DNA of 64,000 nt from Muricoccus pecuniae (GTDB lineage: Bacteria; Pseudomonadota; Alphaproteobacteria; Acetobacterales; Acetobacteraceae), in contig NZ_JACIJD010000008.1 in assembly GCF_014199205.1 (NCBI RefSeq), positions 124,001-188,000 of the forward strand, given 5' to 3'. Below are positions 1 to 64,000 of the stretch, in pieces. Position 1 is the stretch's first letter, and the number at the start of each line of letters is the position of its first letter. Below the pieces are notes generated by a model that saw nothing but the letters and a program-made list of their open reading frames with translations, ran no database searches and had not been told where the DNA came from. The position numbers and the translations under genes were made by a program.

Positions 1-21
1 ATCCCGGACGAGGGCAGCTGA
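1..21 (+). CDS. possible 3' end of an upstream gene (partial)
   Basis: Frame 1 opens on sense codons and ends in TGA at bases 19-21, so this may be the last six codons of a gene outside the window. Frame 2 also stays open, to a TGA at 89-91, so the true end is unclear. Nothing can be said about function. Confidence 0.2.
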   Translation: MPDEGS

Positions 22-153
22 GCCCCCCTGCCGCTCCCCCCGGCACGCCGCGCTTGGCCCCGGGCGCGGCCTGCCCTATCTGATGCCCTGAACGCCCCAG
101 ATTGGCCCCTGAATCAGGCCGGGGGGCCATGCCCGCCCACGGCCCGGAACCAG

Positions 154-1959
154 ATGACCGACACCCCGCTCGACCGCATCCGCAACTTCTCGATCATCGC
201 CCATATCGACCACGGCAAGTCCACCCTGGCCGACCGGCTGATCCAGAACACCGGCGCCCTCACCTCCCGCGAGATGACGGAGCAGGTGCTGGACAACATG
301 GACATCGAGAAGGAGCGCGGCATCACCATCAAGGCGCAGACCGTGCGCCTGAACTACCGCGCGCAGGACGGGCAGGACTATGTCCTGAACCTCATGGACA
401 CGCCGGGCCATGTGGACTTCGCCTATGAGGTCTCGCGCAGCCTCGCGGCCTGCGAGGGCTCCCTCCTGGTGGTGGACGCCTCCCAGGGCGTGGAGGCGCA
501 GACCCTGGCCAATGTCTACCAGGCCATCGATGCGGGCCACGAGATCGTCCCCATCCTCAACAAGGTCGATCTCCCCGCCGCCGAGCCGGAGCGGGTGAAG
601 CAGCAGATCGAGGACGTGGTCGGCCTGCCCGCCGACGACGCCGTGATGATCTCCGCCAAGACCGGGCTGAACATCGAGGGGGTGCTGGAGGCCATCGTCA
701 CCCGCCTCCCCCCGCCCAAGGGCGACGCCTCTACTGCCACCAAGGCCCTTCTCGTCGATAGCTGGTACGACCCGTATCTCGGGGTCGTCATCCTCGTCCG
801 CGTGAAGGACGGGCACCTCCGCAAGGGGCAGAAGATCCGCATGATGGCGGAGGGCTCGACGCATGTGGTCGAGCAGGTCGGCGTCTTCCGGCCGAAGATG
901 CAGGCGGTGGAGAGCCTCGGGCCGGGCGAGATGGGCTACATCACCGCCGCCATCAAGACGGTCGCCGACACGAATGTCGGCGACACCATCACGGACGACC
1001 GCAACCCCGCGGCCGAGGCGCTGCCGGGCTTCAAGCCCTCCATCCCCGTGGTCTGGTGCGGCCTCTACCCCGTGGATGCCGACGACTTCGAGAAGCTGCG
1101 CGACAGTCTCGCCAAGCTGCGGCTGAACGACGCTTCCTTCCACTACGAGGCGGAGAGCAGCGCGGCGCTCGGCTTCGGCTACCGCTGCGGCTTCCTCGGC
1201 CTGCTGCACCTCGAGATCATCCAGGAGCGCCTCTCGCGCGAGTTCGACCTCGATCTCATCGCGACGGCGCCGAGCGTTGTCTACAAGCTCAAGATGACGA
1301 ACGGCACGGAGCGGGAGCTGCACAACCCCGCCGACATGCCCGACATCGTCACGATCGACAGCATCCAGGAACCCTGGATCAAGGCGACGATCTTCGTGCC
1401 GGACGAGTATCTCGGCAACATCCTCACGCTCTGCAGCGAGCGCCGCGGGCAGCAGGTGGAGCTGACCTATGTCGGCGCCCGCGCCATGGCCGTGTACCGC
1501 CTGCCGCTGAACGAGGTGGTCTTCGACTTCTACGACCGCCTCAAGTCCATCTCCCGCGGCTATGCCAGCTTCGACTACGCGATGGACAGCTACGAGGAGG
1601 GCGACCTCGTGAAGATCGGCATCCTCGTGAACAACGAACCGGTGGACGCCCTCTCCTTCATGGCCCACCGTTCCCAGGCCGAGCGCCGTGGCCGCCAGAT
1701 CTGCGAGAAGCTGAAGGACCTCATCCCCCGCCAGCTCTTCAAGATCCCCATCCAGGCCGCGATCGGCGGCCGCGTCATCGCGCGCGAGACGATCGGCGCC
1801 ATGTCCAAGGACGTCACCGCCAAGTGCTATGGCGGCGACATCAGCCGCAAGCGCAAGCTCCTGGAGAAGCAGAAGGAGGGCAAGAAGCGCATGCGGCAGT
1901 TCGGCAAGGTGGAGATCCCGCAGAGCGCCTTCATCGCCGCGCTCAAGATGGATTCCTGA
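154..1959 (+). CDS. lepA: elongation factor 4 (LepA)
   Basis: Translational GTPase of 601 residues, the usual LepA length. It acts on the 70S ribosome and is proposed to remodel stalled or misassembled ribosomes. The N-terminal G domain shows the P-loop HIDHGKSTL (about residues 17-25), [14 protein letters not shown] and SAKTG. EF-G-like domains follow, with the basic LepA-specific C-terminal end ([20 protein letters not shown]). The chosen ATG starts [21 protein letters not shown], which aligns with known LepA starts; no strong Shine-Dalgarno lies before it. A 10-bp hairpin follows the stop, suggesting a single-gene unit here. Confidence 0.98.
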
Positions 1960-1965
1960 GCCCCG

Positions 1966-1991
1966 GCGGGGGCGCGCCGTTGCGCCCCCGC
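1966..1991 (+). terminator. GC-rich hairpin after lepA
   Basis: Perfect 10-bp inverted repeat, GCGGGGGCGC at 1966-1975 and GCGCCCCCGC at 1982-1991, with a 6-base loop, starting 7 bases after the lepA stop. There is no T-tract, so it is a probable but unproven intrinsic terminator. Confidence 0.55.
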
Positions 1992-2028
1992 AACCCGCTT
2001 GACAGCGCGCCCCGAATCCTGCGACCGC

Positions 2029-2043
2029 CCCGTTATTAACGGG
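2029..2043. promoter_or_regulatory. AT-rich palindrome upstream of TctC receptor
   Basis: CCCGTTA-T-TAACGGG, 7-bp arms around a single central base, ends 11 bases before the receptor ATG and merges with its GGGAG ribosome-binding site. An AT-rich core is unusual in this GC-rich sequence and its position suits an operator or a small RNA hairpin masking the ribosome-binding site. No regulator is adjacent. Confidence 0.35.
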
Positions 2044-2054
2044 AGTTCACGTCC

Positions 2055-3050
2055 ATGATCTCGATGACGCGTCGCCGCGCGCTCGCCCTCGCGACCGCCC
2101 TCGCCGCCCCGGCCCTGCTTCCCGGCACGGCGCGCGCCCAGGCGAACTACCCCAACCGCCCCGTCACCATCATCGTCCCCTTCGCGGCCGGTGGCCCGAC
2201 GGACGTGGTCTCCCGCCTCGTCGCCGAGGTGATGGCGCGCGACCTCGGCCAGCCCGTGGTCGTGGAGAACGTGGGCGGCGCCGGCGGGACGCTCGGCGCG
2301 CAGCGCGTCGCCCAGGCCCGGCCGGACGGGCACACCCTGCTCATCCACCATATCGGGATGGGCACCACCCCCTCCCTCTACCGCCGCCTCGCCTACGATC
2401 CCGTGAACGGCTTCGAGGCGGCCGGGCTGATCACCGAAGTCCCGATGACCATCATCGCCAAGAAGGACTTCCCCGCGAACAACCTCGCCGAGCTGGTGCA
2501 GGTGATGCGCCAGCGGAAGCTGGAGGTGAACCTGGCCAATGCCGGCGTCGGCGCCGCCTCCCATATCTGCGGGCTGCTGCTGCAGGCGGCGGTGCAGACC
2601 CAGGTCACCACGGTGCCCTATCGCGGCACGGGCCCGGCGATGACGGACCTCATCGGCGGCACGGTGGACCTTCTCTGCGACCAGACGACCAACACGACGC
2701 AGCAGATCACCTCGGGCGCGGTGAAGGCCTTCGCCGTCACCACCTCCGCCCGGAACTCGGCCCTTCCGAACCTGCCGACGGCGAGCGAGGCGGGGCTGCC
2801 CGGATTCGAGGTCTCGGTCTGGCACGGGCTCTACGCGCCGAAGGGCACGGACGCGGCCATCGTGAACCGCCTCTCCCGCGCCCTGCAGGTCGCGCTGCGC
2901 GACGAGCGGCTGATCGCGCGCTTCGCCGAGCTGGGCACCACCCCGGTGAGCCAGGAGCAGGCGACGCCGGAGGCGCATCGCCGCTACTGGCAGGCGGACA
3001 TCGCCAAGTGGCGCCCGATCATCCAGGCCGCGGGGCAGTACGCGGACTGA
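2055..3050 (+). CDS. Bug/TctC-family periplasmic solute receptor
   Basis: Receptor of 331 residues for a tripartite tricarboxylate-type transporter (Bug family); such proteins bind small carboxylates or amides in the periplasm. The N-terminus has an arginine-rich signal (MTRRRALALATALAAPALL then TARAQ), followed by the family hallmark NYPNRPVTIIVPFAAGG and the later GGAGGTLGAQRVAQARPDG. The ATG at 2055 has GGGAG about ten bases upstream; an in-frame ATG at 2064 would give a more typical signal peptide. No TctA/TctB membrane genes are adjacent, which is common for orphan Bug receptors. The ligand is unknown. Confidence 0.92.
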   Translation: MISMTRRRALALATALAAPALLPGTARAQANYPNRPVTIIVPFAAGGPTDVVSRLVAEVMARDLGQPVVVENVGGAGGTLGAQRVAQARPDGHTLLIHHIGMGTTPSLYRRLAYDPVNGFEAAGLITEVPMTIIAKKDFPANNLAELVQVMRQRKLEVNLANAGVGAASHICGLLLQAAVQTQVTTVPYRGTGPAMTDLIGGTVDLLCDQTTNTTQQITSGAVKAFAVTTSARNSALPNLPTASEAGLPGFEVSVWHGLYAPKGTDAAIVNRLSRALQVALRDERLIARFAELGTTPVSQEQATPEAHRRYWQADIAKWRPIIQAAGQYAD

Positions 3051-3172
3051 CGCGGCCGCTCGGAGGCGTAACGAAACCGGGCCGAGCTTGACAGGGCGGC
3101 GGCCCGGGGCCACGCCCTTGGGCATGTTTGAACCGGCGGGGTGCCCTCGCCGGAGATGGAGGGACTGTCTGG

Positions 3173-3535
3173 ATGGGAAGCCTGACGGGCCGCCGCGTTC
3201 TGGTTGTCGAGGATGAGACCCTCGTCGCCATGCTGGTCGAGGATACGCTGGCCGATGCCGGGGTGCAGGTGATGGGGCCAGTGGCGACCGTCTCCGAGGC
3301 GCTGTCGCTCCTCGAGTCCGAACGCCCCGACCTCGCGGTGCTGGACCTGAACCTGGCCGGCGAAACCTCCGAGCCGGTGGCCGAGCGGCTGATGGCGCTG
3401 GAGGTTCCCTTCGTCGTCGCCTCCGGCTACGGCGCGGCCGGGCTGCCGCAGCGCCTCGTCGGCAACCCGGTCCTCGCCAAGCCCTACGCGCCCGAGGACC
3501 TGACCGCCGCCCTCGCCCGGCTGCCCGTCGGCTGA
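3173..3535 (+). CDS. stand-alone response-regulator receiver domain
   Basis: About 120 residues consisting of a single CheY-like receiver domain with no output domain. RVLVVEDETLVAMLVEDTL carries the acidic pair; the phospho-acceptor aspartate is in LAVLDLNL; the conserved lysine is in VLAKPYAPEDL. ATG 3173 is preferred because GGAGGG lies about ten bases upstream; an in-frame TTG at 3128 would add 15 residues. Receivers of this type in alphaproteobacteria often work with HWE-type histidine kinases or as phosphate sinks. No kinase is encoded nearby, so the partner is unknown. Confidence 0.82.
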   Translation: MGSLTGRRVLVVEDETLVAMLVEDTLADAGVQVMGPVATVSEALSLLESERPDLAVLDLNLAGETSEPVAERLMALEVPFVVASGYGAAGLPQRLVGNPVLAKPYAPEDLTAALARLPVG

Positions 3536-3583
3536 GCGGCGGGCCGGGTATGCCACGGCACGGAGCCTGCTAGGCTCCCTGCC

Positions 3584-4963
3584 ATGACGCCCATCGCCGG
3601 CCCGATCGTCTTCACCCTGAACGGCACCCCGCGGAGGCTGCCGCCGGGGATCTCCCCCACCGCGACCCTTCTCGACTGGCTCCGCGGCCCCGCCGGCCTC
3701 GCCGGGACGAAGGAGGGCTGCGCGGAAGGCGATTGCGGCGCCTGCACCGTGGTGGTCGAGGAGGAGGAAGGGGCGCGGGTACCGGTGAATGCCTGCCTCG
3801 CCCTGCTCGGGCAGATGCATGGCCGCCGCATCCGCACGGTGGAGGGGTTGAGCGGCGCCGATGGCGGCCCCCATCCCGTGCAGCGCGCCATGGCCGAGGG
3901 GGACGCCACGCAGTGCGGCTTCTGCACCCCCGGCATCGTCATGACGGCCTGGGCCCATGCGCGGGAGGGCGGCGACCCGCATGACGCGCTCGCCGGGAAT
4001 CTCTGCCGCTGCACGGGCTACCGCCCGATCGTCGAGGTGCTGGAGGCGCTCCATGACGACGGCGTGCCGCCGCCGCCCGCGCCGGACGCCCCCGCCACCC
4101 GCTTCGAGGCACCGGGCCAGGTCTTCGACCGCCCGACGAGCCTGGCGGACCTGCTCGCCCTGCGCGCGGCCCATCCCGAGGCCTGGCTCCTCGCCGGTGG
4201 CACCGATCTCGGGCTGCGCGTCTCCGAGCGCCGGGAGGTGCCGCCGCGGGTCATCCTTCTCTCCGGTGTGCCGGAGCTGAACCTGCTGGAGGCCGGGCCG
4301 GGATGGCTGCGCGTGGGCGCCGCGACGAGCTACCGCCGGCTCCTCGCCGCCTGCGCGCGGGATGTCGCCCTCGCCCCGTTCGCCGCCCTGCTGCGCCGCC
4401 TCGGCTCCCGCCAGATCCGCGGGATGGGAACGCTCGGCGGTAATCTCGGCACGGCCTCCCCGATCGGCGACGCCCTGCCGCCGCTGATCGCCCTCGGCGC
4501 CACGCTCCGCATCGCCGGGGCGGGGGGCGAGAGGGAGATGGCGGTGGAGAGCTTCCTCACGGGCTACCGCACCAACGCCCTCCTCCCGGGCGAGGTGATA
4601 CGGGACGTGCTCATCCCCCACCCGCCCGCCGGCGCGCTCTTCGCGGCGGAGAAGCTGTCCAAGCGGCCGGACCAGGACATCACCACGGTCGGCCTCTCCG
4701 CCCTGATCGAGATGGAGGGCGGGCTGGTCGCCCGCGCCCGCATCGCCCTCGGCGGCACGGGGCCGCGCGCCGAGCGCTGCGGTCCGGCCGAGGCCGCGCT
4801 CGCCGGCCGGCCCTGGAGCCGGGAGGCGGTCGAGGCCGCGGCCGCGGCGCTGGAGGCCGCCATCAGCCCGCTCTCGGACCTCCGCGGCAGCGCGGCCTAT
4901 CGCCGGCTCGCCGCCGGCAACCTTCTCCGGCGCCTCTGGCACCGGCAGCCGGAATTCGCCTGA
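3584..4963 (+). CDS. xdhA: xanthine dehydrogenase small subunit (2Fe-2S/FAD)
   Basis: Electron-transfer subunit of 459 residues for oxidation of hypoxanthine and xanthine to urate. The N-terminal plant-type 2Fe-2S cluster is bound by GCAEGDCGAC plus a later Cys in VNACL (about residues 45-75). The second cluster uses QCGFCTPG and GNLCRCTGYRP (about 108-146). The C-terminal FAD domain shows LLAGGTDLGLRVSE and GMGTLGGNLGTASPIGD. The stop overlaps the start of the molybdenum subunit (TGATG), so the two are translationally coupled. The related CO- or nicotinate-type enzymes usually separate these domains, which favours xanthine dehydrogenase. No xdhC is adjacent. Confidence 0.93.
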   Translation: MTPIAGPIVFTLNGTPRRLPPGISPTATLLDWLRGPAGLAGTKEGCAEGDCGACTVVVEEEEGARVPVNACLALLGQMHGRRIRTVEGLSGADGGPHPVQRAMAEGDATQCGFCTPGIVMTAWAHAREGGDPHDALAGNLCRCTGYRPIVEVLEALHDDGVPPPPAPDAPATRFEAPGQVFDRPTSLADLLALRAAHPEAWLLAGGTDLGLRVSERREVPPRVILLSGVPELNLLEAGPGWLRVGAATSYRRLLAACARDVALAPFAALLRRLGSRQIRGMGTLGGNLGTASPIGDALPPLIALGATLRIAGAGGEREMAVESFLTGYRTNALLPGEVIRDVLIPHPPAGALFAAEKLSKRPDQDITTVGLSALIEMEGGLVARARIALGGTGPRAERCGPAEAALAGRPWSREAVEAAAAALEAAISPLSDLRGSAAYRRLAAGNLLRRLWHRQPEFA

Positions 4964-7239
4964 TGGACATGACCGCGCGCCACACAGGGCCCGGCGCCTC
5001 CCTCCGCCAGGACAGCGCGCTGAAGCACGCAACCGGCGAGGCCCGCTTCGCCGACGATATCCCCATGCCGCCGGCCCTGCTCCACGCCGCGCTGGTGCTC
5101 TCGCCGGTCGCGCATGGCCACCTCGCGCCGATCGACCTCTCCCCCGCCCTCGCCACCCCCGGCGTCGTCGCCGCGATCGGGCCGGGGGACATCCCTGGCC
5201 GGAACGACATCGCCCAGGCTGGGCGCGCGCAGGAGCACATGCTGGCCGAGGGGCTGGTGGAGTACTGGGGCCAGCCGCTGGCGATCGTCGTCGCCGAGAC
5301 GCGGGACGCGGCCCTGGCCGGCGCGGCGGCGGTGCGGCCGGGGATCGAGCCGCTTCGCCCCGTTCTTTCCGTGGAGGAGGCGCTGGATGCCGGCGCCTTC
5401 CTCATGCCGCCCATGGTCATGTCGCGCGGGAACGCGCCCGCCATCCTCGCCGCCGCGCCGCGTCGCCTCTCCGGCACCTTCGTGGCGGGCGGGCAGGAGC
5501 ACTTCTACCTCGAGGGGCAGATCGCCCTCGCCGTGCCGGGGGAGGACGGGGACCTCACGATCCACTCCTCGACCCAGCACCCGACGGAGGTGCAGCACGT
5601 CGCCGCCCGCCTCCTCGGCCTCGACCACAACCGGATCTCCGTCCAGGTCCGCCGCCTCGGCGGCGGCTTCGGGGGGAAGGAGAGCAACGCCTCCTGGGTC
5701 GCCGCCTGCGCGGCCCTGGCCGCCCGCCGCACCGGCCGCCCGGTGAAGCTCCGCCTCGGCCGCAAGCAGGACATCGCGGCGACCGGCAAGCGCCACCCCA
5801 TGCTCTACCGCTGGCAGGCCGGCTTCGACGAGACCGGCCGCATCCTCGCGCTGGAGGCGACGCTGGCGGCCGATGGCGGGCACAGCGTGGACCTCTCGGG
5901 CGGGGTGGTCTTCCGCTCCGTCACCCACGCGCTGAACTGCCTCGACGTGCCCGACGTCACCATCAGCGGCGTCGCCTGCAAGACGAACACGGTGAGCAAC
6001 ACCGCTTTCCGCGGCTTCGGCGGGCCGCAGGGCGTGCTGCTGATGGAGGATGTGACGCATCGCGTCGCCCGCACCCTCGGCCTCACGCAGGAGGCGGTGC
6101 GGGAGCGCAACCTGGCGGGCGGGGGCAACGGCTCCCACACGCCCTATGGCCAGGCGCTGGAGGGGGACCTCCTCCGCCGCGTCTGGGCCGAGTGCCGGGA
6201 CGGCGCCGACTGGGCCCGCCGCCGCGCGGAGGTGGACGCCTTCAACGCCGCAAACGAGGTGGTCAGGCGCGGCCTCGGCAGCTTCGTCCTCGCCTTCGGC
6301 ATCTCCTTCGGCATCATGTCGATGAACCAGGCCGGCGCGCTGGTGCATGTCTACGAGGACGGCTCCATCCGCCTGAACCACGGCGGCACGGAGATGGGCC
6401 AGGGGCTGTTCATCAAGATCGCCCAGGTCGTGGCCGGCGTGTTCGGCGTCGGCGTCGAGCGCGTGCGGATCACGCCCACCAGCACGGCCGAGGTGCCCAA
6501 CACCGCCCCGACGGCCGCGAGCACGGGCACGGACCTGAACGGCTGGGCCGCCCAGATCGCCGCCACCACCATCCGCACCCGCATGGCCGAGCTGGCCGCC
6601 GCCGAATGGGGCGTGGGGCCGGAGGAGGTGCGCTTCGAGGAGGAGGAGGTCTTCGCGGGAAATCACCGCATGGGCTTCGGCGAGTTGGCGCATCGCTGCG
6701 TCCAGGCGCGCATCTCCCTCTCCTCCACCGGCTTCTACCGGACGCCCGGCATCCACTGGGACCCCGCCGCCATGCGGGGCGAGCCCTTCTTCTACTTCTC
6801 CTACGGCGCCGCGGTCGCCGAGGTGGAGCTGGACCTCCTGACGGGCGAGCACCGGCTGCTGCGCGCGGACCTCGTCCAGGATTGCGGCCGCTCCCTCAAC
6901 CCCGCCGTGGACCGGGGGCAGATCGAAGGCGCCTTCGTCCAGGGCCTGGGCTGGCTCACTTGCGAGGAGCTGTGGTGGGACGAGGAGGGGCGGCTCCGCA
7001 CCCTCGGCCCCTCCACCTACAAGATCCCGGGCTCGCGGGACGTGCCGCCCGTGTTCAACGTCCGGCTGCTGGAAGGGGCGCCCAGCCGGGCGGATACGGT
7101 GTTCCGTTCCAAGGCCGTGGGCGAGCCGCCGCTGATGCTCGCCACCGCCGTGTGGAACGCGCTGCGGGACGCCGCCGGCTGCGAGCGGCTGGACCTGCCC
7201 GCGACGCCCGAGCGCCTGCTGACGGCCGCGAGGGGCTAA
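4963..7239 (+). CDS. xdhB: xanthine dehydrogenase molybdopterin-binding subunit
   Basis: Catalytic subunit of 758 residues that binds the molybdenum cofactor and the purine. Family motifs in order: QEHFYLEGQIAL, GGGFGGKES, AFRGFGGPQG (cofactor binding and the substrate arginine), MGQGLFIKIAQVV, and the catalytic glutamate in KAVGEPPLML near the C-terminus. It overlaps the small-subunit stop by one base. The XdhC chaperone that normally loads sulfurated cofactor is not in the window and must be elsewhere. Confidence 0.93.
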   Translation: MDMTARHTGPGASLRQDSALKHATGEARFADDIPMPPALLHAALVLSPVAHGHLAPIDLSPALATPGVVAAIGPGDIPGRNDIAQAGRAQEHMLAEGLVEYWGQPLAIVVAETRDAALAGAAAVRPGIEPLRPVLSVEEALDAGAFLMPPMVMSRGNAPAILAAAPRRLSGTFVAGGQEHFYLEGQIALAVPGEDGDLTIHSSTQHPTEVQHVAARLLGLDHNRISVQVRRLGGGFGGKESNASWVAACAALAARRTGRPVKLRLGRKQDIAATGKRHPMLYRWQAGFDETGRILALEATLAADGGHSVDLSGGVVFRSVTHALNCLDVPDVTISGVACKTNTVSNTAFRGFGGPQGVLLMEDVTHRVARTLGLTQEAVRERNLAGGGNGSHTPYGQALEGDLLRRVWAECRDGADWARRRAEVDAFNAANEVVRRGLGSFVLAFGISFGIMSMNQAGALVHVYEDGSIRLNHGGTEMGQGLFIKIAQVVAGVFGVGVERVRITPTSTAEVPNTAPTAASTGTDLNGWAAQIAATTIRTRMAELAAAEWGVGPEEVRFEEEEVFAGNHRMGFGELAHRCVQARISLSSTGFYRTPGIHWDPAAMRGEPFFYFSYGAAVAEVELDLLTGEHRLLRADLVQDCGRSLNPAVDRGQIEGAFVQGLGWLTCEELWWDEEGRLRTLGPSTYKIPGSRDVPPVFNVRLLEGAPSRADTVFRSKAVGEPPLMLATAVWNALRDAAGCERLDLPATPERLLTAARG

Positions 7240-7323
7240 CGGCGGAGGCGGCTTGCCGTCGGGCGCCGCGGCCCATACCGTTTCCCCAAGGCCCCGAGTT
7301 CAGGCAGGGGCAGAGGGAACGGC

Positions 7324-8493
7324 ATGAGCAACAGCTTCCGCGGACTCGATTTCGGCCTGGGCGAGACGGCCGACGCCCTGCGCGAGCAGGTCGCCGCCTT
7401 CGCGGCAGACGAGATCGCCCCCCGCGCCGCCGAGATCGACCGCAGCAACGAGTTCCCGATGGATCTCTGGCGGAAGTTCGGCGATCTCGGCCTGCTCGGG
7501 ATCACCGCGCCGGAGGGGTATGGCGGCGCGGCCATGGGCTATCTCGAGCACTGCGTGGCCATGGAGGAGTTGAGCCGGGCCTCGGCGAGCGTCGCCCTCT
7601 CCTACGGCGCGCATTCCAACCTCTGCGTGAACCAGATCGCCCGCAACGGCAGCGAGGAGCAGAAGCGCCGCTACCTCCCACGGCTCATCAACGGCGAGCA
7701 TGTGGGCGCGCTCGCGATGAGCGAGCCGGGCGCCGGATCTGATGTGGTCAGCATGCGGACCCGCGCCGAGCGCCGCGGCGACCGCTACGTCATCAACGGC
7801 AGCAAGATGTGGATCACCAACGGGCCGGACGCCGACACGCTCGTCGTCTACGCCAAAACCGATCCGGCCGCCGGGCCGCGCGGCATCACCGCCTTCCTCA
7901 TCGAGAAGGGCTTCAAGGGCTTCTCCACCGCGCAGAAGCTCGACAAGCTCGGCATGCGAGGCTCCAACACCTGCGAGCTCGTCTTCGAGGATTGCGAGGT
8001 GCCGGCGGAGAACGTGCTGGGCACCGAGGGCCGCGGGGTGAACGTGCTGATGAGCGGGCTCGACTACGAGCGTGCGGTGCTCGCCGCCGGCCCGACCGGC
8101 ATCATGCACGCCTGCCTGGACGTGGTGCTTCCCTACATCCACGACCGCAAGCAGTTCGGCCAGCCCATCGGCGAGTTCCAGCTCATGCAGGGCAAGATCG
8201 CCGACATGTACACCGTGATGAACGCGGCGAAGTCCTATGTCTACGCCGTGGCGAGGGCCTGCGACCGCGGCCAGACCACGCGCAAGGACGCCGCCGGCGC
8301 CATCCTCTACGCCGCGGAGAAGGCCACCTGGATGGCGCTGGAGGCCATCCAATGCCTCGGCGGCAACGGCTACATCAACGACTATCCCACGGGGCGCCTG
8401 CTGCGCGACGCGAAGCTCTACGAGATCGGCGCGGGCACGAGCGAGATCCGGCGGATGCTGATCGGCCGGGAGCTCTTCGCCGAGACGGCCTAG
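7324..8493 (+). CDS. ivd: isovaleryl-CoA dehydrogenase
   Basis: FAD-dependent acyl-CoA dehydrogenase of 389 residues in leucine catabolism (isovaleryl-CoA to 3-methylcrotonyl-CoA). FAD/substrate motifs [10 protein letters not shown] and [17 protein letters not shown] are present. The catalytic base position separates it from straight-chain enzymes: the usual C-terminal glutamate is alanine ([12 protein letters not shown]) and the base is instead the glutamate in [10 protein letters not shown], as in known isovaleryl-CoA dehydrogenases. The methylcrotonyl-CoA carboxylase genes often found next to it are absent here. Its stop TAG overlaps the stop of the converging AsmA-like gene in the tetramer CTAG. 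Confidence 0.93.
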
Positions 8494-10445
8494 CGCCGGG
8501 AGGCGCGGCGCACCAGCGCCTCGCAGCGATCGTTCTCCCCCGAGCCGAACTGGATGGTGGGCAGCAGCCCCGCTACGGGCGCGACCAGCGCCGCTAGCCC
8601 GCCGATCAGCCCGCCGCGCGTGAGAAGCTCCCCGACCTCCGGCCCGATATCGGGGTTGCGGAAGCCGCCGTCGATGTGGATGGAGGTTGGCACGGCGCCG
8701 ATGGTGAACCCCTTCGACTCGCTCCGCAGCCGCACGTTCAGCCGCTCCCGCGCGAGGTTCACGTCGCCGGTCGCGTTGATGATCACGTCTTCCGTGTCGA
8801 GGATGACGGTGCGCAGATTGGCGATGCCGCGCTGCAGCGCGACACTGGCGACGAAGCACTGCACCACCGTCCGGTCCGGGAGCTGGAGCGCGGAGAGCAG
8901 CGCATTGCCCAGCCGCAGGCCGGAGAGGTCCACGAGCAGGGCGGACAGGTTGCCGCCCGCCATGCCGAGGGTGATCTCGCCGGTGCCGCTGCCCAGGATG
9001 TCCGCGAAGGAGCCGCCCGCCCCCTCGATCCGCGCGCGGCCGTTGATACGTCCCGCGCCCTCGAAGCCGTTGGTGGCCCGCATCAGGCGGGAGAGATCGA
9101 GTCGCTGGAACTGGACATCGGCCCGCCCCCGGAGCTTGCCTCCCTCCTCCGGCGTGAGCGCGACCGTCCCCTCGATGCGGCCTGTGCCGACGCCGAGCGC
9201 GAGCGGCCGCACGGTGATCGCGCCGTCCTTCACCTCCATCTCGGCCCGCATGTTGTCGAAGGGCATGTTGCGCCCGACGATGCTCTCCGCCCGGTAGTTC
9301 AGGTTGACGTTGGCGGCCTCGATCTTGGGAAAGTTAATGGGGTCATCCGGAAGCACGCGCCCGCGCGCCTGGTCTCGCGCGACGGCCCGCCGCTGCTCGG
9401 GCGTCTGGCCCGGCGTGGTGGTGCGCCCCGGCTCCTCGCCGATGAAGCCGCCGAGATCGGCCAGGTCCACTCGGCGTGAGCGCAGTTCCGCGTCCACCAC
9501 CGGCTTTGCCCCGCCCGTGGTGACGGTGATGGTCCCGTTCAGGTCGCTGCGCCCCATACGCCCGGCGAAGTCGCGGAAGCGCACGCGCCCGGCGATGTAG
9601 TCGATCTGCCCGGCTATTTCGTAATTCGGCGTCTTCGGGATCGGAACCCCTGTCAGGGGCTGGAGGAGCCCCATGTCGGGCCCCTTCATCTCCAGCCGGA
9701 CATCGGCGCCCTGGAGTGCGAGCGGGTTCTGGACGGTGCCCCGCACGCTGACCTGGGTGGGCCCGTTCTCCAGCCGCATCTCGATGGGCCAAGCCTTCCC
9801 GCTATCCTGCAAGGCGAGGACGGCCCCGCCCAGGGCCGTGCCACGGATAGGCTGGCCGGCATAGGTGCCCTGCGCTTCGACCGCGATCCGGGGATCGGCG
9901 CTCTCCTCGCCGCGGGTGCCGACATCGAGGTTGAAGTCGGCGGTCAGACGGGGATCGACCACATGGGCCTTGCCCTCGACGATCCGCAGCAGCCCGATCC
10001 GGGGCGCGGCACGATCGGGCGGGGTCTCGCCGCCCTCTCCGGCGGGCTGGCCGAGATCGAACTTGTAGTTCGCCCGCCCATCGGCGAGCGCGACCGCCTC
10101 CACCACCGGCCGCATCACCTCGATGGAGGGAATCACCAGGGCGCGATCGCGGATATAGGCCATCACGTCCAGCCCGGCCGAGAGCCGCTCTGCCCGGGCG
10201 AAGGGCGGATCTTCCGGGAAGCCCTCCGGGCTGGCCACGCGCAGGCCGTCGGCGGAGATCTGCACGACCCGGCCGAGACGCACATGGAGGTGCTCGATCG
10301 TCACCTTCCGGCCCAGCGCCGCGGAAGCGCGGCTCTCCACAAGGGGGATGAACCAGTCCCAGGACCAGACGGAGATGAGCAGGCCGATCAGCAGGATCGG
10401 AACCCCCGTCCAGAGCAGCCAGCGCGGTATCCGGCGTTGTGCCAT
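8490..10445 (-). CDS. AsmA-family protein
   Basis: Large envelope protein of 651 residues. One N-terminal membrane anchor ([21 protein letters not shown], about residues 9-29) is followed by repeats typical of AsmA/TamB-like bridge proteins (for example [20 protein letters not shown] and [20 protein letters not shown]). The family is linked to lipid transport between the membranes and outer-membrane homeostasis. The ATG at 10445 starts [12 protein letters not shown]; upstream in-frame codons look non-coding. It is a single gene converging on ivd. Confidence 0.85.
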
Positions 10446-10579
10446 GCGGCCCTCAGCATTCCTCCGCCGCGAAAACGGCTTGGGATGTAAATGCGCGAGG
10501 AACGGGATGGTTGTCCGGCATGGCCGGTTTGCGCTGCAGCAAGGAGGCTGGGAGAAGCGGTGGATCACCGCGAGGACTA

Positions 10580-10656
10580 TGGCGCGCCCGAAAGGATTCG
10601 AACCTCTGACCCCCAGATTCGTAGTCTGGTGCTCTATCCAGCTGAGCTACGGGCGC
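10580..10656 (-). tRNA. tRNA-Arg(ACG), copy 1
   Basis: Complete 77-base cloverleaf on the minus strand. The acceptor stem GCGCCCG/CGGGCGC is followed by discriminator G and an encoded CCA. The anticodon arm is CCAGA-CTACGAA-TCTGG, giving anticodon ACG with A37, and the T-loop is TTCGAAT. The wobble A34 would be deaminated to inosine by TadA to read CGU, CGC and CGA. It lies 35 bases downstream of copy 2. Confidence 0.95.
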
Positions 10657-10691
10657 GTACCAAAGTCAAACAACGCTTGGATCAGGGAGCT

Positions 10692-10768
10692 TGGCGCGCT
10701 CGAGAGGATTCGAACCCCTAACCCCCAGATCCGTAGTCTAGTGCTCTATCCAGTTGAGCTACGAGCGC
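10692..10768 (-). tRNA. tRNA-Arg(ACG), copy 2 (diverged)
   Basis: Second 77-base tRNA with encoded CCA. Acceptor GCGCTCG/CGAGCGC shows a compensated change relative to copy 1. The anticodon arm CTAGA-CTACGGA-TCTGG again gives anticodon ACG, but base 37 is G rather than A and stem pair 28-42 is a T-G wobble. D and T arms fold normally. It sits 49 bases downstream of leuB on the same strand and may be co-transcribed with copy 1. Confidence 0.93.
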
Positions 10769-10802
10769 TCTTCCGTTGCGCGGGAGATAGCCCGGAGCCG
10801 TG

Positions 10803-10817
10803 GGGGGCGCAACCCCC
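10803..10817 (-). terminator. short hairpin after leuB
   Basis: Directly after the leuB stop there is a 5-bp G/C stem (GGGGG 10803-10807, CCCCC 10813-10817) with a 5-base loop. It is short and lacks a T-tract, so read-through into the tRNA genes is quite possible. Confidence 0.25.
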
Positions 10818-11930
<1,113 letters not shown>

Positions 11931-11957
11931 CGGAACCTTCCTTGGACGCGCGAGGCT

Positions 11958-12569
11958 TCAGCCGAAGAGCCAGGGCTGCGCCGCGCGCTGCTTCTGCTCG
12001 AAGCTCTCGATCACGGCGGAACGCTGCATCGTCTCGCCGATGTCGTCCAGCCCGTTCAGCAGCCGGTGCTTGCGGAGCGGATCGACATCGAAGGGGATCT
12101 CCTCCCCGTTCGGACGCAGCACGACCTGGCGCGCGAGATCGACGGTAATGCGCGCGTTGGCGCCGAGCTTGGCATCCTCCATCAGCGCGTCGCACAGCTC
12201 GCGCGGAAGGCGGATCGGCAAGATGCCGTTCTTGAAGGAGTTGTTGAAGAAGATGTCGGCGAAATCGGGTGCGATGACGCAGCGGATGCCGAAATCCAGC
12301 AGCGCCCAGGGCGCGTGCTCGCGCGAGGAGCCGCAGCCGAAGTTCTCATGCGCGATGAGAATCTCGGCCGCGCGGTAGGGTTCGCGGTTCAGAACGAATT
12401 CGGGCTTCTCCGAGCCATCGTCGTTGAAGCGCATGTCCGCGAAGGCGGCGCGGCCGAGTCCCTTGCGCTCGATCGTCTTGAGGAAGCGCGCGGGAATGAT
12501 CTTGTCCGTGTCGACATTCGCCATCGGCAGCGGCGCGGCGATGCCGGTGAGGGTCGTGAAGGGGGTCAT
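11958..12569 (-). CDS. leuD: 3-isopropylmalate dehydratase small subunit
   Basis: Swivel-domain subunit of isopropylmalate isomerase, 203 residues, partner of LeuC. Family motifs: [16 protein letters not shown] near the N-terminus, and [17 protein letters not shown] followed by [19 protein letters not shown]. The ATG at 12569 overlaps the leuC stop (ATGA), giving translational coupling suited to a 1:1 complex. Confidence 0.97.
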
Positions 12570-14008
12570 GCCGCGTCTCCCATCGCGCTCGCGCCCGCCA
12601 GCTCGCGCACATCCGTCAGGCGCCCGGTCACCGCCGCCGCGGCGGCCATGGCGGGGGAGAGGAGATGGGTGCGCGAGCCCTTGCCCTGCCGGCCCTCGAA
12701 GTTCCGGTTGGAGGTGGAGGCGCAGCGCTGGCCCGGCTCGAGCCGGTCGGGGTTCATGCCGAGGCACATGGAGCAGCCGGCCTCTCGCCACTCGAAGCCC
12801 GCCTCCTTGAGGATGACGTCCAGCCCTTCCCTCTCCGCCTGCTCCTTCACGAGGCCGGAGCCGGGCACGACCATGGCGCGCACGCCCTCCGCCACGCGGC
12901 GGCCGCGCATCACCTCGGCGGCGGCGCGGATGTCCTCGATGCGGCCATTGGTGCAGGAACCCAGGAAGACGGCGTCCACCTTCAGCTCCTGCAGGCGCTG
13001 GCCCGGGGTGAGGCCCATATACTCCACCATGCGGCGGAGCTGCGCGCGGCGCGCCTCGTCGGCGGCCGCCTCGGGATCGGGCACGATGCCCGTGATGGGC
13101 AGCACGTCCTCGGGCGAGGTGCCCCAGCTCACCATCGGCGCGATCTCGGAGGCGTCGAGCACGACCTCGCGGTCGAACACCGCGCCCTCGTCGCTCGGCA
13201 GGCTGCGCCACCAGGCGATGGCGCGCTCCAGCGCCTCGCCCTTCGGCGCCATCGGGCGGGTGCGGACGTAGTCGAAGGTGGTCTCGTCGGGCGCGATCAT
13301 GCCGGCCCGCGCGCCGGCCTCGATGGACATGTTGCAGATCGTCATGCGCCCGGCCATGTCGAGCGCGCGGATCGCCTCGCCGGCGAACTCGATCACATGG
13401 CCCGTGCCGCCGGCCGTGCCGATCTTGCCGATGATGGCGAGCACGATGTCCTTGGCCGTACAGCCGAAGCCGAGCTTCCCGTTCACCGTCACCCGCATGT
13501 TCTTCGCGGGCTTCTGCAGCAGCGTCTGGGTGGCGAGCACGTGCTCGACCTCGGAAGTGCCGATGCCGAAGGCGAGCGCGCCGAGCGCGCCGTGCGTGGA
13601 GGTGTGGCTGTCGCCGCAGACGATCGTCATGCCCGGCAGCGAGATGCCCAGCTCCGGCCCGACGATGTGGACGATGCCCTGGCGCCGGTCGTTCAGCGGG
13701 ATGTAGGTGACGCCGAACTCGGCGACGTTCCTCTCCAGCGTCGCGACCTGCAGCGCGCTCTCGGGCTCGCGGATGCCGGTGAAGCGGGTGGAATCCGTGG
13801 GCACGTTGTGGTCGGTGACGGCGAAGGTGCCGTCCAGCCGGCGCACGCGGCGGCCCGTGGCGCGCAGGCCCTCGAAGGCCTGCGGGCTCGTCACCTCATG
13901 GACGAGGTGGCGGTCGATGTAGAGAAGGGAGGTTCCGTCCGGAAGTTGCTCGACGACGTGGGCGTCCCAGATCTTGTCGAACAAGGTGCGCGGCTTCGTG
14001 GCCGACAT
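12566..14008 (-). CDS. leuC: 3-isopropylmalate dehydratase large subunit
   Basis: Aconitase-family subunit of 480 residues carrying the 4Fe-4S cluster. The cluster cysteines are in [13 protein letters not shown] and [31 protein letters not shown] is the conserved substrate segment. ATG 14008 ([17 protein letters not shown]) has a good GGAGAGGAA ribosome-binding site; an in-frame start eight codons upstream lacks one. It lies 68 bases after rplS, and an 11-bp hairpin fills most of that gap. Confidence 0.97.
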
Positions 14009-14038
14009 GTTTCCTCTCCCCTCTTGCGTCACCGGTGC

Positions 14039-14065
14039 GCGGCCCGCCCTTTCCGGGCGGGCCGC
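14039..14065 (-). terminator. strong hairpin between rplS and leuC
   Basis: Perfect 11-bp stem (14039-14049 GCGGCCCGCCC with 14055-14065 GGGCGGGCCGC) and a 5-base loop. It begins 11 bases after the rplS stop and ends 30 bases before the leuC ATG. There is no T-tract. It could end the ribosomal operon or attenuate transcription into leuCDB; there is little room for a separate leuC promoter behind it. Confidence 0.6.
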
Positions 14066-14076
14066 TTCCGGCCGTC

Positions 14077-14517
14077 TTACGCCTGCTGCTCGTTCAGCTG
14101 CTCGTTCGCCGCGACCGGGCTCTCGGCCACGGCGGAGGCGCCGCCCTTGGGGCCGCGAACGGCCGCGCGCTCCTGGATGCGGGCGGACTTACCCGTGCGG
14201 CCGCGCAGGTAGTACAGCTTCGCGCGGCGCACCTTGCCCCGGCGCACGACCTGGATCTCCGCCACGTTCGGGGAGTAGAGCGGGAAGACGCGCTCCACGC
14301 CCTCGCCGTAGGAGAGCTTGCGCACGGTGAAGTTGCTGTTCAGCCCGCGGTTGGAGCGGGCGATCACCACGCCCTCATAGGCCTGGGTGCGGATGCGCTC
14401 GCCTTCCTGCACCTTCACCATCACGCGGACGGTGTCGCCGGCATCGAACTCGGGGGTCTGGCGCGCGCCCGCGAGGCGGGTCATCTGCTCGTGCTCGAAC
14501 TGCTGCAGCAGGTTCAT
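14077..14517 (-). CDS. rplS: 50S ribosomal protein L19
   Basis: L19, 146 residues, at the 30S-50S interface. The core fits the family: [52 protein letters not shown] and [20 protein letters not shown]. The C-terminus is extended by about 25 residues rich in Ala, Glu and Gln beyond the compact E. coli protein. It is the last gene of ffh-rpsP-rimM-trmD-rplS. Confidence 0.97.
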
Positions 14518-14543
14518 GGCTGTGGTCCTCTTCTTCGCGTCGT

Positions 14544-15269
14544 TTAGGCGGGGCTTGCCGCCGGATGCAATGGCGCGGCGCGCCGTTGTTCACTCAGGAG
14601 GTCGGGGCGCCGCTCGCGCGTCACGGCCTCGGATTGCTCGCGCCGCCAGCGCGCGACCTCGGCGTGGTGGCCGGAGAGGAGAACCTCCGGCACGCGCCGG
14701 CCGCGCCACTCGGCGGGGCGGGTGTAGTGGGGGTATTCGAGCAGCCCTGCGGAAAAGCTCTCCTCCTCCGCGCTCTCGGCCGCGCCCATCACGCCGGGGA
14801 TGAGGCGCACGCAGGCATCGAGCAGCACCATCGCGGCCAGCTCGCCCCCGGAGAGGACGTAGTCGCCGATGGAGACCTCGATCATCCCGCGCGCCTCGAC
14901 CACGCGCTGGTCCACCCCCTCGTAGCGGCCGCAGAGCGCCACCACGCCGGGCCCCGCCGAGAGCTCCCGCACCAGCTCCTGCCGGAGCGGCGCGCCGCGC
15001 GGGGTGAGGAAGACCAGCGGGCGCGCATCGCCCTCCGGCATGGCGGCGGCCACGGCGGCATCCACCACATCGGGGCGCAGCACCATGCCGGCGCCGCCCC
15101 CGAAGGGCGTGTCGTCCACGGTGCGGTGCCGGTCGGTGGCGACGGCGCGGATGTCGCGCGCCTCCAGCGACCAGAGCCCGCGCTCCATGCCGCGCCCGGC
15201 CAGCGAGGTGCCGAGCGGCCCCGGGAACATGCCCGGAAACAGGGTGAGGACGGTGGCGCGCCAGCTCAT
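14544..15269 (-). CDS. trmD: tRNA (guanine-N1)-methyltransferase
   Basis: SPOUT-class enzyme of 241 residues that makes m1G37 in tRNAs with G36-G37 and prevents +1 frameshifting. The trefoil-knot SAM site shows [22 protein letters not shown] and [25 protein letters not shown] is the conserved N-terminal loop. The ATG overlaps the rimM stop (ATGA). Confidence 0.97.
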
Positions 15270-15853
15270 GCCGCGTCCCGCCCGCCGCTGCGGCGGCGCA
15301 TGGAGGGGCGGCGCGGGCGGGGCGTGTCGGTCGCTTCCGCCTCGCCGGGCTGGGGAGGCACCTCCGTCTCGCCCGGAGGCACGACCACAATCCGCCCCGC
15401 CGCGATCTCCACCACGGGCACCACGGCCCTGGTGAAGGGGAAGAGCGACTCCCGCCCGTTCGCGTCGCGCAGCGTGAGCACGCTGCCGGCGCCGAAATCC
15501 TCCACCGCCGAGACGGTGCCGAGCAGCTCCCCGCCTTCCGTCTCGGCGCGCAGGCCGATCAGGTCGGCGAGGTAGAACTCGTCCTCCTCGGGCGGCGGGA
15601 GCGCGTCCCGGTCGACATAGAGGCGTGTGCCGGTGAGCCTGGCGGCGGCGTCACGGTCCGTGACGCCTTCCACCTGCACCAGCCCTTCGGCCAGCCATTT
15701 CAGCACGAAGCGCCGGGCGCCGCTCTCGTCCGAGAGCGGTCCATAGCCGGCGATGGCCGCCGGCTCGGCGGTGTGGGAGCGGAGATGAATCAGCCCCCTC
15801 ACCCCGTGCGGGCGGCCGAACTCGCCGACCAGGATGCGACGCGACGCGGACAT
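15266..15853 (-). CDS. rimM: ribosome maturation factor RimM
   Basis: 16S processing factor of 195 residues that assists assembly of the 30S head and binds S19. The N-terminal beta-barrel begins [14 protein letters not shown]; the PRC-barrel has [29 protein letters not shown] and [14 protein letters not shown] basic, proline-rich C-terminal tail of about 30 residues extends beyond the usual end. It lies between rpsP and trmD in the conserved order and is coupled to trmD. Confidence 0.96.
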
Positions 15854-15871
15854 GGCTGAGCGGGACTACTC

Positions 15872-16210
15872 TCAGCCGTTCGCGGCGGCGGCCGCGGCGC
15901 GCTCCTGGGCGCGCTTCTTCGGGGCGGACTGCTTCGGCTGGTCGCGGAACACGGGCATCGGGGCCAGGCCGGCCTTGCCGAGGAACTTCGCCACGCGGTC
16001 CGTCGCCACGGCGCCCTGGGAGATCCAGTGGCTCACGCGCTCGTCGAAGAGGCGCACGCGCTCGGCATGGTCGGAGGGCAGCATCGGGTTGTAGGAACCC
16101 AGGCGCTCGATGAAGCGGCCGTCGCGCGGCGAGCGGCTGTCGGCCACCACGATGTGGTAGTAGGGGCGCTTCTTGGCACCGGCGCGGGCGAGGCGGATCT
16201 TGAGGCCCAT
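15872..16210 (-). CDS. rpsP: 30S ribosomal protein S16
   Basis: S16, 112 residues, needed for 30S assembly. It begins [20 protein letters not shown], the family signature, with [20 protein letters not shown] following. The C-terminal 30 residues are an alanine/lysine-rich extension common in alphaproteobacteria. Located 34 bases after ffh. Confidence 0.97.
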
Positions 16211-16244
16211 ATTCAGCTTCCTTAGTGTGTCTGTGCTGGGTTGA

Positions 16245-17630
16245 TCAGAAGGGGCGCTTGCCGCCCCCCATGCCAGGCAGGAGCGCGCCGAGACCGCCGC
16301 GCATCAACCCCTTCTGGCCGAGCTTGTTCATCCGCTTCATCATCGCGGACATGTCGTCGAACTGCTTCAGCAGGCGGTTCACATCCTGAACCGTGACACC
16401 GGCACCCGCGGCGATGCGCTTCTTGCGCGACGCCTTGATGATGTCGGGGTTCTTCCGCTCCTTGCGCGTCATCGAGGAGATGATGGCGGACTGCCGCCCG
16501 ATCATCCCGTCGTCGATCTTCGCGTTGGCGATCTTGTCCTTCATCGCGCCCATGCCGGGCAGCATACCGAGGATCCCCGAGAGGTTCCCCATCTTGCCGA
16601 CCTGCTTCAGCTGGGATGCGAAGTCCTCCAGGTCGAAGGTGCCCTTCTGCATCTTGGCCGCGAGCTTCTCGGCCTCGTCGCGGTCGATCGTCTCCGCCGC
16701 GCGCTCGACGAGGGAGACGATGTCGCCCATGCCGAGGATGCGCCCGGCAATGCGGGAGGGGTGGAAGTCCTCCAGCGCGTCCAGCTTCTCGCCCGCGCCG
16801 AGCAGGCGGATCGGCGCGCCGGTGACGGCCCGCATGGAAAGCGCCGCGCCGCCGCGGGCGTCGCCGTCCACGCGCGTCATGACGATGCCGTTGACGCCCA
16901 CGCGGTCCTGGAAGTTCCGCGCGGTGTTCACCGCGTCCTGGCCCGTCATGGCGTCCACGACGAGCAGCGTCTGGTGCGGCCGCGTCGCGGCCTTCACGGC
17001 AGCGACCTCGTCCATCAGCGCGTCGTCGATGGAGAGGCGGCCGGCGGTGTCGAGGATGACGACGTCGTAGAGCTCGCGCCGCGCCACATCCATGGCGCGC
17101 GCCGCGATCTCCAGCGGGGTCTGGCCGGGGATGATGGGGAGGCTGGTGACGCCGGTCTGGTTCGCCAGCGTCTGCAGCTGGAGCTGCGCCGCCGGGCGCT
17201 GCACGTCCAGCGAGGCGAGCAGGACCTTCTTCTTCTCCCGCGTCCGCAGCCGCAGCGCGATCTTGCCGGAGGTGGTCGTCTTGCCGGAGCCCTGGAGGCC
17301 GACCATCAGGATCGGCACCGGCGCCGGCGCGTTGAGGTCGAGCCCCGGGGCTTCCTCCCCCTCCCCGCCCCCGAGCGCCTCGACCAGCGCGTCGTTGACG
17401 ATCTTCACCACCTGCTGGGCGGGGGAGACGCTGCGGATCACCTCCACGCCCACGGCCCGCTCGCGCACCTTGTTGATGAGGTCGCGCGCCACCGGGAGCG
17501 CCACATCGGCCTCCAGCAGGGCGATGCGGACCTCGCGCAGGGCCTCGTTCACGTCGGCCTCGGACAGCGCGCCGCGGCGGCGGAGCTTGTCGAAGACGCC
17601 GTTCAGGCGGGAGGAGAGCGCCTCGAACAT
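16245..17630 (-). CDS. ffh: signal recognition particle protein Ffh
   Basis: SRP54 GTPase of 461 residues; with 4.5S RNA it delivers membrane-protein nascent chains to FtsY. The N domain is followed by the G domain ([37 protein letters not shown]) and a methionine-rich M domain from about residue 300 ([28 protein letters not shown]). It is the first gene of the operon; the 283-base divergent gap to hutF should carry its promoter. Confidence 0.97.
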
Positions 17631-17913
17631 TCGGGCGGGGTGGACCTTTCACGCTGGGACCGCCCCATGACCGATCGCGCCGCTGCGCGAGTCTTCGCGG
17701 AGCGGCGGAGCCGGCACCCAGGGGGCGGCCGACCGGCGGGCGGGACATGTCCCGTGAGGGGCGGGCCATACAGGCACGGGACCCCTGCGTCAAGGAATTG
17801 CAGCGTCGGGCGGCCCTCATGGACACCGGACCGCCCGGCCCGCATCCTCCGCGCATGACGAGCGACCCCTCCATGACCCCGGCACGAGATGGGCGGCGCG
17901 GGATCCCCGGGGC

Positions 17914-19269
17914 ATGAGGCTGCATTTCGGCGCCGCGCTGCTGCCCGGCGGCTGGGCGCGGGACGTGCTGGTGGAGCTGGATGCCGGGCGGATCGCCGCA
18001 GTCCGCCCGGGCGAGTCAGCCCCGTCGGGGGTCGAGCGCCACGCCCTGGCCGTGCCCGGCCTCCCCAACCTCCACTCCCATGCCTTCCAGCGCGCCATCG
18101 CGGGGCGGACGGAGCGGCGCGGCCCGGGGGAGGACAGCTTCTGGTCCTGGCGCGACGTGATGTACCGCTCCCTCCCGGTGCTCACCCCCGAGGATGTCGA
18201 GGCGATCGCGGCGCTCGCCTATGCCGAGATGCTCGAATCCGGCTTCACCCGCGTCGGCGAGTTCCACTACCTCCACCACGCGCCCGACGGCCGCTGCTAT
18301 GACGATCCGGCGGAGATGGCGTCCCGCATCGCCGCCGCGGCCGCGGAGACCGGGCTCCGGCTCACCCTTCTTCCCGTCCTCTACGCGCATGCGGGCTTCG
18401 GCGGGCTGCCACCCCTGCCGGGGCAGCGCCGCTTCGTGAACGACCTCGACGGCTTCGCCCGGCTGCTGGAGGGAAGCGCCCGCGCGATCGCCTCCCTGGA
18501 GGGCGCCGGGCTGGGCGTCGCGCCCCACAGCCTGCGCGCCGTGACCCCGGAGGAGCTGGCCGCCGTCCTCTCCATGCTGCCCGGCCGCCCCGTCCACATC
18601 CACGCCGCCGAGCAGGTGCGGGAAGTGGAGGAATGCCTCGCCTGGAGCGGCGCGCGCCCGGTGGATTGGTTGCTGGACCATGCCGGCCCGGACCGGCGCT
18701 GGTGCCTCGTCCACGCCACCCACATGCTGCCCGGGGAGGCCGCGCGCCTCGCCCGCACGGGCGCCGTGGCCGGGCTGTGCCCCGTGACCGAGGCCAATCT
18801 CGGCGACGGCGTCTTCGATGCGGAGAGCTGGGGCGCCGCCGAGGGGGCCTGGGGCGTGGGAACGGACTCCAACGTCTCCATCGCCGCGAATGGCGAGCTG
18901 CGGATGCTGGAGTACTCGCAGCGCCTGGCGCGGCGGGGGCGCAACCTCATGGCCCCGGCACCCGGCGCCTCCACCGGGCGCACCCTGTTCGAGGCGGCGC
19001 TGGCCGGCGGCTCCCGCGCGCTGGGCGAGGAGGCCCCCGCCCTCCGCCCCGGCGCGCCGGCCGACCTCGTCGCGCTCCGCCCGGCGCCCGGCATCACCGA
19101 GGATGAGGCGCTCGACCACTGGATCTTCGCCGCGGCCGACCGGGGCGTGGACACCGTCTGGTGCGCCGGCCGCGCCGTGGTGCGGGAGGGCCGGCACGTG
19201 GCGCGGGACGCCATCGAGGCCCGGAACGCCGCCGCCATGCGCCGGATCGCGGGCGCCTCCGCGGGCTGA
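17914..19269 (+). CDS. hutF: formimidoylglutamate deiminase
   Basis: Amidohydrolase of 451 residues; in the HutF/HutG route of histidine breakdown it converts N-formimidoylglutamate to N-formylglutamate. Zinc-site residues are visible in LPNLHSHAFQRA, VHIHAAEQ, CLVHATHM and GVGTDSNVS; GEFHYLHHAPDG is typical of HutF. No other hut gene is in the window. The ATG lies 283 bases from the divergent ffh. Confidence 0.92.
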   Translation: MRLHFGAALLPGGWARDVLVELDAGRIAAVRPGESAPSGVERHALAVPGLPNLHSHAFQRAIAGRTERRGPGEDSFWSWRDVMYRSLPVLTPEDVEAIAALAYAEMLESGFTRVGEFHYLHHAPDGRCYDDPAEMASRIAAAAAETGLRLTLLPVLYAHAGFGGLPPLPGQRRFVNDLDGFARLLEGSARAIASLEGAGLGVAPHSLRAVTPEELAAVLSMLPGRPVHIHAAEQVREVEECLAWSGARPVDWLLDHAGPDRRWCLVHATHMLPGEAARLARTGAVAGLCPVTEANLGDGVFDAESWGAAEGAWGVGTDSNVSIAANGELRMLEYSQRLARRGRNLMAPAPGASTGRTLFEAALAGGSRALGEEAPALRPGAPADLVALRPAPGITEDEALDHWIFAAADRGVDTVWCAGRAVVREGRHVARDAIEARNAAAMRRIAGASAG

Positions 19270-19372
19270 GGGGCGGTTCGCCGGGCGGCCAGGGCCGGAG
19301 CGGGATCGAGGCCGCGGGGCAACGGCATGAATTCTTGTGCCCCCCGGGGGAAAGGGGTAGCTCCGCGCGGAT

Positions 19373-20170
19373 ATGGGGCGAGAGGCGGGGGGACCTGGGT
19401 TGAGGGCCATCATACTTTGTGCTGGCCAGGGGCGGCGCCTGTTGCCGCTCACGGAACATGCCCCGAAATGCCTGCTCCGCGTGGCCGGGCATCCGATTCT
19501 GGAATGGCAGCTCCGGGGGCTCGCGGCGGCCGGCATCCGCCACGTCACCCTCGTCACGGGCTTCGAGGCGGAGGCGCTGGAGGGGGCCGTCCCGGGCATC
19601 GCGCCGCCGGGCATGGTGGTCGAGACCCTCTACAATCCCTTCTTCGCGGTGGCCGAGAACATCGGCAGCTGCTTTCTCGTCCGCGACCTCATCGCGGAGG
19701 GGGACACGGTGCTGCTGAACGGCGACACGCTCTTCGAGCCGGCGGTGCTGAAGCGCCTCCTCGCCTCCCCGCACGCGCCCATCACCGTCACCATCGACCG
19801 CAAGGCGGCCTATGACGCCGACGACATGAAGGTTTCGCTCGACGGCACGCGGCTGACGGCCATCGGCAAGACCCTCCTTCCCGGCGAGACCGACGGGGAG
19901 TCGATCGGCATGCTCCTGTTCCGCGGCCACGGTGGAAGAGTCTTCGCGGCCGGGCTGGAGGCCGCGCTGCGCCAGCCAGACGGGCTGCGGCGCTGGTATC
20001 TCTCGGTCATCCACACCCTCGCCCGCACCGGCGCCGTGCAGGTGGCCTCCATCGAGGGGCTGAGCTGGGGCGAGGTGGACTACCCCGCCGACCTCGCCCG
20101 CGCCGAGGCCCTCGTCCGCTCCTGGGAAGGCGCCGGCCCGGCCCTGGCCGCGGCGGTGGGGGAGCGCTGA
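19373..20170 (+). CDS. phosphocholine cytidylyltransferase-like nucleotidyltransferase
   Basis: About 265 residues with a GT-A nucleotidyltransferase fold. The nucleotide loop is AIILCAGQGRRLLPLTEHAP with PKCLLRVAG; YNPFFAVAENIGS and LNGDTLFEP resemble LicC-like phosphocholine or sugar-phosphate cytidylyltransferases; EVDYPADLARAE is the usual C-terminal signature. A TTG at 19400, closer to the conserved core, could be the real start. It overlaps the next gene by one base, so it heads the ceramide-gene cluster and may activate a headgroup or sugar with CTP. The substrate is not determined. Confidence 0.72.
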   Translation: MGREAGGPGLRAIILCAGQGRRLLPLTEHAPKCLLRVAGHPILEWQLRGLAAAGIRHVTLVTGFEAEALEGAVPGIAPPGMVVETLYNPFFAVAENIGSCFLVRDLIAEGDTVLLNGDTLFEPAVLKRLLASPHAPITVTIDRKAAYDADDMKVSLDGTRLTAIGKTLLPGETDGESIGMLLFRGHGGRVFAAGLEAALRQPDGLRRWYLSVIHTLARTGAVQVASIEGLSWGEVDYPADLARAEALVRSWEGAGPALAAAVGER

Positions 20171-21927
20171 TGGCGCCCCCGCCCCTCCCGACGCGCAGCA
20201 ACCTGCCCCAGCGCCTCGGGGACTTCGCGAACCTCGCGGAAGCGCTGGAATACGCCGCGGGCGGCGAGACCGGCCTCTCCTTCCACGACGGCCGGGGCGC
20301 GGTGACCTGCGCCCTGCCCTACCGCCAGCTCCGGGAGGAGGCGCTCGACCTCGCCGGCCGGCTGCTCCATGCCGGGCTGCGGCGGGGGGAGCGGGTGGCG
20401 ATCGTCGCCGAGACGCATCCCGAGGTGGTCGCCGCTTTCCTCGCCTGCCAGCATGCGGGCCTGGTCCCCGCGCTCCTGCCCGTGCCGGCGGCCTTCGGCG
20501 GGCGGGAGGGCTATATCGACCATATCCGCCGCCTGGCCGTGGCGGCGCGGGCCTCGGCGCTCTTCGTGCCGGAGTCCCTCAAGCCCTGGCTGGCCCCCGT
20601 CGCCCAGGAGATGGGGCTGAAGGCCTTCGGGCGCCCCTCCTCCCTGCCCCCGGCGCCGGAGGGACTGCCCGCGCCGCAGCCGCTGGGGCAGGAGGACATC
20701 GCCTATCTCCAGTTCTCCTCGGGCAGCACGCGCTTCCCCGTGGGTGTCGCCGTTACCGGCCGCGCGCTGATGGAGAACCTCCGCGCCATCCTGCGCCACG
20801 GGCTGCGCGTCACGCCGGATGACCGGGCGGTGTCCTGGCTGCCGCTCTATCACGACATGGGCCTCGTCGGCTTCCTCCTGGCACCGATGGCGGGGCAGGT
20901 GGCGCTCGACCTCCTCTCGCCCCAGGAATTCGCGCGCCGCCCGCAGCTCTGGCTCCGCCTGCTCTCGGCCAACCGGGGCACGCTCTCCTACAGCCCGAGC
21001 TTCGGCTACGAGCTCTGCGTCCGGCGCGGCCGACCCGACCCGGCCAAGGGCCCGCCTCTCGACCTCTCCTCCTGGCGCGCGGCGGGGATCGGGGGGGACA
21101 TGATCCGCCCGCATGTCCTCGCCCGCTTCGCGGAGACCTTCCTGCCGGACGGCTTCAGGCCCGGGGCCTTCGTGCCGAGCTACGGCATGGCGGAGGCGAC
21201 GCTGGCCATCAGCTTCGCGCCTCCCGGCGCCGGGGTGGCGGTGGACACGGTCGATCTCGACCGGCTGGAGAGCGAGGGCTTTGCCGCTCCGCCCGCGGCC
21301 GGGGGCGGGCGCGTCCGCGGCTTCGCCCTCTGCGGCCCACCGCTTCCCGGCACTGAGGTGGAGATCCGGGACCCCGACGGCGCCGCCCTGCCGGAGCGGC
21401 GCGTCGGCCGCATCCTCGTCCGCGGCCCCGGGCTGATGAGCGGCTATGACGGCCGCCCGGAGGAGAGCGCCGCCGCCCTCTCGCCCGACGGATGGCTCGA
21501 GACGGGCGATCTCGGCTACCGGCTCGGCGGGCAGATCGTGATCACCGGGCGCGCGAAGGACCTCATCATCGTCAACGGCCGGAATCTCTGGCCGCAGGAC
21601 CTCGAATGGTCGGTGGAGCAGGCCGTCTCCGGCCTCCGCAGCGGCGATGCCGCCGCCTTCGCCGTGGAGGAGGAAGGGACGGAGCGCGTCGTGGTGCTGA
21701 TCGAGGCCCGCGGCGCGCCGGACGAGGCCGGGCGGGAAAGGCTCGCGGCCGAGGCGGCGGGCACGCTCCGCGCGCGGCACGGGGTGGAGGCGCTGATCGT
21801 GCTCGTGCCGCCGGGGAGCCTGCCGCACACCTCCTCGGGCAAGCTCAGCCGGGCGCTGGCCCGCAGCCGCTACCTCAAGGGGGCCTTCGCCCGGCCCGCC
21901 GCCGAGCTCGCCGCCCTCACGCGATGA
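20170..21927 (+). CDS. fatty-acyl-AMP ligase / acyl-ACP synthetase (AasR-like)
   Basis: Adenylate-forming enzyme of 585 residues. The ATP loop is FSSGSTRFPVGVAVTG; WLPLYHDMGLVGFLLAP and FVPSYGMAEATLAISF are typical of fatty-acyl-AMP ligases that load acyl carrier proteins; ETGDLGY and the C-terminal TSSGKLSRA with catalytic lysine are intact. It is coupled to the following CerR-like gene by ATGA. In Caulobacter an acyl-ACP synthetase (AasR) is one of the five genes needed for ceramide synthesis, so the likely role is to load fatty acid onto the ACP at 28040. The exact acceptor is inferred. Confidence 0.8.
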   Translation: MAPPPLPTRSNLPQRLGDFANLAEALEYAAGGETGLSFHDGRGAVTCALPYRQLREEALDLAGRLLHAGLRRGERVAIVAETHPEVVAAFLACQHAGLVPALLPVPAAFGGREGYIDHIRRLAVAARASALFVPESLKPWLAPVAQEMGLKAFGRPSSLPPAPEGLPAPQPLGQEDIAYLQFSSGSTRFPVGVAVTGRALMENLRAILRHGLRVTPDDRAVSWLPLYHDMGLVGFLLAPMAGQVALDLLSPQEFARRPQLWLRLLSANRGTLSYSPSFGYELCVRRGRPDPAKGPPLDLSSWRAAGIGGDMIRPHVLARFAETFLPDGFRPGAFVPSYGMAEATLAISFAPPGAGVAVDTVDLDRLESEGFAAPPAAGGGRVRGFALCGPPLPGTEVEIRDPDGAALPERRVGRILVRGPGLMSGYDGRPEESAAALSPDGWLETGDLGYRLGGQIVITGRAKDLIIVNGRNLWPQDLEWSVEQAVSGLRSGDAAAFAVEEEGTERVVVLIEARGAPDEAGRERLAAEAAGTLRARHGVEALIVLVPPGSLPHTSSGKLSRALARSRYLKGAFARPAAELAALTR

Positions 21928-22907
21928 AGGGGGCCGCCATGGCGGGGGCGCCGCTCGTCGCCGTCACCGGAGGCACCGGCTTCCTCGGCCGCCACGCCGT
22001 CGCGGCGCTCACCCGCCAGGGGTGGCGGGTGCGGATGCTCCTGCGGGATGGGGGCGGCACGGCGGAGGGCCTGCCCGCGGCCGAGACAGTCCGCGGCGAC
22101 CTCGGGGATGCGGAGGCGCTGCGGCGGCTGGTGGCCGGCGTGGATGCCGTGGTCCATCTCGCCGGGCTGACCAAGGCGCGCCGCGAGGCGGACTTCCTCG
22201 CGGTCAACCGGGACGGGAGCGCGCGGCTGGCCGCCGCCGTCGCCGCCGCGGCCCCGGGCGCGCGCCTCGTCCTCGTCTCCTCCCTCGCCGCCCGGGAGCC
22301 GGGCATTTCCCCCTATGCCGCCAGCAAGCGGGCGGGAGAAGAAGCGGCGGTGGCGGCGCTGGGCGGGGCGGGTTCCCCGGTGGTGCTGCGGCCCGGGGTC
22401 ATCTACGGCCCGGGCGACCGGGAGGGGCTGGTCCTGTGCCGCCTCGCCCTCTCCCCGCTCGTTCCCGTGCCCCGCGCGCCGGAGCCGCGGATCGGCCTCG
22501 TCCATGCCGAGGACGTGTCGGGCGCCATCGCTGCCCTCCTCCGCGGCGGGCCGGAGGGCGCTGCCTTCGAGGTCACCGACGCCAGGGCAGAGGGCTATGG
22601 CTGGCGCGAGATCATCGAGGGGGTGGCGGGGGCGCTCGGGCGCCGGCCGCGCTTCCTGCCCGTGCCGGACGCCGCCATGCTCGCGGCCGGCGCCGCGGCC
22701 GATGCCCTGTCCCGCCTCTCCGGCCGGCCCGCCCTGTTCGGGCGCGGCAAGGCGCGGGAGATCCTGCACCGGGACTGGGGCTCATCCCGGGAACGGCAGC
22801 TCCCTCCCGGCCTCTGGTCGCCGGGGGTCTCGCTGGAGGCCGGGTTGCGCGACACGCGCCGCTGGTGGGCAGATCTCGGCCTGCCAGGAGCCGCCGCCCA
22901 TGGCTAG
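21924..22907 (+). CDS. NAD(P)-dependent epimerase/reductase, CerR-like
   Basis: Extended short-chain dehydrogenase of 327 residues. The nucleotide motif VTGGTGFLGRHA is at the N-terminus, the active-site YAASKRAGEE matches YxxxK with the upstream SSL, and LRPGVIYGPGDR follows. Caulobacter CerR, proposed to reduce the 3-oxo group of the ceramide precursor, belongs to this family, and the position beside an acyl-ACP synthetase supports that role; other epimerase functions cannot be excluded. ATG 21924 overlaps the previous stop (ATGA); ATG 21939, with AAGGGGG upstream, is an alternative start. Confidence 0.75.
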   Translation: MKGAAMAGAPLVAVTGGTGFLGRHAVAALTRQGWRVRMLLRDGGGTAEGLPAAETVRGDLGDAEALRRLVAGVDAVVHLAGLTKARREADFLAVNRDGSARLAAAVAAAAPGARLVLVSSLAAREPGISPYAASKRAGEEAAVAALGGAGSPVVLRPGVIYGPGDREGLVLCRLALSPLVPVPRAPEPRIGLVHAEDVSGAIAALLRGGPEGAAFEVTDARAEGYGWREIIEGVAGALGRRPRFLPVPDAAMLAAGAAADALSRLSGRPALFGRGKAREILHRDWGSSRERQLPPGLWSPGVSLEAGLRDTRRWWADLGLPGAAAHG

Positions 22908-22918
22908 GGCCGCCGCCG

Positions 22919-23377
22919 TCAGGGCCGGATGGGCTCCTGCCGCACCGCCTCGTAGCGGCGGAGGCAGCTGCTGTTGGCGCCGCCCTCCCGCGACACGGCC
23001 GGGACGGCGGCATCCGCCGCGACCAGGCTGTCGCCCTCGATGCGCCCCGTGGCGAAGCGGGTGGCGAGGTCGGAGACCAGGGCCAGCTCGCCGCCCGGCG
23101 AGACCGTGCCCGTGAGCAGCGCCTCCTTCACGGCGGAGCGGTGGTGGCGCGAGCCGCGCAGCTCCACCGACCCGTTCTCCACGCGGAACCAGACCTCCCG
23201 CGCCGCCTCCCGGCAGGACGCGGCGGGCCCGACCGGGATGCGGCGGCCGCGATACCATCCATCGAAGCGCGAGGCCGCGCCGGAGGGGGCCGGCACGGCT
23301 CCCCCATCGGCGCATCCCGCCAGTCCAGCCCCGAGCAACAGGGCGAGCGCCGCCGCGCGAGCCCCCCGTAACGTCAC
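22919..23377 (-). CDS. small predicted lipoprotein
   Basis: 152 residues with a lipoprotein signal: ALALLLGAGLAGC places the lipobox cysteine at about residue 22. The mature part contains GWYRGRRIP and a short beta-rich region (WFRVENGSVELRG) but no recognised domain. The best start is GTG 23377, without a good ribosome-binding site. This leaves only 12 bases to the divergent gene at 23390, so promoters of one or both must lie inside the other gene. Function unknown. Confidence 0.6.
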   Translation of the reverse strand: MTLRGARAAALALLLGAGLAGCADGGAVPAPSGAASRFDGWYRGRRIPVGPAASCREAAREVWFRVENGSVELRGSRHHRSAVKEALLTGTVSPGGELALVSDLATRFATGRIEGDSLVAADAAVPAVSREGGANSSCLRRYEAVRQEPIRP

Positions 23378-23389
23378 AGGACGAGAGCG

Positions 23390-24328
23390 ATGAGCCAGGC
23401 CCCCGCCGCCACGGACCGCCCCGTGGTGTTCATCCACACCAATGCCAAGCAGCGCCTGGGCGCGCTCGTCTCGGCCCATTCCTTCCGGCGCAACGCGCGC
23501 GACGCCGACTCCTTCGAGGTCCGGCTGCTGGAAGCCGAAAAATGCCCGCCCCTGCTCGCGGCCGAGGGGCGGAGCTTCCAGCGCGCCGGGCACGGCCGGG
23601 TCTGGCACATGGACGACCTGCAATCCTTCACCCCGCTGCGCTTCGCCGTGCCCGATGCCATGGGGCATCGCGGCCTCGGCCTGGTCGTGGACCCCGACGT
23701 CTTCGCCGTGGGCGATGTCGGCGAGTTGTTCTCCCGGGACCGGCATGGCAAGGCGATCCTTTGCCGCGCCCGCCCCGGGCATAACGGCGCGCCGGACTAC
23801 CTGGCCAGCAGCGTGATGCTACTGGACTGCGCCCTGCTGCCCCACTGGCGCTTCGAGGAAACGCTGGAGGAGCTGTTCAGCGGCCGGCTGGACTACGTGG
23901 AACTGATCGAGCTCCGGCGCGAGAGGCGCGAGACGATCGGCCTGCTGGAGCCCGTCTGGAACGACTTCGACCGGCTCACCCCGGAGACGCGGCTGCTCCA
24001 CACTACCAAGCGCCGCACCCAGCCCTGGAAGACCGGCCTTCCTGTGGACTTCACCCTGCGCGAGCGCGGCTTCGGCCCGATCCCGGCCGTGCTCGTCCGC
24101 CCCGTGCTGCGCTTCTGGACCGCCCATGCCCGCTACCGCCCGCATCCCGACCCAGGGCAGGAGGCGTATTTCTTCGCGCTCCTGGCGGAGTGCCTGGACA
24201 CTGGCGCCGTGACGCGCGCGGAGGTGGAGCACGGGATCAGGGAGCGGCACATCCGCCCCGACGCGCTGGAGATGGCGGAGCGCTGCCGCGGCCGCTTCCC
24301 GCCGCCCCGCCAGCCAGTAGCCGCCTGA
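23390..24328 (+). CDS. GT8-like glycosyltransferase (putative)
   Basis: 312 residues. The central segment GLVVDPDVFAVGDVGELF resembles the metal-binding DxD strand of family 8 glycosyltransferases (aspartates near residue 105), and HTTKRRTQPWKT resembles their late substrate loop. There is no signal peptide, so it is cytosolic. It is flanked by ceramide and glycan genes and could glycosylate a lipid. The last 92 bases overlap the converging ELM1-like gene. Confidence 0.55.
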   Translation: MSQAPAATDRPVVFIHTNAKQRLGALVSAHSFRRNARDADSFEVRLLEAEKCPPLLAAEGRSFQRAGHGRVWHMDDLQSFTPLRFAVPDAMGHRGLGLVVDPDVFAVGDVGELFSRDRHGKAILCRARPGHNGAPDYLASSVMLLDCALLPHWRFEETLEELFSGRLDYVELIELRRERRETIGLLEPVWNDFDRLTPETRLLHTTKRRTQPWKTGLPVDFTLRERGFGPIPAVLVRPVLRFWTAHARYRPHPDPGQEAYFFALLAECLDTGAVTRAEVEHGIRERHIRPDALEMAERCRGRFPPPRQPVAA

Positions 24329-25418
24329 CGCGCGCGGCCGCCTCCCCGGCGATGTCCGGCGGGATGCCCCGCCTCGGCGCCTCCACCGTGCCCGCGAGCC
24401 CGTGATGGTCGATCTCCCGCCAGAAGAACCAGAGGTCGCGCGGCCATCCGGCCAGGCCGCGCCGGACGAGCGCGCCCCAGGCCCGGCCCGCGAGGCGCGC
24501 GGGGAGAGAGGCGCCGTCCTCCCCCGCATCGGCCCGGCGCAGGGTGCGCATCACCCGCAGCAGCGCCGCCCCTACCCCCCCGGCCCGGACGGGCACGAGG
24601 CCGACGGGCTTCCCCGTCGCGACGGCCTCCGAGATCATCGCCGCGCTGTCCGCCGTCACGGCGATCTCCGCCGAGAGGGCGAGCAGGCCGGGATAGGGGT
24701 TCCCTTCCCCGCTCCCAGTGAGGAGGGCGGCAGGCCCCTCCGCCCCGGCGAGGATCGCCCGCACCCGCCGTTCCACTGCCTCGGGCGTCCGGCGGCTGGC
24801 CACTGCCAGCACGCTGCCGCCCCCCGCCGCCGCGCGGGCGAGCAGCACGCGGCAGGCCGCCTCCGCATCCTCGGGGCGCAGCCGCCAGGGCGGGGAATTG
24901 CCGCCGAGGAGAAGGGCGAGGCGCGGCTCCGGGAAGGGCCGGAGGCGTTCCCGCCAGAGTTCCCCCGCCTCGGCCAGCCGCGCCGGCCCCATCGCGGAGA
25001 GGGAGACGGGCGCCTCGATCACCTCCGGGCCGGGCGGCACGCCGTACTGGGGCGTGGTCACCACGAGGTCGAGCAGCGCGGGGTGGCAGCGCGGGCGGCC
25101 GATCCCCACGATGCGCGTCCGGCCGCCGGAGCGCGCCCGGATCCAGCGCGCGGCCGGCACGGCCCGCCTCCCGACGGTGATGACGACATCCGGCCAGGGC
25201 GGGACGAGACGGGCGCGGGAGGCGGCATCGAGGCTTGCCAGCCCGCTCCAGCCGAAGCGGTTGGGCAGCAGGCGGAGGGGATTTTGGCGGAGCGGGATCG
25301 GCTCGACCCGGCCGCCCAGCGCCGCGGCCAGGGCGAGCACCTGGTTGTTGTCGCCGGTGCGCGGTCCGAGCAGCGCCCAGACGCGCAGCGGCCCGCCGGG
25401 GCTGGTCCCTGTGTCCAA
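24237..25418 (-). CDS. ELM1/DUF1022-like protein
   Basis: About 393 residues of the family often labelled mitochondrial fission protein ELM1, a GT-B-like group of unknown activity in bacteria. Visible features: LLGPRTGDNNQVLALAAALG near the N-terminus, NRFGWSGLASLD, LLLGGNSPPWRL and VTADSAAMISEAVATGKPV, the last resembling a nucleotide-sugar-binding C-domain. No ATG is available; TTG 25418, with GGAGAGG upstream, is the best start. The last 30 residues are poorly conserved in character and overlap the GT8-like gene on the other strand. Confidence 0.7.
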   Translation of the reverse strand: MDTGTSPGGPLRVWALLGPRTGDNNQVLALAAALGGRVEPIPLRQNPLRLLPNRFGWSGLASLDAASRARLVPPWPDVVITVGRRAVPAARWIRARSGGRTRIVGIGRPRCHPALLDLVVTTPQYGVPPGPEVIEAPVSLSAMGPARLAEAGELWRERLRPFPEPRLALLLGGNSPPWRLRPEDAEAACRVLLARAAAGGGSVLAVASRRTPEAVERRVRAILAGAEGPAALLTGSGEGNPYPGLLALSAEIAVTADSAAMISEAVATGKPVGLVPVRAGGVGAALLRVMRTLRRADAGEDGASLPARLAGRAWGALVRRGLAGWPRDLWFFWREIDHHGLAGTVEAPRRGIPPDIAGEAAARVRRLLAGGAAGSGRGSAPPSPARRGGCAAP

Positions 25419-25489
25419 GCGGCTGCGGCCTCTCCGGGGCGGGAAAGGATGCGGGGGCGCCCCGCGCCGGGCAAGGGGGGCCGGGCCGG

Positions 25490-26626
25490 ATGCGGATAAG
25501 CTACGTCGCGGGCACCGCCCTGCCCTCCCGCGTCGCGAGCGCGGTGAACGTGATGGGCATGTGCCGCGCCCTGGCCGCCGCGGGGCACGAGGTGACGCTC
25601 TACGCCCGGGGCCGCCGGGGGGACGAGGCGGCCGTCTTCGCCGCCTTCGGGATGGAGCCGCTCTTCGACCTCGTGCTGCTCGCCCCGCCCCGCCTGCCCC
25701 TGGGGAAGAACCTTCTCTACCCCGCCCTCGTCGCGCGGGAGATGCGCGCGCGGCCGGTGCCGGAGCTGATCTACGGCCGCCACGCCTATGCCATGGGCCT
25801 CGTGGGGCCCCTCGTCGCGGCGCCGGTCGCCTATGAGGTGCATGCCCTCCCGCTCCGGCGGGCCCGGCGGCTGGCGGAGTCCTGGCTCCTGCGCCAGCCG
25901 CGCTTCGCCCTGCTCGTCGCCATTTCCAACGCCCTGGCAGAGGACTACGCGGCCGCGATGCCGGCCCTCGGCGGGCGGCCCGTGCTGGTGGCGCATGACG
26001 GGGCGGACCCCGCGCCCGATCCCCTGCCAGCGCTGCCGCCCGGCCCCTGGCCCGGCCGCCCCGGTGCCCCGCAGCTCGGCTATGTCGGCCATCTCTATCC
26101 CGGCAAGGGGATGGAGACCGTAGCGGCCCTTGCCGAAGCCCTGCCGGAATGCGAGTTGCACGCGATCGGCGGGACGGAGCGCGACCTGGCCTCCTGGCGC
26201 GCGCGCCTCGCCGGGCGGGCGAACCTGCACCTGCACGGGCACGTGCCGCACGCCCTCGTGCCCGGCCTGCTCGCGCGCTTCGACCTGCTCCTCGCCCCGC
26301 CCGCGCCGCGCGTCCTCTCCTCGGCGGGGCGCGAGATCGGGCGCTGGATGTCCCCGCTGAAGGTGTTCGAGTACATGGCCGCCGGAAAGCCGATCCTCGC
26401 CTCCGACATCCCTGCCCTGCGGGAGATCCTGCGGGACGGCGAGACGGCGCTGCTCCTCCCGCCCGGTGACACCGCTGCCTGGGCGGCGGCGGCGCGGGGC
26501 CTGCTCGCCGACCGGGAGCGGGCCGCCGCCCTCGGCGCCGCGGCAAGGGCGGAGCTGCTGGGCACCTTCACCTGGGACGCCCGCGCCGCGCGGATCCTCC
26601 GCCGGATCGCGGAACTCCGGGGATGA
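25490..26626 (+). CDS. GT4-family glycosyltransferase
   Basis: GT-B fold glycosyltransferase of 378 residues. The N-domain begins MRISYVAGTALPSRVASAVN; the C-domain shows LGYVGHLYPGKGMET and the donor-binding MSPLKVFEYMAAGKPILASD with the EX7E-like SPLKVFEYMA...REIL pattern. ATG 25490 has AAGGGGGG upstream. Its stop overlaps the flippase start (ATGA), so sugar transfer and export are probably linked. Donor and acceptor unknown. Confidence 0.85.
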   Translation: MRISYVAGTALPSRVASAVNVMGMCRALAAAGHEVTLYARGRRGDEAAVFAAFGMEPLFDLVLLAPPRLPLGKNLLYPALVAREMRARPVPELIYGRHAYAMGLVGPLVAAPVAYEVHALPLRRARRLAESWLLRQPRFALLVAISNALAEDYAAAMPALGGRPVLVAHDGADPAPDPLPALPPGPWPGRPGAPQLGYVGHLYPGKGMETVAALAEALPECELHAIGGTERDLASWRARLAGRANLHLHGHVPHALVPGLLARFDLLLAPPAPRVLSSAGREIGRWMSPLKVFEYMAAGKPILASDIPALREILRDGETALLLPPGDTAAWAAAARGLLADRERAAALGAAARAELLGTFTWDARAARILRRIAELRG

Positions 26627-28050
26627 CGGAGGAACCGGGGCAGGCCGTCGCCGACAGCCTTTTCCGCCGCATCCTGCGGAACGCCGGCCTCGTGCTCGGC
26701 GGGAAGCTGGTCACGGCGCTGCTGAACCTCGCGGCCTTCGGCATCGGCATGCACAGCCTGGGCGCGGAGCGGATGGGGGTGCTCGTCCTCGTCCACGGCT
26801 TCGCGCAGACGGCCTCCTCCCTCGTAAAGTTCCAGTCCTGGCAGGCCGTGCTGCGCTACGGCGCCGGCAGCCTCGGCGAGGAGCGGCGCGCGGAGTTCCA
26901 CGCCCTGCTCCGCTTCACCGCGGGGCTGGACATCGGCTCCGGGGTTCTCGGCGCCATCCTCTGCGCCGGGGCCGCCCTCCTCCTCGGCCCCTCCTTCGGC
27001 TGGCCGCCGGAGGTGCTGCCGCTCGCCGCGCTCTACGCGACCAGCACGCTCTTCCTCGTCACCGCGACGCCGACGGGGCTGCTCCGCCTGCTCGACCGCT
27101 TCGACCTGCTGGCGCGGCGGGACGCGGCGGGGGCGGCGATCCGGCTGGGCGGCGCGGCGCTGGCGGCCGGGCTCGGCGCCGGGTTGCCGGGCTTCCTCGG
27201 CGCTTGGTACGCGGGCACGGCGCTCGGCGGCGTCGTGCTGGTCGCGACCGCCTGGCGGGAGGTCGCCCGGCGCGGCCTGCTGCGCCCCGACCCCGCGGGG
27301 CGGCGGGTGCGGGCGGCGCGGGTGCATCCGGGGATCTGGGGCTTCACCTGGTCCACCAATCTCATGACCACCCTCTCCCTCGGCTCCAGCCATGTCGCGA
27401 CCCTCTGCGTCGGCTGGACCATCGGGCCCGTGGGGGCGGCGCTCTTCTCCCTCGCCCGGCAGATCGGGGAGGCCGCGCTGAAGCCCAGCCGCTTCCTCAC
27501 CCCCGCCCTCTATCCCGAGCTCGCCCGCCTCCTGGCGGAGGGGAACCATGACGCGCTCCGCCGGCTGCTCCGCCGGGGGCTCCGCCTCTCGGCCGCCCTC
27601 GCGCTCGGGCTGCTCCTTCTTCTCGCGGCGATCGGCGGGCCCTTGCTGCGGCTGGTGGGCGGGCCGGAAGGGGGAGAGGCCTACCGCCTCATGCTCCTGC
27701 TGGCGGCGGCCACCTCGATCGGCTTTGCCGGCTTCGCGCTGGAGCCTTTGCTCGTCTCCGCCGGGCGCCACGGGCTCGCGCTGCGGCTTCGGGCGCTCTC
27801 CACGGCCGCCTATGTCCCCCTCGCCCTGATTGGCCTCCGGCTGGTCGGGCTGGAGGGCGCGGGCATCGCCGCCCTGCTCTCGGCGCTGCTCCTCCTGGCC
27901 GGGCAGGCGGTGCCGGCCCTGCGCTGGGTGGCCTCTCCCGCTTCGGGCGCGCGCGATCAAAACTTGCGTTACAGTTCAGGGAAGCATTTAACCGGGGATG
28001 CCCGGGGGGGTATGGGCGTCGGCAACAGGGGAACCGGAGATGCTGGATGA
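26623..28050 (+). CDS. Wzx-like polysaccharide/lipid flippase
   Basis: 475-residue inner-membrane protein with about 12 to 14 hydrophobic helices, of the MATE/MOP oligosaccharide-flippase type. Its start overlaps the glycosyltransferase stop. The tail after RWVASPASGAR (about the last 30 residues, polar and glycine-rich) looks like translation through a regulatory stretch, because that DNA holds an AT-rich promoter-like element and the ribosome-binding site of the next gene, which it overlaps by 11 bases. The real end or frame may differ. Confidence 0.8.
   Translation: MTEEPGQAVADSLFRRILRNAGLVLGGKLVTALLNLAAFGIGMHSLGAERMGVLVLVHGFAQTASSLVKFQSWQAVLRYGAGSLGEERRAEFHALLRFTAGLDIGSGVLGAILCAGAALLLGPSFGWPPEVLPLAALYATSTLFLVTATPTGLLRLLDRFDLLARRDAAGAAIRLGGAALAAGLGAGLPGFLGAWYAGTALGGVVLVATAWREVARRGLLRPDPAGRRVRAARVHPGIWGFTWSTNLMTTLSLGSSHVATLCVGWTIGPVGAALFSLARQIGEAALKPSRFLTPALYPELARLLAEGNHDALRRLLRRGLRLSAALALGLLLLLAAIGGPLLRLVGGPEGGEAYRLMLLLAAATSIGFAGFALEPLLVSAGRHGLALRLRALSTAAYVPLALIGLRLVGLEGAGIAALLSALLLLAGQAVPALRWVASPASGARDQNLRYSSGKHLTGDARGGMGVGNRGTGDAG
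27964..27992 (+). promoter_or_regulatory. putative promoter for acp-spt
   Basis: TTGCGT (27964-27969), a 17-base spacer, then TTTAAC (27987-27992), about 48 bases before the ACP start. The element stands out as AT-rich inside very GC-rich DNA and sits in the odd C-terminal tail of the flippase frame. It would let acp-spt be expressed separately from the upstream glycan genes. Confidence 0.42.
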
Positions 28051-28291
28051 GCAGGCCGCGCTGCGGGAGATTACCGCAGCGCTTGAGGAATCGGGGAAAC
28101 TGACCGGCCCCGTGACCATGGAGACCAGCATTCTTCACGACCTGAACCTCGACTCCGTCGGCGCGATCGACTTCGTCATGCTGCTGGAGACGCGCCTGGA
28201 CACCGTCATTCCGATGGACCGGATGGCCGAGATCGAGACGATCGGCGACCTCGTCCGCGTGCTGACCAGCCAAGCTTCCGCGGCGAACTAG
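28040..28291 (+). CDS. acyl carrier protein, probably for sphingolipid synthesis (AcpR-like)
   Basis: 83 residues. Serine of LNLDSVGAIDFVMLLE (about residue 34) is the phosphopantetheine site, and helix 2 is acidic as in other ACPs. ATG 28040 has AGGGGA eight bases upstream; it follows the putative promoter and lies 3 bases before the serine palmitoyltransferase gene. Caulobacter has a dedicated AcpR beside spt, so this one probably carries the acyl group for the sphingoid base or for N-acylation. Confidence 0.88.
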   Translation: MLDEQAALREITAALEESGKLTGPVTMETSILHDLNLDSVGAIDFVMLLETRLDTVIPMDRMAEIETIGDLVRVLTSQASAAN

Positions 28292-28294
28292 ATC

Positions 28295-29503
28295 ATGCTC
28301 GAAAAGTTCCGCGCCCTGCGCGCCGAGCACGCGGCCGTGTCCGCTGCCGGCCGGGATCCCTTCGGCGTCGCCTTCGACACCGTCCTCTCCGCGACCGAGG
28401 CCGTGCTGGAAGGGCGGCGGGTGCTGCTGCTCGGCACCAACAACTATCTCGGCCTCACCTTCGACCCCGACTGCATCGAGGACGCGGCCGAGGCCGTGCG
28501 TTCGCTGGGGACGGGGACGACCGGCTCGCGCATCGCGAACGGCACCTATGGCGGCCATGCGGCGCTGGAGGCGCGGCTGGCGCGCTTCCTCGGCCGCCGC
28601 TCGGCCATGGTCTTCACCACGGGGTATCAGGCGAATCTCGGCGCGCTCGCCGCTCTCGCGGGCCGCGGCGACCATCTCCTGCTGGATGCGGACAGCCATG
28701 CGAGCATCTATGACGGCGCCCGCCTGAGCGCGGCGCAGGTCACGCGCTTCCGCCACAACGACCCCGACGACCTCCGCCGCCGCCTGCGCCACCTGTCGAG
28801 CCAGCCCGGCGAGAAGCTGATCGTCGCCGAGGGCATCTACAGCATGCTCGGCGACACCGCGCCGCTGCGCGAGATCGTCGAGGTCAAGCGCGAGGCCGGG
28901 GCCTGGCTGCTGGTGGACGAGGCGCACTCGCTCGGCGTGCTCGGCGAGAGCGGGCGCGGCCTCGCGGAAGCCGAGGGCGTGGAGGCGGAGGTGGACTTCG
29001 TCGTCGGCACCTTCAGCAAGAGCCTCGGCGCGATCGGAGGCTTCCTCGCCTCCGACCTCGACGGCTTCGACGCGCTACGCCTCTCCGCCCGCGCCTACAT
29101 GTTCACGGCCTCCCTCCCTCCCTCCACCGTCGCCTCCGTCACGCGGGCGATCGAGGTGATGGAGGCCCGGCCGGAGCTGCGCGAGGCGCTGCGGCGGAAC
29201 GGGCAGCGGCTGCATGCCGGGCTCTCGGCGGCCGGGTTCATGCTGGGCGCCATGCCGAGCCCGATCGTCTCCCTTCCCATGCCGGACCGGGAGAGGGCGG
29301 TGCTGTTCTGGAACCGCCTGCTCGAGGCCGGGGTCTACGCGAATCTCGCCCTCGGCCCCGCGACCCCGGGCGGCAAGCCGCTGCTCCGCATGAGCGTCAG
29401 CGCGCTCCTCACCCCGGCGCAGATCGACGCGGCGGTCCTCGCCGTCGCGCGCACGGGCGAGGCGCTGGGGCTGATCGGCACGGCGCTGGAAGCGGCGGAA
29501 TAG
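28295..29503 (+). CDS. spt: serine palmitoyltransferase
   Basis: PLP-dependent alpha-oxoamine synthase of 402 residues that condenses serine with an acyl thioester to give 3-oxo-sphinganine. The PLP lysine is in VGTFSKSLGAIGGF (about residue 243); LLVDEAHSLGVLGESGRG carries the PLP aspartate and histidine; NNYLGLT and TGTTGSRIANGTYGGH are family motifs. It could be confused with 8-amino-7-oxononanoate synthase or the glycine C-acyltransferase, but the adjoining ACP and the other ceramide genes nearby favour serine palmitoyltransferase. It converges on the Tam41-like gene with a 4-base gap. Confidence 0.87.
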   Translation: MLEKFRALRAEHAAVSAAGRDPFGVAFDTVLSATEAVLEGRRVLLLGTNNYLGLTFDPDCIEDAAEAVRSLGTGTTGSRIANGTYGGHAALEARLARFLGRRSAMVFTTGYQANLGALAALAGRGDHLLLDADSHASIYDGARLSAAQVTRFRHNDPDDLRRRLRHLSSQPGEKLIVAEGIYSMLGDTAPLREIVEVKREAGAWLLVDEAHSLGVLGESGRGLAEAEGVEAEVDFVVGTFSKSLGAIGGFLASDLDGFDALRLSARAYMFTASLPPSTVASVTRAIEVMEARPELREALRRNGQRLHAGLSAAGFMLGAMPSPIVSLPMPDRERAVLFWNRLLEAGVYANLALGPATPGGKPLLRMSVSALLTPAQIDAAVLAVARTGEALGLIGTALEAAE

Positions 29504-29507
29504 GGGC

Positions 29508-30443
29508 TCAGCGAACCGCGCCGCGGCGCCTGAGGCGCCAGAGCAGGAGCGGCGCCGCCAGCACGGGGTGGCGGCGCTGCCAGTCCGTGAGCTGGACCGC
29601 CACGCCCGAGTGCCGCTCGACCTTGCGCGCGAGGTAGTCCGCCCCGCCCTCGAAGGTGAAGGCGGCCTTCACCAGCCGCGCGACGTTCAGCACCTTGCCG
29701 AGCACCCGGCGGGCCGCCCAGGACCGCCTTGGCCCCGCCGGCCGGCCAGGGTGCAGCCGCCCTTCCCCGTCCGTGCGAGCCTCCAGGCCGAGCCGGGCGA
29801 GGGCCGCCGGCAGGGTGCGGGCGTACCAGTCCGGCGCGTCGTCCAGCAGGCGGTCCGGTCGGTTGCCGCGCTCGGCCCGCAACTCGGCGCCGTAGGTCCG
29901 GGCGAAGAGGCCGCGCCAGTACTCCCGCACCGTGCCGGAGGGCGGCCCCAGCGCCACGGCCCAGAGCGCCGCCGTTTCCACGGCCCCGGCCACCGCCGCC
30001 TCCACCCGCCGCCGGGCCGCCGCATCGCGCGCGTGGAGCAGGGTGGCGGGCTGGCAGAAGCGGGCCCAGACCGTGGTGTCGAGGGAGGCGGGGCGCACCC
30101 GCCGCTCGAACTGCGCGAGGCTCATCACCGCGACCTTGGCGCTGACCGGCCCCTCCGCTCCCTGCACCTGCCAGTGCAGCACGTTGGGCGGCAGCAGGGC
30201 GTTGAGCAGGGCCGGCAGGGCGCGGCGGTGGAAGGCGCGGTGGCCGGAGGTGAGGACGTAGAGGTCGAGCAGGCCGCCGGCGTCGCCGTCCCGCCGGCAG
30301 GCGCCGTAGAACAGCACCGCCTCCACCGCCGCCCCGTGGCGCGAGAGGATGTCCCCGGTGAGAAGCACCGCCGCGCGCATGGCGCCCCCTGGCCCGGGCT
30401 CCAGCCCCTCCGCCACCAATGCGTCGAGCGACCCGGGCGTCAC
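29508..30443 (-). CDS. Tam41-like CTP:lipid-phosphate cytidylyltransferase (putative)
   Basis: 311 residues with no close named relative in my memory. The layout follows mitochondrial Tam41, which makes CDP-diacylglycerol: a nucleotidyltransferase start (VLFYGACRRDGD...LLDLYVLTSG), a histidine segment (HRAFHRRALPALLN), SAKVAVMSLAQFERRV, QPATLLHARD and a late YGAELRAERGNR. GTG 30443 overlaps the stop of the lipid kinase (GTGA). Sitting between a lipid kinase and a CDP-alcohol phosphotransferase, it would logically convert a lipid phosphate, possibly ceramide-1-phosphate, to its CDP form. The family call is by pattern, not by search. Confidence 0.55.
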   Translation of the reverse strand: MTPGSLDALVAEGLEPGPGGAMRAAVLLTGDILSRHGAAVEAVLFYGACRRDGDAGGLLDLYVLTSGHRAFHRRALPALLNALLPPNVLHWQVQGAEGPVSAKVAVMSLAQFERRVRPASLDTTVWARFCQPATLLHARDAAARRRVEAAVAGAVETAALWAVALGPPSGTVREYWRGLFARTYGAELRAERGNRPDRLLDDAPDWYARTLPAALARLGLEARTDGEGRLHPGRPAGPRRSWAARRVLGKVLNVARLVKAAFTFEGGADYLARKVERHSGVAVQLTDWQRRHPVLAAPLLLWRLRRRGAVR

Positions 30444-31396
30444 GGCGCGACGAAGGCGACCCGGCCGGGGGCGGAGAGGAGCAGCCCCTCCGGCCCGGGC
30501 TTGAACACCTCCCCATCCAGCACGAAGGGCGCCTCCAGCCGGAGGGCGATCCGCTCCGCCCGGCCGCTGCGGTAGCCTGCCCCCGGCATCCAGCGCCATG
30601 GCCGCCCGCGGAAAGCCGCCAGCAGCGCGGCCGGGAGCCGGCTCGGCGGCGCATCCACCTCCAGCCAGCGCAACGGCCCTTCCCCCTCTCCCCAGAAGGG
30701 CCAGAGGCCGAGCATCAGCCGATCCAGCGGCGTAGCGAGGAGGAGAAAGCGCCGGCCTTCCCGCATCGCCGCGCCATCGGCCGAGATGCCCATCGGCGCG
30801 CCCTCCCGCAGCGGGTGCCCTCTCCCGCCGAGGCTGCGCAGCGCGGTGCCGCCGAGGGCCAGCAGCACGGCGAGGCGGTCATGCACGCCCCGCCGGTGCA
30901 GCGAGCGCTCGGCCAGGAGCTTCGCCTCGGTGAAGGCGCCGGCGCCGAAGAGAAGGCCGCGCAGGGGCGCAGCCTCCGTCCCAGGCCTCGCGACCTCCAG
31001 CACCGGCAGCAGCCGGCGGCGCAGCGAGCCCCGAAGGGCGGCGTCGCGCAGCCTGGCGAGCGCCGCCTCCCCCGGGCCGGCACTCCCCAGCACGCGCGCG
31101 GCAAGGTTCGTCTTCCCCGTGGCGAGCACGGCGATGGCGGGCGGGCGCTCGCCATAGGCGGCGGGAAGGGCGGTGAGCACCTCGCGGAGCGTGCCGTCCC
31201 CGCCCTGCACGGCGACCAGATCCACCTCCTCGGCCGCGAAGCCGGCCAGGGCCTCGACCAGGGCCTCGCGGCTCTCGGGCGCGGCGCGGGGCATGGAGGC
31301 CGCCGCCGCGCCGAGGGCGAAGCGGCCCTCCCGCAGGGCTCGGCTGCGGGGGTTGCTGATCACGCCGATGCGCGCCGCCCCGGCGGCAGGGCTCAT
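30440..31396 (-). CDS. DAG-kinase-like lipid kinase (candidate ceramide kinase)
   Basis: 318 residues of the diacylglycerol/sphingosine kinase catalytic family. It starts ARIGVISNPRSRALR, has the ATP-binding VAVQGGDGTLREVL (about residues 66-79) and the later LATGKTNLAARVLG. The Caulobacter ceramide kinase CpgB belongs to this family, and the location in a ceramide locus supports the same role; diacylglycerol or undecaprenol kinase are alternatives. Its ATG overlaps the phosphotransferase stop (ATGA) and its stop overlaps the next gene (GTGA), so the three minus-strand genes are tightly coupled. Confidence 0.75.
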   Translation of the reverse strand: MSPAAGAARIGVISNPRSRALREGRFALGAAAASMPRAAPESREALVEALAGFAAEEVDLVAVQGGDGTLREVLTALPAAYGERPPAIAVLATGKTNLAARVLGSAGPGEAALARLRDAALRGSLRRRLLPVLEVARPGTEAAPLRGLLFGAGAFTEAKLLAERSLHRRGVHDRLAVLLALGGTALRSLGGRGHPLREGAPMGISADGAAMREGRRFLLLATPLDRLMLGLWPFWGEGEGPLRWLEVDAPPSRLPAALLAAFRGRPWRWMPGAGYRSGRAERIALRLEAPFVLDGEVFKPGPEGLLLSAPGRVAFVAP

Positions 31397-32544
31397 CCCT
31401 CGAGCCAGGAGCGGAGCGGCGCCCGGCGACGGGCGAGCCCCGCCTGCACCGTCACCACCGCCTGCTCGACGCAGCCGAAGAGGGTCCAGGCCGCGACCGC
31501 CAGCATGCCGAGATCGGGGCGCCCGGCGAGGGTGCCGAGGCTGAGCAGGAGCAGGTTCGGGTTCCGCCGTGCGATCCAGAGGCGGAAGAAGCTGTCGAAT
31601 CGCCGCCAGACATGAATCTCCATGCGGTAGAGGCCGAGGAACAGCCCCTCCTGCAGCCGCTGGGCGACATAGCCGCCGAAGACCACCGCCCCCACGATCA
31701 CGGGATGCGCGAGCGGCATCCCCGCCGCCTCCAGCCCGTAGATCCAGGCCAGCCACCAGAAAGGCGGGTGGATGAGGTCGATCGCGTGGTCGAAGACATT
31801 GCCCAGCGGCGTGGAGGTGAGCGTCACCCGCGCCAGCTTGCCGTCCACTGTGTCGAGGAAGGTCATCACCCAGGCCGCCAGCAGGCCGGGGAGGAAAGCC
31901 CCCTGCATGAAGAGCCAGAGCGCGACGAAGACGAGCACGAGGCTGGCCAGCGTCACCTGGTTCGGCGTGATGCCCAGCGCGGCGCAGGCGCGGACGACAT
32001 GGAAGGCGGGGCGCGGCCAGACATGCTTCGTGATCGCGTCCGTGACGCCCTTGTAGGAGCCGCCGAACATCTCCCACTCCACCGCCCGCCGCGTTTCGGG
32101 CGCGAGGCGGAGGAGATAGGGGTTGCCGCGCTTGCGCAGCGCCTTGTTGTAGCTCTCCGTCAGATCCGTGGGCGCGGCGGGGCGCAGGCCGGCGAAGGCG
32201 GCGTCCCCCGCCCCTCGCCCGGCCTCCAGCGCGGCGGCGATGCCCGCGGCCCCGGCGCCGGCGGGCAGATGGGCGGCGACGGGGAGGCCGTCCCCCGGGC
32301 GGCACAGCAGCCGGCCCGGGTTGCGGGCAAGGCCGGCGACGAGGGCGGCGTCGTAGACATGATCCGCCCGCATCAGCAGCAGCCCGGCCGCGCCTCCGGG
32401 CGCTCCTGCGCCTCCGGGCGCCTCGCCTTCCCAGGCGGCGACATCCACCATCCCCGCGCGCGCGAGCGCCCGGCGGAGCAGGGCCGATCCGGGCATGCTC
32501 CAGACGGGAACCGGCGATTCGCCGATCAGCCGCGCGGCCGGCAT
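31393..32544 (-). CDS. CDP-alcohol phosphotransferase with N-terminal domain
   Basis: 383 residues. The C-terminal two thirds is an integral membrane CDP-alcohol phosphotransferase with a complete catalytic motif: DTVDGKLAR, then G and two spaced aspartates in PLGNVFDHAID (about residues 220-245). These enzymes move a phospho-alcohol from a CDP carrier to an acceptor. The first 125 residues look like the late half of a GT-A nucleotidyltransferase (LLLMRADHVYDAALV, GLPVAAHLP) without its nucleotide loop, as if derived from a fused cytidylyltransferase-phosphotransferase. First gene of the operon with the kinase and Tam41-like gene. Acceptor unknown. Confidence 0.78.
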   Translation of the reverse strand: MPAARLIGESPVPVWSMPGSALLRRALARAGMVDVAAWEGEAPGGAGAPGGAAGLLLMRADHVYDAALVAGLARNPGRLLCRPGDGLPVAAHLPAGAGAAGIAAALEAGRGAGDAAFAGLRPAAPTDLTESYNKALRKRGNPYLLRLAPETRRAVEWEMFGGSYKGVTDAITKHVWPRPAFHVVRACAALGITPNQVTLASLVLVFVALWLFMQGAFLPGLLAAWVMTFLDTVDGKLARVTLTSTPLGNVFDHAIDLIHPPFWWLAWIYGLEAAGMPLAHPVIVGAVVFGGYVAQRLQEGLFLGLYRMEIHVWRRFDSFFRLWIARRNPNLLLLSLGTLAGRPDLGMLAVAAWTLFGCVEQAVVTVQAGLARRRAPLRSWLEG

Positions 32545-32586
32545 GGCTGGCGCGGAGGCCTCGGACGGGCGAGATTGCGCCGCCCC

Positions 32587-33525
32587 ATGGCCTTCACCCT
32601 CGCGCACGTCTCGGATCTCCACCTGCCGGTTCCCCCTGGGGCTCTGCGCCCGCTCGGGCAACTCGCGGGGAAGCGCTTGCTCGCCTATCTCGCCTGGCGG
32701 CGCAAGCGGCGGCGTGCCGCGGCACCGGGCGCGCTGCTGGCGGATATCGCCGCCGCGGAGCCAGACCACATCGCGGTGACGGGGGACCTCACGAACCTCG
32801 CCCTGCCGGGCGAGTTCGCGGCCGCGCGCGAGCTTCTGGCTGGCCTGGGCCCGGCCGAGGGCCTGAGCCTCGTGCCCGGTAATCACGACGCGACCGTGGC
32901 CGTGCCCTGGGCGAAGGGGCTGGGCCGCTGGGACGAGTGGATGGCGGGCGAGGGCGCCGGGCCGGGCACCTCCCCCTTCCCCTTCCTGCACCGCCGCGGG
33001 CCCCTGGCGCTGATCGGCCTCTCCTCCGCCCTGCCCACCCTTCCCGGCTCCGCGGCGGGGGAGCTGGGGGGCGGGCAGCTCGCGCGGCTCCCCGCCCTGC
33101 TGGACTGGGCGGCACGGGAGGGGCTGTTCCGGGTGATGCTGATCCACCACCCGCCCCTCCCCGGCCCCGGCGGCCGGCGCAAGGCACTGCGGGACGGGGC
33201 GGCGCTGCGGGAAATCCTTGCCCGCCACGGGGCGGAGCTCGTGCTGCACGGCCACCATCACCGGGTCATGCAAGGCGAGCTGCCCGGCCCGGGAGGCCCC
33301 ATCCCCGTTCTCGGCGCCCCCCACGCCCTCGCCCCCGGGCACGGATGGGCGGGCTGGTGGCTGCACCGGATCGAGCGCGACGCGGGGGGCTGGCGGCTGG
33401 AGAGCGTTCTACGCCTGCAGGACCCCGCGACCGGCCGCTTCGCGGAGGGCGCGCGGCCGGGGGCGTGGCGCCTCGCGCGCCCGGCGACGGAAGGCCTCGG
33501 GCATCCGGGGAGCGGGACGGCCTAG
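32587..33525 (+). CDS. calcineurin-like metallophosphoesterase
   Basis: 312 residues with the full two-metal signature: HVSDLHLP, VTGDLTNLA, VPGNHDATV, IHHPPL and HGHHHRV. There is no signal peptide. The family cleaves phosphomonoesters or diesters, including cyclic nucleotides and UDP-linked lipid precursors. It is divergent from the phosphotransferase operon with 42 bases between starts. A lipid-phosphate or CDP-lipid substrate is only a guess from context. Its stop overlaps that of the DUF2141 gene in CTAG. Confidence 0.85.
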   Translation: MAFTLAHVSDLHLPVPPGALRPLGQLAGKRLLAYLAWRRKRRRAAAPGALLADIAAAEPDHIAVTGDLTNLALPGEFAAARELLAGLGPAEGLSLVPGNHDATVAVPWAKGLGRWDEWMAGEGAGPGTSPFPFLHRRGPLALIGLSSALPTLPGSAAGELGGGQLARLPALLDWAAREGLFRVMLIHHPPLPGPGGRRKALRDGAALREILARHGAELVLHGHHHRVMQGELPGPGGPIPVLGAPHALAPGHGWAGWWLHRIERDAGGWRLESVLRLQDPATGRFAEGARPGAWRLARPATEGLGHPGSGTA

Positions 33526-33992
33526 TAGCGCAGCCGGATCGCCATGCGCCTTCCCTCTGCCGGCACGGTGAAGCGCACATCGGCGAAGTCGGGCAGGCCC
33601 ACCGTGGTCGGGGCGTCGTTGGAGAAGCCGTAGCCCTCGGCGGGCATGCCGATCAGGTTGCGGTTGAAGTCGTGGTCGTCGTTCTCGTCGTGATAGACGG
33701 CGATGGCATAGTCGCCGGCGGCGGAGAGGGCGAAGCAGGCCTCGGCCGAGGCCGCCCGCAGCGGGATCCGCTGCCGCGAGAGATAGGCTCGCCGCGCGAG
33801 GAAGGCTTCCGGCCGCGGGCCGTAGACGGTGACGGTGACATTGCCCGCGACGCGCCGCGCGCCGGTCACCTCCACCCGGAGCCTCGGCCCGGCCGGGGCT
33901 TCGGCCGAGGCGCAGGGCGCCACGCGGGGGTCCTGCGCCCGCGCCTGCCCCTGCGGGAGAAGGGCTCCGAGCAACCCCGCCAGGGCCGCCAC
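33522..33992 (-). CDS. DUF2141-type secreted protein
   Basis: About 156 residues. The mature part matches DUF2141: VTVTVYGPRPEAF, YAIAVYHDENDDHDFNRN (acidic, EF-hand-like) and GMPAEGYGFSNDAPTTVG. A hydrophobic stretch ending GQARAQ looks like a signal peptide, but its basic n-region (RRLRL) lies upstream of the only nearby start, GTG 33992. The next in-frame start is GTG 34115, which gives a 41-residue longer product reaching almost to the divergent HIT gene. The start is therefore uncertain. Function unknown. Confidence 0.65.
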   Translation of the reverse strand: MAALAGLLGALLPQGQARAQDPRVAPCASAEAPAGPRLRVEVTGARRVAGNVTVTVYGPRPEAFLARRAYLSRQRIPLRAASAEACFALSAAGDYAIAVYHDENDDHDFNRNLIGMPAEGYGFSNDAPTTVGLPDFADVRFTVPAEGRRMAIRLRY

Positions 33993-34134
33993 CCCGGCCA
34001 GGCGCAGCCGGCGTCCCGCCCCCGATTGGCACCCTCGCCGGGTGGCACCTATAGTCCCGCCGGGCCGGACCCGGGCGGCGACGCAGCCGGGGTCCGCTTC
34101 GCCCGCCCGCAGCACCGGCCGCTCAGGATGGGGA

Positions 34135-34578
34135 ATGCCAGCCGCAACGCTCGCCAAATTCGGCCATCCCACCACGCTGGTCGGGGAGACGGAGCACTGG
34201 ACCGTGCTGCTGCGACCGCAGCAGGTGACGCTCGGCTCGCTCGTCCTCGTCTGCCGCGAGGAGGTCACGCGATTCGGCGAGGCCAGCCCCGCCGCCTTCG
34301 CCGACCTGCACCGCGCCGTGTCCCGCATCGAGCCGATCCTGAGGGAATTCGTCGCCTGTGAGAAGATCAACCACCTCATGCTGATGATGGTGGACCCCGA
34401 CGTCCACTTCCACGTCATCCCCCGCTACGAGGGGCTGCGGACCCATCTCGGGCAGGGCTTCCCCGATGCCGGCTGGCCCGGCCCGCCCGCCCTGGCGCAG
34501 GCGGTGGAGCCGGAGGCGGCGGTGCGGGACGATCTGCTTGCGCGGCTGCGCGCGGCCTGGACAGCCACCGGGGCGTGA
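34135..34578 (+). CDS. HIT-family protein
   Basis: 147 residues with the histidine-triad core VHFHVIPRY near residue 91. The family hydrolyses or transfers nucleotide phosphates (AMP-lysine, Ap4A, nucleotide sugars). ATG 34135 has AGGA seven bases upstream. It is the first gene of a plus-strand run and its stop overlaps the LptF-like start (GTGA), linking a nucleotide-cleaving enzyme to lipid-export genes. Confidence 0.82.
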   Translation: MPAATLAKFGHPTTLVGETEHWTVLLRPQQVTLGSLVLVCREEVTRFGEASPAAFADLHRAVSRIEPILREFVACEKINHLMLMMVDPDVHFHVIPRYEGLRTHLGQGFPDAGWPGPPALAQAVEPEAAVRDDLLARLRAAWTATGA

Positions 34579-35810
34579 GCACGGACCCCATCGCCCCGGC
34601 CTACCGGGGGTTGCCGGCCGCGGGCGGGCTGGTGAGCCGCTACATGCTGCGGCTGCTGGCGCGGCCGCTCGCGGCCACCCTCCTCCTCGTCCTGCCGGCG
34701 CTGCTGCTGGAGCGGCTGCTGCGGCTGTTCGACCTCCTGGCGGGGGCGGGCAGCCCCGCCTCCTCCATCCTCCAGCTCCTGCTCTACCTCGTGCCCCATT
34801 ACCTCGGCCTGGCGGTCCCGGCGGCGCTGTTCCTCGCGGTCTATGTCGTCATCGCCAGGCTGAGCCAGGACCACGAGCTGGACGCGCTCCAGGCATCGGG
34901 CATCTCGCTCGCGCGGCTCGGGCGGCCCTTCCTCGCCGTCGGGCTCGTCTGCGCCGCGCTCGGCATCGGCCTCTACGGCTATGCCCAGCCCCTCAGCCGC
35001 TACGCCTATCGCGCGGCCTATCACGCTCTCACCAATGCGGGCTGGAACGCGAGCCTCGTTCCCGGGGAGTTCGCCCGGGCCGGGCGGCGCTTCACCGTCT
35101 CCGTTGATCGCCGGGAGCCCGGGAGCGGGCTCCTGCACGGCATCACCATCCACCAGCGGCTGGAGGGGGGCGGGGAGGTGCTGACCACCGCCGCCACGGG
35201 CCGCATGCTCTTCAGCAGCGAGGAGAGCGAGCTGCTGATCGAGCTGGAGGACGGCCAGCAGATCACCATCCGCCCCGATGGCGAGGTCTCAACCCTCGCC
35301 TTCTCCAGCTCCGCCCAGTCGCGCCCCTTCGTCCGGCGCCTCCCGATCTTCCGCCTGCGCGGGGGCGACGAGCGGGAGATGACGCTCGGGGAACTCTGGG
35401 CCTCGCGGGATGAGGACGAGCCGCCGGTGGAGCGGCGCCGGATGGATGGAGAGCTGCACGGCCGGCTCGTGCGCGCGGCCTCGCTGCTCGTCCTGCCCCT
35501 GCTGGCGATGCCGATGGGGCTGGCGGCGAAGCGGTCCAGCCGCTCGGTCGCCATCCTTCTCGGGGCGGTGATCCTGGTGGTCTACCAGCAGGCGCTGCAG
35601 CTCGCGGAATCGCTCGGCGATGTCGGGCGGATCGACCCGCGGCCGGCGCTCTGGGGCATGTTCATCCTCTTCTCCATCTTCGCGGCCCTCGTCTTCCGGC
35701 ACAGCAACCGCCACCCGGAGGAGGGCGCCTTCGACGGGCTGCTCGCCCGGCTGGACGCGGCGGCCGGTGCCCTCGCCGCCCTGCTGCCGCGGCGGGGGAC
35801 GGCGCCGTGA
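34575..35810 (+). CDS. lptF: LptF/YjgP-family permease
   Basis: 411 residues with the LptF/LptG arrangement: N-terminal helices (YMLRLLARPLAATLLLVLPA and following), a central periplasmic beta-jellyroll segment (about residues 155-275, including TAATGRMLFSSEESELLIEL) and three C-terminal helices. LptF and LptG form the membrane part of the ABC machine that drives LPS to the outer membrane. Start is GTG overlapping the HIT stop, and the stop overlaps LptG in the same way. No lptD, lptC or lptB is adjacent, unlike the usual lptF-lptG-lptD order, so it may be a paralogue for another lipid. Confidence 0.85.
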   Translation: MSTDPIAPAYRGLPAAGGLVSRYMLRLLARPLAATLLLVLPALLLERLLRLFDLLAGAGSPASSILQLLLYLVPHYLGLAVPAALFLAVYVVIARLSQDHELDALQASGISLARLGRPFLAVGLVCAALGIGLYGYAQPLSRYAYRAAYHALTNAGWNASLVPGEFARAGRRFTVSVDRREPGSGLLHGITIHQRLEGGGEVLTTAATGRMLFSSEESELLIELEDGQQITIRPDGEVSTLAFSSSAQSRPFVRRLPIFRLRGGDEREMTLGELWASRDEDEPPVERRRMDGELHGRLVRAASLLVLPLLAMPMGLAAKRSSRSVAILLGAVILVVYQQALQLAESLGDVGRIDPRPALWGMFILFSIFAALVFRHSNRHPEEGAFDGLLARLDAAAGALAALLPRRGTAP

Positions 35811-36871
35811 ACGGCGTGCTCGGCCGCTACCTCACCCGCCTCTTCGTCGCCCGCGCGCTCGCCGTCCTGCTCGGGCTGGCCGCGCTGCTCCAACTCCTCG
35901 ACCTCCTGGACAAGGCGAGCGACGTGCTCTCGCGCGGCGGGCTGGCCGATATCGGGCGCTACGCCATGCTGCGGCTGCCGACCACCCTCGGCCGGCTGAT
36001 GCCACTCGCCGTGCTGGTCGGCGCCATCCTCGCCTTCCGCCAGCTCGCCGCCTCGCTGGAAGTCACGGCGATGCGGACGGCGGGGATCGGCACCTGGCGC
36101 ATCCTCGGCGCCCTCGCCCCCGCCTGCGCCCTCGCCTTCCTGCTGCAATCCGCCCTCCTCCTCGGCGTCGCGCCGCGGACCGAGCGGGCGTTGGCGGACT
36201 GGTGGGACAGCCGCGACCCGGCGGAGCGGCCCCTCGTCCTGCCCCAGCGGCTCTGGCTGCGGAACGGCACGGAGATCGTGGCGGCCGACGCCGTCTCGCG
36301 CGACGGCGGGGTGCTGGAGGGCCTGCTGGTGATCCGGCGGGACACGGAGGGCCGCGCGCTGGACCGGCTGGACGCGCGCCGAGCCGCGCACGGGGCCGAG
36401 GGCTGGCGGCTGGAGGGGGTGCGCCTCATCCGCCCCGGCGCGAGCCGGCCGCAGGAGATGGCAGCCCTGCCCTGGCCCGAGGGCCCGGCCCCGCGCGCCC
36501 TGCGCGAGCTGGCCCGCCCCACCGAGGCGCAGTCCCCGGCCCGCCTGCTCGCGGGGTGGCGCGGGGAGGGCCCGGTCTCCCGCGGGCCCGCCTTCTACGC
36601 GGCGCGGCTGCACGCCCTGGCCGCCTCGGCCGCCGCGCCCTTCGTGATGCTCCTGCTCGCCGCCCCCGCCGCCTTCGGCCTGCCGCGGCAGGAGGGCGCC
36701 TTTCGTCGCGCGGCCGTTGGACTCGTGCTCGGCCTCGGCTATCTCGTGGCCGCCGGGCTGATGGCGTCGATCGGCGAGGCGGGCGGGCTGCATCCGGTGG
36801 CGGCCGCCTGGGCCACGCCGGTCCTCTTCGCCATGGCCGGGCTGCTCCTCCTCTGGCGGGAGGAGGGCTGA
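35807..36871 (+). CDS. lptG: LptG/YjgQ-family permease
   Basis: 354 residues, partner of the preceding LptF-like protein. Helices begin GRYLTRLFVARALAVLLGLA; LRLPTTLGRLMPLAVLVGAI and the short motif VTAMRTAGI (the coupling-helix region, EVTAMRTAG) match the family; three helices close the protein. GTG start in a GTGA overlap. The next gene follows after 17 bases on the same strand. Confidence 0.85.
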   Translation: MNGVLGRYLTRLFVARALAVLLGLAALLQLLDLLDKASDVLSRGGLADIGRYAMLRLPTTLGRLMPLAVLVGAILAFRQLAASLEVTAMRTAGIGTWRILGALAPACALAFLLQSALLLGVAPRTERALADWWDSRDPAERPLVLPQRLWLRNGTEIVAADAVSRDGGVLEGLLVIRRDTEGRALDRLDARRAAHGAEGWRLEGVRLIRPGASRPQEMAALPWPEGPAPRALRELARPTEAQSPARLLAGWRGEGPVSRGPAFYAARLHALAASAAAPFVMLLLAAPAAFGLPRQEGAFRRAAVGLVLGLGYLVAAGLMASIGEAGGLHPVAAAWATPVLFAMAGLLLLWREEG

Positions 36872-36888
36872 GAGAGGGAGTGAGCGCG

Positions 36889-37650
36889 ATGTACGGTCCC
36901 TGGCGGGGCGGGCGGAGCTTCGATCTCGGGCGGATGACGCTGCGGGAACTCGTGGTCGCCTATGCCGCCCATCCCGCGATCCATCTCTACGCCGTGCTGG
37001 CGGTGGTCAGCACCGTCCTCGCGGTGCTCTGGGGAGAGGGCGCCGGGTTCCGACCGCTGCTCGCGGTGCTCGCCACCGCCCTCGCCTATCCCCTGGCCTG
37101 GTACCTCATCCACCGCTTCGTCCTGCACTCCCGCTTCCTCTACCGCTCGCCCCTCACGGCCGCGCTCTGGAAGCGGATCCATTTCGACCACCACCAGGAC
37201 CCGCACCGGCTGGACGTGCTCTTCGGCGCCCCGGTGACGACACTGCCGACGATCCTCGCGATCCTCATCCCCCTCGGCTGGTTCGTGGGCGGCGGGCGCG
37301 CGGGCGCGGCGGCGGCCGTGGCCGCGGGGCTCGTCATCACCTGCATCTACGAGTTCTGCCACTGCATCCAGCACCTCAACTTTAAGCCGCGCAGCCGGCT
37401 GCTGCGCCGGATGAAGGAGCTGCACCTCGCCCACCACTTCCACCACGAGGGCGGCAATTTCGGGATCACGAGCTACCTGATCGACCGCGGCTTCGGCACC
37501 TACTACGCCGAGGCGCGGGAGCGGCCGCGCAGCCCGCACGCCTTCAACCTCGGCTATGACCGCGCCGAGGCGGAGCGCTTCCCCTGGGTCGCCCGGCTGA
37601 CCGGCGCGCCGCCGCGCGACCGCCCCGCCCGCCCGGGCGAGAAGGCGTGA
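36889..37650 (+). CDS. fatty acid hydroxylase-superfamily enzyme
   Basis: 253-residue membrane di-iron enzyme of the sterol desaturase/fatty-acid-hydroxylase group. The histidine clusters are visible: HRFVLHSR, HFDHHQDPHR, HCIQHLNF and HLAHHFHHEG, set among four hydrophobic segments. ATG 36889 has AGGGAG eight bases upstream; GTG 36880 is an in-frame alternative. The stop overlaps the ceramide-synthase gene start (GTGA), so a hydroxyl group on the ceramide acyl chain or long-chain base is the most likely product. Confidence 0.82.
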   Translation: MYGPWRGGRSFDLGRMTLRELVVAYAAHPAIHLYAVLAVVSTVLAVLWGEGAGFRPLLAVLATALAYPLAWYLIHRFVLHSRFLYRSPLTAALWKRIHFDHHQDPHRLDVLFGAPVTTLPTILAILIPLGWFVGGGRAGAAAAVAAGLVITCIYEFCHCIQHLNFKPRSRLLRRMKELHLAHHFHHEGGNFGITSYLIDRGFGTYYAEARERPRSPHAFNLGYDRAEAERFPWVARLTGAPPRDRPARPGEKA

Positions 37651-38807
37651 CCCCGCGGGCGGCGGCGAGCCAGCCCATCGAGGTCGAGTTGGTCGGGGGC
37701 CGCGCCGCCCTCGACCGCTTCATCCGCCTGCCCAACACGCTGAACAGCGCCGATCCCGCCTGGGTCCCGCCGCTCGCCATGGAGCGGCGCGGCGCGCTCT
37801 CGCCCCGGAGCAATCCCTGGTTCCGCCACGGCGAGGCCGCCTTCTGGATCGCGCGCCGGGGCGGGCGCGACGTCGGGCGGATCAGCGCGCAGGAGGACCG
37901 TCTGGCACCGGCGGTGGAGGGGCAGCGCCCCGCCTATTTCGGCCTGCTCGCGGCCGAGGACGACCGGGAGGTCTTCGCCGCCCTGCTCGGCACCGCCGAG
38001 GCCTGGGCGGCCTCGCGCGGGCTGCGGCTGGTCCAGGGTCCCTTCAGCCTCTCCATCAACGAGCAGACCGGCCTGCTCGTCTCGGGCTTCGACACGCCGC
38101 CCATGCTGATGATGCCGCACGACCCCCCCTATGCCGGGCCGCATCTGGAGGCGCTCGGCTACCGCAAGGCGCGCGACCTGCTCGCCTATGTCTGCGAACC
38201 CGACGTGCCGCTGCCCCCGGCCGCCGCCCGCGCCATCGCGCGCGGCCTGCCCGCGGGCGTCACGCTGCGCCCGCTGCGCCGGAGGGAATTGCGGGCGGAG
38301 GTCGACCTGCTGATCGACATCTTCAACGAGGCCTGGGCAGGCAACTGGGGCTTCGTGCCCTTCACGCCGGAGGAGGTGGCGCATCTCGCCTCCGAGCTGC
38401 GGCCCCTGCTCCACGAGCGCCTGGTCTGGTTCGCCGAGATGAGGGGCCGCGCGGTGGGCTTCGGCGTCTGCCTGCCCAACCTGAACGAGGCCATCCGGGA
38501 CCTCTCCGGCCGGCTGCTGCCCTTCGGCTGGGCGCGGCTGCTCTGGCGGCTGAAGGTGAAGGGCGTCTCCACCGCGCGCGTGCCGCTGATGGGGTTCCGG
38601 CGGGAGATCGGCGCGGGGATGCTCGGCCGCGTCCTCCCGATCTTCCTCATCGAGGCGCTGCGGCGCGAGGCGCTGGCGCTCGGTTTCAAGCGGATCGAGA
38701 TGTCCTGGGTGCTGGAGGACAATCTCCGCATGCGCCACATCGCCGAGGCCTTCGGCGCCCGCGCCTACAAGACCTACCGCGTCTACGAGAAGGCGCTTCC
38801 GGCATGA
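37647..38807 (+). CDS. bcerS: bacterial ceramide synthase (GNAT-like)
   Basis: 386 residues of the GNAT-fold family that includes Caulobacter bCerS, which N-acylates the sphingoid base. Recognisable family blocks: LPNTLNSADPAWVPPLA at the N-terminus, GPFSLSINEQTGLLVSGFDT, MMPHDPPYAGPHLEALGY and the C-terminal KRIEMSWVLEDNLRMRHIAE. No membrane helix is obvious. GTG start coupled to the hydroxylase stop; its stop overlaps the next gene (ATGA). Recognition is from memory of the family and should be checked by alignment. Confidence 0.78.
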   Translation: MTPRAAASQPIEVELVGGRAALDRFIRLPNTLNSADPAWVPPLAMERRGALSPRSNPWFRHGEAAFWIARRGGRDVGRISAQEDRLAPAVEGQRPAYFGLLAAEDDREVFAALLGTAEAWAASRGLRLVQGPFSLSINEQTGLLVSGFDTPPMLMMPHDPPYAGPHLEALGYRKARDLLAYVCEPDVPLPPAAARAIARGLPAGVTLRPLRRRELRAEVDLLIDIFNEAWAGNWGFVPFTPEEVAHLASELRPLLHERLVWFAEMRGRAVGFGVCLPNLNEAIRDLSGRLLPFGWARLLWRLKVKGVSTARVPLMGFRREIGAGMLGRVLPIFLIEALRREALALGFKRIEMSWVLEDNLRMRHIAEAFGARAYKTYRVYEKALPA

Positions 38808-39619
38808 GGCCGGGCCTGGCGGAGGGCGTGACGGCGCTGGTCCTCGCGGGGCAGCGGCGCGGGACGGACCCGATGGCCGCCGCCGCCGGCCTCTCCCACA
38901 AGGCGCTGCTGCCGGTCGCCGGGGTGCCCATGCTGCTGCGCGTGGTCGCGGCGCTGCGGGGCTCGCCCGGGATCGGGCGGATCGTCGTCTCCGTCGAAGC
39001 GTCGGGGACGACGCTGCGCGGCCTGGAAGGACTGGATGGGGTGATCCTCCGAGAGGCCGCCCCGAGCCCCGCGCGCAGCGCCGCCGCCGCTTTCGGGGAG
39101 TTCGGCGCCCCAATGCTGGTGACCACCGCCGACCACGCGCTGCTGACGCCCGCGATGGTGGGCCACTTCCTTGCCGCCGCCCCGGCCGGCGCGGCGGCCA
39201 TCGCGGGACTTGCCCGGCGGGAGACGGTGCTGGGCGAGTTCCCGGGCACGCGGCGGACCTGGCTGCGCTTCCGCGACGGCGATTTCAGCGGCTGCAACCT
39301 CTTCCTCCTCGCCACCCCGGAGGCCGCGGGCGCGCTCCGTTTCTGGCAGGATCTGGAGGGGCGGCGGAAGCGGCCGCTGGCCATGGCCTGGATGATCGGC
39401 CCGGCGACCCTCCTCCGCCACGCCCTGGGACGGCTGACCCTGCGCGGCGCGCTGGACGCGCTGGAGGTCCGCTGCGGCGCGCGCCTCGCCACCGTGGACA
39501 TGCCCTTCGGCGCGGCCGCGGTGGACGTGGACAAGCCGGAGGACCTGCGGCTCGTCGAGGAACGGCTGCGCGGCGAGCCGGCCGGGCTTGAGGGATCGGC
39601 GCCCTCCCTCACATCCTGA
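38804..39619 (+). CDS. MobA/GlmU-like nucleotidyltransferase
   Basis: 271 residues with a GT-A nucleotidyltransferase start (ALVLAGQRRGTDPMA, HKALLPVAGVPMLLRV), the central aspartate pair VTTADHALL and a late FGAAAVDVDKPEDL that resembles the metal-binding segment of sugar-nucleotide or CDP-alcohol synthases. It is translationally coupled to the ceramide synthase. It could supply the activated headgroup used by the phosphotransferase whose own N-terminal domain lacks the nucleotide loop. Substrate unknown. Confidence 0.7.
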   Translation: MRPGLAEGVTALVLAGQRRGTDPMAAAAGLSHKALLPVAGVPMLLRVVAALRGSPGIGRIVVSVEASGTTLRGLEGLDGVILREAAPSPARSAAAAFGEFGAPMLVTTADHALLTPAMVGHFLAAAPAGAAAIAGLARRETVLGEFPGTRRTWLRFRDGDFSGCNLFLLATPEAAGALRFWQDLEGRRKRPLAMAWMIGPATLLRHALGRLTLRGALDALEVRCGARLATVDMPFGAAAVDVDKPEDLRLVEERLRGEPAGLEGSAPSLTS

Positions 39620-39663
39620 CGGACCGGTCCTGGCGCGACCGGAGCAGCGGAGACGGAGCACGC

Positions 39664-40950
39664 ATGCGGATCCTCGCCATCGGGCCACGCGCCTATCTCG
39701 GCGACGTCTATCTCGCGCTGATGCGCGAGGGCCACGAGGTCCGCGTGCATGCCGAGGACCCTCCAGCCTTCCGCGCCTTCGGCGGGCTGATCGAGACCGT
39801 GCCGGACTGGCGGGCCGAGCTCGACTGGGTAGGGCGCGACGGCATCGTCTTCTTCGAGCGCATCGGCCGCGGCGCGATCCAGGACAGGCTGCGGGCGCAG
39901 GGCTATCGCGTCGTCGGCGGCAGCGCCTTCGGCGACCGGCTGGAGGAGGAGCGCGAGTTCGGCCAGTCCGTGCTGCGGGAGGCCGGGCTTCAGATCGCGG
40001 AGAGCCACTCCTTCGAGCACCCGTCCCTCGCCCTCGAATGGCTCGCCCGCCATCCCGGGCGCTACGTGCTGAAGCATGACGACGTGAAGCGCACCACCTT
40101 CGTCGGGGACCATCCCGAGGGCGCGGACCTCGCCTTCATGCTCCGCCGCGCCGGCGACGGGCGCGTGCTGCTGATGGAGCGGCTCGACGGGGTGGAGGTC
40201 GGGGTCGGGGCGTATTTCGACGGCCGCGCCTTCCTTCGCCCGGCCTGCATCGACTTCGAGCACAAGCGCTTCTTCCCCGGCGAGATGGGCGAGATGACGG
40301 GGGAGATGGGCACCCTCGCCGCCTATGACGGCTCGGAACCTCTTTTTGCCGCCACGCTGGACCGCATGGCGCCCCGCTTCGCCGAGGCCGGGCATGTCGG
40401 CTACGTCAACCTCAACCTCATCGTGAACGAGCGCGGGGTCTGGCCCCTGGAGTTCACCTGCCGCTTCGGCAATCCCGGCTTCGCCGTGCTCGCCGCCCTC
40501 CAGCGGGATGGCTGGGGGGACCTGTTCGGGCGCATGGCCTCCGGCGCCTCGGCATCGGGGGAACCCCGCTTCGCCACCCGCCCCGGCTGGTCGGTCGCCA
40601 TCGTGCTGACCGTGCCGCCCTTCCCCGCCCATACGGAGAGCAGCCCGCCGGAGGAGGACCCGCCCGTCTTCTTCCTCCGCCCGCCCGAGGGCGAGGAGCT
40701 GGACAGCTATCACTTCGTGGACATGCGGAAGGAGGACGGGCAGCTCCTCGGCCACCGCCGCTCCGGCCACCTCATGATCGTGACGGGCACGGGCCCGACC
40801 GTGGAGGCCGCGCAGGAGGCCGCGCGGGCGCGGGCGCGCAACGTCGTCGCCCCCGAGCTGCGCTGGCGCGCCGATATCGGGGACCGCTTCCTCCGGGGAG
40901 AGCGCGAACGCCTCCGGACCCTCGGCTGGCTGCCCGCCGCGCCGGGCTGA
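39664..40950 (+). CDS. PurD-like ATP-grasp ligase
   Basis: 428 residues annotated by resemblance to phosphoribosylamine-glycine ligase. The ATP-grasp core is visible (YVLKHDDVKRTTFVGD, LLMERLDGVEVGVGAYFDG, VNLNLIVNERGVWPLEFTCRFG). It is not a normal PurD: the GREHAL signature after the first strand is absent (MRILAIGPRAYLGDVY) and the usual ENVRFGDPE is FTCRFGNPG. It more likely joins another acid and amine, possibly in headgroup building. It lies 44 bases after the coupled genes. Confidence 0.72.
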   Translation: MRILAIGPRAYLGDVYLALMREGHEVRVHAEDPPAFRAFGGLIETVPDWRAELDWVGRDGIVFFERIGRGAIQDRLRAQGYRVVGGSAFGDRLEEEREFGQSVLREAGLQIAESHSFEHPSLALEWLARHPGRYVLKHDDVKRTTFVGDHPEGADLAFMLRRAGDGRVLLMERLDGVEVGVGAYFDGRAFLRPACIDFEHKRFFPGEMGEMTGEMGTLAAYDGSEPLFAATLDRMAPRFAEAGHVGYVNLNLIVNERGVWPLEFTCRFGNPGFAVLAALQRDGWGDLFGRMASGASASGEPRFATRPGWSVAIVLTVPPFPAHTESSPPEEDPPVFFLRPPEGEELDSYHFVDMRKEDGQLLGHRRSGHLMIVTGTGPTVEAAQEAARARARNVVAPELRWRADIGDRFLRGERERLRTLGWLPAAPG

Positions 40951-40963
40951 GGGGGCGCGCCGG

Positions 40964-42199
40964 TCAGCCCGTGGCGGCGCGCAGGCGGCGCTCCATCTCC
41001 GCGATCCCCGCGCCGTCCACATTGGCGAAGGCGATGCGGAGATGCGTGCTCTCCCCCGCGAAGGCGGGGCCGGGCAGGCACATCAGCCCGTGCTGCCGGG
41101 CGAGCCGCTCCACCACCTCCCAGGCCGGGGTCGCGCCGAAGGGGTGGCGGACATAGGCGAAATAGGCGCCGAGGGAATCCAGCCGCCAGCCCGGCAGCCG
41201 TGAGAAGGCCGCCCGCACCGCCCGCGCGCGCCCCACCATCTCCGCCCGGTTCGCCGCGCGCCATTCCGCCAGGTGGCCGAGGCCCCAGCTCAGCGCCACC
41301 TGCCCCGCCCGCGCGGCGCAGATCTGCACGCAGTCCATCACCTTGCCGAGTTCCGGCATCAGCGCCGGCGGCGCGCCGATCGCCCCGAGCCGGTAGCCCG
41401 GCACCGCGAAGGACTTGGAGAAGCTGTAGAGCTGGACGAGGTTCTCCGGCCATGCCTCGCCCGAGAGGAGGTCGTGCGCGCGGTCCTGCCCCTCAGGCAG
41501 GAAGTCGCGATAGGTCTCGTCGAGGACGAGCCAGATCCCGCGCTCCCGGCACAGGGCGTGGAAGCGCGCGATCACCTCGGGCGAGAGGATCGCGCCCGTC
41601 GGGTTGTTGGGGGTGACGAGCACGATCGCCCTCACCCGCCCGTCGATCAGCGCCGCCGCCTCCTCGGGATCGGGCACGAAGCCCCGCTCCGGGCGGCAGG
41701 GCAGCGCGCGCGCCTCGATCCCCAGCATGGAGAGCGTCATCTGGTGGTTGAAGTACCAGGGCGTGGGCAGCAGCACCGCGTCCCCGCGCCCGGCCAGCGC
41801 CATCATGGCGACGAAATAGGCCTGGTTGCAGCCGGCGGTGATCGCCACCTCCGCCGCCCGGCGCGGCCCGCCATAGACGCTCCCGAGCTCCGCGGCATAG
41901 GCCTCGCGCAGCGCCGCCTCACCCATGATGGGGCCGTAGCCGGCCGTGGCCGGGCTCCCCGCGGCCAGGGAGAGCTGCTCCAGCATCCCCGGCGCGGGCG
42001 GATGGGCCGGCACGGCCTGGCAGAGGTTGAGCAGCGGCCCCTCCCCGCCCCGGTACTCCGCGCCCCAGGCCTGGATCTCGGGGATGGGCGGGCTGCCGGT
42101 GTCGAGCAGGCGGGGGTTCAAGGCCGGGCTGGAGGGAGCCGCCGGGCGGGACGGGCGCGTCGCGGCGGGCGGCAAGGGCGCCATGAGAGAGATGTTCAT
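40964..42199 (-). CDS. class I/II aminotransferase
   Basis: 411-residue PLP enzyme. Key segments: TAGCNQAYFVAMMALAGRGD, VTPNNPTGAILSPEV, LVLDETYRDFL, and the PLP lysine in LYSFSKSFAVPGYRLGA (about residue 246); the C-terminal arginine is in HLRIAFANV. Specificity is not evident. It converges on the ATP-grasp gene with a 13-base gap and could provide an amino donor for it, though it may be unrelated. ATG 42199 is used; an ATG six codons later is possible. Confidence 0.85.
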   Translation of the reverse strand: MNISLMAPLPPAATRPSRPAAPSSPALNPRLLDTGSPPIPEIQAWGAEYRGGEGPLLNLCQAVPAHPPAPGMLEQLSLAAGSPATAGYGPIMGEAALREAYAAELGSVYGGPRRAAEVAITAGCNQAYFVAMMALAGRGDAVLLPTPWYFNHQMTLSMLGIEARALPCRPERGFVPDPEEAAALIDGRVRAIVLVTPNNPTGAILSPEVIARFHALCRERGIWLVLDETYRDFLPEGQDRAHDLLSGEAWPENLVQLYSFSKSFAVPGYRLGAIGAPPALMPELGKVMDCVQICAARAGQVALSWGLGHLAEWRAANRAEMVGRARAVRAAFSRLPGWRLDSLGAYFAYVRHPFGATPAWEVVERLARQHGLMCLPGPAFAGESTHLRIAFANVDGAGIAEMERRLRAATG

Positions 42200-42495
42200 C
42201 GAGCCTGAGCCTCCACCTGTTCCAGCTCAACGCCGGTGGCCGCGCCGCGTTCGGGGCGCCGCCGTCGCGGGGGCTGCTGAACGCCACCCGCGGGCCCACT
42301 CAGGGCGCCATCCTGCCCGCGTGAGGCCGCGCCGCGCCTCGATGGCAATGCCCGGGAAGCTCGGCAAGCCCGGCAAGGGTGCCTGCGCGCCTTCGTGACC
42401 GATGGCGCCGCGGGGCGTTAGCCAGCACGGCCATGCCTTCGCGGGCGGAGCCGGGTGCCGATCGGGCCCCGGAGAGACGGGCCCGGGAGGACAGC

Positions 42496-43827
42496 ATGCA
42501 GGAACGGATCGCAGGGCCCGAGGCGCGACACCCCGGGAAGGGTGGCCGCCACCCCCTCCGGGGCCTCGCCATCGCGCTCGGCCTGCTCGCCGCGGCCCCT
42601 CTCGGGGGCTGCGCCCTCCTGCGGACGGGGGTGTCGATGCTGGAGGCTTCCACCCCGCCCCCCGTCGCCCTCTCGCTCGACGATGCCGTGGCCGGGCTCA
42701 CCGGGGCGCTGATCGCCAACGCTCAGCTCGGCCTGCCCAACGCCTCCGGCACCTACCGCACGGTGGTGGACCCCTGGATCGATCGCGGGACGGGCGAGCA
42801 GTCCGAGACGACGCGGGCGATGGAGACGCGGATCGGGGAGCTGGTCCGCACACGCTTCCCCCTGGTCGAGCTGCTGCCCTTCGGCACGGAGAGCCTGGCG
42901 CGGGAGCCGCTGATCGTCATCGGCGCCATCAACGCCGTCGCGTCGCCCGGCTCCGTCGAGCCGGTGCCGGAGGACCGGGCGGGCGCCTATCGGATCTGGG
43001 GCATCATCGGCAATCTGGCGACCGGGCGGGTGATCTCCAGCGAGCAGGCCTGGGCCCGGCGCGAGGACGTGACCGCCGCCCCCGCCGCCATCTTCCGCGA
43101 CAGCCCGACCTGGATGCCCGACCGCGCGACGGAGGCCTATCTCCGCACGAGCCTCGCCCGGAAGGGCGACCCCATCGACCCGCAATACCTCGCCGGCCTT
43201 CCCGCCACGGCGCTGCTGGCCGAGGGCACGCGCGCCTACGAGGCCGGGCGCTACGCCGAGGCGCTGGACCGCTTCACCGGAGCTGAGCGCCTTCCCTCGG
43301 GCGAGCAGCCCCGTACCTATAACGGCATCTATCTCGTCAGCGCCGCCCTCGGCCGCGCCGATGCGGCGGAGGCGGCCTTCGGGCGGCTGGTGGATCTCGG
43401 CCTCGACCGCGGGCAGGTGATGGTGAAGTTCACCTTCCAGCCGGGCTCGACGAATTTCTGGCCGGACCCCGTGATCTCCGGCCCCTACCCTGTTTGGATC
43501 CGGCAGATCGCCGGGCGCGTCGCGGCGCGCAACACCTGCCTGCTGCTGCGCGGCCATAGCAGCCCGAGCGGCTCGGCCACCGCCAATGAGCGGCTCTCCC
43601 TCGCCCGGGCAGAGGCGCTCCGCCGCCGGATCGCGCAGGAGCAGCCCTCCCTCCGCTCCCGCCTGCGGGCCGAGGGGGCGGGGGCGAGCGAGCCCATCGT
43701 CGGCACCGGGGCCGACAACGCCTCGGATGTCCTGGACCGCCGCGTCGAGCTGCGCCCCGTGCCCTGCGCGGACGTCGCCCTCGGCACGTTGCCCGGTTCG
43801 GGCATGGAAGAGCGGCTCATCCGCTAG
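42496..43827 (+). CDS. lipoprotein with TPR-like and OmpA-type C-terminal domain
   Basis: 443 residues. ATG 42496 (AGGA upstream) gives a lipoprotein signal: LRGLAIALGLLAAAPLGGC, lipobox cysteine near residue 36. A central region (ALLAEGTRAYEAGRYAEALDRF) reads as one tetratricopeptide motif. The C-terminal 120 residues are OmpA-like, with FTFQPGSTNFWPD, LLRGHSSPSGSATANERLS and the arginine-rich DVLDRRVEL that normally binds peptidoglycan. Likely outer-membrane lipoprotein touching the cell wall. The 296 bases before it hold no other gene I can support. Confidence 0.78.
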   Translation: MQERIAGPEARHPGKGGRHPLRGLAIALGLLAAAPLGGCALLRTGVSMLEASTPPPVALSLDDAVAGLTGALIANAQLGLPNASGTYRTVVDPWIDRGTGEQSETTRAMETRIGELVRTRFPLVELLPFGTESLAREPLIVIGAINAVASPGSVEPVPEDRAGAYRIWGIIGNLATGRVISSEQAWARREDVTAAPAAIFRDSPTWMPDRATEAYLRTSLARKGDPIDPQYLAGLPATALLAEGTRAYEAGRYAEALDRFTGAERLPSGEQPRTYNGIYLVSAALGRADAAEAAFGRLVDLGLDRGQVMVKFTFQPGSTNFWPDPVISGPYPVWIRQIAGRVAARNTCLLLRGHSSPSGSATANERLSLARAEALRRRIAQEQPSLRSRLRAEGAGASEPIVGTGADNASDVLDRRVELRPVPCADVALGTLPGSGMEERLIR

Positions 43828-43920
43828 TTCCGGTGCCGCGGCGCCCGCCCGAACCGCGCGGGGGTGTTGCGCCGCGCCGGAAGCACCGATCTAGAGACAG
43901 GCGACGAGGGAGAGTGACCG

Positions 43921-44901
43921 ATGGCGAGAACGGAGGAGGATGGGCTGGTGCCCGAGGCGATGCGGCCCCGGCCGGAGAAGCTTGCCTACGACCTCGACCA
44001 GGCCCTTCGCGCGGTCGTCACCCTGCGCGCCCGCGTGCCGGAGGACGCCTTCACCGCCGGCACGCTCGGGACGGAGCGCGCGGGCAATGCGGTGCTGATC
44101 CGGGAGGACGGGCTGTTCCTGACCATCGGCTACCTCATCACCGAGGCCGATGAGATCTGGCTCACCACCGGGGAGGGGCGGGTCGTGCCGGCCCATGTCG
44201 TCGGCTACGACCAGGAGACGGGCTTCGGCCTCGTCCAGGCCCTCGGGCGGACCGGCTTGCCCGCGCTCTCCCTCGGGGTGTCCGGCGCGGCGGAGCCGGG
44301 GCAGTCGGTCGTCTTCGCCGGGGCTGGCGGCCGGGCCGGCGCGCTGGCCGGGCAGATCGTCTCGCGCCAGGAGTTCACGGGCTACTGGGAGTACCTGCTG
44401 GACAGCGCGATCTACACCTCCCCCGCCCATCCCCTCTGGGGCGGCGCGGCGGTGATCGGGCCGGATGGCAGCCTCATCGGGATCGGCTCGATCCAGCTCG
44501 GCCACGATCCCGGGGACGGGCGCGTCCGCGTGCTCAACATGAGCGTGCCGATCGACCTGCTGAAGCCGATCCTCGACGAGATGCTGACCCTCGGCCGCCC
44601 GGCCCGCCCGGCCCGCCCCTGGCTCGGCGTCTCCGTCCATGCGGATGACGACGGGGTGGTCCTCCTCGGCGCGACGCCGCGCAGCCCGGCGGCGCGGGCA
44701 GGGCTGCGGAAGGGCGATGCGGTCCTCGCCGTCGGGGACCAGCCGGTCTCCGACCTCGCGGGGTTCTTCCGCGCGGTCTGGGCGCTCGGCCCCGCCGGGG
44801 TGGATGTCCCCCTCACCGTCGAGCGCGAGGGCGACCGCTTCGAGGTGAGCGTCACCTCCGGCGACCGGCAGCGCTTCCTGAAATCCGCGCCGCTGCACTG
44901 A
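43921..44901 (+). CDS. catalytically degenerate HtrA-like protein with PDZ domain
   Basis: 326 residues in the order of an HtrA/DegP protease plus one PDZ domain (SPAARAGLRKGDAVLAVGDQ). The fold markers are there (GNAVLIREDGLFLT, PAHVVGYDQET, GSLIGIGSIQ) but all three catalytic positions differ: the usual NNHVV histidine is tyrosine (IGYLI), the RTDLAVL aspartate is glycine (ETGFGLV), and the GNSGGP serine is replaced (PLWGGAA). There is no signal peptide, so it may be cytosolic. A scaffold or regulator role is more likely than proteolysis. Confidence 0.8.
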   Translation: MARTEEDGLVPEAMRPRPEKLAYDLDQALRAVVTLRARVPEDAFTAGTLGTERAGNAVLIREDGLFLTIGYLITEADEIWLTTGEGRVVPAHVVGYDQETGFGLVQALGRTGLPALSLGVSGAAEPGQSVVFAGAGGRAGALAGQIVSRQEFTGYWEYLLDSAIYTSPAHPLWGGAAVIGPDGSLIGIGSIQLGHDPGDGRVRVLNMSVPIDLLKPILDEMLTLGRPARPARPWLGVSVHADDDGVVLLGATPRSPAARAGLRKGDAVLAVGDQPVSDLAGFFRAVWALGPAGVDVPLTVEREGDRFEVSVTSGDRQRFLKSAPLH

Positions 44902-44916
44902 CCATTACGGCGGGAA

Positions 44917-44944
44917 GGGCCGGGGGCGCGGTGGCCCCCGGCCC
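44917..44944. terminator. bidirectional hairpin between convergent genes
   Basis: Perfect 11-bp stem (GGGCCGGGGGC 44917-44927 with GCCCCCGGCCC 44934-44944) and a 6-base loop, in the 48 bases between the HtrA-like stop and the TctC stop. Placement fits a terminator used from both sides, although T-tracts are absent. Confidence 0.65.
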
Positions 44945-44949
44945 GGCCA

Positions 44950-45966
44950 TCACGCGTCGGCGCGGATGTTGTTCGCCCTGACCACCTCGCCCCAGCGCTT
45001 GTGGTCGCCGTGCAGGGTGGCGTTCAGCTCCTCGGACGTGCCGCCGCCGGGCTCGTCGCCCTGGCTCGTGATGCGCTCGCGCACCGTCGCGTCCTGGACG
45101 GCGGCGTTCACCGCCGCATTCGCCTTCTGCACGATCTCGGCGGGGAGGCCGGGCGGGCCGAAGAGACCGATCCAGGCGTTGAAGGCGAAGTCCCGCAGGC
45201 CGAGCTCGGTCGCCGTCGGGATGTCGGGGAAGGCGGGGATGCGCTCGCGCCCCGTGGTCAGCATCGGGCGGACCTGCCCGGCGCGGATGAAGGGCGCCAT
45301 GACCGAGGCGGCGTCGAACATCGCGCTGAAGCGGTTGACGATGAAGTCCTGCAGCGCGGGGCCGCTGCCGCGATAGGGCACGTGCTCCATCGGCGGGTTG
45401 CCGATGCTGTTCTTGAACAGCTCCATCGCGACATGGGTGAGGCTGCCCGCGCTGCCGGAGCCGTAGTTGATGCCCTGCCCGTTGCTCTGCGACCGGGCCC
45501 AGGCCGCGAACTCCTCCGGCGTCCGCGCCGGCACGGAGGGGTGGACGCAGAGGATGAGGGAGGATTGCAGCATCAGTCCGATCGAGGTCAGCTTGAGCGG
45601 ATCGATCGTCATGTTCTGGAAGGTGTGCGGGTTGATCGTGAGCGGGTTGGCGTTGCCGACGAGCAGCGTGTAGCCGTCCGGCCGCGCCCGCAGCACGAGA
45701 TCCGTGCCGAGATTGCCGCCCGCGCCGCCGCGGTTGTCGATCACCACGGGCTGGCCGAGCGCGATGGAGAGCCCCTGCTGGAGGATGCGCGCGGCGAAGT
45801 CGGTCTGCCCGCCGGGCGGGAAGCCGACGACGAGCGTGACCGGGCGGCTCGGCCAGGCGCCCTGCGCGCGCGCCACGAAAGGCGCGGCGAGCGCGCCGGT
45901 GCCCAGCACCACGGCAAGGGCCGTGCGCCGCGGGATCGGGTGGTTGCGGTCTCGTTCGTCTGCCAT
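44950..45966 (-). CDS. Bug/TctC-family periplasmic solute receptor
   Basis: 338 residues. ATG 45966 is chosen because GGAGG sits nine bases upstream and touches the earlier ATG at 45975. The signal is RRTALAVVLGTGALAAPFVARAQ with twin arginines. Family blocks: WPSRPVTLVVGFPPGGQTD, IDNRGGAGGNLGTD and INYGSGSAGSLTHVAMELF. It lies 137 bases after uxuA on the same strand, so it may bring in a sugar acid for that operon. No membrane subunits are adjacent. Confidence 0.92.
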   Translation of the reverse strand: MADERDRNHPIPRRTALAVVLGTGALAAPFVARAQGAWPSRPVTLVVGFPPGGQTDFAARILQQGLSIALGQPVVIDNRGGAGGNLGTDLVLRARPDGYTLLVGNANPLTINPHTFQNMTIDPLKLTSIGLMLQSSLILCVHPSVPARTPEEFAAWARSQSNGQGINYGSGSAGSLTHVAMELFKNSIGNPPMEHVPYRGSGPALQDFIVNRFSAMFDAASVMAPFIRAGQVRPMLTTGRERIPAFPDIPTATELGLRDFAFNAWIGLFGPPGLPAEIVQKANAAVNAAVQDATVRERITSQGDEPGGGTSEELNATLHGDHKRWGEVVRANNIRADA

Positions 45967-46103
45967 TCTCTTCATCCTCCAATTAGGCTTGCGATCGTCG
46001 CGGCGCTCCTGCCGATGGCCGGGAAGCCCCGGGGCATCCTCGTCACCGGCGGGGAGCGGGCGCTTCATGTCGCGGCACGGCGCCCCCGCGGCGCCGGCGC
46101 CGT

Positions 46104-47294
46104 CTAGCTCAACGCCCCCTCGCGGAAGGCACGGACCGTCCGCATGACGCCGCGCAGCTCGGCCAGCCCCTTGAGGCGGCCGATGCACGAGTAGCCGGGG
46201 TTCACCCGCTTGCCGATATCGTCCACGAGCAGATGGCCGTGGTCGGGCCGCATCGGGATCACCGCGTCCTCGCGCCCCTCGGCCCGGCGCCGGTCCTCCT
46301 CCCGCATCAGCTCGGCGACGAGGGCGAGCATGTCGGTGCTGCCATCGAGATGATCCGCCTCGTGGAAGGAACCGTCGGGCTCGATCAGCACGTTGCGGAG
46401 ATGCGCGAAGTGGATGCGCGGCCCGAACTCCCTCGCCATCGCGGGGAGGTCGTTCGCCGGGTTGCTGCCGAAGGCGCCGCTGCAGAGGGTGAGGCCGTTC
46501 GCCGGTTCCGGCACCGCGTCGAGCAGCGCGCGCGCATCATCCGCCGTGGACATCACGCGCGGCAGGCCGAAGATCGGGAAGGCGGGATCGTCGGGGTGGA
46601 TGCAGAGGCGCGCGCCCTCCTCGGCGGCGACCGGCGCGACCTCTCGGATGAACTCCACGAGGTTGGCGCGCATCCCCTCCGTGCCGACGTCGCGGTAGAT
46701 GTCGAGCATGCGCTGGAAGCCCGCGCGGTCGTAGACGAACTCGCGCGCCGGCAGCCAATCGATCAGCACGCGCTCCAGCCGGTCGATATCCCCCTCCGAC
46801 ATGGAGCGGAAACGGGCCTCGGCGGCGGCGATGCGCGCGGGCGGATGGTCGCCCTCGGCGCCGGGGCGGCGCAGCACGAAGAGGTCGTAGGCCGCGAGGT
46901 CGGTCCAGTCGAAGCGCAGCGCGGTCCCGCCGTTCGGCAGCGGCCAGTTCAGCTCCGTCCGCGTCCAGTCCGTCACCGCCATGAAGTTGTAGCAGATGAC
47001 CCCTACCCCGGCGCGGGCGACGGCGCGGATGGAGCTCTTGTAGGCCTCTACCAGCGCGCGAAAGTCGCCGGTGCGGGTCTTGATATCCTCCGCGACGGCG
47101 ACGCTCTCCACCACGGACCAGACGAGCCCCGCGGCCTCGATCTCGGCCTTGCGCTTCTCCACCTCCTCGGCCGGCCAGGCGCGGCCCTGGTTGAGGTGGT
47201 GCAGCGCGCTGACCACGCCCGAGGCGCCGGCCTGCCGCACATGGGCGAGGGTGACGGGATCGTCCGGGCCGAACCAGCGCCAGGTCTCGAGCAT
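46104..47294 (-). CDS. uxuA: mannonate dehydratase
   Basis: 396 residues; converts D-mannonate to 2-keto-3-deoxygluconate in glucuronate breakdown. Family residues: MLETWRWFGPDDPVTLAHVR at the N-terminus, CYNFMAVTDWTRT, LCIHPDDPAFPIFGLPR, IHFAHLRNV and the C-terminal MRPDHGHLL metal ligands. Its start overlaps the eda stop by one base (TGATG), last gene of the coupled sugar-acid operon. Confidence 0.96.
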   Translation of the reverse strand: MLETWRWFGPDDPVTLAHVRQAGASGVVSALHHLNQGRAWPAEEVEKRKAEIEAAGLVWSVVESVAVAEDIKTRTGDFRALVEAYKSSIRAVARAGVGVICYNFMAVTDWTRTELNWPLPNGGTALRFDWTDLAAYDLFVLRRPGAEGDHPPARIAAAEARFRSMSEGDIDRLERVLIDWLPAREFVYDRAGFQRMLDIYRDVGTEGMRANLVEFIREVAPVAAEEGARLCIHPDDPAFPIFGLPRVMSTADDARALLDAVPEPANGLTLCSGAFGSNPANDLPAMAREFGPRIHFAHLRNVLIEPDGSFHEADHLDGSTDMLALVAELMREEDRRRAEGREDAVIPMRPDHGHLLVDDIGKRVNPGYSCIGRLKGLAELRGVMRTVRAFREGALS

Positions 47295-47938
47295 CAGCCG
47301 GGCCCTCCCACGGAAGCCATGGACCGCCGCGCGCGCCCCTCGATGGCGGCCCAGTCCCCCGCCTTCAGCTCGGCCGCCGGCACGAGCCAGGAACCGCCCA
47401 CGGCGACCACGTTGGACAGGGCGAGGTAGTCCGGCGCCTCCTTCTCCCCGATGCCGCCGGTCGGGCAGAAGCGTGCCTCCGGGAAGGGCGCGCCCAGCGC
47501 CTTGAGGGCGCCGATCCCGCCGAGCTGGGCGGCGGGGAAGAGCTTCACCGTGGAGAAGCCGCGCGCCATCGCCGCCATCAGCTCGGAGGCCGTGGCGATG
47601 CCGGGCACGAAGGGAATGCCGGCCGCCGCGGCGGCGTCCAGCAGCTCGGGCGTGGCCCCTGGGGAGAAGGCGAAGGTCGCGCCGATCCGCCGGGCGAGGT
47701 CGAGATCCCTGGCGGTGAGGACGGTGCCGAGGCCGACGACCGCCTCCGGCACCTCCGCCAGGATCGCCTCGGCAGCACGGGCGCCGGCCTCCGTGCGCAG
47801 CGTCACCTCCAGCGTGCGGACGCCGCCCGCGACGAGCGCGCGGGCGAGCGGCACGGCCGAGGCGGCATCGTGGATCGTCAGCACCGGCACGATGCGCGCG
47901 GCGCGCAGGAGAGCGGCGGTCGGGTTGTTCTCGCTCAT
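47294..47938 (-). CDS. eda: KHG/KDPG aldolase
   Basis: 214 residues; splits 2-keto-3-deoxy-6-phosphogluconate into pyruvate and glyceraldehyde-3-phosphate. RIVPVLTIHDAASAVPLARA, the EVTLRT glutamate, VGLGTVLT, FSPGATPELL, and the Schiff-base lysine in STVKLFPAAQLGG are all present. ATG overlaps the kdgK stop (ATGA). Confidence 0.95.
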   Translation of the reverse strand: MSENNPTAALLRAARIVPVLTIHDAASAVPLARALVAGGVRTLEVTLRTEAGARAAEAILAEVPEAVVGLGTVLTARDLDLARRIGATFAFSPGATPELLDAAAAAGIPFVPGIATASELMAAMARGFSTVKLFPAAQLGGIGALKALGAPFPEARFCPTGGIGEKEAPDYLALSNVVAVGGSWLVPAAELKAGDWAAIEGRARRSMASVGGPG

Positions 47939-48891
47939 GGCGTCTCCGGGGCGGGCGGGGATGGCGTGAGGTTGGCCGGCATGGCCTCTCGCGGGATGAT
48001 CGCGCCGGGATGGCGGACGACGATGCCGGCCAGCCGGTGCCCGGCGAGCACCGCCGCCTCGGGCGCGGCACCGGAGAGGCGCGCGGCGAGATAGGCGGCC
48101 GCGAAGCTGTCCCCGGCCGCCGTCGTGTCCACCGGGGTGACGTGCTCGGTGACAGGGACGGCGACGGCCCGCTCGGGCGTCACCGCGATGGCGCCGGGCT
48201 CGGCGAGCTTCACCACGGCCTCCGCCACCCCGGCGGCGCGCAGCCGGCCGATCAGCGCCTCCGGGGAGCCCTCCCCTTCCAGCAGTTCGAAATCCTCCAC
48301 CCCGGCCAGCACGGTGTGGCTGAGCGCGAGAGCGCGCGCATAGGCGGCGCGGGCCTCCTCCCGGTCGGGCCAGCCCCGAGGGCGGAAGTTGCTGTCGAAC
48401 ACCACGCGGCTGCCCCGCGCGCGCGCGGCCTCCAGCGCCACGAAGAGCCGCTCCCGCGCCGCGCCGGGGAAGAGGGAGAGGGTGATGCCGGAGAGGTAGA
48501 GCGGGTCCGCCGCCGCCAGCGCCGCCTCGATATCGGGCGTGCCCGGCAGGTCGAAGAGGCGCCGCACGGGCGCGCTGTCCCGCCAGTAGGAGAAGCGGCG
48601 CTCGCCGCGCGGGTCGGTCTGGATGAGATAGAGGCCGGGAACCGCCCCGGGCACGCGCGCCACATGGCCCGTGCCCACCCCCTCCCCTTCCCAGGCGCGC
48701 AGCATCTCCTCGCTGTGCGGGTCGTCGCCGAGGGCGGTGACGTAGTCCACGGCCACGCCGAGGCGGGCGAGGTAGACCGCCGTGTTCAGCGTGTCCCCCC
48801 CGAAGCCGCGCGCGAGCAGCCCGTCCGGCCGCTCCCGCAGCTCGATCATGCACTCGCCTAGACAGGCGAGGCGCCTGATGGCCACGGTCAT
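47935..48891 (-). CDS. kdgK: 2-keto-3-deoxygluconate kinase
   Basis: PfkB-family sugar kinase of 318 residues that phosphorylates the UxuA product for Eda. N-terminal GECMIELRE and FGGDTLNTAVYLARLG, YSYWRD-type substrate loop (RRFSYWRDSAPVRRLF), and the catalytic DTTAAGDSFAAAYLAARL near residue 255 fit KdgK. Its start overlaps the regulator's stop (ATGA). Confidence 0.94.
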   Translation of the reverse strand: MTVAIRRLACLGECMIELRERPDGLLARGFGGDTLNTAVYLARLGVAVDYVTALGDDPHSEEMLRAWEGEGVGTGHVARVPGAVPGLYLIQTDPRGERRFSYWRDSAPVRRLFDLPGTPDIEAALAAADPLYLSGITLSLFPGAARERLFVALEAARARGSRVVFDSNFRPRGWPDREEARAAYARALALSHTVLAGVEDFELLEGEGSPEALIGRLRAAGVAEAVVKLAEPGAIAVTPERAVAVPVTEHVTPVDTTAAGDSFAAAYLAARLSGAAPEAAVLAGHRLAGIVVRHPGAIIPREAMPANLTPSPPAPETP

Positions 48892-49973
48892 GCTGCGGCC
48901 CCCGCGGCGACCGGGCCGGCCTTGGCCATGCTCCCGGACGGGGCCGTGCCGCGGGCCGCGCCGCAGGAAGCGCGCACCACGAGCCGCGCCGGCAGGACCA
49001 CCTCCTCCGGCGGGCGGCCGGGCTCGGCCATCCGGCGCAGCAGGAGGCGCCCAGCCTCCTCGCCCACGCGGCGCGGCAGGGTGGAGACGGTGGTCAGCCC
49101 GGGCTCGCAGAGCGAGGCCTCCGCGAGGTCGTCCACCCCCGTCACGGCCATGTCGGGCCCGACCCGCATCCCGCGCCGCTCCAGGCCGAGCATGGCACCG
49201 AGGGCCAGGAGGTCGTTGAAGCAGGCCACGGCCGTCGGGCGGGAGGGGCCGTCCAGCAGCGCGCCGATCGCCTCGGCCCCGGCACGGCGGGAGACGGGGA
49301 TCGCGATCGCCGGACCGGGGTCGAGCCCATGGGCGCGCATCGCGCGGGTGAAGCCGGCCCGCCGGTCACGGCTGACGGAGGTGTCGAGGTCGTGGCCGAG
49401 ATAGGCGATCCGGCGATGGCCGAGCCCGACGAGATGATCCACCACCAGGCGCAGCGCCGCGGCGTTGTCGGACAGCGCACGGTCCCCGCCCGCCTCTTCC
49501 GGCACGTGGCGCAGCGCCTGCACCACGGGCATCCCCCATTCGCGCAGCCGGCGGATGAGGGAGGGCGGGGTGCCATGGGCGGGGCAGAGCACCACGCCGT
49601 CCACGCCCTGCTCCCGCATGCGCTGGAGGAAGCGTTCCTGCCGCTCCAGCTCCTCCCCGGTGCTGACGAGGAAGGAGACGTAGCTCGCCGCGTCCATCGC
49701 CGCGTCCACGCCCAGCGCCATCTCCCCGAAGAAGGGGTTGGTGATGTCGGTGACGATGAGCCCGATCGTGTGGCTGCGCCCGGCGCGCAGCATCGCCGCG
49801 CCCCGGTTGTAGGTGTAGCCCAGCGCGTCCACCGCCGCCCGCACCCGCGCCCGCGTCTCCGCCGCGACCACGGGGCTCTCACGCAGCACTAGGGAGGCCG
49901 TGGCGCGCGAGACGCCGGCCCGCGCCGCGACGTCGCGCAGCGTCAGCCGGGGCGGCGGGGCGGGGCCGGCCAT
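48888..49973 (-). CDS. LacI-family transcriptional regulator
   Basis: 361 residues. The N-terminal helix-turn-helix reads LTLRDVAARAGVSRATASLV with the hinge helix AAMLRAGRS; the periplasmic-binding-like domain includes TIGLIVTDITNPFFGE and VTGVDDLAEA. It is inside the operon it probably controls, three bases after the dehydratase. A perfect palindrome upstream of that gene is the likely operator. The inducer is probably a sugar acid or 2-keto-3-deoxygluconate. Confidence 0.93.
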   Translation of the reverse strand: MAGPAPPPRLTLRDVAARAGVSRATASLVLRESPVVAAETRARVRAAVDALGYTYNRGAAMLRAGRSHTIGLIVTDITNPFFGEMALGVDAAMDAASYVSFLVSTGEELERQERFLQRMREQGVDGVVLCPAHGTPPSLIRRLREWGMPVVQALRHVPEEAGGDRALSDNAAALRLVVDHLVGLGHRRIAYLGHDLDTSVSRDRRAGFTRAMRAHGLDPGPAIAIPVSRRAGAEAIGALLDGPSRPTAVACFNDLLALGAMLGLERRGMRVGPDMAVTGVDDLAEASLCEPGLTTVSTLPRRVGEEAGRLLLRRMAEPGRPPEEVVLPARLVVRASCGAARGTAPSGSMAKAGPVAAGAAA

Positions 49974-49976
49974 GGG

Positions 49977-51746
49977 CTAGTGCGAGTGCCGGGGCAGGCC
50001 GGCCGTGTGCGCCACGTCCTGGTAGGAGGTGGAGAAGTCGAGGCAGGCGCCGTCCGAGAGCTGGCCCACCCGCTCCCGGTAGAGCTGCTGCCACGGCGTC
50101 TGGTTCTTCGGGACGAAGGGCTTCAGCGCCGCCCGGCGCGCCGCCAACTCCTCCTCGGGCAGCAGCACGTCCACGCGCCGCTGGCGCAGGTCGAAGCGCA
50201 CGCGGTCGCCGGTGCGGAGCAGGGCGAGGCCGCCGCCCACCGCCGCCTCGGGCGAGGCGTTGAGGATGGAGGGGCTGGCCGAGGTGCCGCTCTGCCGCCC
50301 GTCGCCGATGCAGGGCAGCGCCGTGACGCCGCGGCGGATCAGCTCGTCAGGCGGCTGCATGTTCACCACCTCCGCCGAGCCGGGATAGCCCACGGGACCG
50401 CAGCCGCGGATGAAGAGGACGCAGTACTCGTCGATCGCCAGGGCGGGATCGTTGATGCGCGCGTGGTAGTCCTCCGGCCCCTCGAAGACGATCGCGCGCC
50501 CCTCGAAGGCGTCGGGGTCCTCGGGGTTCGAGAGATAGCGCGCGTGGAACTCCTTCGAGATCACGCTCGTCTTCATCACGCCGGTGTCGAAGAGGTTGCC
50601 CCGCAGGACGAGCATCCCCGCCTCGGGCATCAGCGGCGCGTCGAAGGAGCGGATGACGTCGCGGTCCGCCACCTCGATCGGGGCCAGCACCTCGGCCATC
50701 GAGCGGCCGCTGACGCCGACGGGCTCGCCGTGCAGCAGGCCGGCATCCAGCAGCTCCCGCATCACCGCCGGCACGCCGCCCGCCCGGTGGAAGGCCTCGC
50801 CGAGATAGGCGCCGGCGGGCTGGCAGTTCACCAGCAGCGGCAGCGGGTGGCCGACGCGCTGCCAGTCGTCCAGCGAGAGGTCCACGCCCGCGTGGCGCGC
50901 GATGGCGATGAGATGCGGCGGGCAGTTCGTAGAGGCGCCGAGCGCGGAGGCCACCATGATGGCGTTCTCGAAGGCCGGCTTCGTCATCACCTTGAGCGGC
51001 GTCAGGTCCTCATGGACCATGTGCACGATGCGCAGCCCGGTGTCGTAGGCCATCTGCCCGCGCTCGCGATAGGGCGCGGGGATGGAGGCGCAGTTGGGCA
51101 GGCTCATGCCGAGCGCCTCGGCGAGGCAGTTCATCGACAGCGCCGTGCCCATGGTGTTGCAGTGACCGACGCTGGGCGCGGAGGCGGCGGCGATCCGCAT
51201 GAACTCCTCGTAGTCGATCTCGCCGGCGGCGAGGCGCCGGCGCGACTCCCAGATGATCGTGCCGCTGCCGGCGAGCCGGCCCTTGTAGTGCCCATCCAGC
51301 ATCGGCCCGCCGGAGAGCACGATGGCCGGGATGTTCACCGTCGCCGCCCCCATCAGCAAGGCGGGCGTGGTCTTGTCGCAGCCCGTGGTCAGCACCACGC
51401 CGTCGAGCGGGTAGCCGTACAGAACCTCGACGAGGGAGAGATAGGCGAGGTTGCGGTCGAGCGCGGCGGTCGGGCGCTTGCCCGTCTCCTGGATCGGATG
51501 GCAGGGAAATTCGAGCGGGATGCCGCCGCCGTCTCGGATGCCCGCCTTCACCCGCTCGGCCAGCGCGAGGTGGTGACGGTTGCAGGGCGCGAGGTCGCTG
51601 CCGGTCTGGGCGATGCCGATGATCGGGCGCCCGGATTGCAGCTCGGCGCGCGTCAGGCCGAAGTTGAGGTAGCGCTCGAGATAGAGCGCCGTCATGTCCG
51701 GATCATCCGGATCGTCGAACCAGGCCTGGCTGCGCAGCTTGACCAT
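49977..51746 (-). CDS. IlvD/Edd-family sugar-acid dehydratase
   Basis: 589 residues of the Fe-S dehydratase family. ATG 51746 ([18 protein letters not shown]) has GGGAGG upstream. Cluster and metal cysteines appear in [31 protein letters not shown] and [28 protein letters not shown] is the C-terminal active-site block. This subgroup acts on aldonates such as arabonate, xylonate, gluconate or galactonate rather than branched-chain precursors. It is the first gene of the operon, behind the LacI-type operator. Confidence 0.92.
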
Positions 51747-51801
51747 CGGGCCTCCCACCCTCCTGAGGCCTTGGCGGCCCGTCCTTCTTCTGGCCGACCA
51801 C

Positions 51802-51815
51802 TTGGATCGATCCAA
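51802..51815. promoter_or_regulatory. LacI-type operator
   Basis: Perfect 14-bp palindrome TTGGATCGATCCAA with the central CG typical of LacI/GalR operators, 56 bases upstream of the dehydratase ATG. The LacI-family gene two positions into the operon is the obvious binder, giving autoregulation of the sugar-acid genes. Confidence 0.75.
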
Positions 51816-51898
51816 TAGCCGGTTCTAGGCCCGCGCCCTCGCGGGGGTCAATGCTGCGCGCCGGCAGGACGCGGAACTGTGACGCGGACTCGATTGCG

Positions 51899-51918
51899 GG
51901 GGAGAACGCGCGCTCCCC
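51899..51918 (-). terminator. hairpin after ABC permease
   Basis: Six-base-pair stem GGGGAG (51899-51904) and CTCCCC (51913-51918) with an 8-base loop, directly after the permease stop. Short and without a T-tract; could end the ABC operon before the sugar-acid promoter. Confidence 0.35.
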
Positions 51919-52665
51919 TCAGCGCCAGTTGCGCGCGGCCCAGTTCTCGACGCGGGAGGCGAGCAGGAAGGAGGTGACGGAGATGACCGTCGCGATGGCG
52001 CTCGCGGCCAGCGCCTTCTCCATGTCGAAGTCGCTGCGGGCCGCCGCGAAGAGGTAGCCGAGCCCGCTCGTGCCCATCAGGAACTCCGCGACCATCGCGG
52101 CCAGGATGCTGTTCGCCGCGGCCAGCCGCAGCGCCACGGACATGTCGGGCACCGCCGCCGGGAGGGCCAGCAGGGTCAGCCGCCGCCAGGTGGAGGCGCC
52201 GAGCACGCGGAACAGGTCGGCGCTGCCGGGCGGCAGGGCGCGCAGCCCCGCGCCGGTGAAGACGAAGGAGGGGAAGAAGGAGATGATGACGACGATCGCC
52301 AGCACCGTCCGCATGTCGTAGCCGAAGATGCGCGCGAGCACCGGGATCAGCGCGACGACGGGCACCGAGGCGAAGATGATCCCGAGCGGCGTGAGAAGCC
52401 CGGCCAGCAGGGAGGAGAACCAGGTGAGCACGGCGAGGCCGGCCCCCAGCAGCAGCCCGAGCACCAGCCCCAGTGCTGCGAGCGCGAGCGTCTGCGCCGT
52501 GCTGGAGAGATAGAGGCCCGGCGCGTCGGCGAGGCTGCGCAGGATCGCCGCGGGGCCGGGGAGCACGATGCTGTTCACCCCGCTCAGCCCGACCCAGATC
52601 TGCCAGAAGAGCAGGATCGCGAGGATGCCCCAGGACGCCCGGAGCGCGCGGAGGACGGCGCTCAT
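51919..52665 (-). CDS. ABC importer permease (SsuC/TauC type)
   Basis: 248-residue inner-membrane permease with six hydrophobic helices (LLFWQIWVGLSGVNSIVLPG near the start). The coupling loop FRVLGASTWRRLTLLALPAAVP carries the EAA-type motif. It overlaps the previous permease by ATGA. The system belongs to the nitrate/sulfonate/taurine/pyrimidine group; with two different permeases the channel is probably a heterodimer. Confidence 0.9.
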   Translation of the reverse strand: MSAVLRALRASWGILAILLFWQIWVGLSGVNSIVLPGPAAILRSLADAPGLYLSSTAQTLALAALGLVLGLLLGAGLAVLTWFSSLLAGLLTPLGIIFASVPVVALIPVLARIFGYDMRTVLAIVVIISFFPSFVFTGAGLRALPPGSADLFRVLGASTWRRLTLLALPAAVPDMSVALRLAAANSILAAMVAEFLMGTSGLGYLFAAARSDFDMEKALAASAIATVISVTSFLLASRVENWAARNWR

Positions 52666-53411
52666 CGCAGCCGCGCCACGACGCCGCGATGCAGCGCGCC
52701 CAGGATGGCGAAGAGGCTGAGCGAGACCATCACCGCCAGGAGCACCGCGCTCCAGAGAAGCGGGATCTGGAAGTTCTGCATCGCGTTGATCACCAGCACG
52801 CCCAGGCCGCGCGGGGCGCCGAACCACTCGCCGATGATCACGCCGATCAGCGCGCTCGGCGCCGCGAGGCGCATGCCGCTGACGACGGTCGGCAGGGAGA
52901 GGGGAAGGTCCAGCCGGATGAAGCGCGTCCAGCGGCTGCCGCCGAGGACCTGCACGAGGTCGCGCAGCGCGGGCTGCGTGGCGCCGAGCCCCGAGGCGGT
53001 GGAGACGTAGAGGATGAAGAAGGTGTTCAGCGCCGCCAGCGTGGCCGGCGTCCCCTCCCGCCCGACGAGCAGGATCAGCAGCGGCGCGAGGGCGACGGAG
53101 GGGACGGCGTGGATGAAGGCGTTGGTGCGCTCCAGCCCCTCGCGCAGCGGCGCGACGAGATGGGCGAGGACGGCGGCGCCGATCCCCGCCGCCCAGCCGA
53201 TGGCGTAGCCGGTGCCGAGGGAGGAGAGCGTCGCGCCCAGCGCGCGGGCGAAGAGCGGCTGCCGGTTCTCGTCCGCGAGCAGGGCGAGCACGGCGCTGAG
53301 GGGCGGCCAGCTCAGCCCGAGCCAGCGTCCCTGCCCCACGGCCTCCCACAGGGCGAGGAAGCCGAGGATGCCGAGCGAGCCGAGGAGGAGGGCCTTGCGC
53401 TGCTCCGTCAT
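52662..53411 (-). CDS. ABC importer permease (SsuC/TauC type), second subunit
   Basis: 249 residues, six hydrophobic helices, coupling loop VQVLGGSRWTRFIRLDLPLS and SALIGVIIGEWFGAPRGLGVLV. Starts overlapping the ATPase stop (ATGA) and ends overlapping the other permease. Two distinct permease genes in one operon suggest an ABC transporter of the NMT1/pyrimidine-precursor or similar type rather than a plain sulfonate importer. Confidence 0.9.
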   Translation of the reverse strand: MTEQRKALLLGSLGILGFLALWEAVGQGRWLGLSWPPLSAVLALLADENRQPLFARALGATLSSLGTGYAIGWAAGIGAAVLAHLVAPLREGLERTNAFIHAVPSVALAPLLILLVGREGTPATLAALNTFFILYVSTASGLGATQPALRDLVQVLGGSRWTRFIRLDLPLSLPTVVSGMRLAAPSALIGVIIGEWFGAPRGLGVLVINAMQNFQIPLLWSAVLLAVMVSLSLFAILGALHRGVVARLR

Positions 53412-54187
53412 GGCAGCTCCGCCGGCGGGTGGAGCGCTTCCGTCAGGTCGTCCGACATCCCGTGGAACAGGTCGGAGCGCATGATGGAGGGATGGCGGGG
53501 CCGCTCGAAGGGAACGTCCACCACCCGCACCACGCGCCCCGGGCGCCCGCTCAGCACCACGATCCTGTCGGAGAGGAACAGCGCCTCGCCGACATCGTGG
53601 GTGACCAGCAGCGTCGTGGTGCGCTGCTCCGTCCAGATGCGCTGCAGCTCGATGTTCATCCCACGGCGCGTCACCGCGTCGAGCGCGCCGAAGGGCTCGT
53701 CGAGCAGGAGCACGTCGGGCTTCAGCACGAGGGCGCGCGCGATCGCCACGCGCTGCCGCATCCCGCCGGAGAGCTGCCTCGGCCGCGCCTTCTCGAAGCC
53801 CGAGAGGCCGACGAGGCGGATGAGCCCCGCCACGCGCTCCGCATCCACGCGCATCCCCGCCACCTTGAAGGGGAGCGCGATGTTCGAGGCCACGTCGAGC
53901 CATGGGAGCAGGGCGTGGTCCTGGAAGGCCACGCCGAGCCGGTGCTGGCGGGACAGCTCGGCGGGCGGCCGTCCCTCCACGGCCACACGCCCCGCGCTGG
54001 GCTCCTCCAGTGCCGCGACGAGGCGCAGGATGGTGCTCTTGCCGCATCCGCTGGGGCCAAGCAGCGTGACGAACTCGCCTTCGGCGAGGGAGAGGGAGAC
54101 GTCGTCGAGCGCGGTGAACTCCCGCCCGCCCTCCAGCCTGAAGCGCTTGGTGACGCCCTCGACGGCGATTGCCGGCTGCGCGTCCAT
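53408..54187 (-). CDS. ABC importer ATPase
   Basis: 259 residues. Walker A LLGPSGCGKSTILRL, Q-loop in VAFQDHALLPWL, signature RQLSGGMRQRVAIARAL and Walker B LLLDEPFGALDAVTR are intact. Closely resembles SsuB/TauB/ThiZ-type ATPases. Lies 13 bases after the amidohydrolase and is coupled to the permease. Confidence 0.93.
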   Translation of the reverse strand: MDAQPAIAVEGVTKRFRLEGGREFTALDDVSLSLAEGEFVTLLGPSGCGKSTILRLVAALEEPSAGRVAVEGRPPAELSRQHRLGVAFQDHALLPWLDVASNIALPFKVAGMRVDAERVAGLIRLVGLSGFEKARPRQLSGGMRQRVAIARALVLKPDVLLLDEPFGALDAVTRRGMNIELQRIWTEQRTTTLLVTHDVGEALFLSDRIVVLSGRPGRVVRVVDVPFERPRHPSIMRSDLFHGMSDDLTEALHPPAELP

Positions 54188-54200
54188 CAGGCGGTCCCCA

Positions 54201-55598
54201 TCAGGCAGTTACCGCCGCGTCGAAGCGGGCCATGATCTCCGGGCGCCGCTGCTTCAGCCGGGCGCGGATCTCCTCGAGGTCCACCGTCAGCAGGCGGCGG
54301 TCCTTCACCACCAGCGCGCCGTCGACGATCACGTCCTGCACGTCCCGCCCGACGATGCAGGAGGAGGCGATGAAGAGCGGGTCGGTCGCGCCCATCTGGT
54401 CGGGATCGGTGGTCTGGACGAGGATCATGTCGGCACGCTTGCCGACTTCGAGGCTGCCCAGCTCGTCACCCATCCCGAGCGAGCGGGCGCCGCCGCGCGT
54501 GGCGATCTTCAGCAGCTCCTCCGCGCTCATCGGCACGCGCTGGTGATAAGGATGCCCGATCTGCGCGGCCTGGCCGACGCGGGCGGCATGGGCCACTTGG
54601 AAGATGTCCATCGTGGCCGCGCCCGCCGCGCCGTCCGTGCCAAGGCCGATCGGCACGCCGCGCCGCCACATCTCCTGCAGCCGCGGCACGCCGAGGCCGT
54701 AATTGCCCCAGGCGCAGTGGCAGGCCGTCAGCCCGTGCTCAACATAGAGGTCCACCTCCTCCGCCGAGAGGGTGACGGAATGCGCGCAGTGGAGATGCGG
54801 CCCCAGCGCGCCGAGCTGGTCCAGATACTCGGTCGGGCGCCGGCCGAAATTCTCCAGCGCGTAGTCCACCTCGTAGGTGCCCTCGCCGAGGTGGGTGTGG
54901 ATCCGCACCCCCTCCTGCCTGGCGGAATCCGTGAGCCCCCGGATCAGCTCGGGCGTGCAGACGATGATCTGCCGCATGGACATCCAGGCCTGCACCCGGC
55001 GGTCCGCGCCCTTCCAGCGGCGGACGAGCGCGAGGTTGCGGTCATGCGCCTGCTCGGTCGTCATCAGCATGGAGCCGGGCACGGCGCGGCCCGCGAAGGC
55101 CGTGTTCTGGTCCACGGTCGAGAGGGCGACGAAGCCGCGGATGCCGATCTCCTCCGCCGCCCGCGCCATCTCGTCCGGATGCGGGCCGCCGGCCTCGGCG
55201 AAGCAGGTCGTGCCGCAGAGGAGCATGTTGGCATAGGTGACGAGGCCGCTGAGATGGACGTCCTCGGGCTCCAGCAGCCCCTCGAAGGGGATGTAGTAGT
55301 TCTTCCAGGGCGGGTTCCGCAGCGGCGCCTTGCGGCTCATCTCCGGCAGCTTGCCGCGCAGCAGCTGCTGGGCGGTGTGGACATGGCCGTCGATCATGCC
55401 GGGCATGGCGATGCGGTCGCGGCCATCGAGCACCGTCGATGCCCGGATGCCCTCGGCCTCGCCCGCCGGGCCGATCCAGGCGATGCGCCCGCCCGCGATT
55501 GCCACGGCGCCGTCCTTCAGCACCGTGCCCGCATCATCCATGGTCACGACATCGCAGCCGCGGACAAGGATGTCCGCGCCGCCCTGGGGCAGTTCCAT
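54201..55598 (-). CDS. amidohydrolase (cytosine deaminase/ATZ-TRZ-like)
   Basis: 465 residues. Metal ligands and active site: PGMIDGHVHTAQQ, HTHLGEGTYE, HCAHSVTLS and IGLGTDGAAG. The group deaminates or dechlorinates purines, pyrimidines, triazines or thioadenosine. ATG 55598 is preferred (AGGGG eight bases upstream) over GTG 55604, which overlaps the receptor stop. Encoded inside an ABC importer operon, it probably acts on the imported N-heterocycle. Confidence 0.85.
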   Translation of the reverse strand: MELPQGGADILVRGCDVVTMDDAGTVLKDGAVAIAGGRIAWIGPAGEAEGIRASTVLDGRDRIAMPGMIDGHVHTAQQLLRGKLPEMSRKAPLRNPPWKNYYIPFEGLLEPEDVHLSGLVTYANMLLCGTTCFAEAGGPHPDEMARAAEEIGIRGFVALSTVDQNTAFAGRAVPGSMLMTTEQAHDRNLALVRRWKGADRRVQAWMSMRQIIVCTPELIRGLTDSARQEGVRIHTHLGEGTYEVDYALENFGRRPTEYLDQLGALGPHLHCAHSVTLSAEEVDLYVEHGLTACHCAWGNYGLGVPRLQEMWRRGVPIGLGTDGAAGAATMDIFQVAHAARVGQAAQIGHPYHQRVPMSAEELLKIATRGGARSLGMGDELGSLEVGKRADMILVQTTDPDQMGATDPLFIASSCIVGRDVQDVIVDGALVVKDRRLLTVDLEEIRARLKQRRPEIMARFDAAVTA

Positions 55599-55600
55599 CG

Positions 55601-56632
55601 TCACAGCCCCTGATGCGCCTCGGCCACGAGGGAGAAGTCGGCGATGCGGTCGACATCGGGCAGGTTGGTCCGCCCCGCCGCGCGCGCCCCGTCATACATC
55701 ACGCCCGCCATCAGCGCGCGGTCGAGGGAGAGGAGCGGCCGGCCCGGCTCGTCGTAATGGGTGAGCGGGATCTGGAGCGCGTTCTGGCGGGTCTGCTGCT
55801 TGAGGTCGAGGCCGAAGTCCACGCCGTAGCGCTGCACCGCCAGCCGCGGCGCGAGGGAGGGGTCGCGCTCGTTCTCCTGCATGCCCCCGATCAGGCCGCG
55901 GAGGTAGCCGACCACGGCGGGGCGGTTCCGCTCCACATAGGCGCGCGGCGCGGCGAGGACGGAGCCGTAGGTGCGGAAGCCCAGCTCGTCGAAGCTGGCG
56001 AAGAAGAAGTCCTTGTCCCGCACGAGCCCCATGTTCTCGAGCGTGATGACCTGGTTCGTGCTGAAGGCGGTGTAGCCGTCGCCCTGCCCGCTCAGCAGCG
56101 GCTCCGGGGAGAAGCCGGCCGGCACCTGCGTCCACTGCACCGGCAGGCCGGCGATGGCGAGGGTGGCGTCGATCGCCGTCTTCTCCGGCGCGCCCTGGGC
56201 GAGGATGCGGGCGCCGACGAGGTCCTGCGGCCGGCGGATCGGCTTCTTGGCGAGGGAGACGATCCCGAGCGGGCTCTTGGGGAAGACCACGCCGACCATG
56301 ACGAAGTCGTTGCCGCGCGTCACCGCGTCGAGGAAGGGGAACCAGCTGGTATAGCCGAGATCGGCGCGGCCGGCGGCCAGCACCACCGGGGCGGCCGGCG
56401 CGTTCGGCCCGCCCGGTGCCCATTCCAGCTCCACCCCGTGCTTACGGAACAGGCCCTTCTCCAGCGCGACCCACTCGCCGGCATACTGGACGTTGGGAAT
56501 CCAGCCGAGCTGGAGGCGGGTCTTGGCCAGGCCTTGCGCTGTCCCCTGGGCGGCGGCGCCCCGGAGGATCAAGGGCGCGGTCAGGCCGGTGGTGGCGATG
56601 GCGGCCAGCAGGCGGCGGCGGTCAGGGAGCAT
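55601..56632 (-). CDS. ABC substrate-binding protein (NMT1/THI5-like)
   Basis: 343 residues from ATG 56632. The signal is twin-arginine-like: LPDRRRLLAAIATTGLTAPL ending AAAQG. RLQLGWIPNVQYAGEWVALE and ADLGYTSWFPFLDA match the NMT1/THI5 receptor family, which includes thiamine-pyrimidine, riboflavin and other N-heterocycle binders. An upstream ATG at 56674 is possible; neither start has a strong ribosome-binding site. First gene of the operon receptor-amidohydrolase-ATPase-permease-permease. Confidence 0.87.
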   Translation of the reverse strand: MLPDRRRLLAAIATTGLTAPLILRGAAAQGTAQGLAKTRLQLGWIPNVQYAGEWVALEKGLFRKHGVELEWAPGGPNAPAAPVVLAAGRADLGYTSWFPFLDAVTRGNDFVMVGVVFPKSPLGIVSLAKKPIRRPQDLVGARILAQGAPEKTAIDATLAIAGLPVQWTQVPAGFSPEPLLSGQGDGYTAFSTNQVITLENMGLVRDKDFFFASFDELGFRTYGSVLAAPRAYVERNRPAVVGYLRGLIGGMQENERDPSLAPRLAVQRYGVDFGLDLKQQTRQNALQIPLTHYDEPGRPLLSLDRALMAGVMYDGARAAGRTNLPDVDRIADFSLVAEAHQGL

Positions 56633-56732
56633 GGTGCGGGGAACCCGGGAATCAGGACGGGCGTGACCAAGCATGGAGCGGGCCAGAGTTTCAAGGGGGC
56701 CTCCGGCAGCGGCGTCAGGGGGAGGCCCCCCA

Positions 56733-58601
56733 TCACCCGCCCGCCCCGGCCGGGCTCTCCACCTCCTGCGCCCGCCACAGCGCGGCATAGGCCCCGCCGG
56801 CGGCGAGCAGCGCCCCGTGCCGGCCTCGCTCGACGATCCGCCCCTCCTCCATCACCGCGATCTCGTCGGCGTCCCGCACCGTCGAGAGCCGGTGCGCGAT
56901 GACGAGGGTGGTCACACCGCGGGCGGCGGCCTCCAGCCCGGACTGGATCGCCCGCTCGGTCCGGGTGTCGAGGGAGGAGGTCGCCTCGTCCAGCAGGAGG
57001 AGCCTCGGCCGCTTGAGCACGGCGCGCGCGATCGCCACGCGTTGCTTCTCGCCGCCGGAGAGGCGCAGCCCGCGCTCGCCTACCACCGTCTCCCAGCCAT
57101 CCGGCAGGGTGGCCACGACGCCCTCCAGCCCGGCGAGGCGCGCGGCGCGCAGCATCTCCTCCTCTCCCGCCCCGGGCCGGGCGAAGAGGAGGTTGGCGCG
57201 GAGGGTGTCGTGGAACAGCACGGTGTCCTGCGGCACCACCGCCACCGCCTCGCGCAGCGCGGCCAGGGAGAGATCAGCGACGGCTACGCCGTCCATCCGG
57301 ATCGTGCCGCCATCGGGCCGGTAGAGGCCGCAGAGCAGGCGGGCCAGGGTGGACTTGCCGGAGCCGGAGCGGCCCACCACGGCGAGGCTCCGCCCGGCCG
57401 GGATGTCGAGATCGACGCCGCGCAGGACCGGCCGGCGGGGATCGTAGCCGAAGCGGAGACCCTCGATCCGGACGGCGAGCGGGCCGCTGCCGGGCAGGTC
57501 CCGCCCGCCGGGGGAGAGGGCCAGCTCGTCCGGCTCGTCCATCAATTCGCGCAGCCTCGCCGTGAGGTCGAGGCCCTGGACCATCTCCCGCGCCATGCCC
57601 CCCAGGCGCTCGACCGGCCCGACGACCTGCAGCACATAGGCGTTCACCAGCACGAAGCCGCCGGGGGTCATGCGCCCCGCCGCCACCTCGCGCACGGCGA
57701 GCAGGAGGGTGGCGCCGAGCGCGAGGGCGAAGATGGCCGAGAGAGCCAGCCCGTTCCGCGCCACCGCCCGGTTATAGGCCTGCCACGCCGTCCCCCCGCG
57801 GGTGAAGGCCTCCCCGATCCGCTGCCCGACCAGCGGCTCGCGGGCGAAGAGCTTCACGGTCTCCTGGTTCGCCAGCGCGTCCGCCGCGACGCCCTGCGCC
57901 TCGGCATCGGCCCGGGCGGCGGCGCGGAAGCCCTCGCGCTGCCCGAGGATCCCGCGATGGAAGGCCCAACCATAGGCGAGCACGAAGAGGAGCAAGACGC
58001 CAGCGAGGGTGGGCGGCACGGCCGCGACCGCGAGCACCGTGGCGACCGTGCCCATCTCTACGAGGAAGGGCAGCCCGGTGAGGACGACGGCGTCCAGCAT
58101 GCGGCGCCAGCCCCGTACGCCGTCCGTCACGGTCCGCGCCAACTCCCCCGCCCGGCGCCCGAGATGCAGGCTGTGCGGCAAGGCGATCGCATGGGCGTAG
58201 GAGCCGCGGTAGAGATCGCGCTCGAGCCCGCGCGCGACCTCGCCATGGATGAGCGACACGCCCTGCCGCAGCGCGCGGGAGAGGCCGGCCATGGCGGCAT
58301 AGGCCGCCGCGGCGAGCGCCGCCCCGGTCGCCTGCCCGGCCGCGAGCCCGTCCACAGCCGAGGTTAAGGCCAGGGGCGCGAAGCCCTGCAGCGCCGCGCC
58401 CAGCGCGACGAGGGCGGCGACCAGCACCAAGCGCCGCCGGCCGGCGGGGGAGATGTCGCGCCAGGGGCCCTGCCGGAGCTGGGCCCAGGCATCGCGGAAA
58501 TGGCGGCGCCTTGCGCCCTCCGGGATGCTGTTCCCCGCGTCCGATGACGGCGAGGCGCCGTCGCCCGTTGCCCCGTCGGGCGCGGGCTGAGGAGGCCTCA
58601 T
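56733..58601 (-). CDS. Atm1/HMT1-like ABC exporter
   Basis: 622 residues: about six membrane helices from residue 55, then the nucleotide-binding domain with VVGRSGSGKSTLARLL, signature LRLSGGEKQRVAIARAVL and Walker B LLLLDEATSSLDTRTE. The signature and the following TERAIQSGLEAA fit Atm1/HMT1 exporters of glutathione- or metal-linked compounds. An unordered N-terminus of about 45 residues precedes the first helix. It lies 109 bases after a metal-sensing PadR regulator on the same strand. Confidence 0.86.
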   Translation of the reverse strand: MRPPQPAPDGATGDGASPSSDAGNSIPEGARRRHFRDAWAQLRQGPWRDISPAGRRRLVLVAALVALGAALQGFAPLALTSAVDGLAAGQATGAALAAAAYAAMAGLSRALRQGVSLIHGEVARGLERDLYRGSYAHAIALPHSLHLGRRAGELARTVTDGVRGWRRMLDAVVLTGLPFLVEMGTVATVLAVAAVPPTLAGVLLLFVLAYGWAFHRGILGQREGFRAAARADAEAQGVAADALANQETVKLFAREPLVGQRIGEAFTRGGTAWQAYNRAVARNGLALSAIFALALGATLLLAVREVAAGRMTPGGFVLVNAYVLQVVGPVERLGGMAREMVQGLDLTARLRELMDEPDELALSPGGRDLPGSGPLAVRIEGLRFGYDPRRPVLRGVDLDIPAGRSLAVVGRSGSGKSTLARLLCGLYRPDGGTIRMDGVAVADLSLAALREAVAVVPQDTVLFHDTLRANLLFARPGAGEEEMLRAARLAGLEGVVATLPDGWETVVGERGLRLSGGEKQRVAIARAVLKRPRLLLLDEATSSLDTRTERAIQSGLEAAARGVTTLVIAHRLSTVRDADEIAVMEEGRIVERGRHGALLAAGGAYAALWRAQEVESPAGAGG

Positions 58602-58710
58602 GGGCGGGACCGGCCCGGTTCTCGCGACGCCCCGACCGGCACGAGGCCGCTCGGCATGCCGAGCCGGGCGTAGGCGGCCAGCCCCCGCATCCCGCGCTCG
58701 ACAGCCCCCA

Positions 58711-59307
58711 TCAGCTCCGCTCCACGGCCTGGGCCGCGGCGTCGAGGGCTGCCGCGATGCTCTCGGCCGCATCCGCATCGAGCGGGCCGCGCCGGAGGCG
58801 CAGGCGTGGGGCGAGCTTCAGGTTTTCCATGCCCCGGGTCACCGGCGCCGGCACGCCCTCACGCCCCTCGCCGCCGCCGCTGCGGGAGAAGAGGGCGTCG
58901 ACGGTCTGGCGGTTCGCGGCGAGGAAGCCCTCGCCCTCCGGGGTGAGGCGGTAGCGTTTGCGGCCTGCCTCCTCGGCCTCGATCACGGCGTAGCCCATGG
59001 CTTCAAACCAGGAGGGGGTCGGATAGATAACGCCGGGGCTCGGGCTGTAGCTCCCGCCCCGGCGCTCGCCGATCGCCTTGATTGATCCGTAGCCGTGCCG
59101 CGGCTGTTCCGCGAGCACGGCGAGAACGACGAGGCGCAACTCGCCATCGTCGAAGAGCCGCCTGCCATAGCGTCCGCCATGCCGGCCCCGGCTTCCGTGC
59201 TCGGGATGATGGCAGCGGTGCCGGGGGTACCTGCCGTGCCGCCGGTCGGCGGCCTCGGGACAGCAGGCAGCGGGGCGGCCCCGGCCGCCTCCGCGATCAT
59301 GACTCAT
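58711..59307 (-). CDS. YqjI-type PadR-family regulator
   Basis: 198 residues. The PadR winged helix is clear (LRLVVLAVLAEQPRHGYGSI, SYSPSPGVIYPT, KRYRLTPEGEGFLA). As in E. coli YqjI, an N-terminal stretch of about 50 residues is rich in His, Cys and Arg (ACCPEAADRRHGRYPRHRCHH), which in YqjI binds nickel or iron. The ATG at 59307 lies only six bases from strong operator repeats, so it is probably self-regulated. The downstream gene is an Atm1-like exporter. Confidence 0.88.
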   Translation of the reverse strand: MSHDRGGGRGRPAACCPEAADRRHGRYPRHRCHHPEHGSRGRHGGRYGRRLFDDGELRLVVLAVLAEQPRHGYGSIKAIGERRGGSYSPSPGVIYPTPSWFEAMGYAVIEAEEAGRKRYRLTPEGEGFLAANRQTVDALFSRSGGGEGREGVPAPVTRGMENLKLAPRLRLRRGPLDADAAESIAAALDAAAQAVERS

Positions 59308-59313
59308 GCAACC

Positions 59314-59361
59314 GATATAGATCGCGATCTATCTCAGTTCAGACATGCCGAGATCTATATC
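59314..59361. promoter_or_regulatory. PadR/YqjI-type operator repeats
   Basis: GATATAGATC (59314-59323) is repeated in inverse as GATCTATATC (59352-59361), and the first copy is part of a perfect 16-bp palindrome ATAGATCGCGATCTAT (59317-59332). These AT-rich repeats directly upstream of the PadR gene fit autoregulation and also overlap where its promoter must be. Confidence 0.72.
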
Positions 59362-59395
59362 ACCTGCTCGTGAAGCCTTGCGGTGAGGGCCGGTA

Positions 59396-59527
59396 TCAGG
59401 CCGACCTGCCCCCTCTCATGTAGTGGCGCTCCGGGCGGTAGCCGTCACGCGAGAACCAGGCGCGGAGTAGCGAGATCACCTTGCGGGACCGGCCGCCTCG
59501 CTGGGCCAGGCTGTTCCAGCGCGACAT
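59396..59527 (-). CDS. possible small ORF (43 aa)
   Basis: ATG 59527 with a GGGGGG run about nine bases upstream opens a 43-residue frame rich in Arg (MSRWNSLAQRGGRSRKVI, then RAWFSRDGYRPERHYM). It could be a small basic protein or a chance frame. I do not recognise it. Confidence 0.22.
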   Translation of the reverse strand: MSRWNSLAQRGGRSRKVISLLRAWFSRDGYRPERHYMRGGRSA

Positions 59528-59960
59528 CAGCCTGCCCCCCGAAGGCGAGCCGGTGAGGTATCGCCACGAGTGCCTAGGCAGTCCCGACTTGCCTGCGATG
59601 CGGAGGCGCGGGCGGTCGAACGACGCTCGACTGGCCCGAGTGGTTGGTGGAGTGTCGCCAGGGAGAGAAGGGGGAAGGGATCCGCAGGGCTCACGGAAAT
59701 CTGTCCACAAAGAGGGCGACGGCTGGCGCCCGTTATCACGACTTCGTGATTTCATTCTATGCACCCGCCAGGGTTGCAGGATCAAGAGAAATTCGGCGCA
59801 ACAAAGCGCTCCGGTCGGACCGAATCGTTTCAGCAACAGGATCCGCCGCCGGTCGGCCGACTCGACAGCACACAACTCACGGAAACTTTACAACTTCCAG
59901 TTGAGGCCCGATGATGTCCCCGGGGCCGCCCGATAGCCGGGCAAAACGGAAGCCAGATTC
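59528..59960. other. intergenic stretch without a supported gene
   Basis: 433 bases with noticeably lower GC than the rest (for example 59755-59890). Open frames exist on both strands (151 residues plus, 159 residues minus) but neither has family features or a good start. It may hold the promoter of the TM2-domain gene or be eroded sequence. Confidence 0.5.
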
Positions 59961-60242
59961 ATGACCGCCTCCCTTCTCTCCGTCTCTCGCACCCGCTCGG
60001 TGCCGGTTGCCTACGGGCTGTGGCTCGTGGGCGGGCTCTGCGGCCTTCACCGGCTCTACCTCGGGCACAGGCTCAGCGCGGTCGGCATGGGGGCGACGAC
60101 GCTGCTCTCCCTGCCGCTGGTCACCACCGATCCCGGCCTTCTCGGGCTGGTCACCACGACGGTCTGGGCGCTCTCGGACCTGATCCTGATTCCGGAAATG
60201 GCGCGCGGGCTCGACGGCGTGGCCGCACCGGCTACGGCCTGA
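59961..60242 (+). CDS. TM2-domain membrane protein
   Basis: 93 residues. The TM2 pattern is clear: AYGLWLVGGLCGLHRLYLGH (first helix plus conserved G-HR-YLG turn), then a second helix LLGLVTTTVWALSDLILIPE with the WxxxDL ending. Such proteins are small inner-membrane proteins of unknown function. An isolated gene between two gene-poor stretches. Confidence 0.8.
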   Translation: MTASLLSVSRTRSVPVAYGLWLVGGLCGLHRLYLGHRLSAVGMGATTLLSLPLVTTDPGLLGLVTTTVWALSDLILIPEMARGLDGVAAPATA

Positions 60243-60615
60243 CCGGACGGGCCCGGAGGTCGGGCCGAGCGCCGCAGAGATAGTGGGACAGGGCACCCGG
60301 GAAGCGCGTGGTCAGGCCGGCCACGCCGGCCTTCCGCCGAAAAAGCACACATGCTTATCGTACAATGTGAGCCCGCTCTTTGGGCTCCGATCCGCCCGTT
60401 TTCCGTCCGTCGGCAACACTTTCGACGACACCGGTCCAGCCTCGCCAGCCAGGCAATCCGCAGCACGGAACGCCTCCGATCGTGTAATTACGGTTTTTCC
60501 GCTTGCTGGTCGTTGTTCTCGGCTATAGATCGCCCCTGCCAGGAACTGCCTCGCCCGAGCTGCGTCCGTCGCGCCCGGGAAGAAGGCGCCACGATCACGG
60601 ACAGGACGCTAGGAC
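60243..60615 (+). other. intergenic stretch with hairpin and putative promoter
   Basis: 373 bases without a supported gene. AGGCCGGC (60314-60321) and GCCGGCCT (60325-60332) form an 8-bp stem with a 3-base loop 72 bases after the TM2 stop, a possible terminator. Near the end, TTGCTG (60503) followed by TATAGA (60524) makes a weak promoter candidate for the next genes, with a short 15-base spacer. Confidence 0.4.
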
Positions 60616-61185
60616 ATGGCCCGCCTACCCCTTCGTACGCCCGAGGACGCGCCCCAGGAGGCCCGCGACCGCCTCCTCGCCGCCCAGAAGAACAACGGCT
60701 TCCTGCCGAACCTCGTGCGGCTCCTGGCCAATGCGCCGACGGCGCTGGAGGCCTATCAGGTCGTCTCCGGCATCAATGCCCGCGCCGGGCTGACGCTTGC
60801 TGAGCGCGAGGCCGTGCAGATCACCGCCGCCGCGACCCATGGCTGCGGCTTCTGCGTGGCCGGCCACACCGCCATCGCCACGAAGAAGGCGGGGATGGAC
60901 GAGGCCACCGTCGGCGCGCTGCGCGGCGTGGAGGCGCCCGCCGATCCGCGTCTCGCCGCGGTGGCCGCCTTCACCTCCGCGGTGATCGCCTCGCGCGGCG
61001 GGGTTCAGGAAGCCGAGCTCGCGGCCTTCCGCGCTGCGGGCTTCACCGACGCGAACGCGCTGGAGGTGGTGCTCGGCGTCTCGCTCGCCACCCTCTGCAA
61101 CTTCGCGAACAATCTGGGCCAGCCCGAGCTGAACCCGGAGCTGGCGCAGTTCCGCTGGGAAGCCCCGGCCCGGCACGCGGCCTGA
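60616..61185 (+). CDS. AhpD/carboxymuconolactone decarboxylase-family protein
   Basis: 189 residues, all-helical CMD fold. The redox CxxC with its partner histidine is visible in HGCGFCVAGHTAI (about residues 75-87), as in AhpD-like alkylhydroperoxidases. The next gene starts six bases later. The pairing with an acyl-CoA-dehydrogenase-like protein and an ABC importer suggests oxidation of an imported compound with peroxide removal. Confidence 0.85.
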   Translation: MARLPLRTPEDAPQEARDRLLAAQKNNGFLPNLVRLLANAPTALEAYQVVSGINARAGLTLAEREAVQITAAATHGCGFCVAGHTAIATKKAGMDEATVGALRGVEAPADPRLAAVAAFTSAVIASRGGVQEAELAAFRAAGFTDANALEVVLGVSLATLCNFANNLGQPELNPELAQFRWEAPARHAA

Positions 61186-61191
61186 ACCGCC

Positions 61192-62265
61192 ATGGCCACT
61201 GCCCTCGACCCCGCGCTCCACGACTGGCTCGACGCCTCCGCCACGGCGCTCGATGCCGGCACGGCCGATCCCGCCTCGGTGCTGCCGCGCCTGGGCGAGG
61301 CCGGGCTGTTCCGCGCCGGGGTGCCGCAGGCGCTCGGCGGGGCGGGCGGTGGCGTCACCGACGCCGTAGAAGGCATCGCCGCGGTTTCGGAGCGCTCCCT
61401 CGCCGCGGGCTTCGTGGCCTGGGGGCAGCGCACCTTCATCGAGTACCTCCTGCAGAGCCCGAACGGGTCCCTGCGGGAGCGCCTCCTCCCCGCCCTCCTC
61501 GCCGGGGAGGTGGCCGGCGCCACCGGCATGTCCAACGCCATGAAGGCGCTTTCCGGGCTCGAGGAGATCGGCATCACGGCCCGGCCCGGGGAAGCCGGCC
61601 ATGTCCTCGACGGGCGGCTGCCCTGGGTGACGAACCTGCGGGCGCAGGGCTTCCACGTCGCGGCCGCCGTCGCGCCCGCCGGGGGCGAGCCCTTCTGCGT
61701 CGCCCTGCCGCACGACGTGCCGGGGCTCCGCCGTTCGGAGGATCTCGACCTCATGGCGATGCGCGGCACCTCCACCGCCGCGATCGAGATCGAGGGCGTG
61801 GAGGTCGGGCCCGAGAGCGTGCTTCATCCCTCGGCCAGGCAGTGGCTGCCCCAGGTGCGGCCGGCCTTCCTCGGGCTGCAATGCGGCATGTCCATCGGGT
61901 TGGCGCGCCGCGCCCTGGCGGAGGCGGCGCTCTGCGGGGGCGCCGCGCGCCACGTGCTGCGCGAGCCCGTGGCGGAGCTGCGGGCGGGGCTGGCCGCGCG
62001 GGAGCGCGCCCTGCGGGAGGGCCTGCGGGACGGGCGCTTCGCCGCCGACGCCCCTTCCCTCTTCCGCATCCGCATCGCCCTGGCCGGGATCGTCGCCGAG
62101 GCCTCGGGGCTGGAGCTGCAGGCTTCCGGCGGCCGTGCCTATCTCACCGGCCCCGGCGAGGGCTTCGCCCGCCGCTGGCGCGAGGCCGCCTTCATCCCGG
62201 TGATCACGCCCAGCCTCGTCCAGCTCCGCGCCGCCCTCGCCGGACAGGCCGCGCGCGCCGCATGA
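61192..62265 (+). CDS. acyl-CoA dehydrogenase-like flavoprotein
   Basis: 357 residues, distant acyl-CoA dehydrogenase superfamily. GLFRAGVPQALGGAGGGVTD and ATGMSNAMKALSGLE take the places of the usual FAD/substrate loops, but the C-terminal catalytic segment is poorly conserved. Several relatives are flavin monooxygenases of the DszC/SfnB type used on sulfur compounds. It is coupled to the ABC ATPase by ATGA. Confidence 0.7.
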   Translation: MATALDPALHDWLDASATALDAGTADPASVLPRLGEAGLFRAGVPQALGGAGGGVTDAVEGIAAVSERSLAAGFVAWGQRTFIEYLLQSPNGSLRERLLPALLAGEVAGATGMSNAMKALSGLEEIGITARPGEAGHVLDGRLPWVTNLRAQGFHVAAAVAPAGGEPFCVALPHDVPGLRRSEDLDLMAMRGTSTAAIEIEGVEVGPESVLHPSARQWLPQVRPAFLGLQCGMSIGLARRALAEAALCGGAARHVLREPVAELRAGLAARERALREGLRDGRFAADAPSLFRIRIALAGIVAEASGLELQASGGRAYLTGPGEGFARRWREAAFIPVITPSLVQLRAALAGQAARAA

Positions 62266-63035
62266 GCGGCGTCCCCTCGCTGCGGGCCGAGGGCCTGGAC
62301 CTCCGCCATCCCGGCGCGGAGCGGCCGGTCCTGGCGGGGCTCGACCTCGAGCTGCATCCCGGCGAGATCGTCGCCGTGCTCGGCCCGAGCGGGGTGGGGA
62401 AGTCCAGCCTGCTGCGTGTGCTGGCGGGGCTGGAGAGGCCGAGCGCCGGCCGCGTGACGATGCACGGCGCGCCCCTCACCTCCGTGCATCCGCGCGTTGC
62501 CATCGCCTTCCAGGACCCCTCCCTCCTGCCCTGGCTCACGCTGGAGCGGAACGTCGCCTTCGGGCTGGACTTCCGCCACCAGCCCCGGCTGGGCGCCGAT
62601 CTGCGGCGGGCCCGGGTGGATGCCGCCATCGCCGCTGTGGGGTTGGAGAGGGCGCGGCACCAGCCGCCCTCCGCCCTCTCGGGCGGCATGGCGCAGCGCG
62701 CCGCCCTCGCCCGCTGCCTCGCGCGCGAGCCGGAGGTGCTGCTGCTGGACGAGCCCTTCGGCGCGCTGGACGAGGTGACGCGGGAGGAGATGCAGCACCT
62801 GCTGCTGCGCCTCGTCCCGCGCTTCCGCACGGCCACGCTTCTCATCACCCACGACATCGACGAGGCCCTTCTCCTCGCCGACCGCGTGCTGCTGCTCGGC
62901 GGCGCGCCGGCCGGGGTGATGGGCGAGTGGAGCATCGACCTGCCCCGCCCGCGCGACGAGATGGTCGCGGAGATGGGCGGCCTCCGCGTCGAGATCCTGC
63001 GGACCCTGCGCGCCGCCATCCGCCAGCGCCACTGA
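62262..63035 (+). CDS. ABC importer ATPase
   Basis: 257 residues. Walker A VLGPSGVGKSSLLRVL, Q-loop IAFQDPSLLPWL, signature SALSGGMAQRAALARCL and Walker B LLLDEPFGALDEVTR. Resembles SsuB/TauB. It starts in overlap with the preceding stop and lies 39 bases before the receptor gene; a permease gene presumably lies beyond the window. Confidence 0.92.
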   Translation: MSGVPSLRAEGLDLRHPGAERPVLAGLDLELHPGEIVAVLGPSGVGKSSLLRVLAGLERPSAGRVTMHGAPLTSVHPRVAIAFQDPSLLPWLTLERNVAFGLDFRHQPRLGADLRRARVDAAIAAVGLERARHQPPSALSGGMAQRAALARCLAREPEVLLLDEPFGALDEVTREEMQHLLLRLVPRFRTATLLITHDIDEALLLADRVLLLGGAPAGVMGEWSIDLPRPRDEMVAEMGGLRVEILRTLRAAIRQRH

Positions 63036-63074
63036 CCCGATGCCATTGACCCGAAGCCGTTGACGAGGAACGCC

Positions 63075-64000
63075 ATGGCCACCGAGATCTTCTCCCGGCG
63101 CGACGCCGTGCGGCTCGCGGGCCTGTTCACCGCGGCCGGCGCCGCGCCGCTGCTGCGCGCCGGCGCCGCCCGCGCCCAAGCGACTGGCGCCTCGCCCGAC
63201 GCGCCGCTGCGGATCGGCTACCTGCCCATCACCGATGCCACGCCGCTGCTGGTGGCCCACAACAACGGGCTGTTCGAGGCCGAGGGCATCCGGGCGGAGA
63301 AGCCCACCCTCCTCCGCTCCTGGGCCCAGCTGATCGAGGCCTTCCTCGCGGGGCAGGTGGACGTGGTGCACGTCCTCTCCCCCATGGCCGTCTGGGCGCG
63401 CTTCGGCAGCAAGGCCCCGGCGAAGGTGGTGGCCTGGAACCACATGGACGGCTCCGCCCTCACCGTCGCGCCCGAGATCAACGGCATGGCCGATCTCGGC
63501 GGCCGGACGGTGGCGGTGCCCTTCTGGTACTCCATCCACAACGTCGTGCTCGGCATGATGCTGCAGGGCGCCGGCCTCACGCCCGTCACGCGGCGCAGCG
63601 GCTCGCCCGCGGCGAACGAGGTGAACCTCGTCGTCATGGCGCCCTCCGACATGGTGCCGGCGCTCGCGGCCAAGCGCATCGCCGGCTACATCGTGGCCGA
63701 GCCCTTCAACGCCGCGGCCGAGGCGCAAGGGGTGGGCAAGGTGCTGCGCTTCACCGGCGATGTCTGGCGCGACCATGCCTGCTGCGTCGTGCTGATGAAC
63801 GAGCGCGACCTGGCCTCTCGGCCGGACTGGTCGCAGAAGGTGGTGAACGCGCTGGTCAAGGCGCAGCTCTGGACCCGCGACCACCGCGCCGAGACCGCCC
63901 GCCTCCTCTCGCGGGAGGGCGCGAACCGCTACACGCCGCACCCGCTGCCGGTGTTGGAGAAGGTGCTCTCCCCGGCCGGGACGGACCGCGCCGCCTATCT
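63075..64000 (+). CDS. ABC substrate-binding protein (partial, cut by window end)
   Basis: At least 308 residues, open to the window edge. Signal SRRDAVRLAGLFTAAGAAPL ending ARAQA; RIGYLPITDATPLLVAHNNG and VDVVHVLSPMAVWARFG are typical of nitrate/sulfonate/taurine (NrtA/SsuA) receptors, with a conserved CCVVLMN near the C-terminal domain. AGGAA lies five bases before the ATG. With the ATPase and two oxidoreductase-like genes, it suggests uptake of a small sulfonate or N-compound. Confidence 0.88.
   Translation, partial: MATEIFSRRDAVRLAGLFTAAGAAPLLRAGAARAQATGASPDAPLRIGYLPITDATPLLVAHNNGLFEAEGIRAEKPTLLRSWAQLIEAFLAGQVDVVHVLSPMAVWARFGSKAPAKVVAWNHMDGSALTVAPEINGMADLGGRTVAVPFWYSIHNVVLGMMLQGAGLTPVTRRSGSPAANEVNLVVMAPSDMVPALAAKRIAGYIVAEPFNAAAEAQGVGKVLRFTGDVWRDHACCVVLMNERDLASRPDWSQKVVNALVKAQLWTRDHRAETARLLSREGANRYTPHPLPVLEKVLSPAGTDRAAY

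What the first reader, a model, noticed from the sequence alone, without database searches (positions are those of the whole stretch)
19373..42199. A large sphingolipid locus containing the full five-gene ceramide set
Seen: homologues of acyl-ACP synthetase (20170), CerR-like reductase (21924), ACP (28040), serine palmitoyltransferase (28295) and the GNAT-like ceramide synthase (37647). Known: these five families are the ceramide-synthesis set of Caulobacter. Inference: here they are spread over about 19 kb between glycan, phospholipid-headgroup and export genes, so the locus could make and export a complete complex sphingolipid.
Basis: partly seen in the sequence, partly recalled or inferred. 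Interest (0 to 1): 0.88.

Follow-up and report, generated by a model that had tools for sequence, protein, structure and literature searches.

The report
Bacterial sphingolipid-making and export gene cluster
A block of about 21 neighbouring genes in a Roseomonas-like bacterium appears to build an acidic, probably hydroxylated sphingolipid and carry it towards the outer membrane; it is a fuller version of a pathway worked out in Caulobacter, and skin Roseomonas carry the same block on a plasmid.

Summary

The locus matches, by domain and mostly by order, the published Caulobacter ceramide-diphosphoglycerate (CPG2) region: CpgC-like protein, ceramide-kinase-like CpgB, CDP-alcohol transferase, phosphoesterase, second LptF/LptG pair, CofC-like and CpgD-like nucleotidyltransferases.

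Differences: a fatty-acid hydroxylase gene directly before cerS, whose only PDB matches are yeast ceramide hydroxylase Scs7; no LptC2 found; and a linked GT8-fold protein with an ELM1-family partner. Of 12 alphaproteobacterial genomes with a full-length match to the GT8-like protein, 12 have Spt, against 3 of 40 chosen genomes without it.

The block is collinear in relatives. In 13 Roseomonas plasmid records, CerS, Spt and CpgC lie on one 320-441 kb plasmid; the one read in full (R. mucosa p1-AD2) carries all 21 genes. Known kind, new variant. No lipid was measured.

The parts
19373..20170 (+). CpgD-like cytidylyltransferase (candidate counterpart of CC_1152)
   Evidence: NTP_transf_3/NTP_transferase; PDB hits include IPCT 4jd0 at E 6.4e-8, which the CpgD paper names as the best fold match of CpgD; best PDB hit is another nucleotidyltransferase, 4y7t
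20170..21927 (+). AasR, specialised acyl-ACP synthetase (FAAL type)
   Evidence: NF006624 777.7 bits, cut-off 600; E. coli homologue 45%
21924..22907 (+). CerR, ceramide reductase (epimerase/dehydrogenase family)
   Evidence: PF01370 E 1.9e-23; E. coli homologue 35%
22919..23377 (-). small putative lipoprotein, conserved with the locus (start inferred)
   Evidence: ORF with LAGC lipobox-like sequence (motif read by eye); homologues in 8 of 37 loci
23390..24328 (+). GT8-fold putative glycosyltransferase with no Pfam match (GTx)
24237..25418 (-). ELM1-family putative glycosyltransferase (start uncertain)
   Evidence: PF06258 E 3.9e-54; R. mucosa homologue annotated ELM1/GtrOC1 family putative glycosyltransferase
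25490..26626 (+). GT4 glycosyltransferase
   Evidence: PF13692 E 7.4e-20
26623..28050 (+). MOP/MurJ-like flippase (candidate counterpart of CC_1166)
   Evidence: MatE/MurJ/Polysacc_synt_3 hits at E 0.0012-0.0021, all below cut-off
28040..28291 (+). AcpR, specialised acyl carrier protein
   Evidence: PP-binding E 3.9e-8; ATG preceded by GGGGAACCGGAG
28295..29503 (+). Spt, serine palmitoyltransferase
   Evidence: NF047599 630 bits, cut-off 500; PDB SPT 2w8j E 1.6e-122
29508..30443 (-). CpgC counterpart (CC_1161), possibly Tam41-like
   Evidence: no Pfam hit; 18-row profile hits Tam41 6ig2 at E 0.016 only; position next to spt as in Caulobacter
30440..31396 (-). CpgB counterpart, ceramide kinase (DAG-kinase family)
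   Evidence: PF00781 E 4.8e-11; GGDGT motif
31393..32544 (-). CpgA counterpart, CDP-alcohol phosphotransferase
   Evidence: PF01066 E 1.2e-11; PDB PIP synthase and other CDP-alcohol transferases
32587..33525 (+). metallophosphoesterase, CC_1158 counterpart
   Evidence: PF00149 E 1.4e-10
33522..33992 (-). DUF2141 protein, likely secreted (start inferred)
   Evidence: PF09912 E 4.2e-27; present in 15 of 37 CpgC loci
34135..34578 (+). HIT-domain protein
   Evidence: PF01230 24 bits, cut-off 21.5
34575..35810 (+). LptF2, second LptF-type permease
   Evidence: PF03739 E 3.7e-66; 206.5 bits, below the NCBIfam LptF cut-off of 230; genome has two pairs
35807..36871 (+). LptG2, second LptG-type permease
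   Evidence: PF03739 E 3.8e-63; 215.8 bits, cut-off 240
36934..37650 (+). fatty acid hydroxylase, candidate ceramide hydroxylase
   Evidence: PF04116 73 bits, cut-off 31; only PDB matches are two Scs7 entries, E 4.5e-9 and 2.4e-8; histidine motifs HRFVLH, HFDHH, HCIQH, HLAHH
37647..38807 (+). CerS, bacterial ceramide synthase (YghO/CC_1154 family)
   Evidence: 45-46% to annotated YghO over 97% of its length
38804..39619 (+). CofC-like nucleotidyltransferase (CC_1153 counterpart)
   Evidence: PF12804 E 1.3e-10; TIGR03552 CofC E 5e-4, 19.7 bits, below cut-off 105

Best explanation
The locus encodes a complete pathway for an anionic phosphosphingolipid of the CPG/CPG2 type. AasR loads a fatty acid on AcpR; Spt condenses it with serine; CerS N-acylates and CerR reduces to ceramide (the order of these two is debated in the literature); the hydroxylase most likely adds a hydroxyl to the ceramide, probably on the amide-linked acyl chain. 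CpgB phosphorylates ceramide; CpgC converts or activates ceramide phosphate towards ceramide phosphoglycerate, perhaps as a Tam41-like cytidylyltransferase; CpgD makes CDP-glycerate, and CpgA with the CofC-like enzyme and the phosphoesterase adds the second phosphoglycerate. The flippase and the second LptF/LptG pair move the lipid towards the outer membrane, possibly sharing LptC with the LPS system. Shown here: gene families, order and conservation. Inferred: every catalytic step, the product, and export.
For: Families. Spt is serine palmitoyltransferase rather than BioF. CerS homologous to YghO; yghO equated with CC_1154 in PMC9386255. The order Spt-CpgC-CpgB-CpgA-phosphoesterase-LptF2-LptG2-CerS-CofC matches CC_1162-CC_1153 as described in PMC11324152, apart from inserted genes. 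Two LptF/LptG pairs in the genome. Block collinear in named Roseomonas loci and on R. mucosa p1-AD2, 21 of 21 genes. An E. coli ceramide block also has an lptF/lptG pair next to spt. The hydroxylase resembles Scs7.
Against: No Caulobacter sequence was in hand, so CpgA-D and CofC assignments rest on domain and order, not on alignment with proven enzymes. CpgC has no Pfam match and only a weak Tam41 hit. CofC, GNAT and flippase hits are below curated cut-offs. The cpgD-like gene is at the other end of the block from its Caulobacter place. One LptC only, on another contig. AcpR gave no tblastn hit in the E. coli block. The hydroxylase is in only 8 of 37 CpgC loci (22 of the 37 have cerS) and is not beside cerS in one of the eight, L080. 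No lipid data.
Confidence: 0.78

Rival explanations
1. The ceramide part is real but the headgroup is different: the CDP-alcohol transferase and the two nucleotidyltransferases attach inositol phosphate or another alcohol phosphate, giving for example inositol phosphoceramide.
For: The CDP-alcohol transferase best resembles archaetidylinositol-phosphate and PI-phosphate synthases, and the CpgD-like protein resembles inositol-phosphate cytidylyltransferase.
Against: The CpgD paper reports the same IPCT resemblance for an enzyme shown to use phosphoglycerate. Gene set and order are those of the CPG2 region.
Confidence: 0.13
2. The product is mainly a glycosphingolipid made by GTx, ELM1 and GT4, and the phospho genes play a minor or conditional part.
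For: Three putative glycosyltransferases lie inside the conserved block; all 12 genomes tested with full-length GTx have Spt.
Against: GTx and ELM1 are in 8 of 37 CpgC loci, kinase and phosphoesterase in 33 and 28; within the 10 kb flanks fetched, the Belnapia and Acidisoma loci lack GTx and ELM1.
Confidence: 0.12
3. The second LptF/LptG pair serves LPS or another lipid and is beside the sphingolipid genes without a functional link.
For: No dedicated LptC2 found; PMC11324152 did not test transport.
Against: LptF2 homologues are in 19 of 37 CpgC loci, and an E. coli ceramide block also has an lptF/lptG pair.
Confidence: 0.12

Closest known systems
Caulobacter crescentus CC_1168-CC_1152 ceramide/CPG2 region (PMC11324152, PMC12275187, PMC10331486)
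   Same: Five ceramide genes; CpgC, CpgB, CpgA and phosphoesterase next to spt; second LptF/LptG; cerS followed by a CofC-like gene; a CpgD-like gene; a flippase-like gene. The paper reports the set in several other proteobacteria.
   Different: Hydroxylase gene overlapping cerS (Caulobacter is reported to use the unlinked CC_0202); cpgD-like gene at the head of the aasR run; no LptC2 found; extra GTx, ELM1, GT4, DUF2141, HIT and lipoprotein genes (some may have Caulobacter counterparts that I could not check).
E. coli yghO-aasR-cerR-acpR-spt block
   Same: Same five ceramide families and an adjacent lptF/lptG pair.
   Different: No CPG headgroup gene or hydroxylase homologue by tblastn in the 17 kb fetched.
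Yeast Scs7 / FA_hydroxylase family
   Same: PF04116 with the histidine motifs; the only PDB matches of the window hydroxylase profile.
   Different: Low similarity (39 bits); only 238 residues, matching Scs7 residues 229-373; substrate untested.

Membership tests
Serine palmitoyltransferase | Scores above a curated SPT model and below the cut-offs of BioF/KBL models | tested here: met
   NF047599 630, cut-off 500; bioF 329, cut-off 426; glycine C-acetyltransferase 300, cut-off 460. It misses two other SPT models (NF047603 448 of 670, NF047600 358 of 640)
Serine palmitoyltransferase | PLP lysine, stacking histidine and aspartate aligned with Sphingomonas SPT | tested here: met
   alignment to 2w8j; residue roles recalled
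CPG2 (Caulobacter-type) phosphosphingolipid locus | Five ceramide genes present together | tested here: met
CPG2 (Caulobacter-type) phosphosphingolipid locus | Kinase, CDP-alcohol transferase, phosphoesterase and two nucleotidyltransferases of the right domain families | tested here: met
   no alignment with Caulobacter proteins; cpgD-like gene in another position
CPG2 (Caulobacter-type) phosphosphingolipid locus | CpgC (CDP-DAG-synthase-like) | tested here: inconclusive
   right position; no Pfam hit; Tam41 at E 0.016
CPG2 (Caulobacter-type) phosphosphingolipid locus | Second LptF and LptG | tested here: met
   two pairs in the genome
CPG2 (Caulobacter-type) phosphosphingolipid locus | Second LptC (CC_1168); a transport feature not shared by all published members | tested here: not met
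   one LptC match, on another contig; a very divergent one could be missed. PMC11324152 says Nitrosomonas, Azotobacter and Pseudomonas luteola lack CC_1168 orthologues and should still form CPG2, so I do not treat it as defining
CPG2 (Caulobacter-type) phosphosphingolipid locus | Product is ceramide (di)phosphoglycerate | not testable with these tools
   needs mass spectrometry
Bacterial ceramide kinase CpgB | DAG-kinase domain with GGDG motif | tested here: met
   PF00781 42.8 bits, cut-off 23.6; GGDGT
Ceramide/fatty acid hydroxylase (PF04116) | Pfam domain above cut-off and full histidine motifs | tested here: met
   73 bits, cut-off 31; motifs; conserved in the 8 aligned
Ceramide/fatty acid hydroxylase (PF04116) | Acts on ceramide | not testable with these tools
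   only synteny with cerS and Scs7 similarity
GT8 glycosyltransferase (for GTx) | GT8 fold | tested here: met

The most novel reading that the evidence does not exclude
The Roseomonas group makes a hydroxylated and glycosylated form of ceramide diphosphoglycerate: a Scs7-like bacterial ceramide hydroxylase encoded in the cerS operon, and an ELM1-GT8 glycosyltransferase pair specific to sphingolipid producers, together build an LPS-like surface lipid carried by a dedicated LptF2/LptG2, and in skin R. mucosa the whole capacity rides on a plasmid.
Probability: 0.3. Interest if true: 0.72.

Novelty: new variant of a known kind. Interest (0 to 1): 0.52.

Why it matters
It puts the biosynthesis, headgroup, hydroxylation and export candidates of a bacterial sphingolipid in one compact block, so each can be deleted in turn. 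[quoted passage not shown] Here its likely sphingolipid genes are found on plasmids (nine R. mucosa records among the 13 Roseomonas ones), with CerS annotated as 'hypothetical protein' or 'dATP pyrophosphohydrolase'. If so, sphingolipid production can be tested by plasmid loss. The hydroxylase and the GT8-like/ELM1 pair are candidate enzymes that are not mentioned in the parts of the Caulobacter papers that I read.

Tried and rejected
Spt as BioF or another oxoamine synthase: rejected. ATP-grasp (39664-40950) and aminotransferase (40964-42199) as pathway members: rejected for the conserved unit; the ATP-grasp scores 83 bits to purD, cut-off 288, and neither follows CofC in L023 or L124. Second LptC: one match in the genome, elsewhere. 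tRNA-Gly at 33915-33989: lies inside the DUF2141 gene, no Rfam match at gathering score in 15000-45000, no tRNA in four related loci; treated as a false call. CerS hits as a marker for this pathway: not safe. Of the 20 divergent family loci fetched I searched 14 for the polyketide synthase, and 6 of these have it beside the CerS-like gene; L038 of G102 is a seventh. A Caulobacter locus for direct comparison: the genome scan returned 37 loci, none named Caulobacter. GTx by sequence profile against the PDB: only a chance-level hit. Foldseek and a second structure prediction (CpgC) were not available. Literature: no paper with both serine palmitoyltransferase and Acetobacteraceae, none with both 'mitochondrial fission ELM1' and sphingolipid, one for the three hydroxylase terms, a fungal review seen in the listing only; Roseomonas with ceramide and Roseomonas mucosa with sphingolipid gave 65 and 27 papers, of which I looked at passages of three. 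Sphingolipid genes in Acetobacteraceae are not new as such: PMC9386255 lists Gluconobacter oxydans genes. The main Roseomonas lipid papers (Myles et al.) are not held, so whether the plasmid location is already in print is unknown.
Full report
What is there. The window is part of contig C8 (124001-188000) of a 4.9 Mb genome. The signal-recognition gene ffh (16245-17630) lies close by, which suggests a chromosomal place here (inference). From 19373 to 39619 I find 21 genes. Limits were set from open frames, codon-position GC and homologues; starts of the lipoprotein, ELM1 and DUF2141 genes are uncertain. Four-base overlaps, as in operons, link CpgA-CpgB-CpgC (minus strand), HIT-LptF2-LptG2, and hydroxylase-CerS-CofC.

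The five ceramide genes. All five are confirmed. Spt scores 630 bits to NCBI's serine palmitoyltransferase model NF047599 (cut-off 500); it misses the cut-offs of two other SPT models. In the PDB, Sphingomonas SPT scores 412 bits, the best 2-amino-3-ketobutyrate ligase 235 and BioF 181. Two of 14 control genomes pass the NF047599 cut-off; the output does not say which. CerS has only a sub-threshold GNAT match, but is 46% identical over its length to a protein annotated YghO in an E. coli block that also holds spt, an ACP, an epimerase and an acyl-AMP ligase. PMC9386255 (passages) equates yghO with Caulobacter CC_1154. The ACP gave no tblastn hit in that block. That E. coli record is labelled a plasmid, but its glc genes suggest a piece of chromosome.

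The headgroup and transport genes. PMC11324152 (parts 1-4 of 9 and the conclusions section read) reports six further genes needed for ceramide phosphoglycerate and diphosphoglycerate: CC_1161 (CDP-DAG-synthase-like), CC_1160 (CpgB), CC_1159 (CDP-alcohol type), CC_1158 (phosphoesterase), CC_1153 (CofC-like) and CC_1152 (nucleotidyltransferase). It lists second LptC, LptF and LptG genes and a flippase, whose part in transport it did not test. The window has a candidate counterpart for each except LptC2, and the run Spt to CofC is in the same order, with DUF2141, HIT and hydroxylase genes in between; the cpgD-like gene lies elsewhere in the block. CpgD was shown to make CDP-glycerate (PMC12275187, first part and passages); CpgB was shown to be a ceramide kinase (PMC10331486, passages). 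The genome holds two LptF/LptG pairs; the window pair falls below NCBI's LptF and LptG cut-offs. One LptC was found, elsewhere. Assignments of CpgA, CpgC, CpgD and CofC rest on domain and order, because no Caulobacter sequence was fetched; CpgC has only a weak Tam41 hit.

Conservation. A scan of genome contigs with a profile of five CpgC proteins returned 37 loci. Homologues of window genes in these 37 (tblastn E 1e-3, over 20% of the query): CpgB 33, phosphoesterase 28, CerS 22, CofC 22, Spt 20, CpgA 19, LptF2 19, LptG2 18, ACP 17, AasR 16, DUF2141 15, CerR 14, flippase 12, HIT 11, hydroxylase 8, GTx 8, ELM1 8, lipoprotein 8, CpgD 7, GT4 6. Many loci end at contig edges or at the 10 kb flank, so these are lower bounds. 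L059, L062 and L063 (Roseomonas harenae, Pararoseomonas indoligenes, R. mucosa) keep the order from AasR to CofC with the hydroxylase; R. populi (L065) keeps it without. A CerS search in 120 genomes of the family found matches in 49. Of nine genomes with CerS at 55-75% identity, all fetched, seven have the hydroxylase beside CerS (not G098, G021).

Hydroxylase. It is PF04116 (73 bits, cut-off 31) with all histidine motifs; a profile of eight finds only yeast Scs7, a ceramide fatty acid hydroxylase, in the PDB (E 4.5e-9). That library may hold few members of this family, so this is modest evidence. The genome has two other PF04116 genes. Caulobacter is reported to hydroxylate its sphingolipids with unlinked CC_0202. 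The window gene starts 62 bases after LptG2 and overlaps CerS by 4 bases. It also lies beside CerS in a genome of another family, f37 (L121).

Plasmids. Twenty-eight plasmid records have a CerS homologue, 13 of them labelled Roseomonas; nine of these are R. mucosa. All 13 also have Spt and CpgC on the same record (one Spt is cut by the record end and one CpgC is in two pieces), and 11 of 13 the hydroxylase. In R. mucosa p1-AD2 all 21 genes are present in the same order, with one extra gene between Spt and CpgC. I read only this one plasmid in full across the block. PMC9808037 (passages) states that R. [quoted passage not shown] The original reports are not held.

Conclusion.

Noticed in passing
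L123 (own genome C1:203001-221000): 6219-17156, minus strand: A second locus with a type I polyketide synthase (2482 aa), an oxoamine synthase 36% identical to the window Spt, a formyltransferase-like gene and a Capsule_synth (PF05159) gene. In L038, L052-L056 and L058 the same synthase pair is followed by a CerS-like gene instead, which suggests an N-acylated, perhaps ceramide-like, capsule lipid; from memory it recalls rkp/wcb capsule genes.
   Followed up: partly
L124 (R. mucosa plasmid p1-AD2, NZ_CP025188.1 56335-97474): The whole sphingolipid block lies on a 416 kb plasmid, with CerS annotated as dATP pyrophosphohydrolase; 13 Roseomonas plasmid records carry CerS, Spt and CpgC together.
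   Followed up: partly
window 33522-33992 (-) and 15 of 37 loci: DUF2141, a likely secreted protein, is in 15 of 37 CpgC loci, all of which also have LptF2 and LptG2; it might be a periplasmic helper of lipid transport.
   Followed up: no
L125 (E. coli strain PN43, NZ_MG591698.1): An lptF/lptG pair is encoded directly beside the yghO-aasR-cerR-acpR-spt block, hinting at dedicated sphingolipid permeases in enterobacteria too. The record is labelled a plasmid but looks like a chromosome piece (glc genes).
   Followed up: no
L042 / L080 (Acetobacteraceae bacterium KSS8): CPG headgroup, LptF2/LptG2 and hydroxylase genes sit beside a divergent oxoamine synthase (36%) and CerS (39%) instead of the usual ones, a mosaic.
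   Followed up: no
window 33915-33989 (-): ARAGORN calls a tRNA-Gly inside the DUF2141 gene; no Rfam match and no tRNA in four related loci, probably a false call.
   Followed up: yes
L063:10818-12431 (-): Extra 537-residue gene between Spt and CpgC in Roseomonas relatives; no Pfam match at E 0.001, though glycosyltransferase family 39 is among the annotations at this place in sister plasmids; absent from the window.
   Followed up: partly
window 39664-40950 (+): ATP-grasp protein distantly related to PurD (83 bits, cut-off 288), not conserved with the locus.
   Followed up: partly
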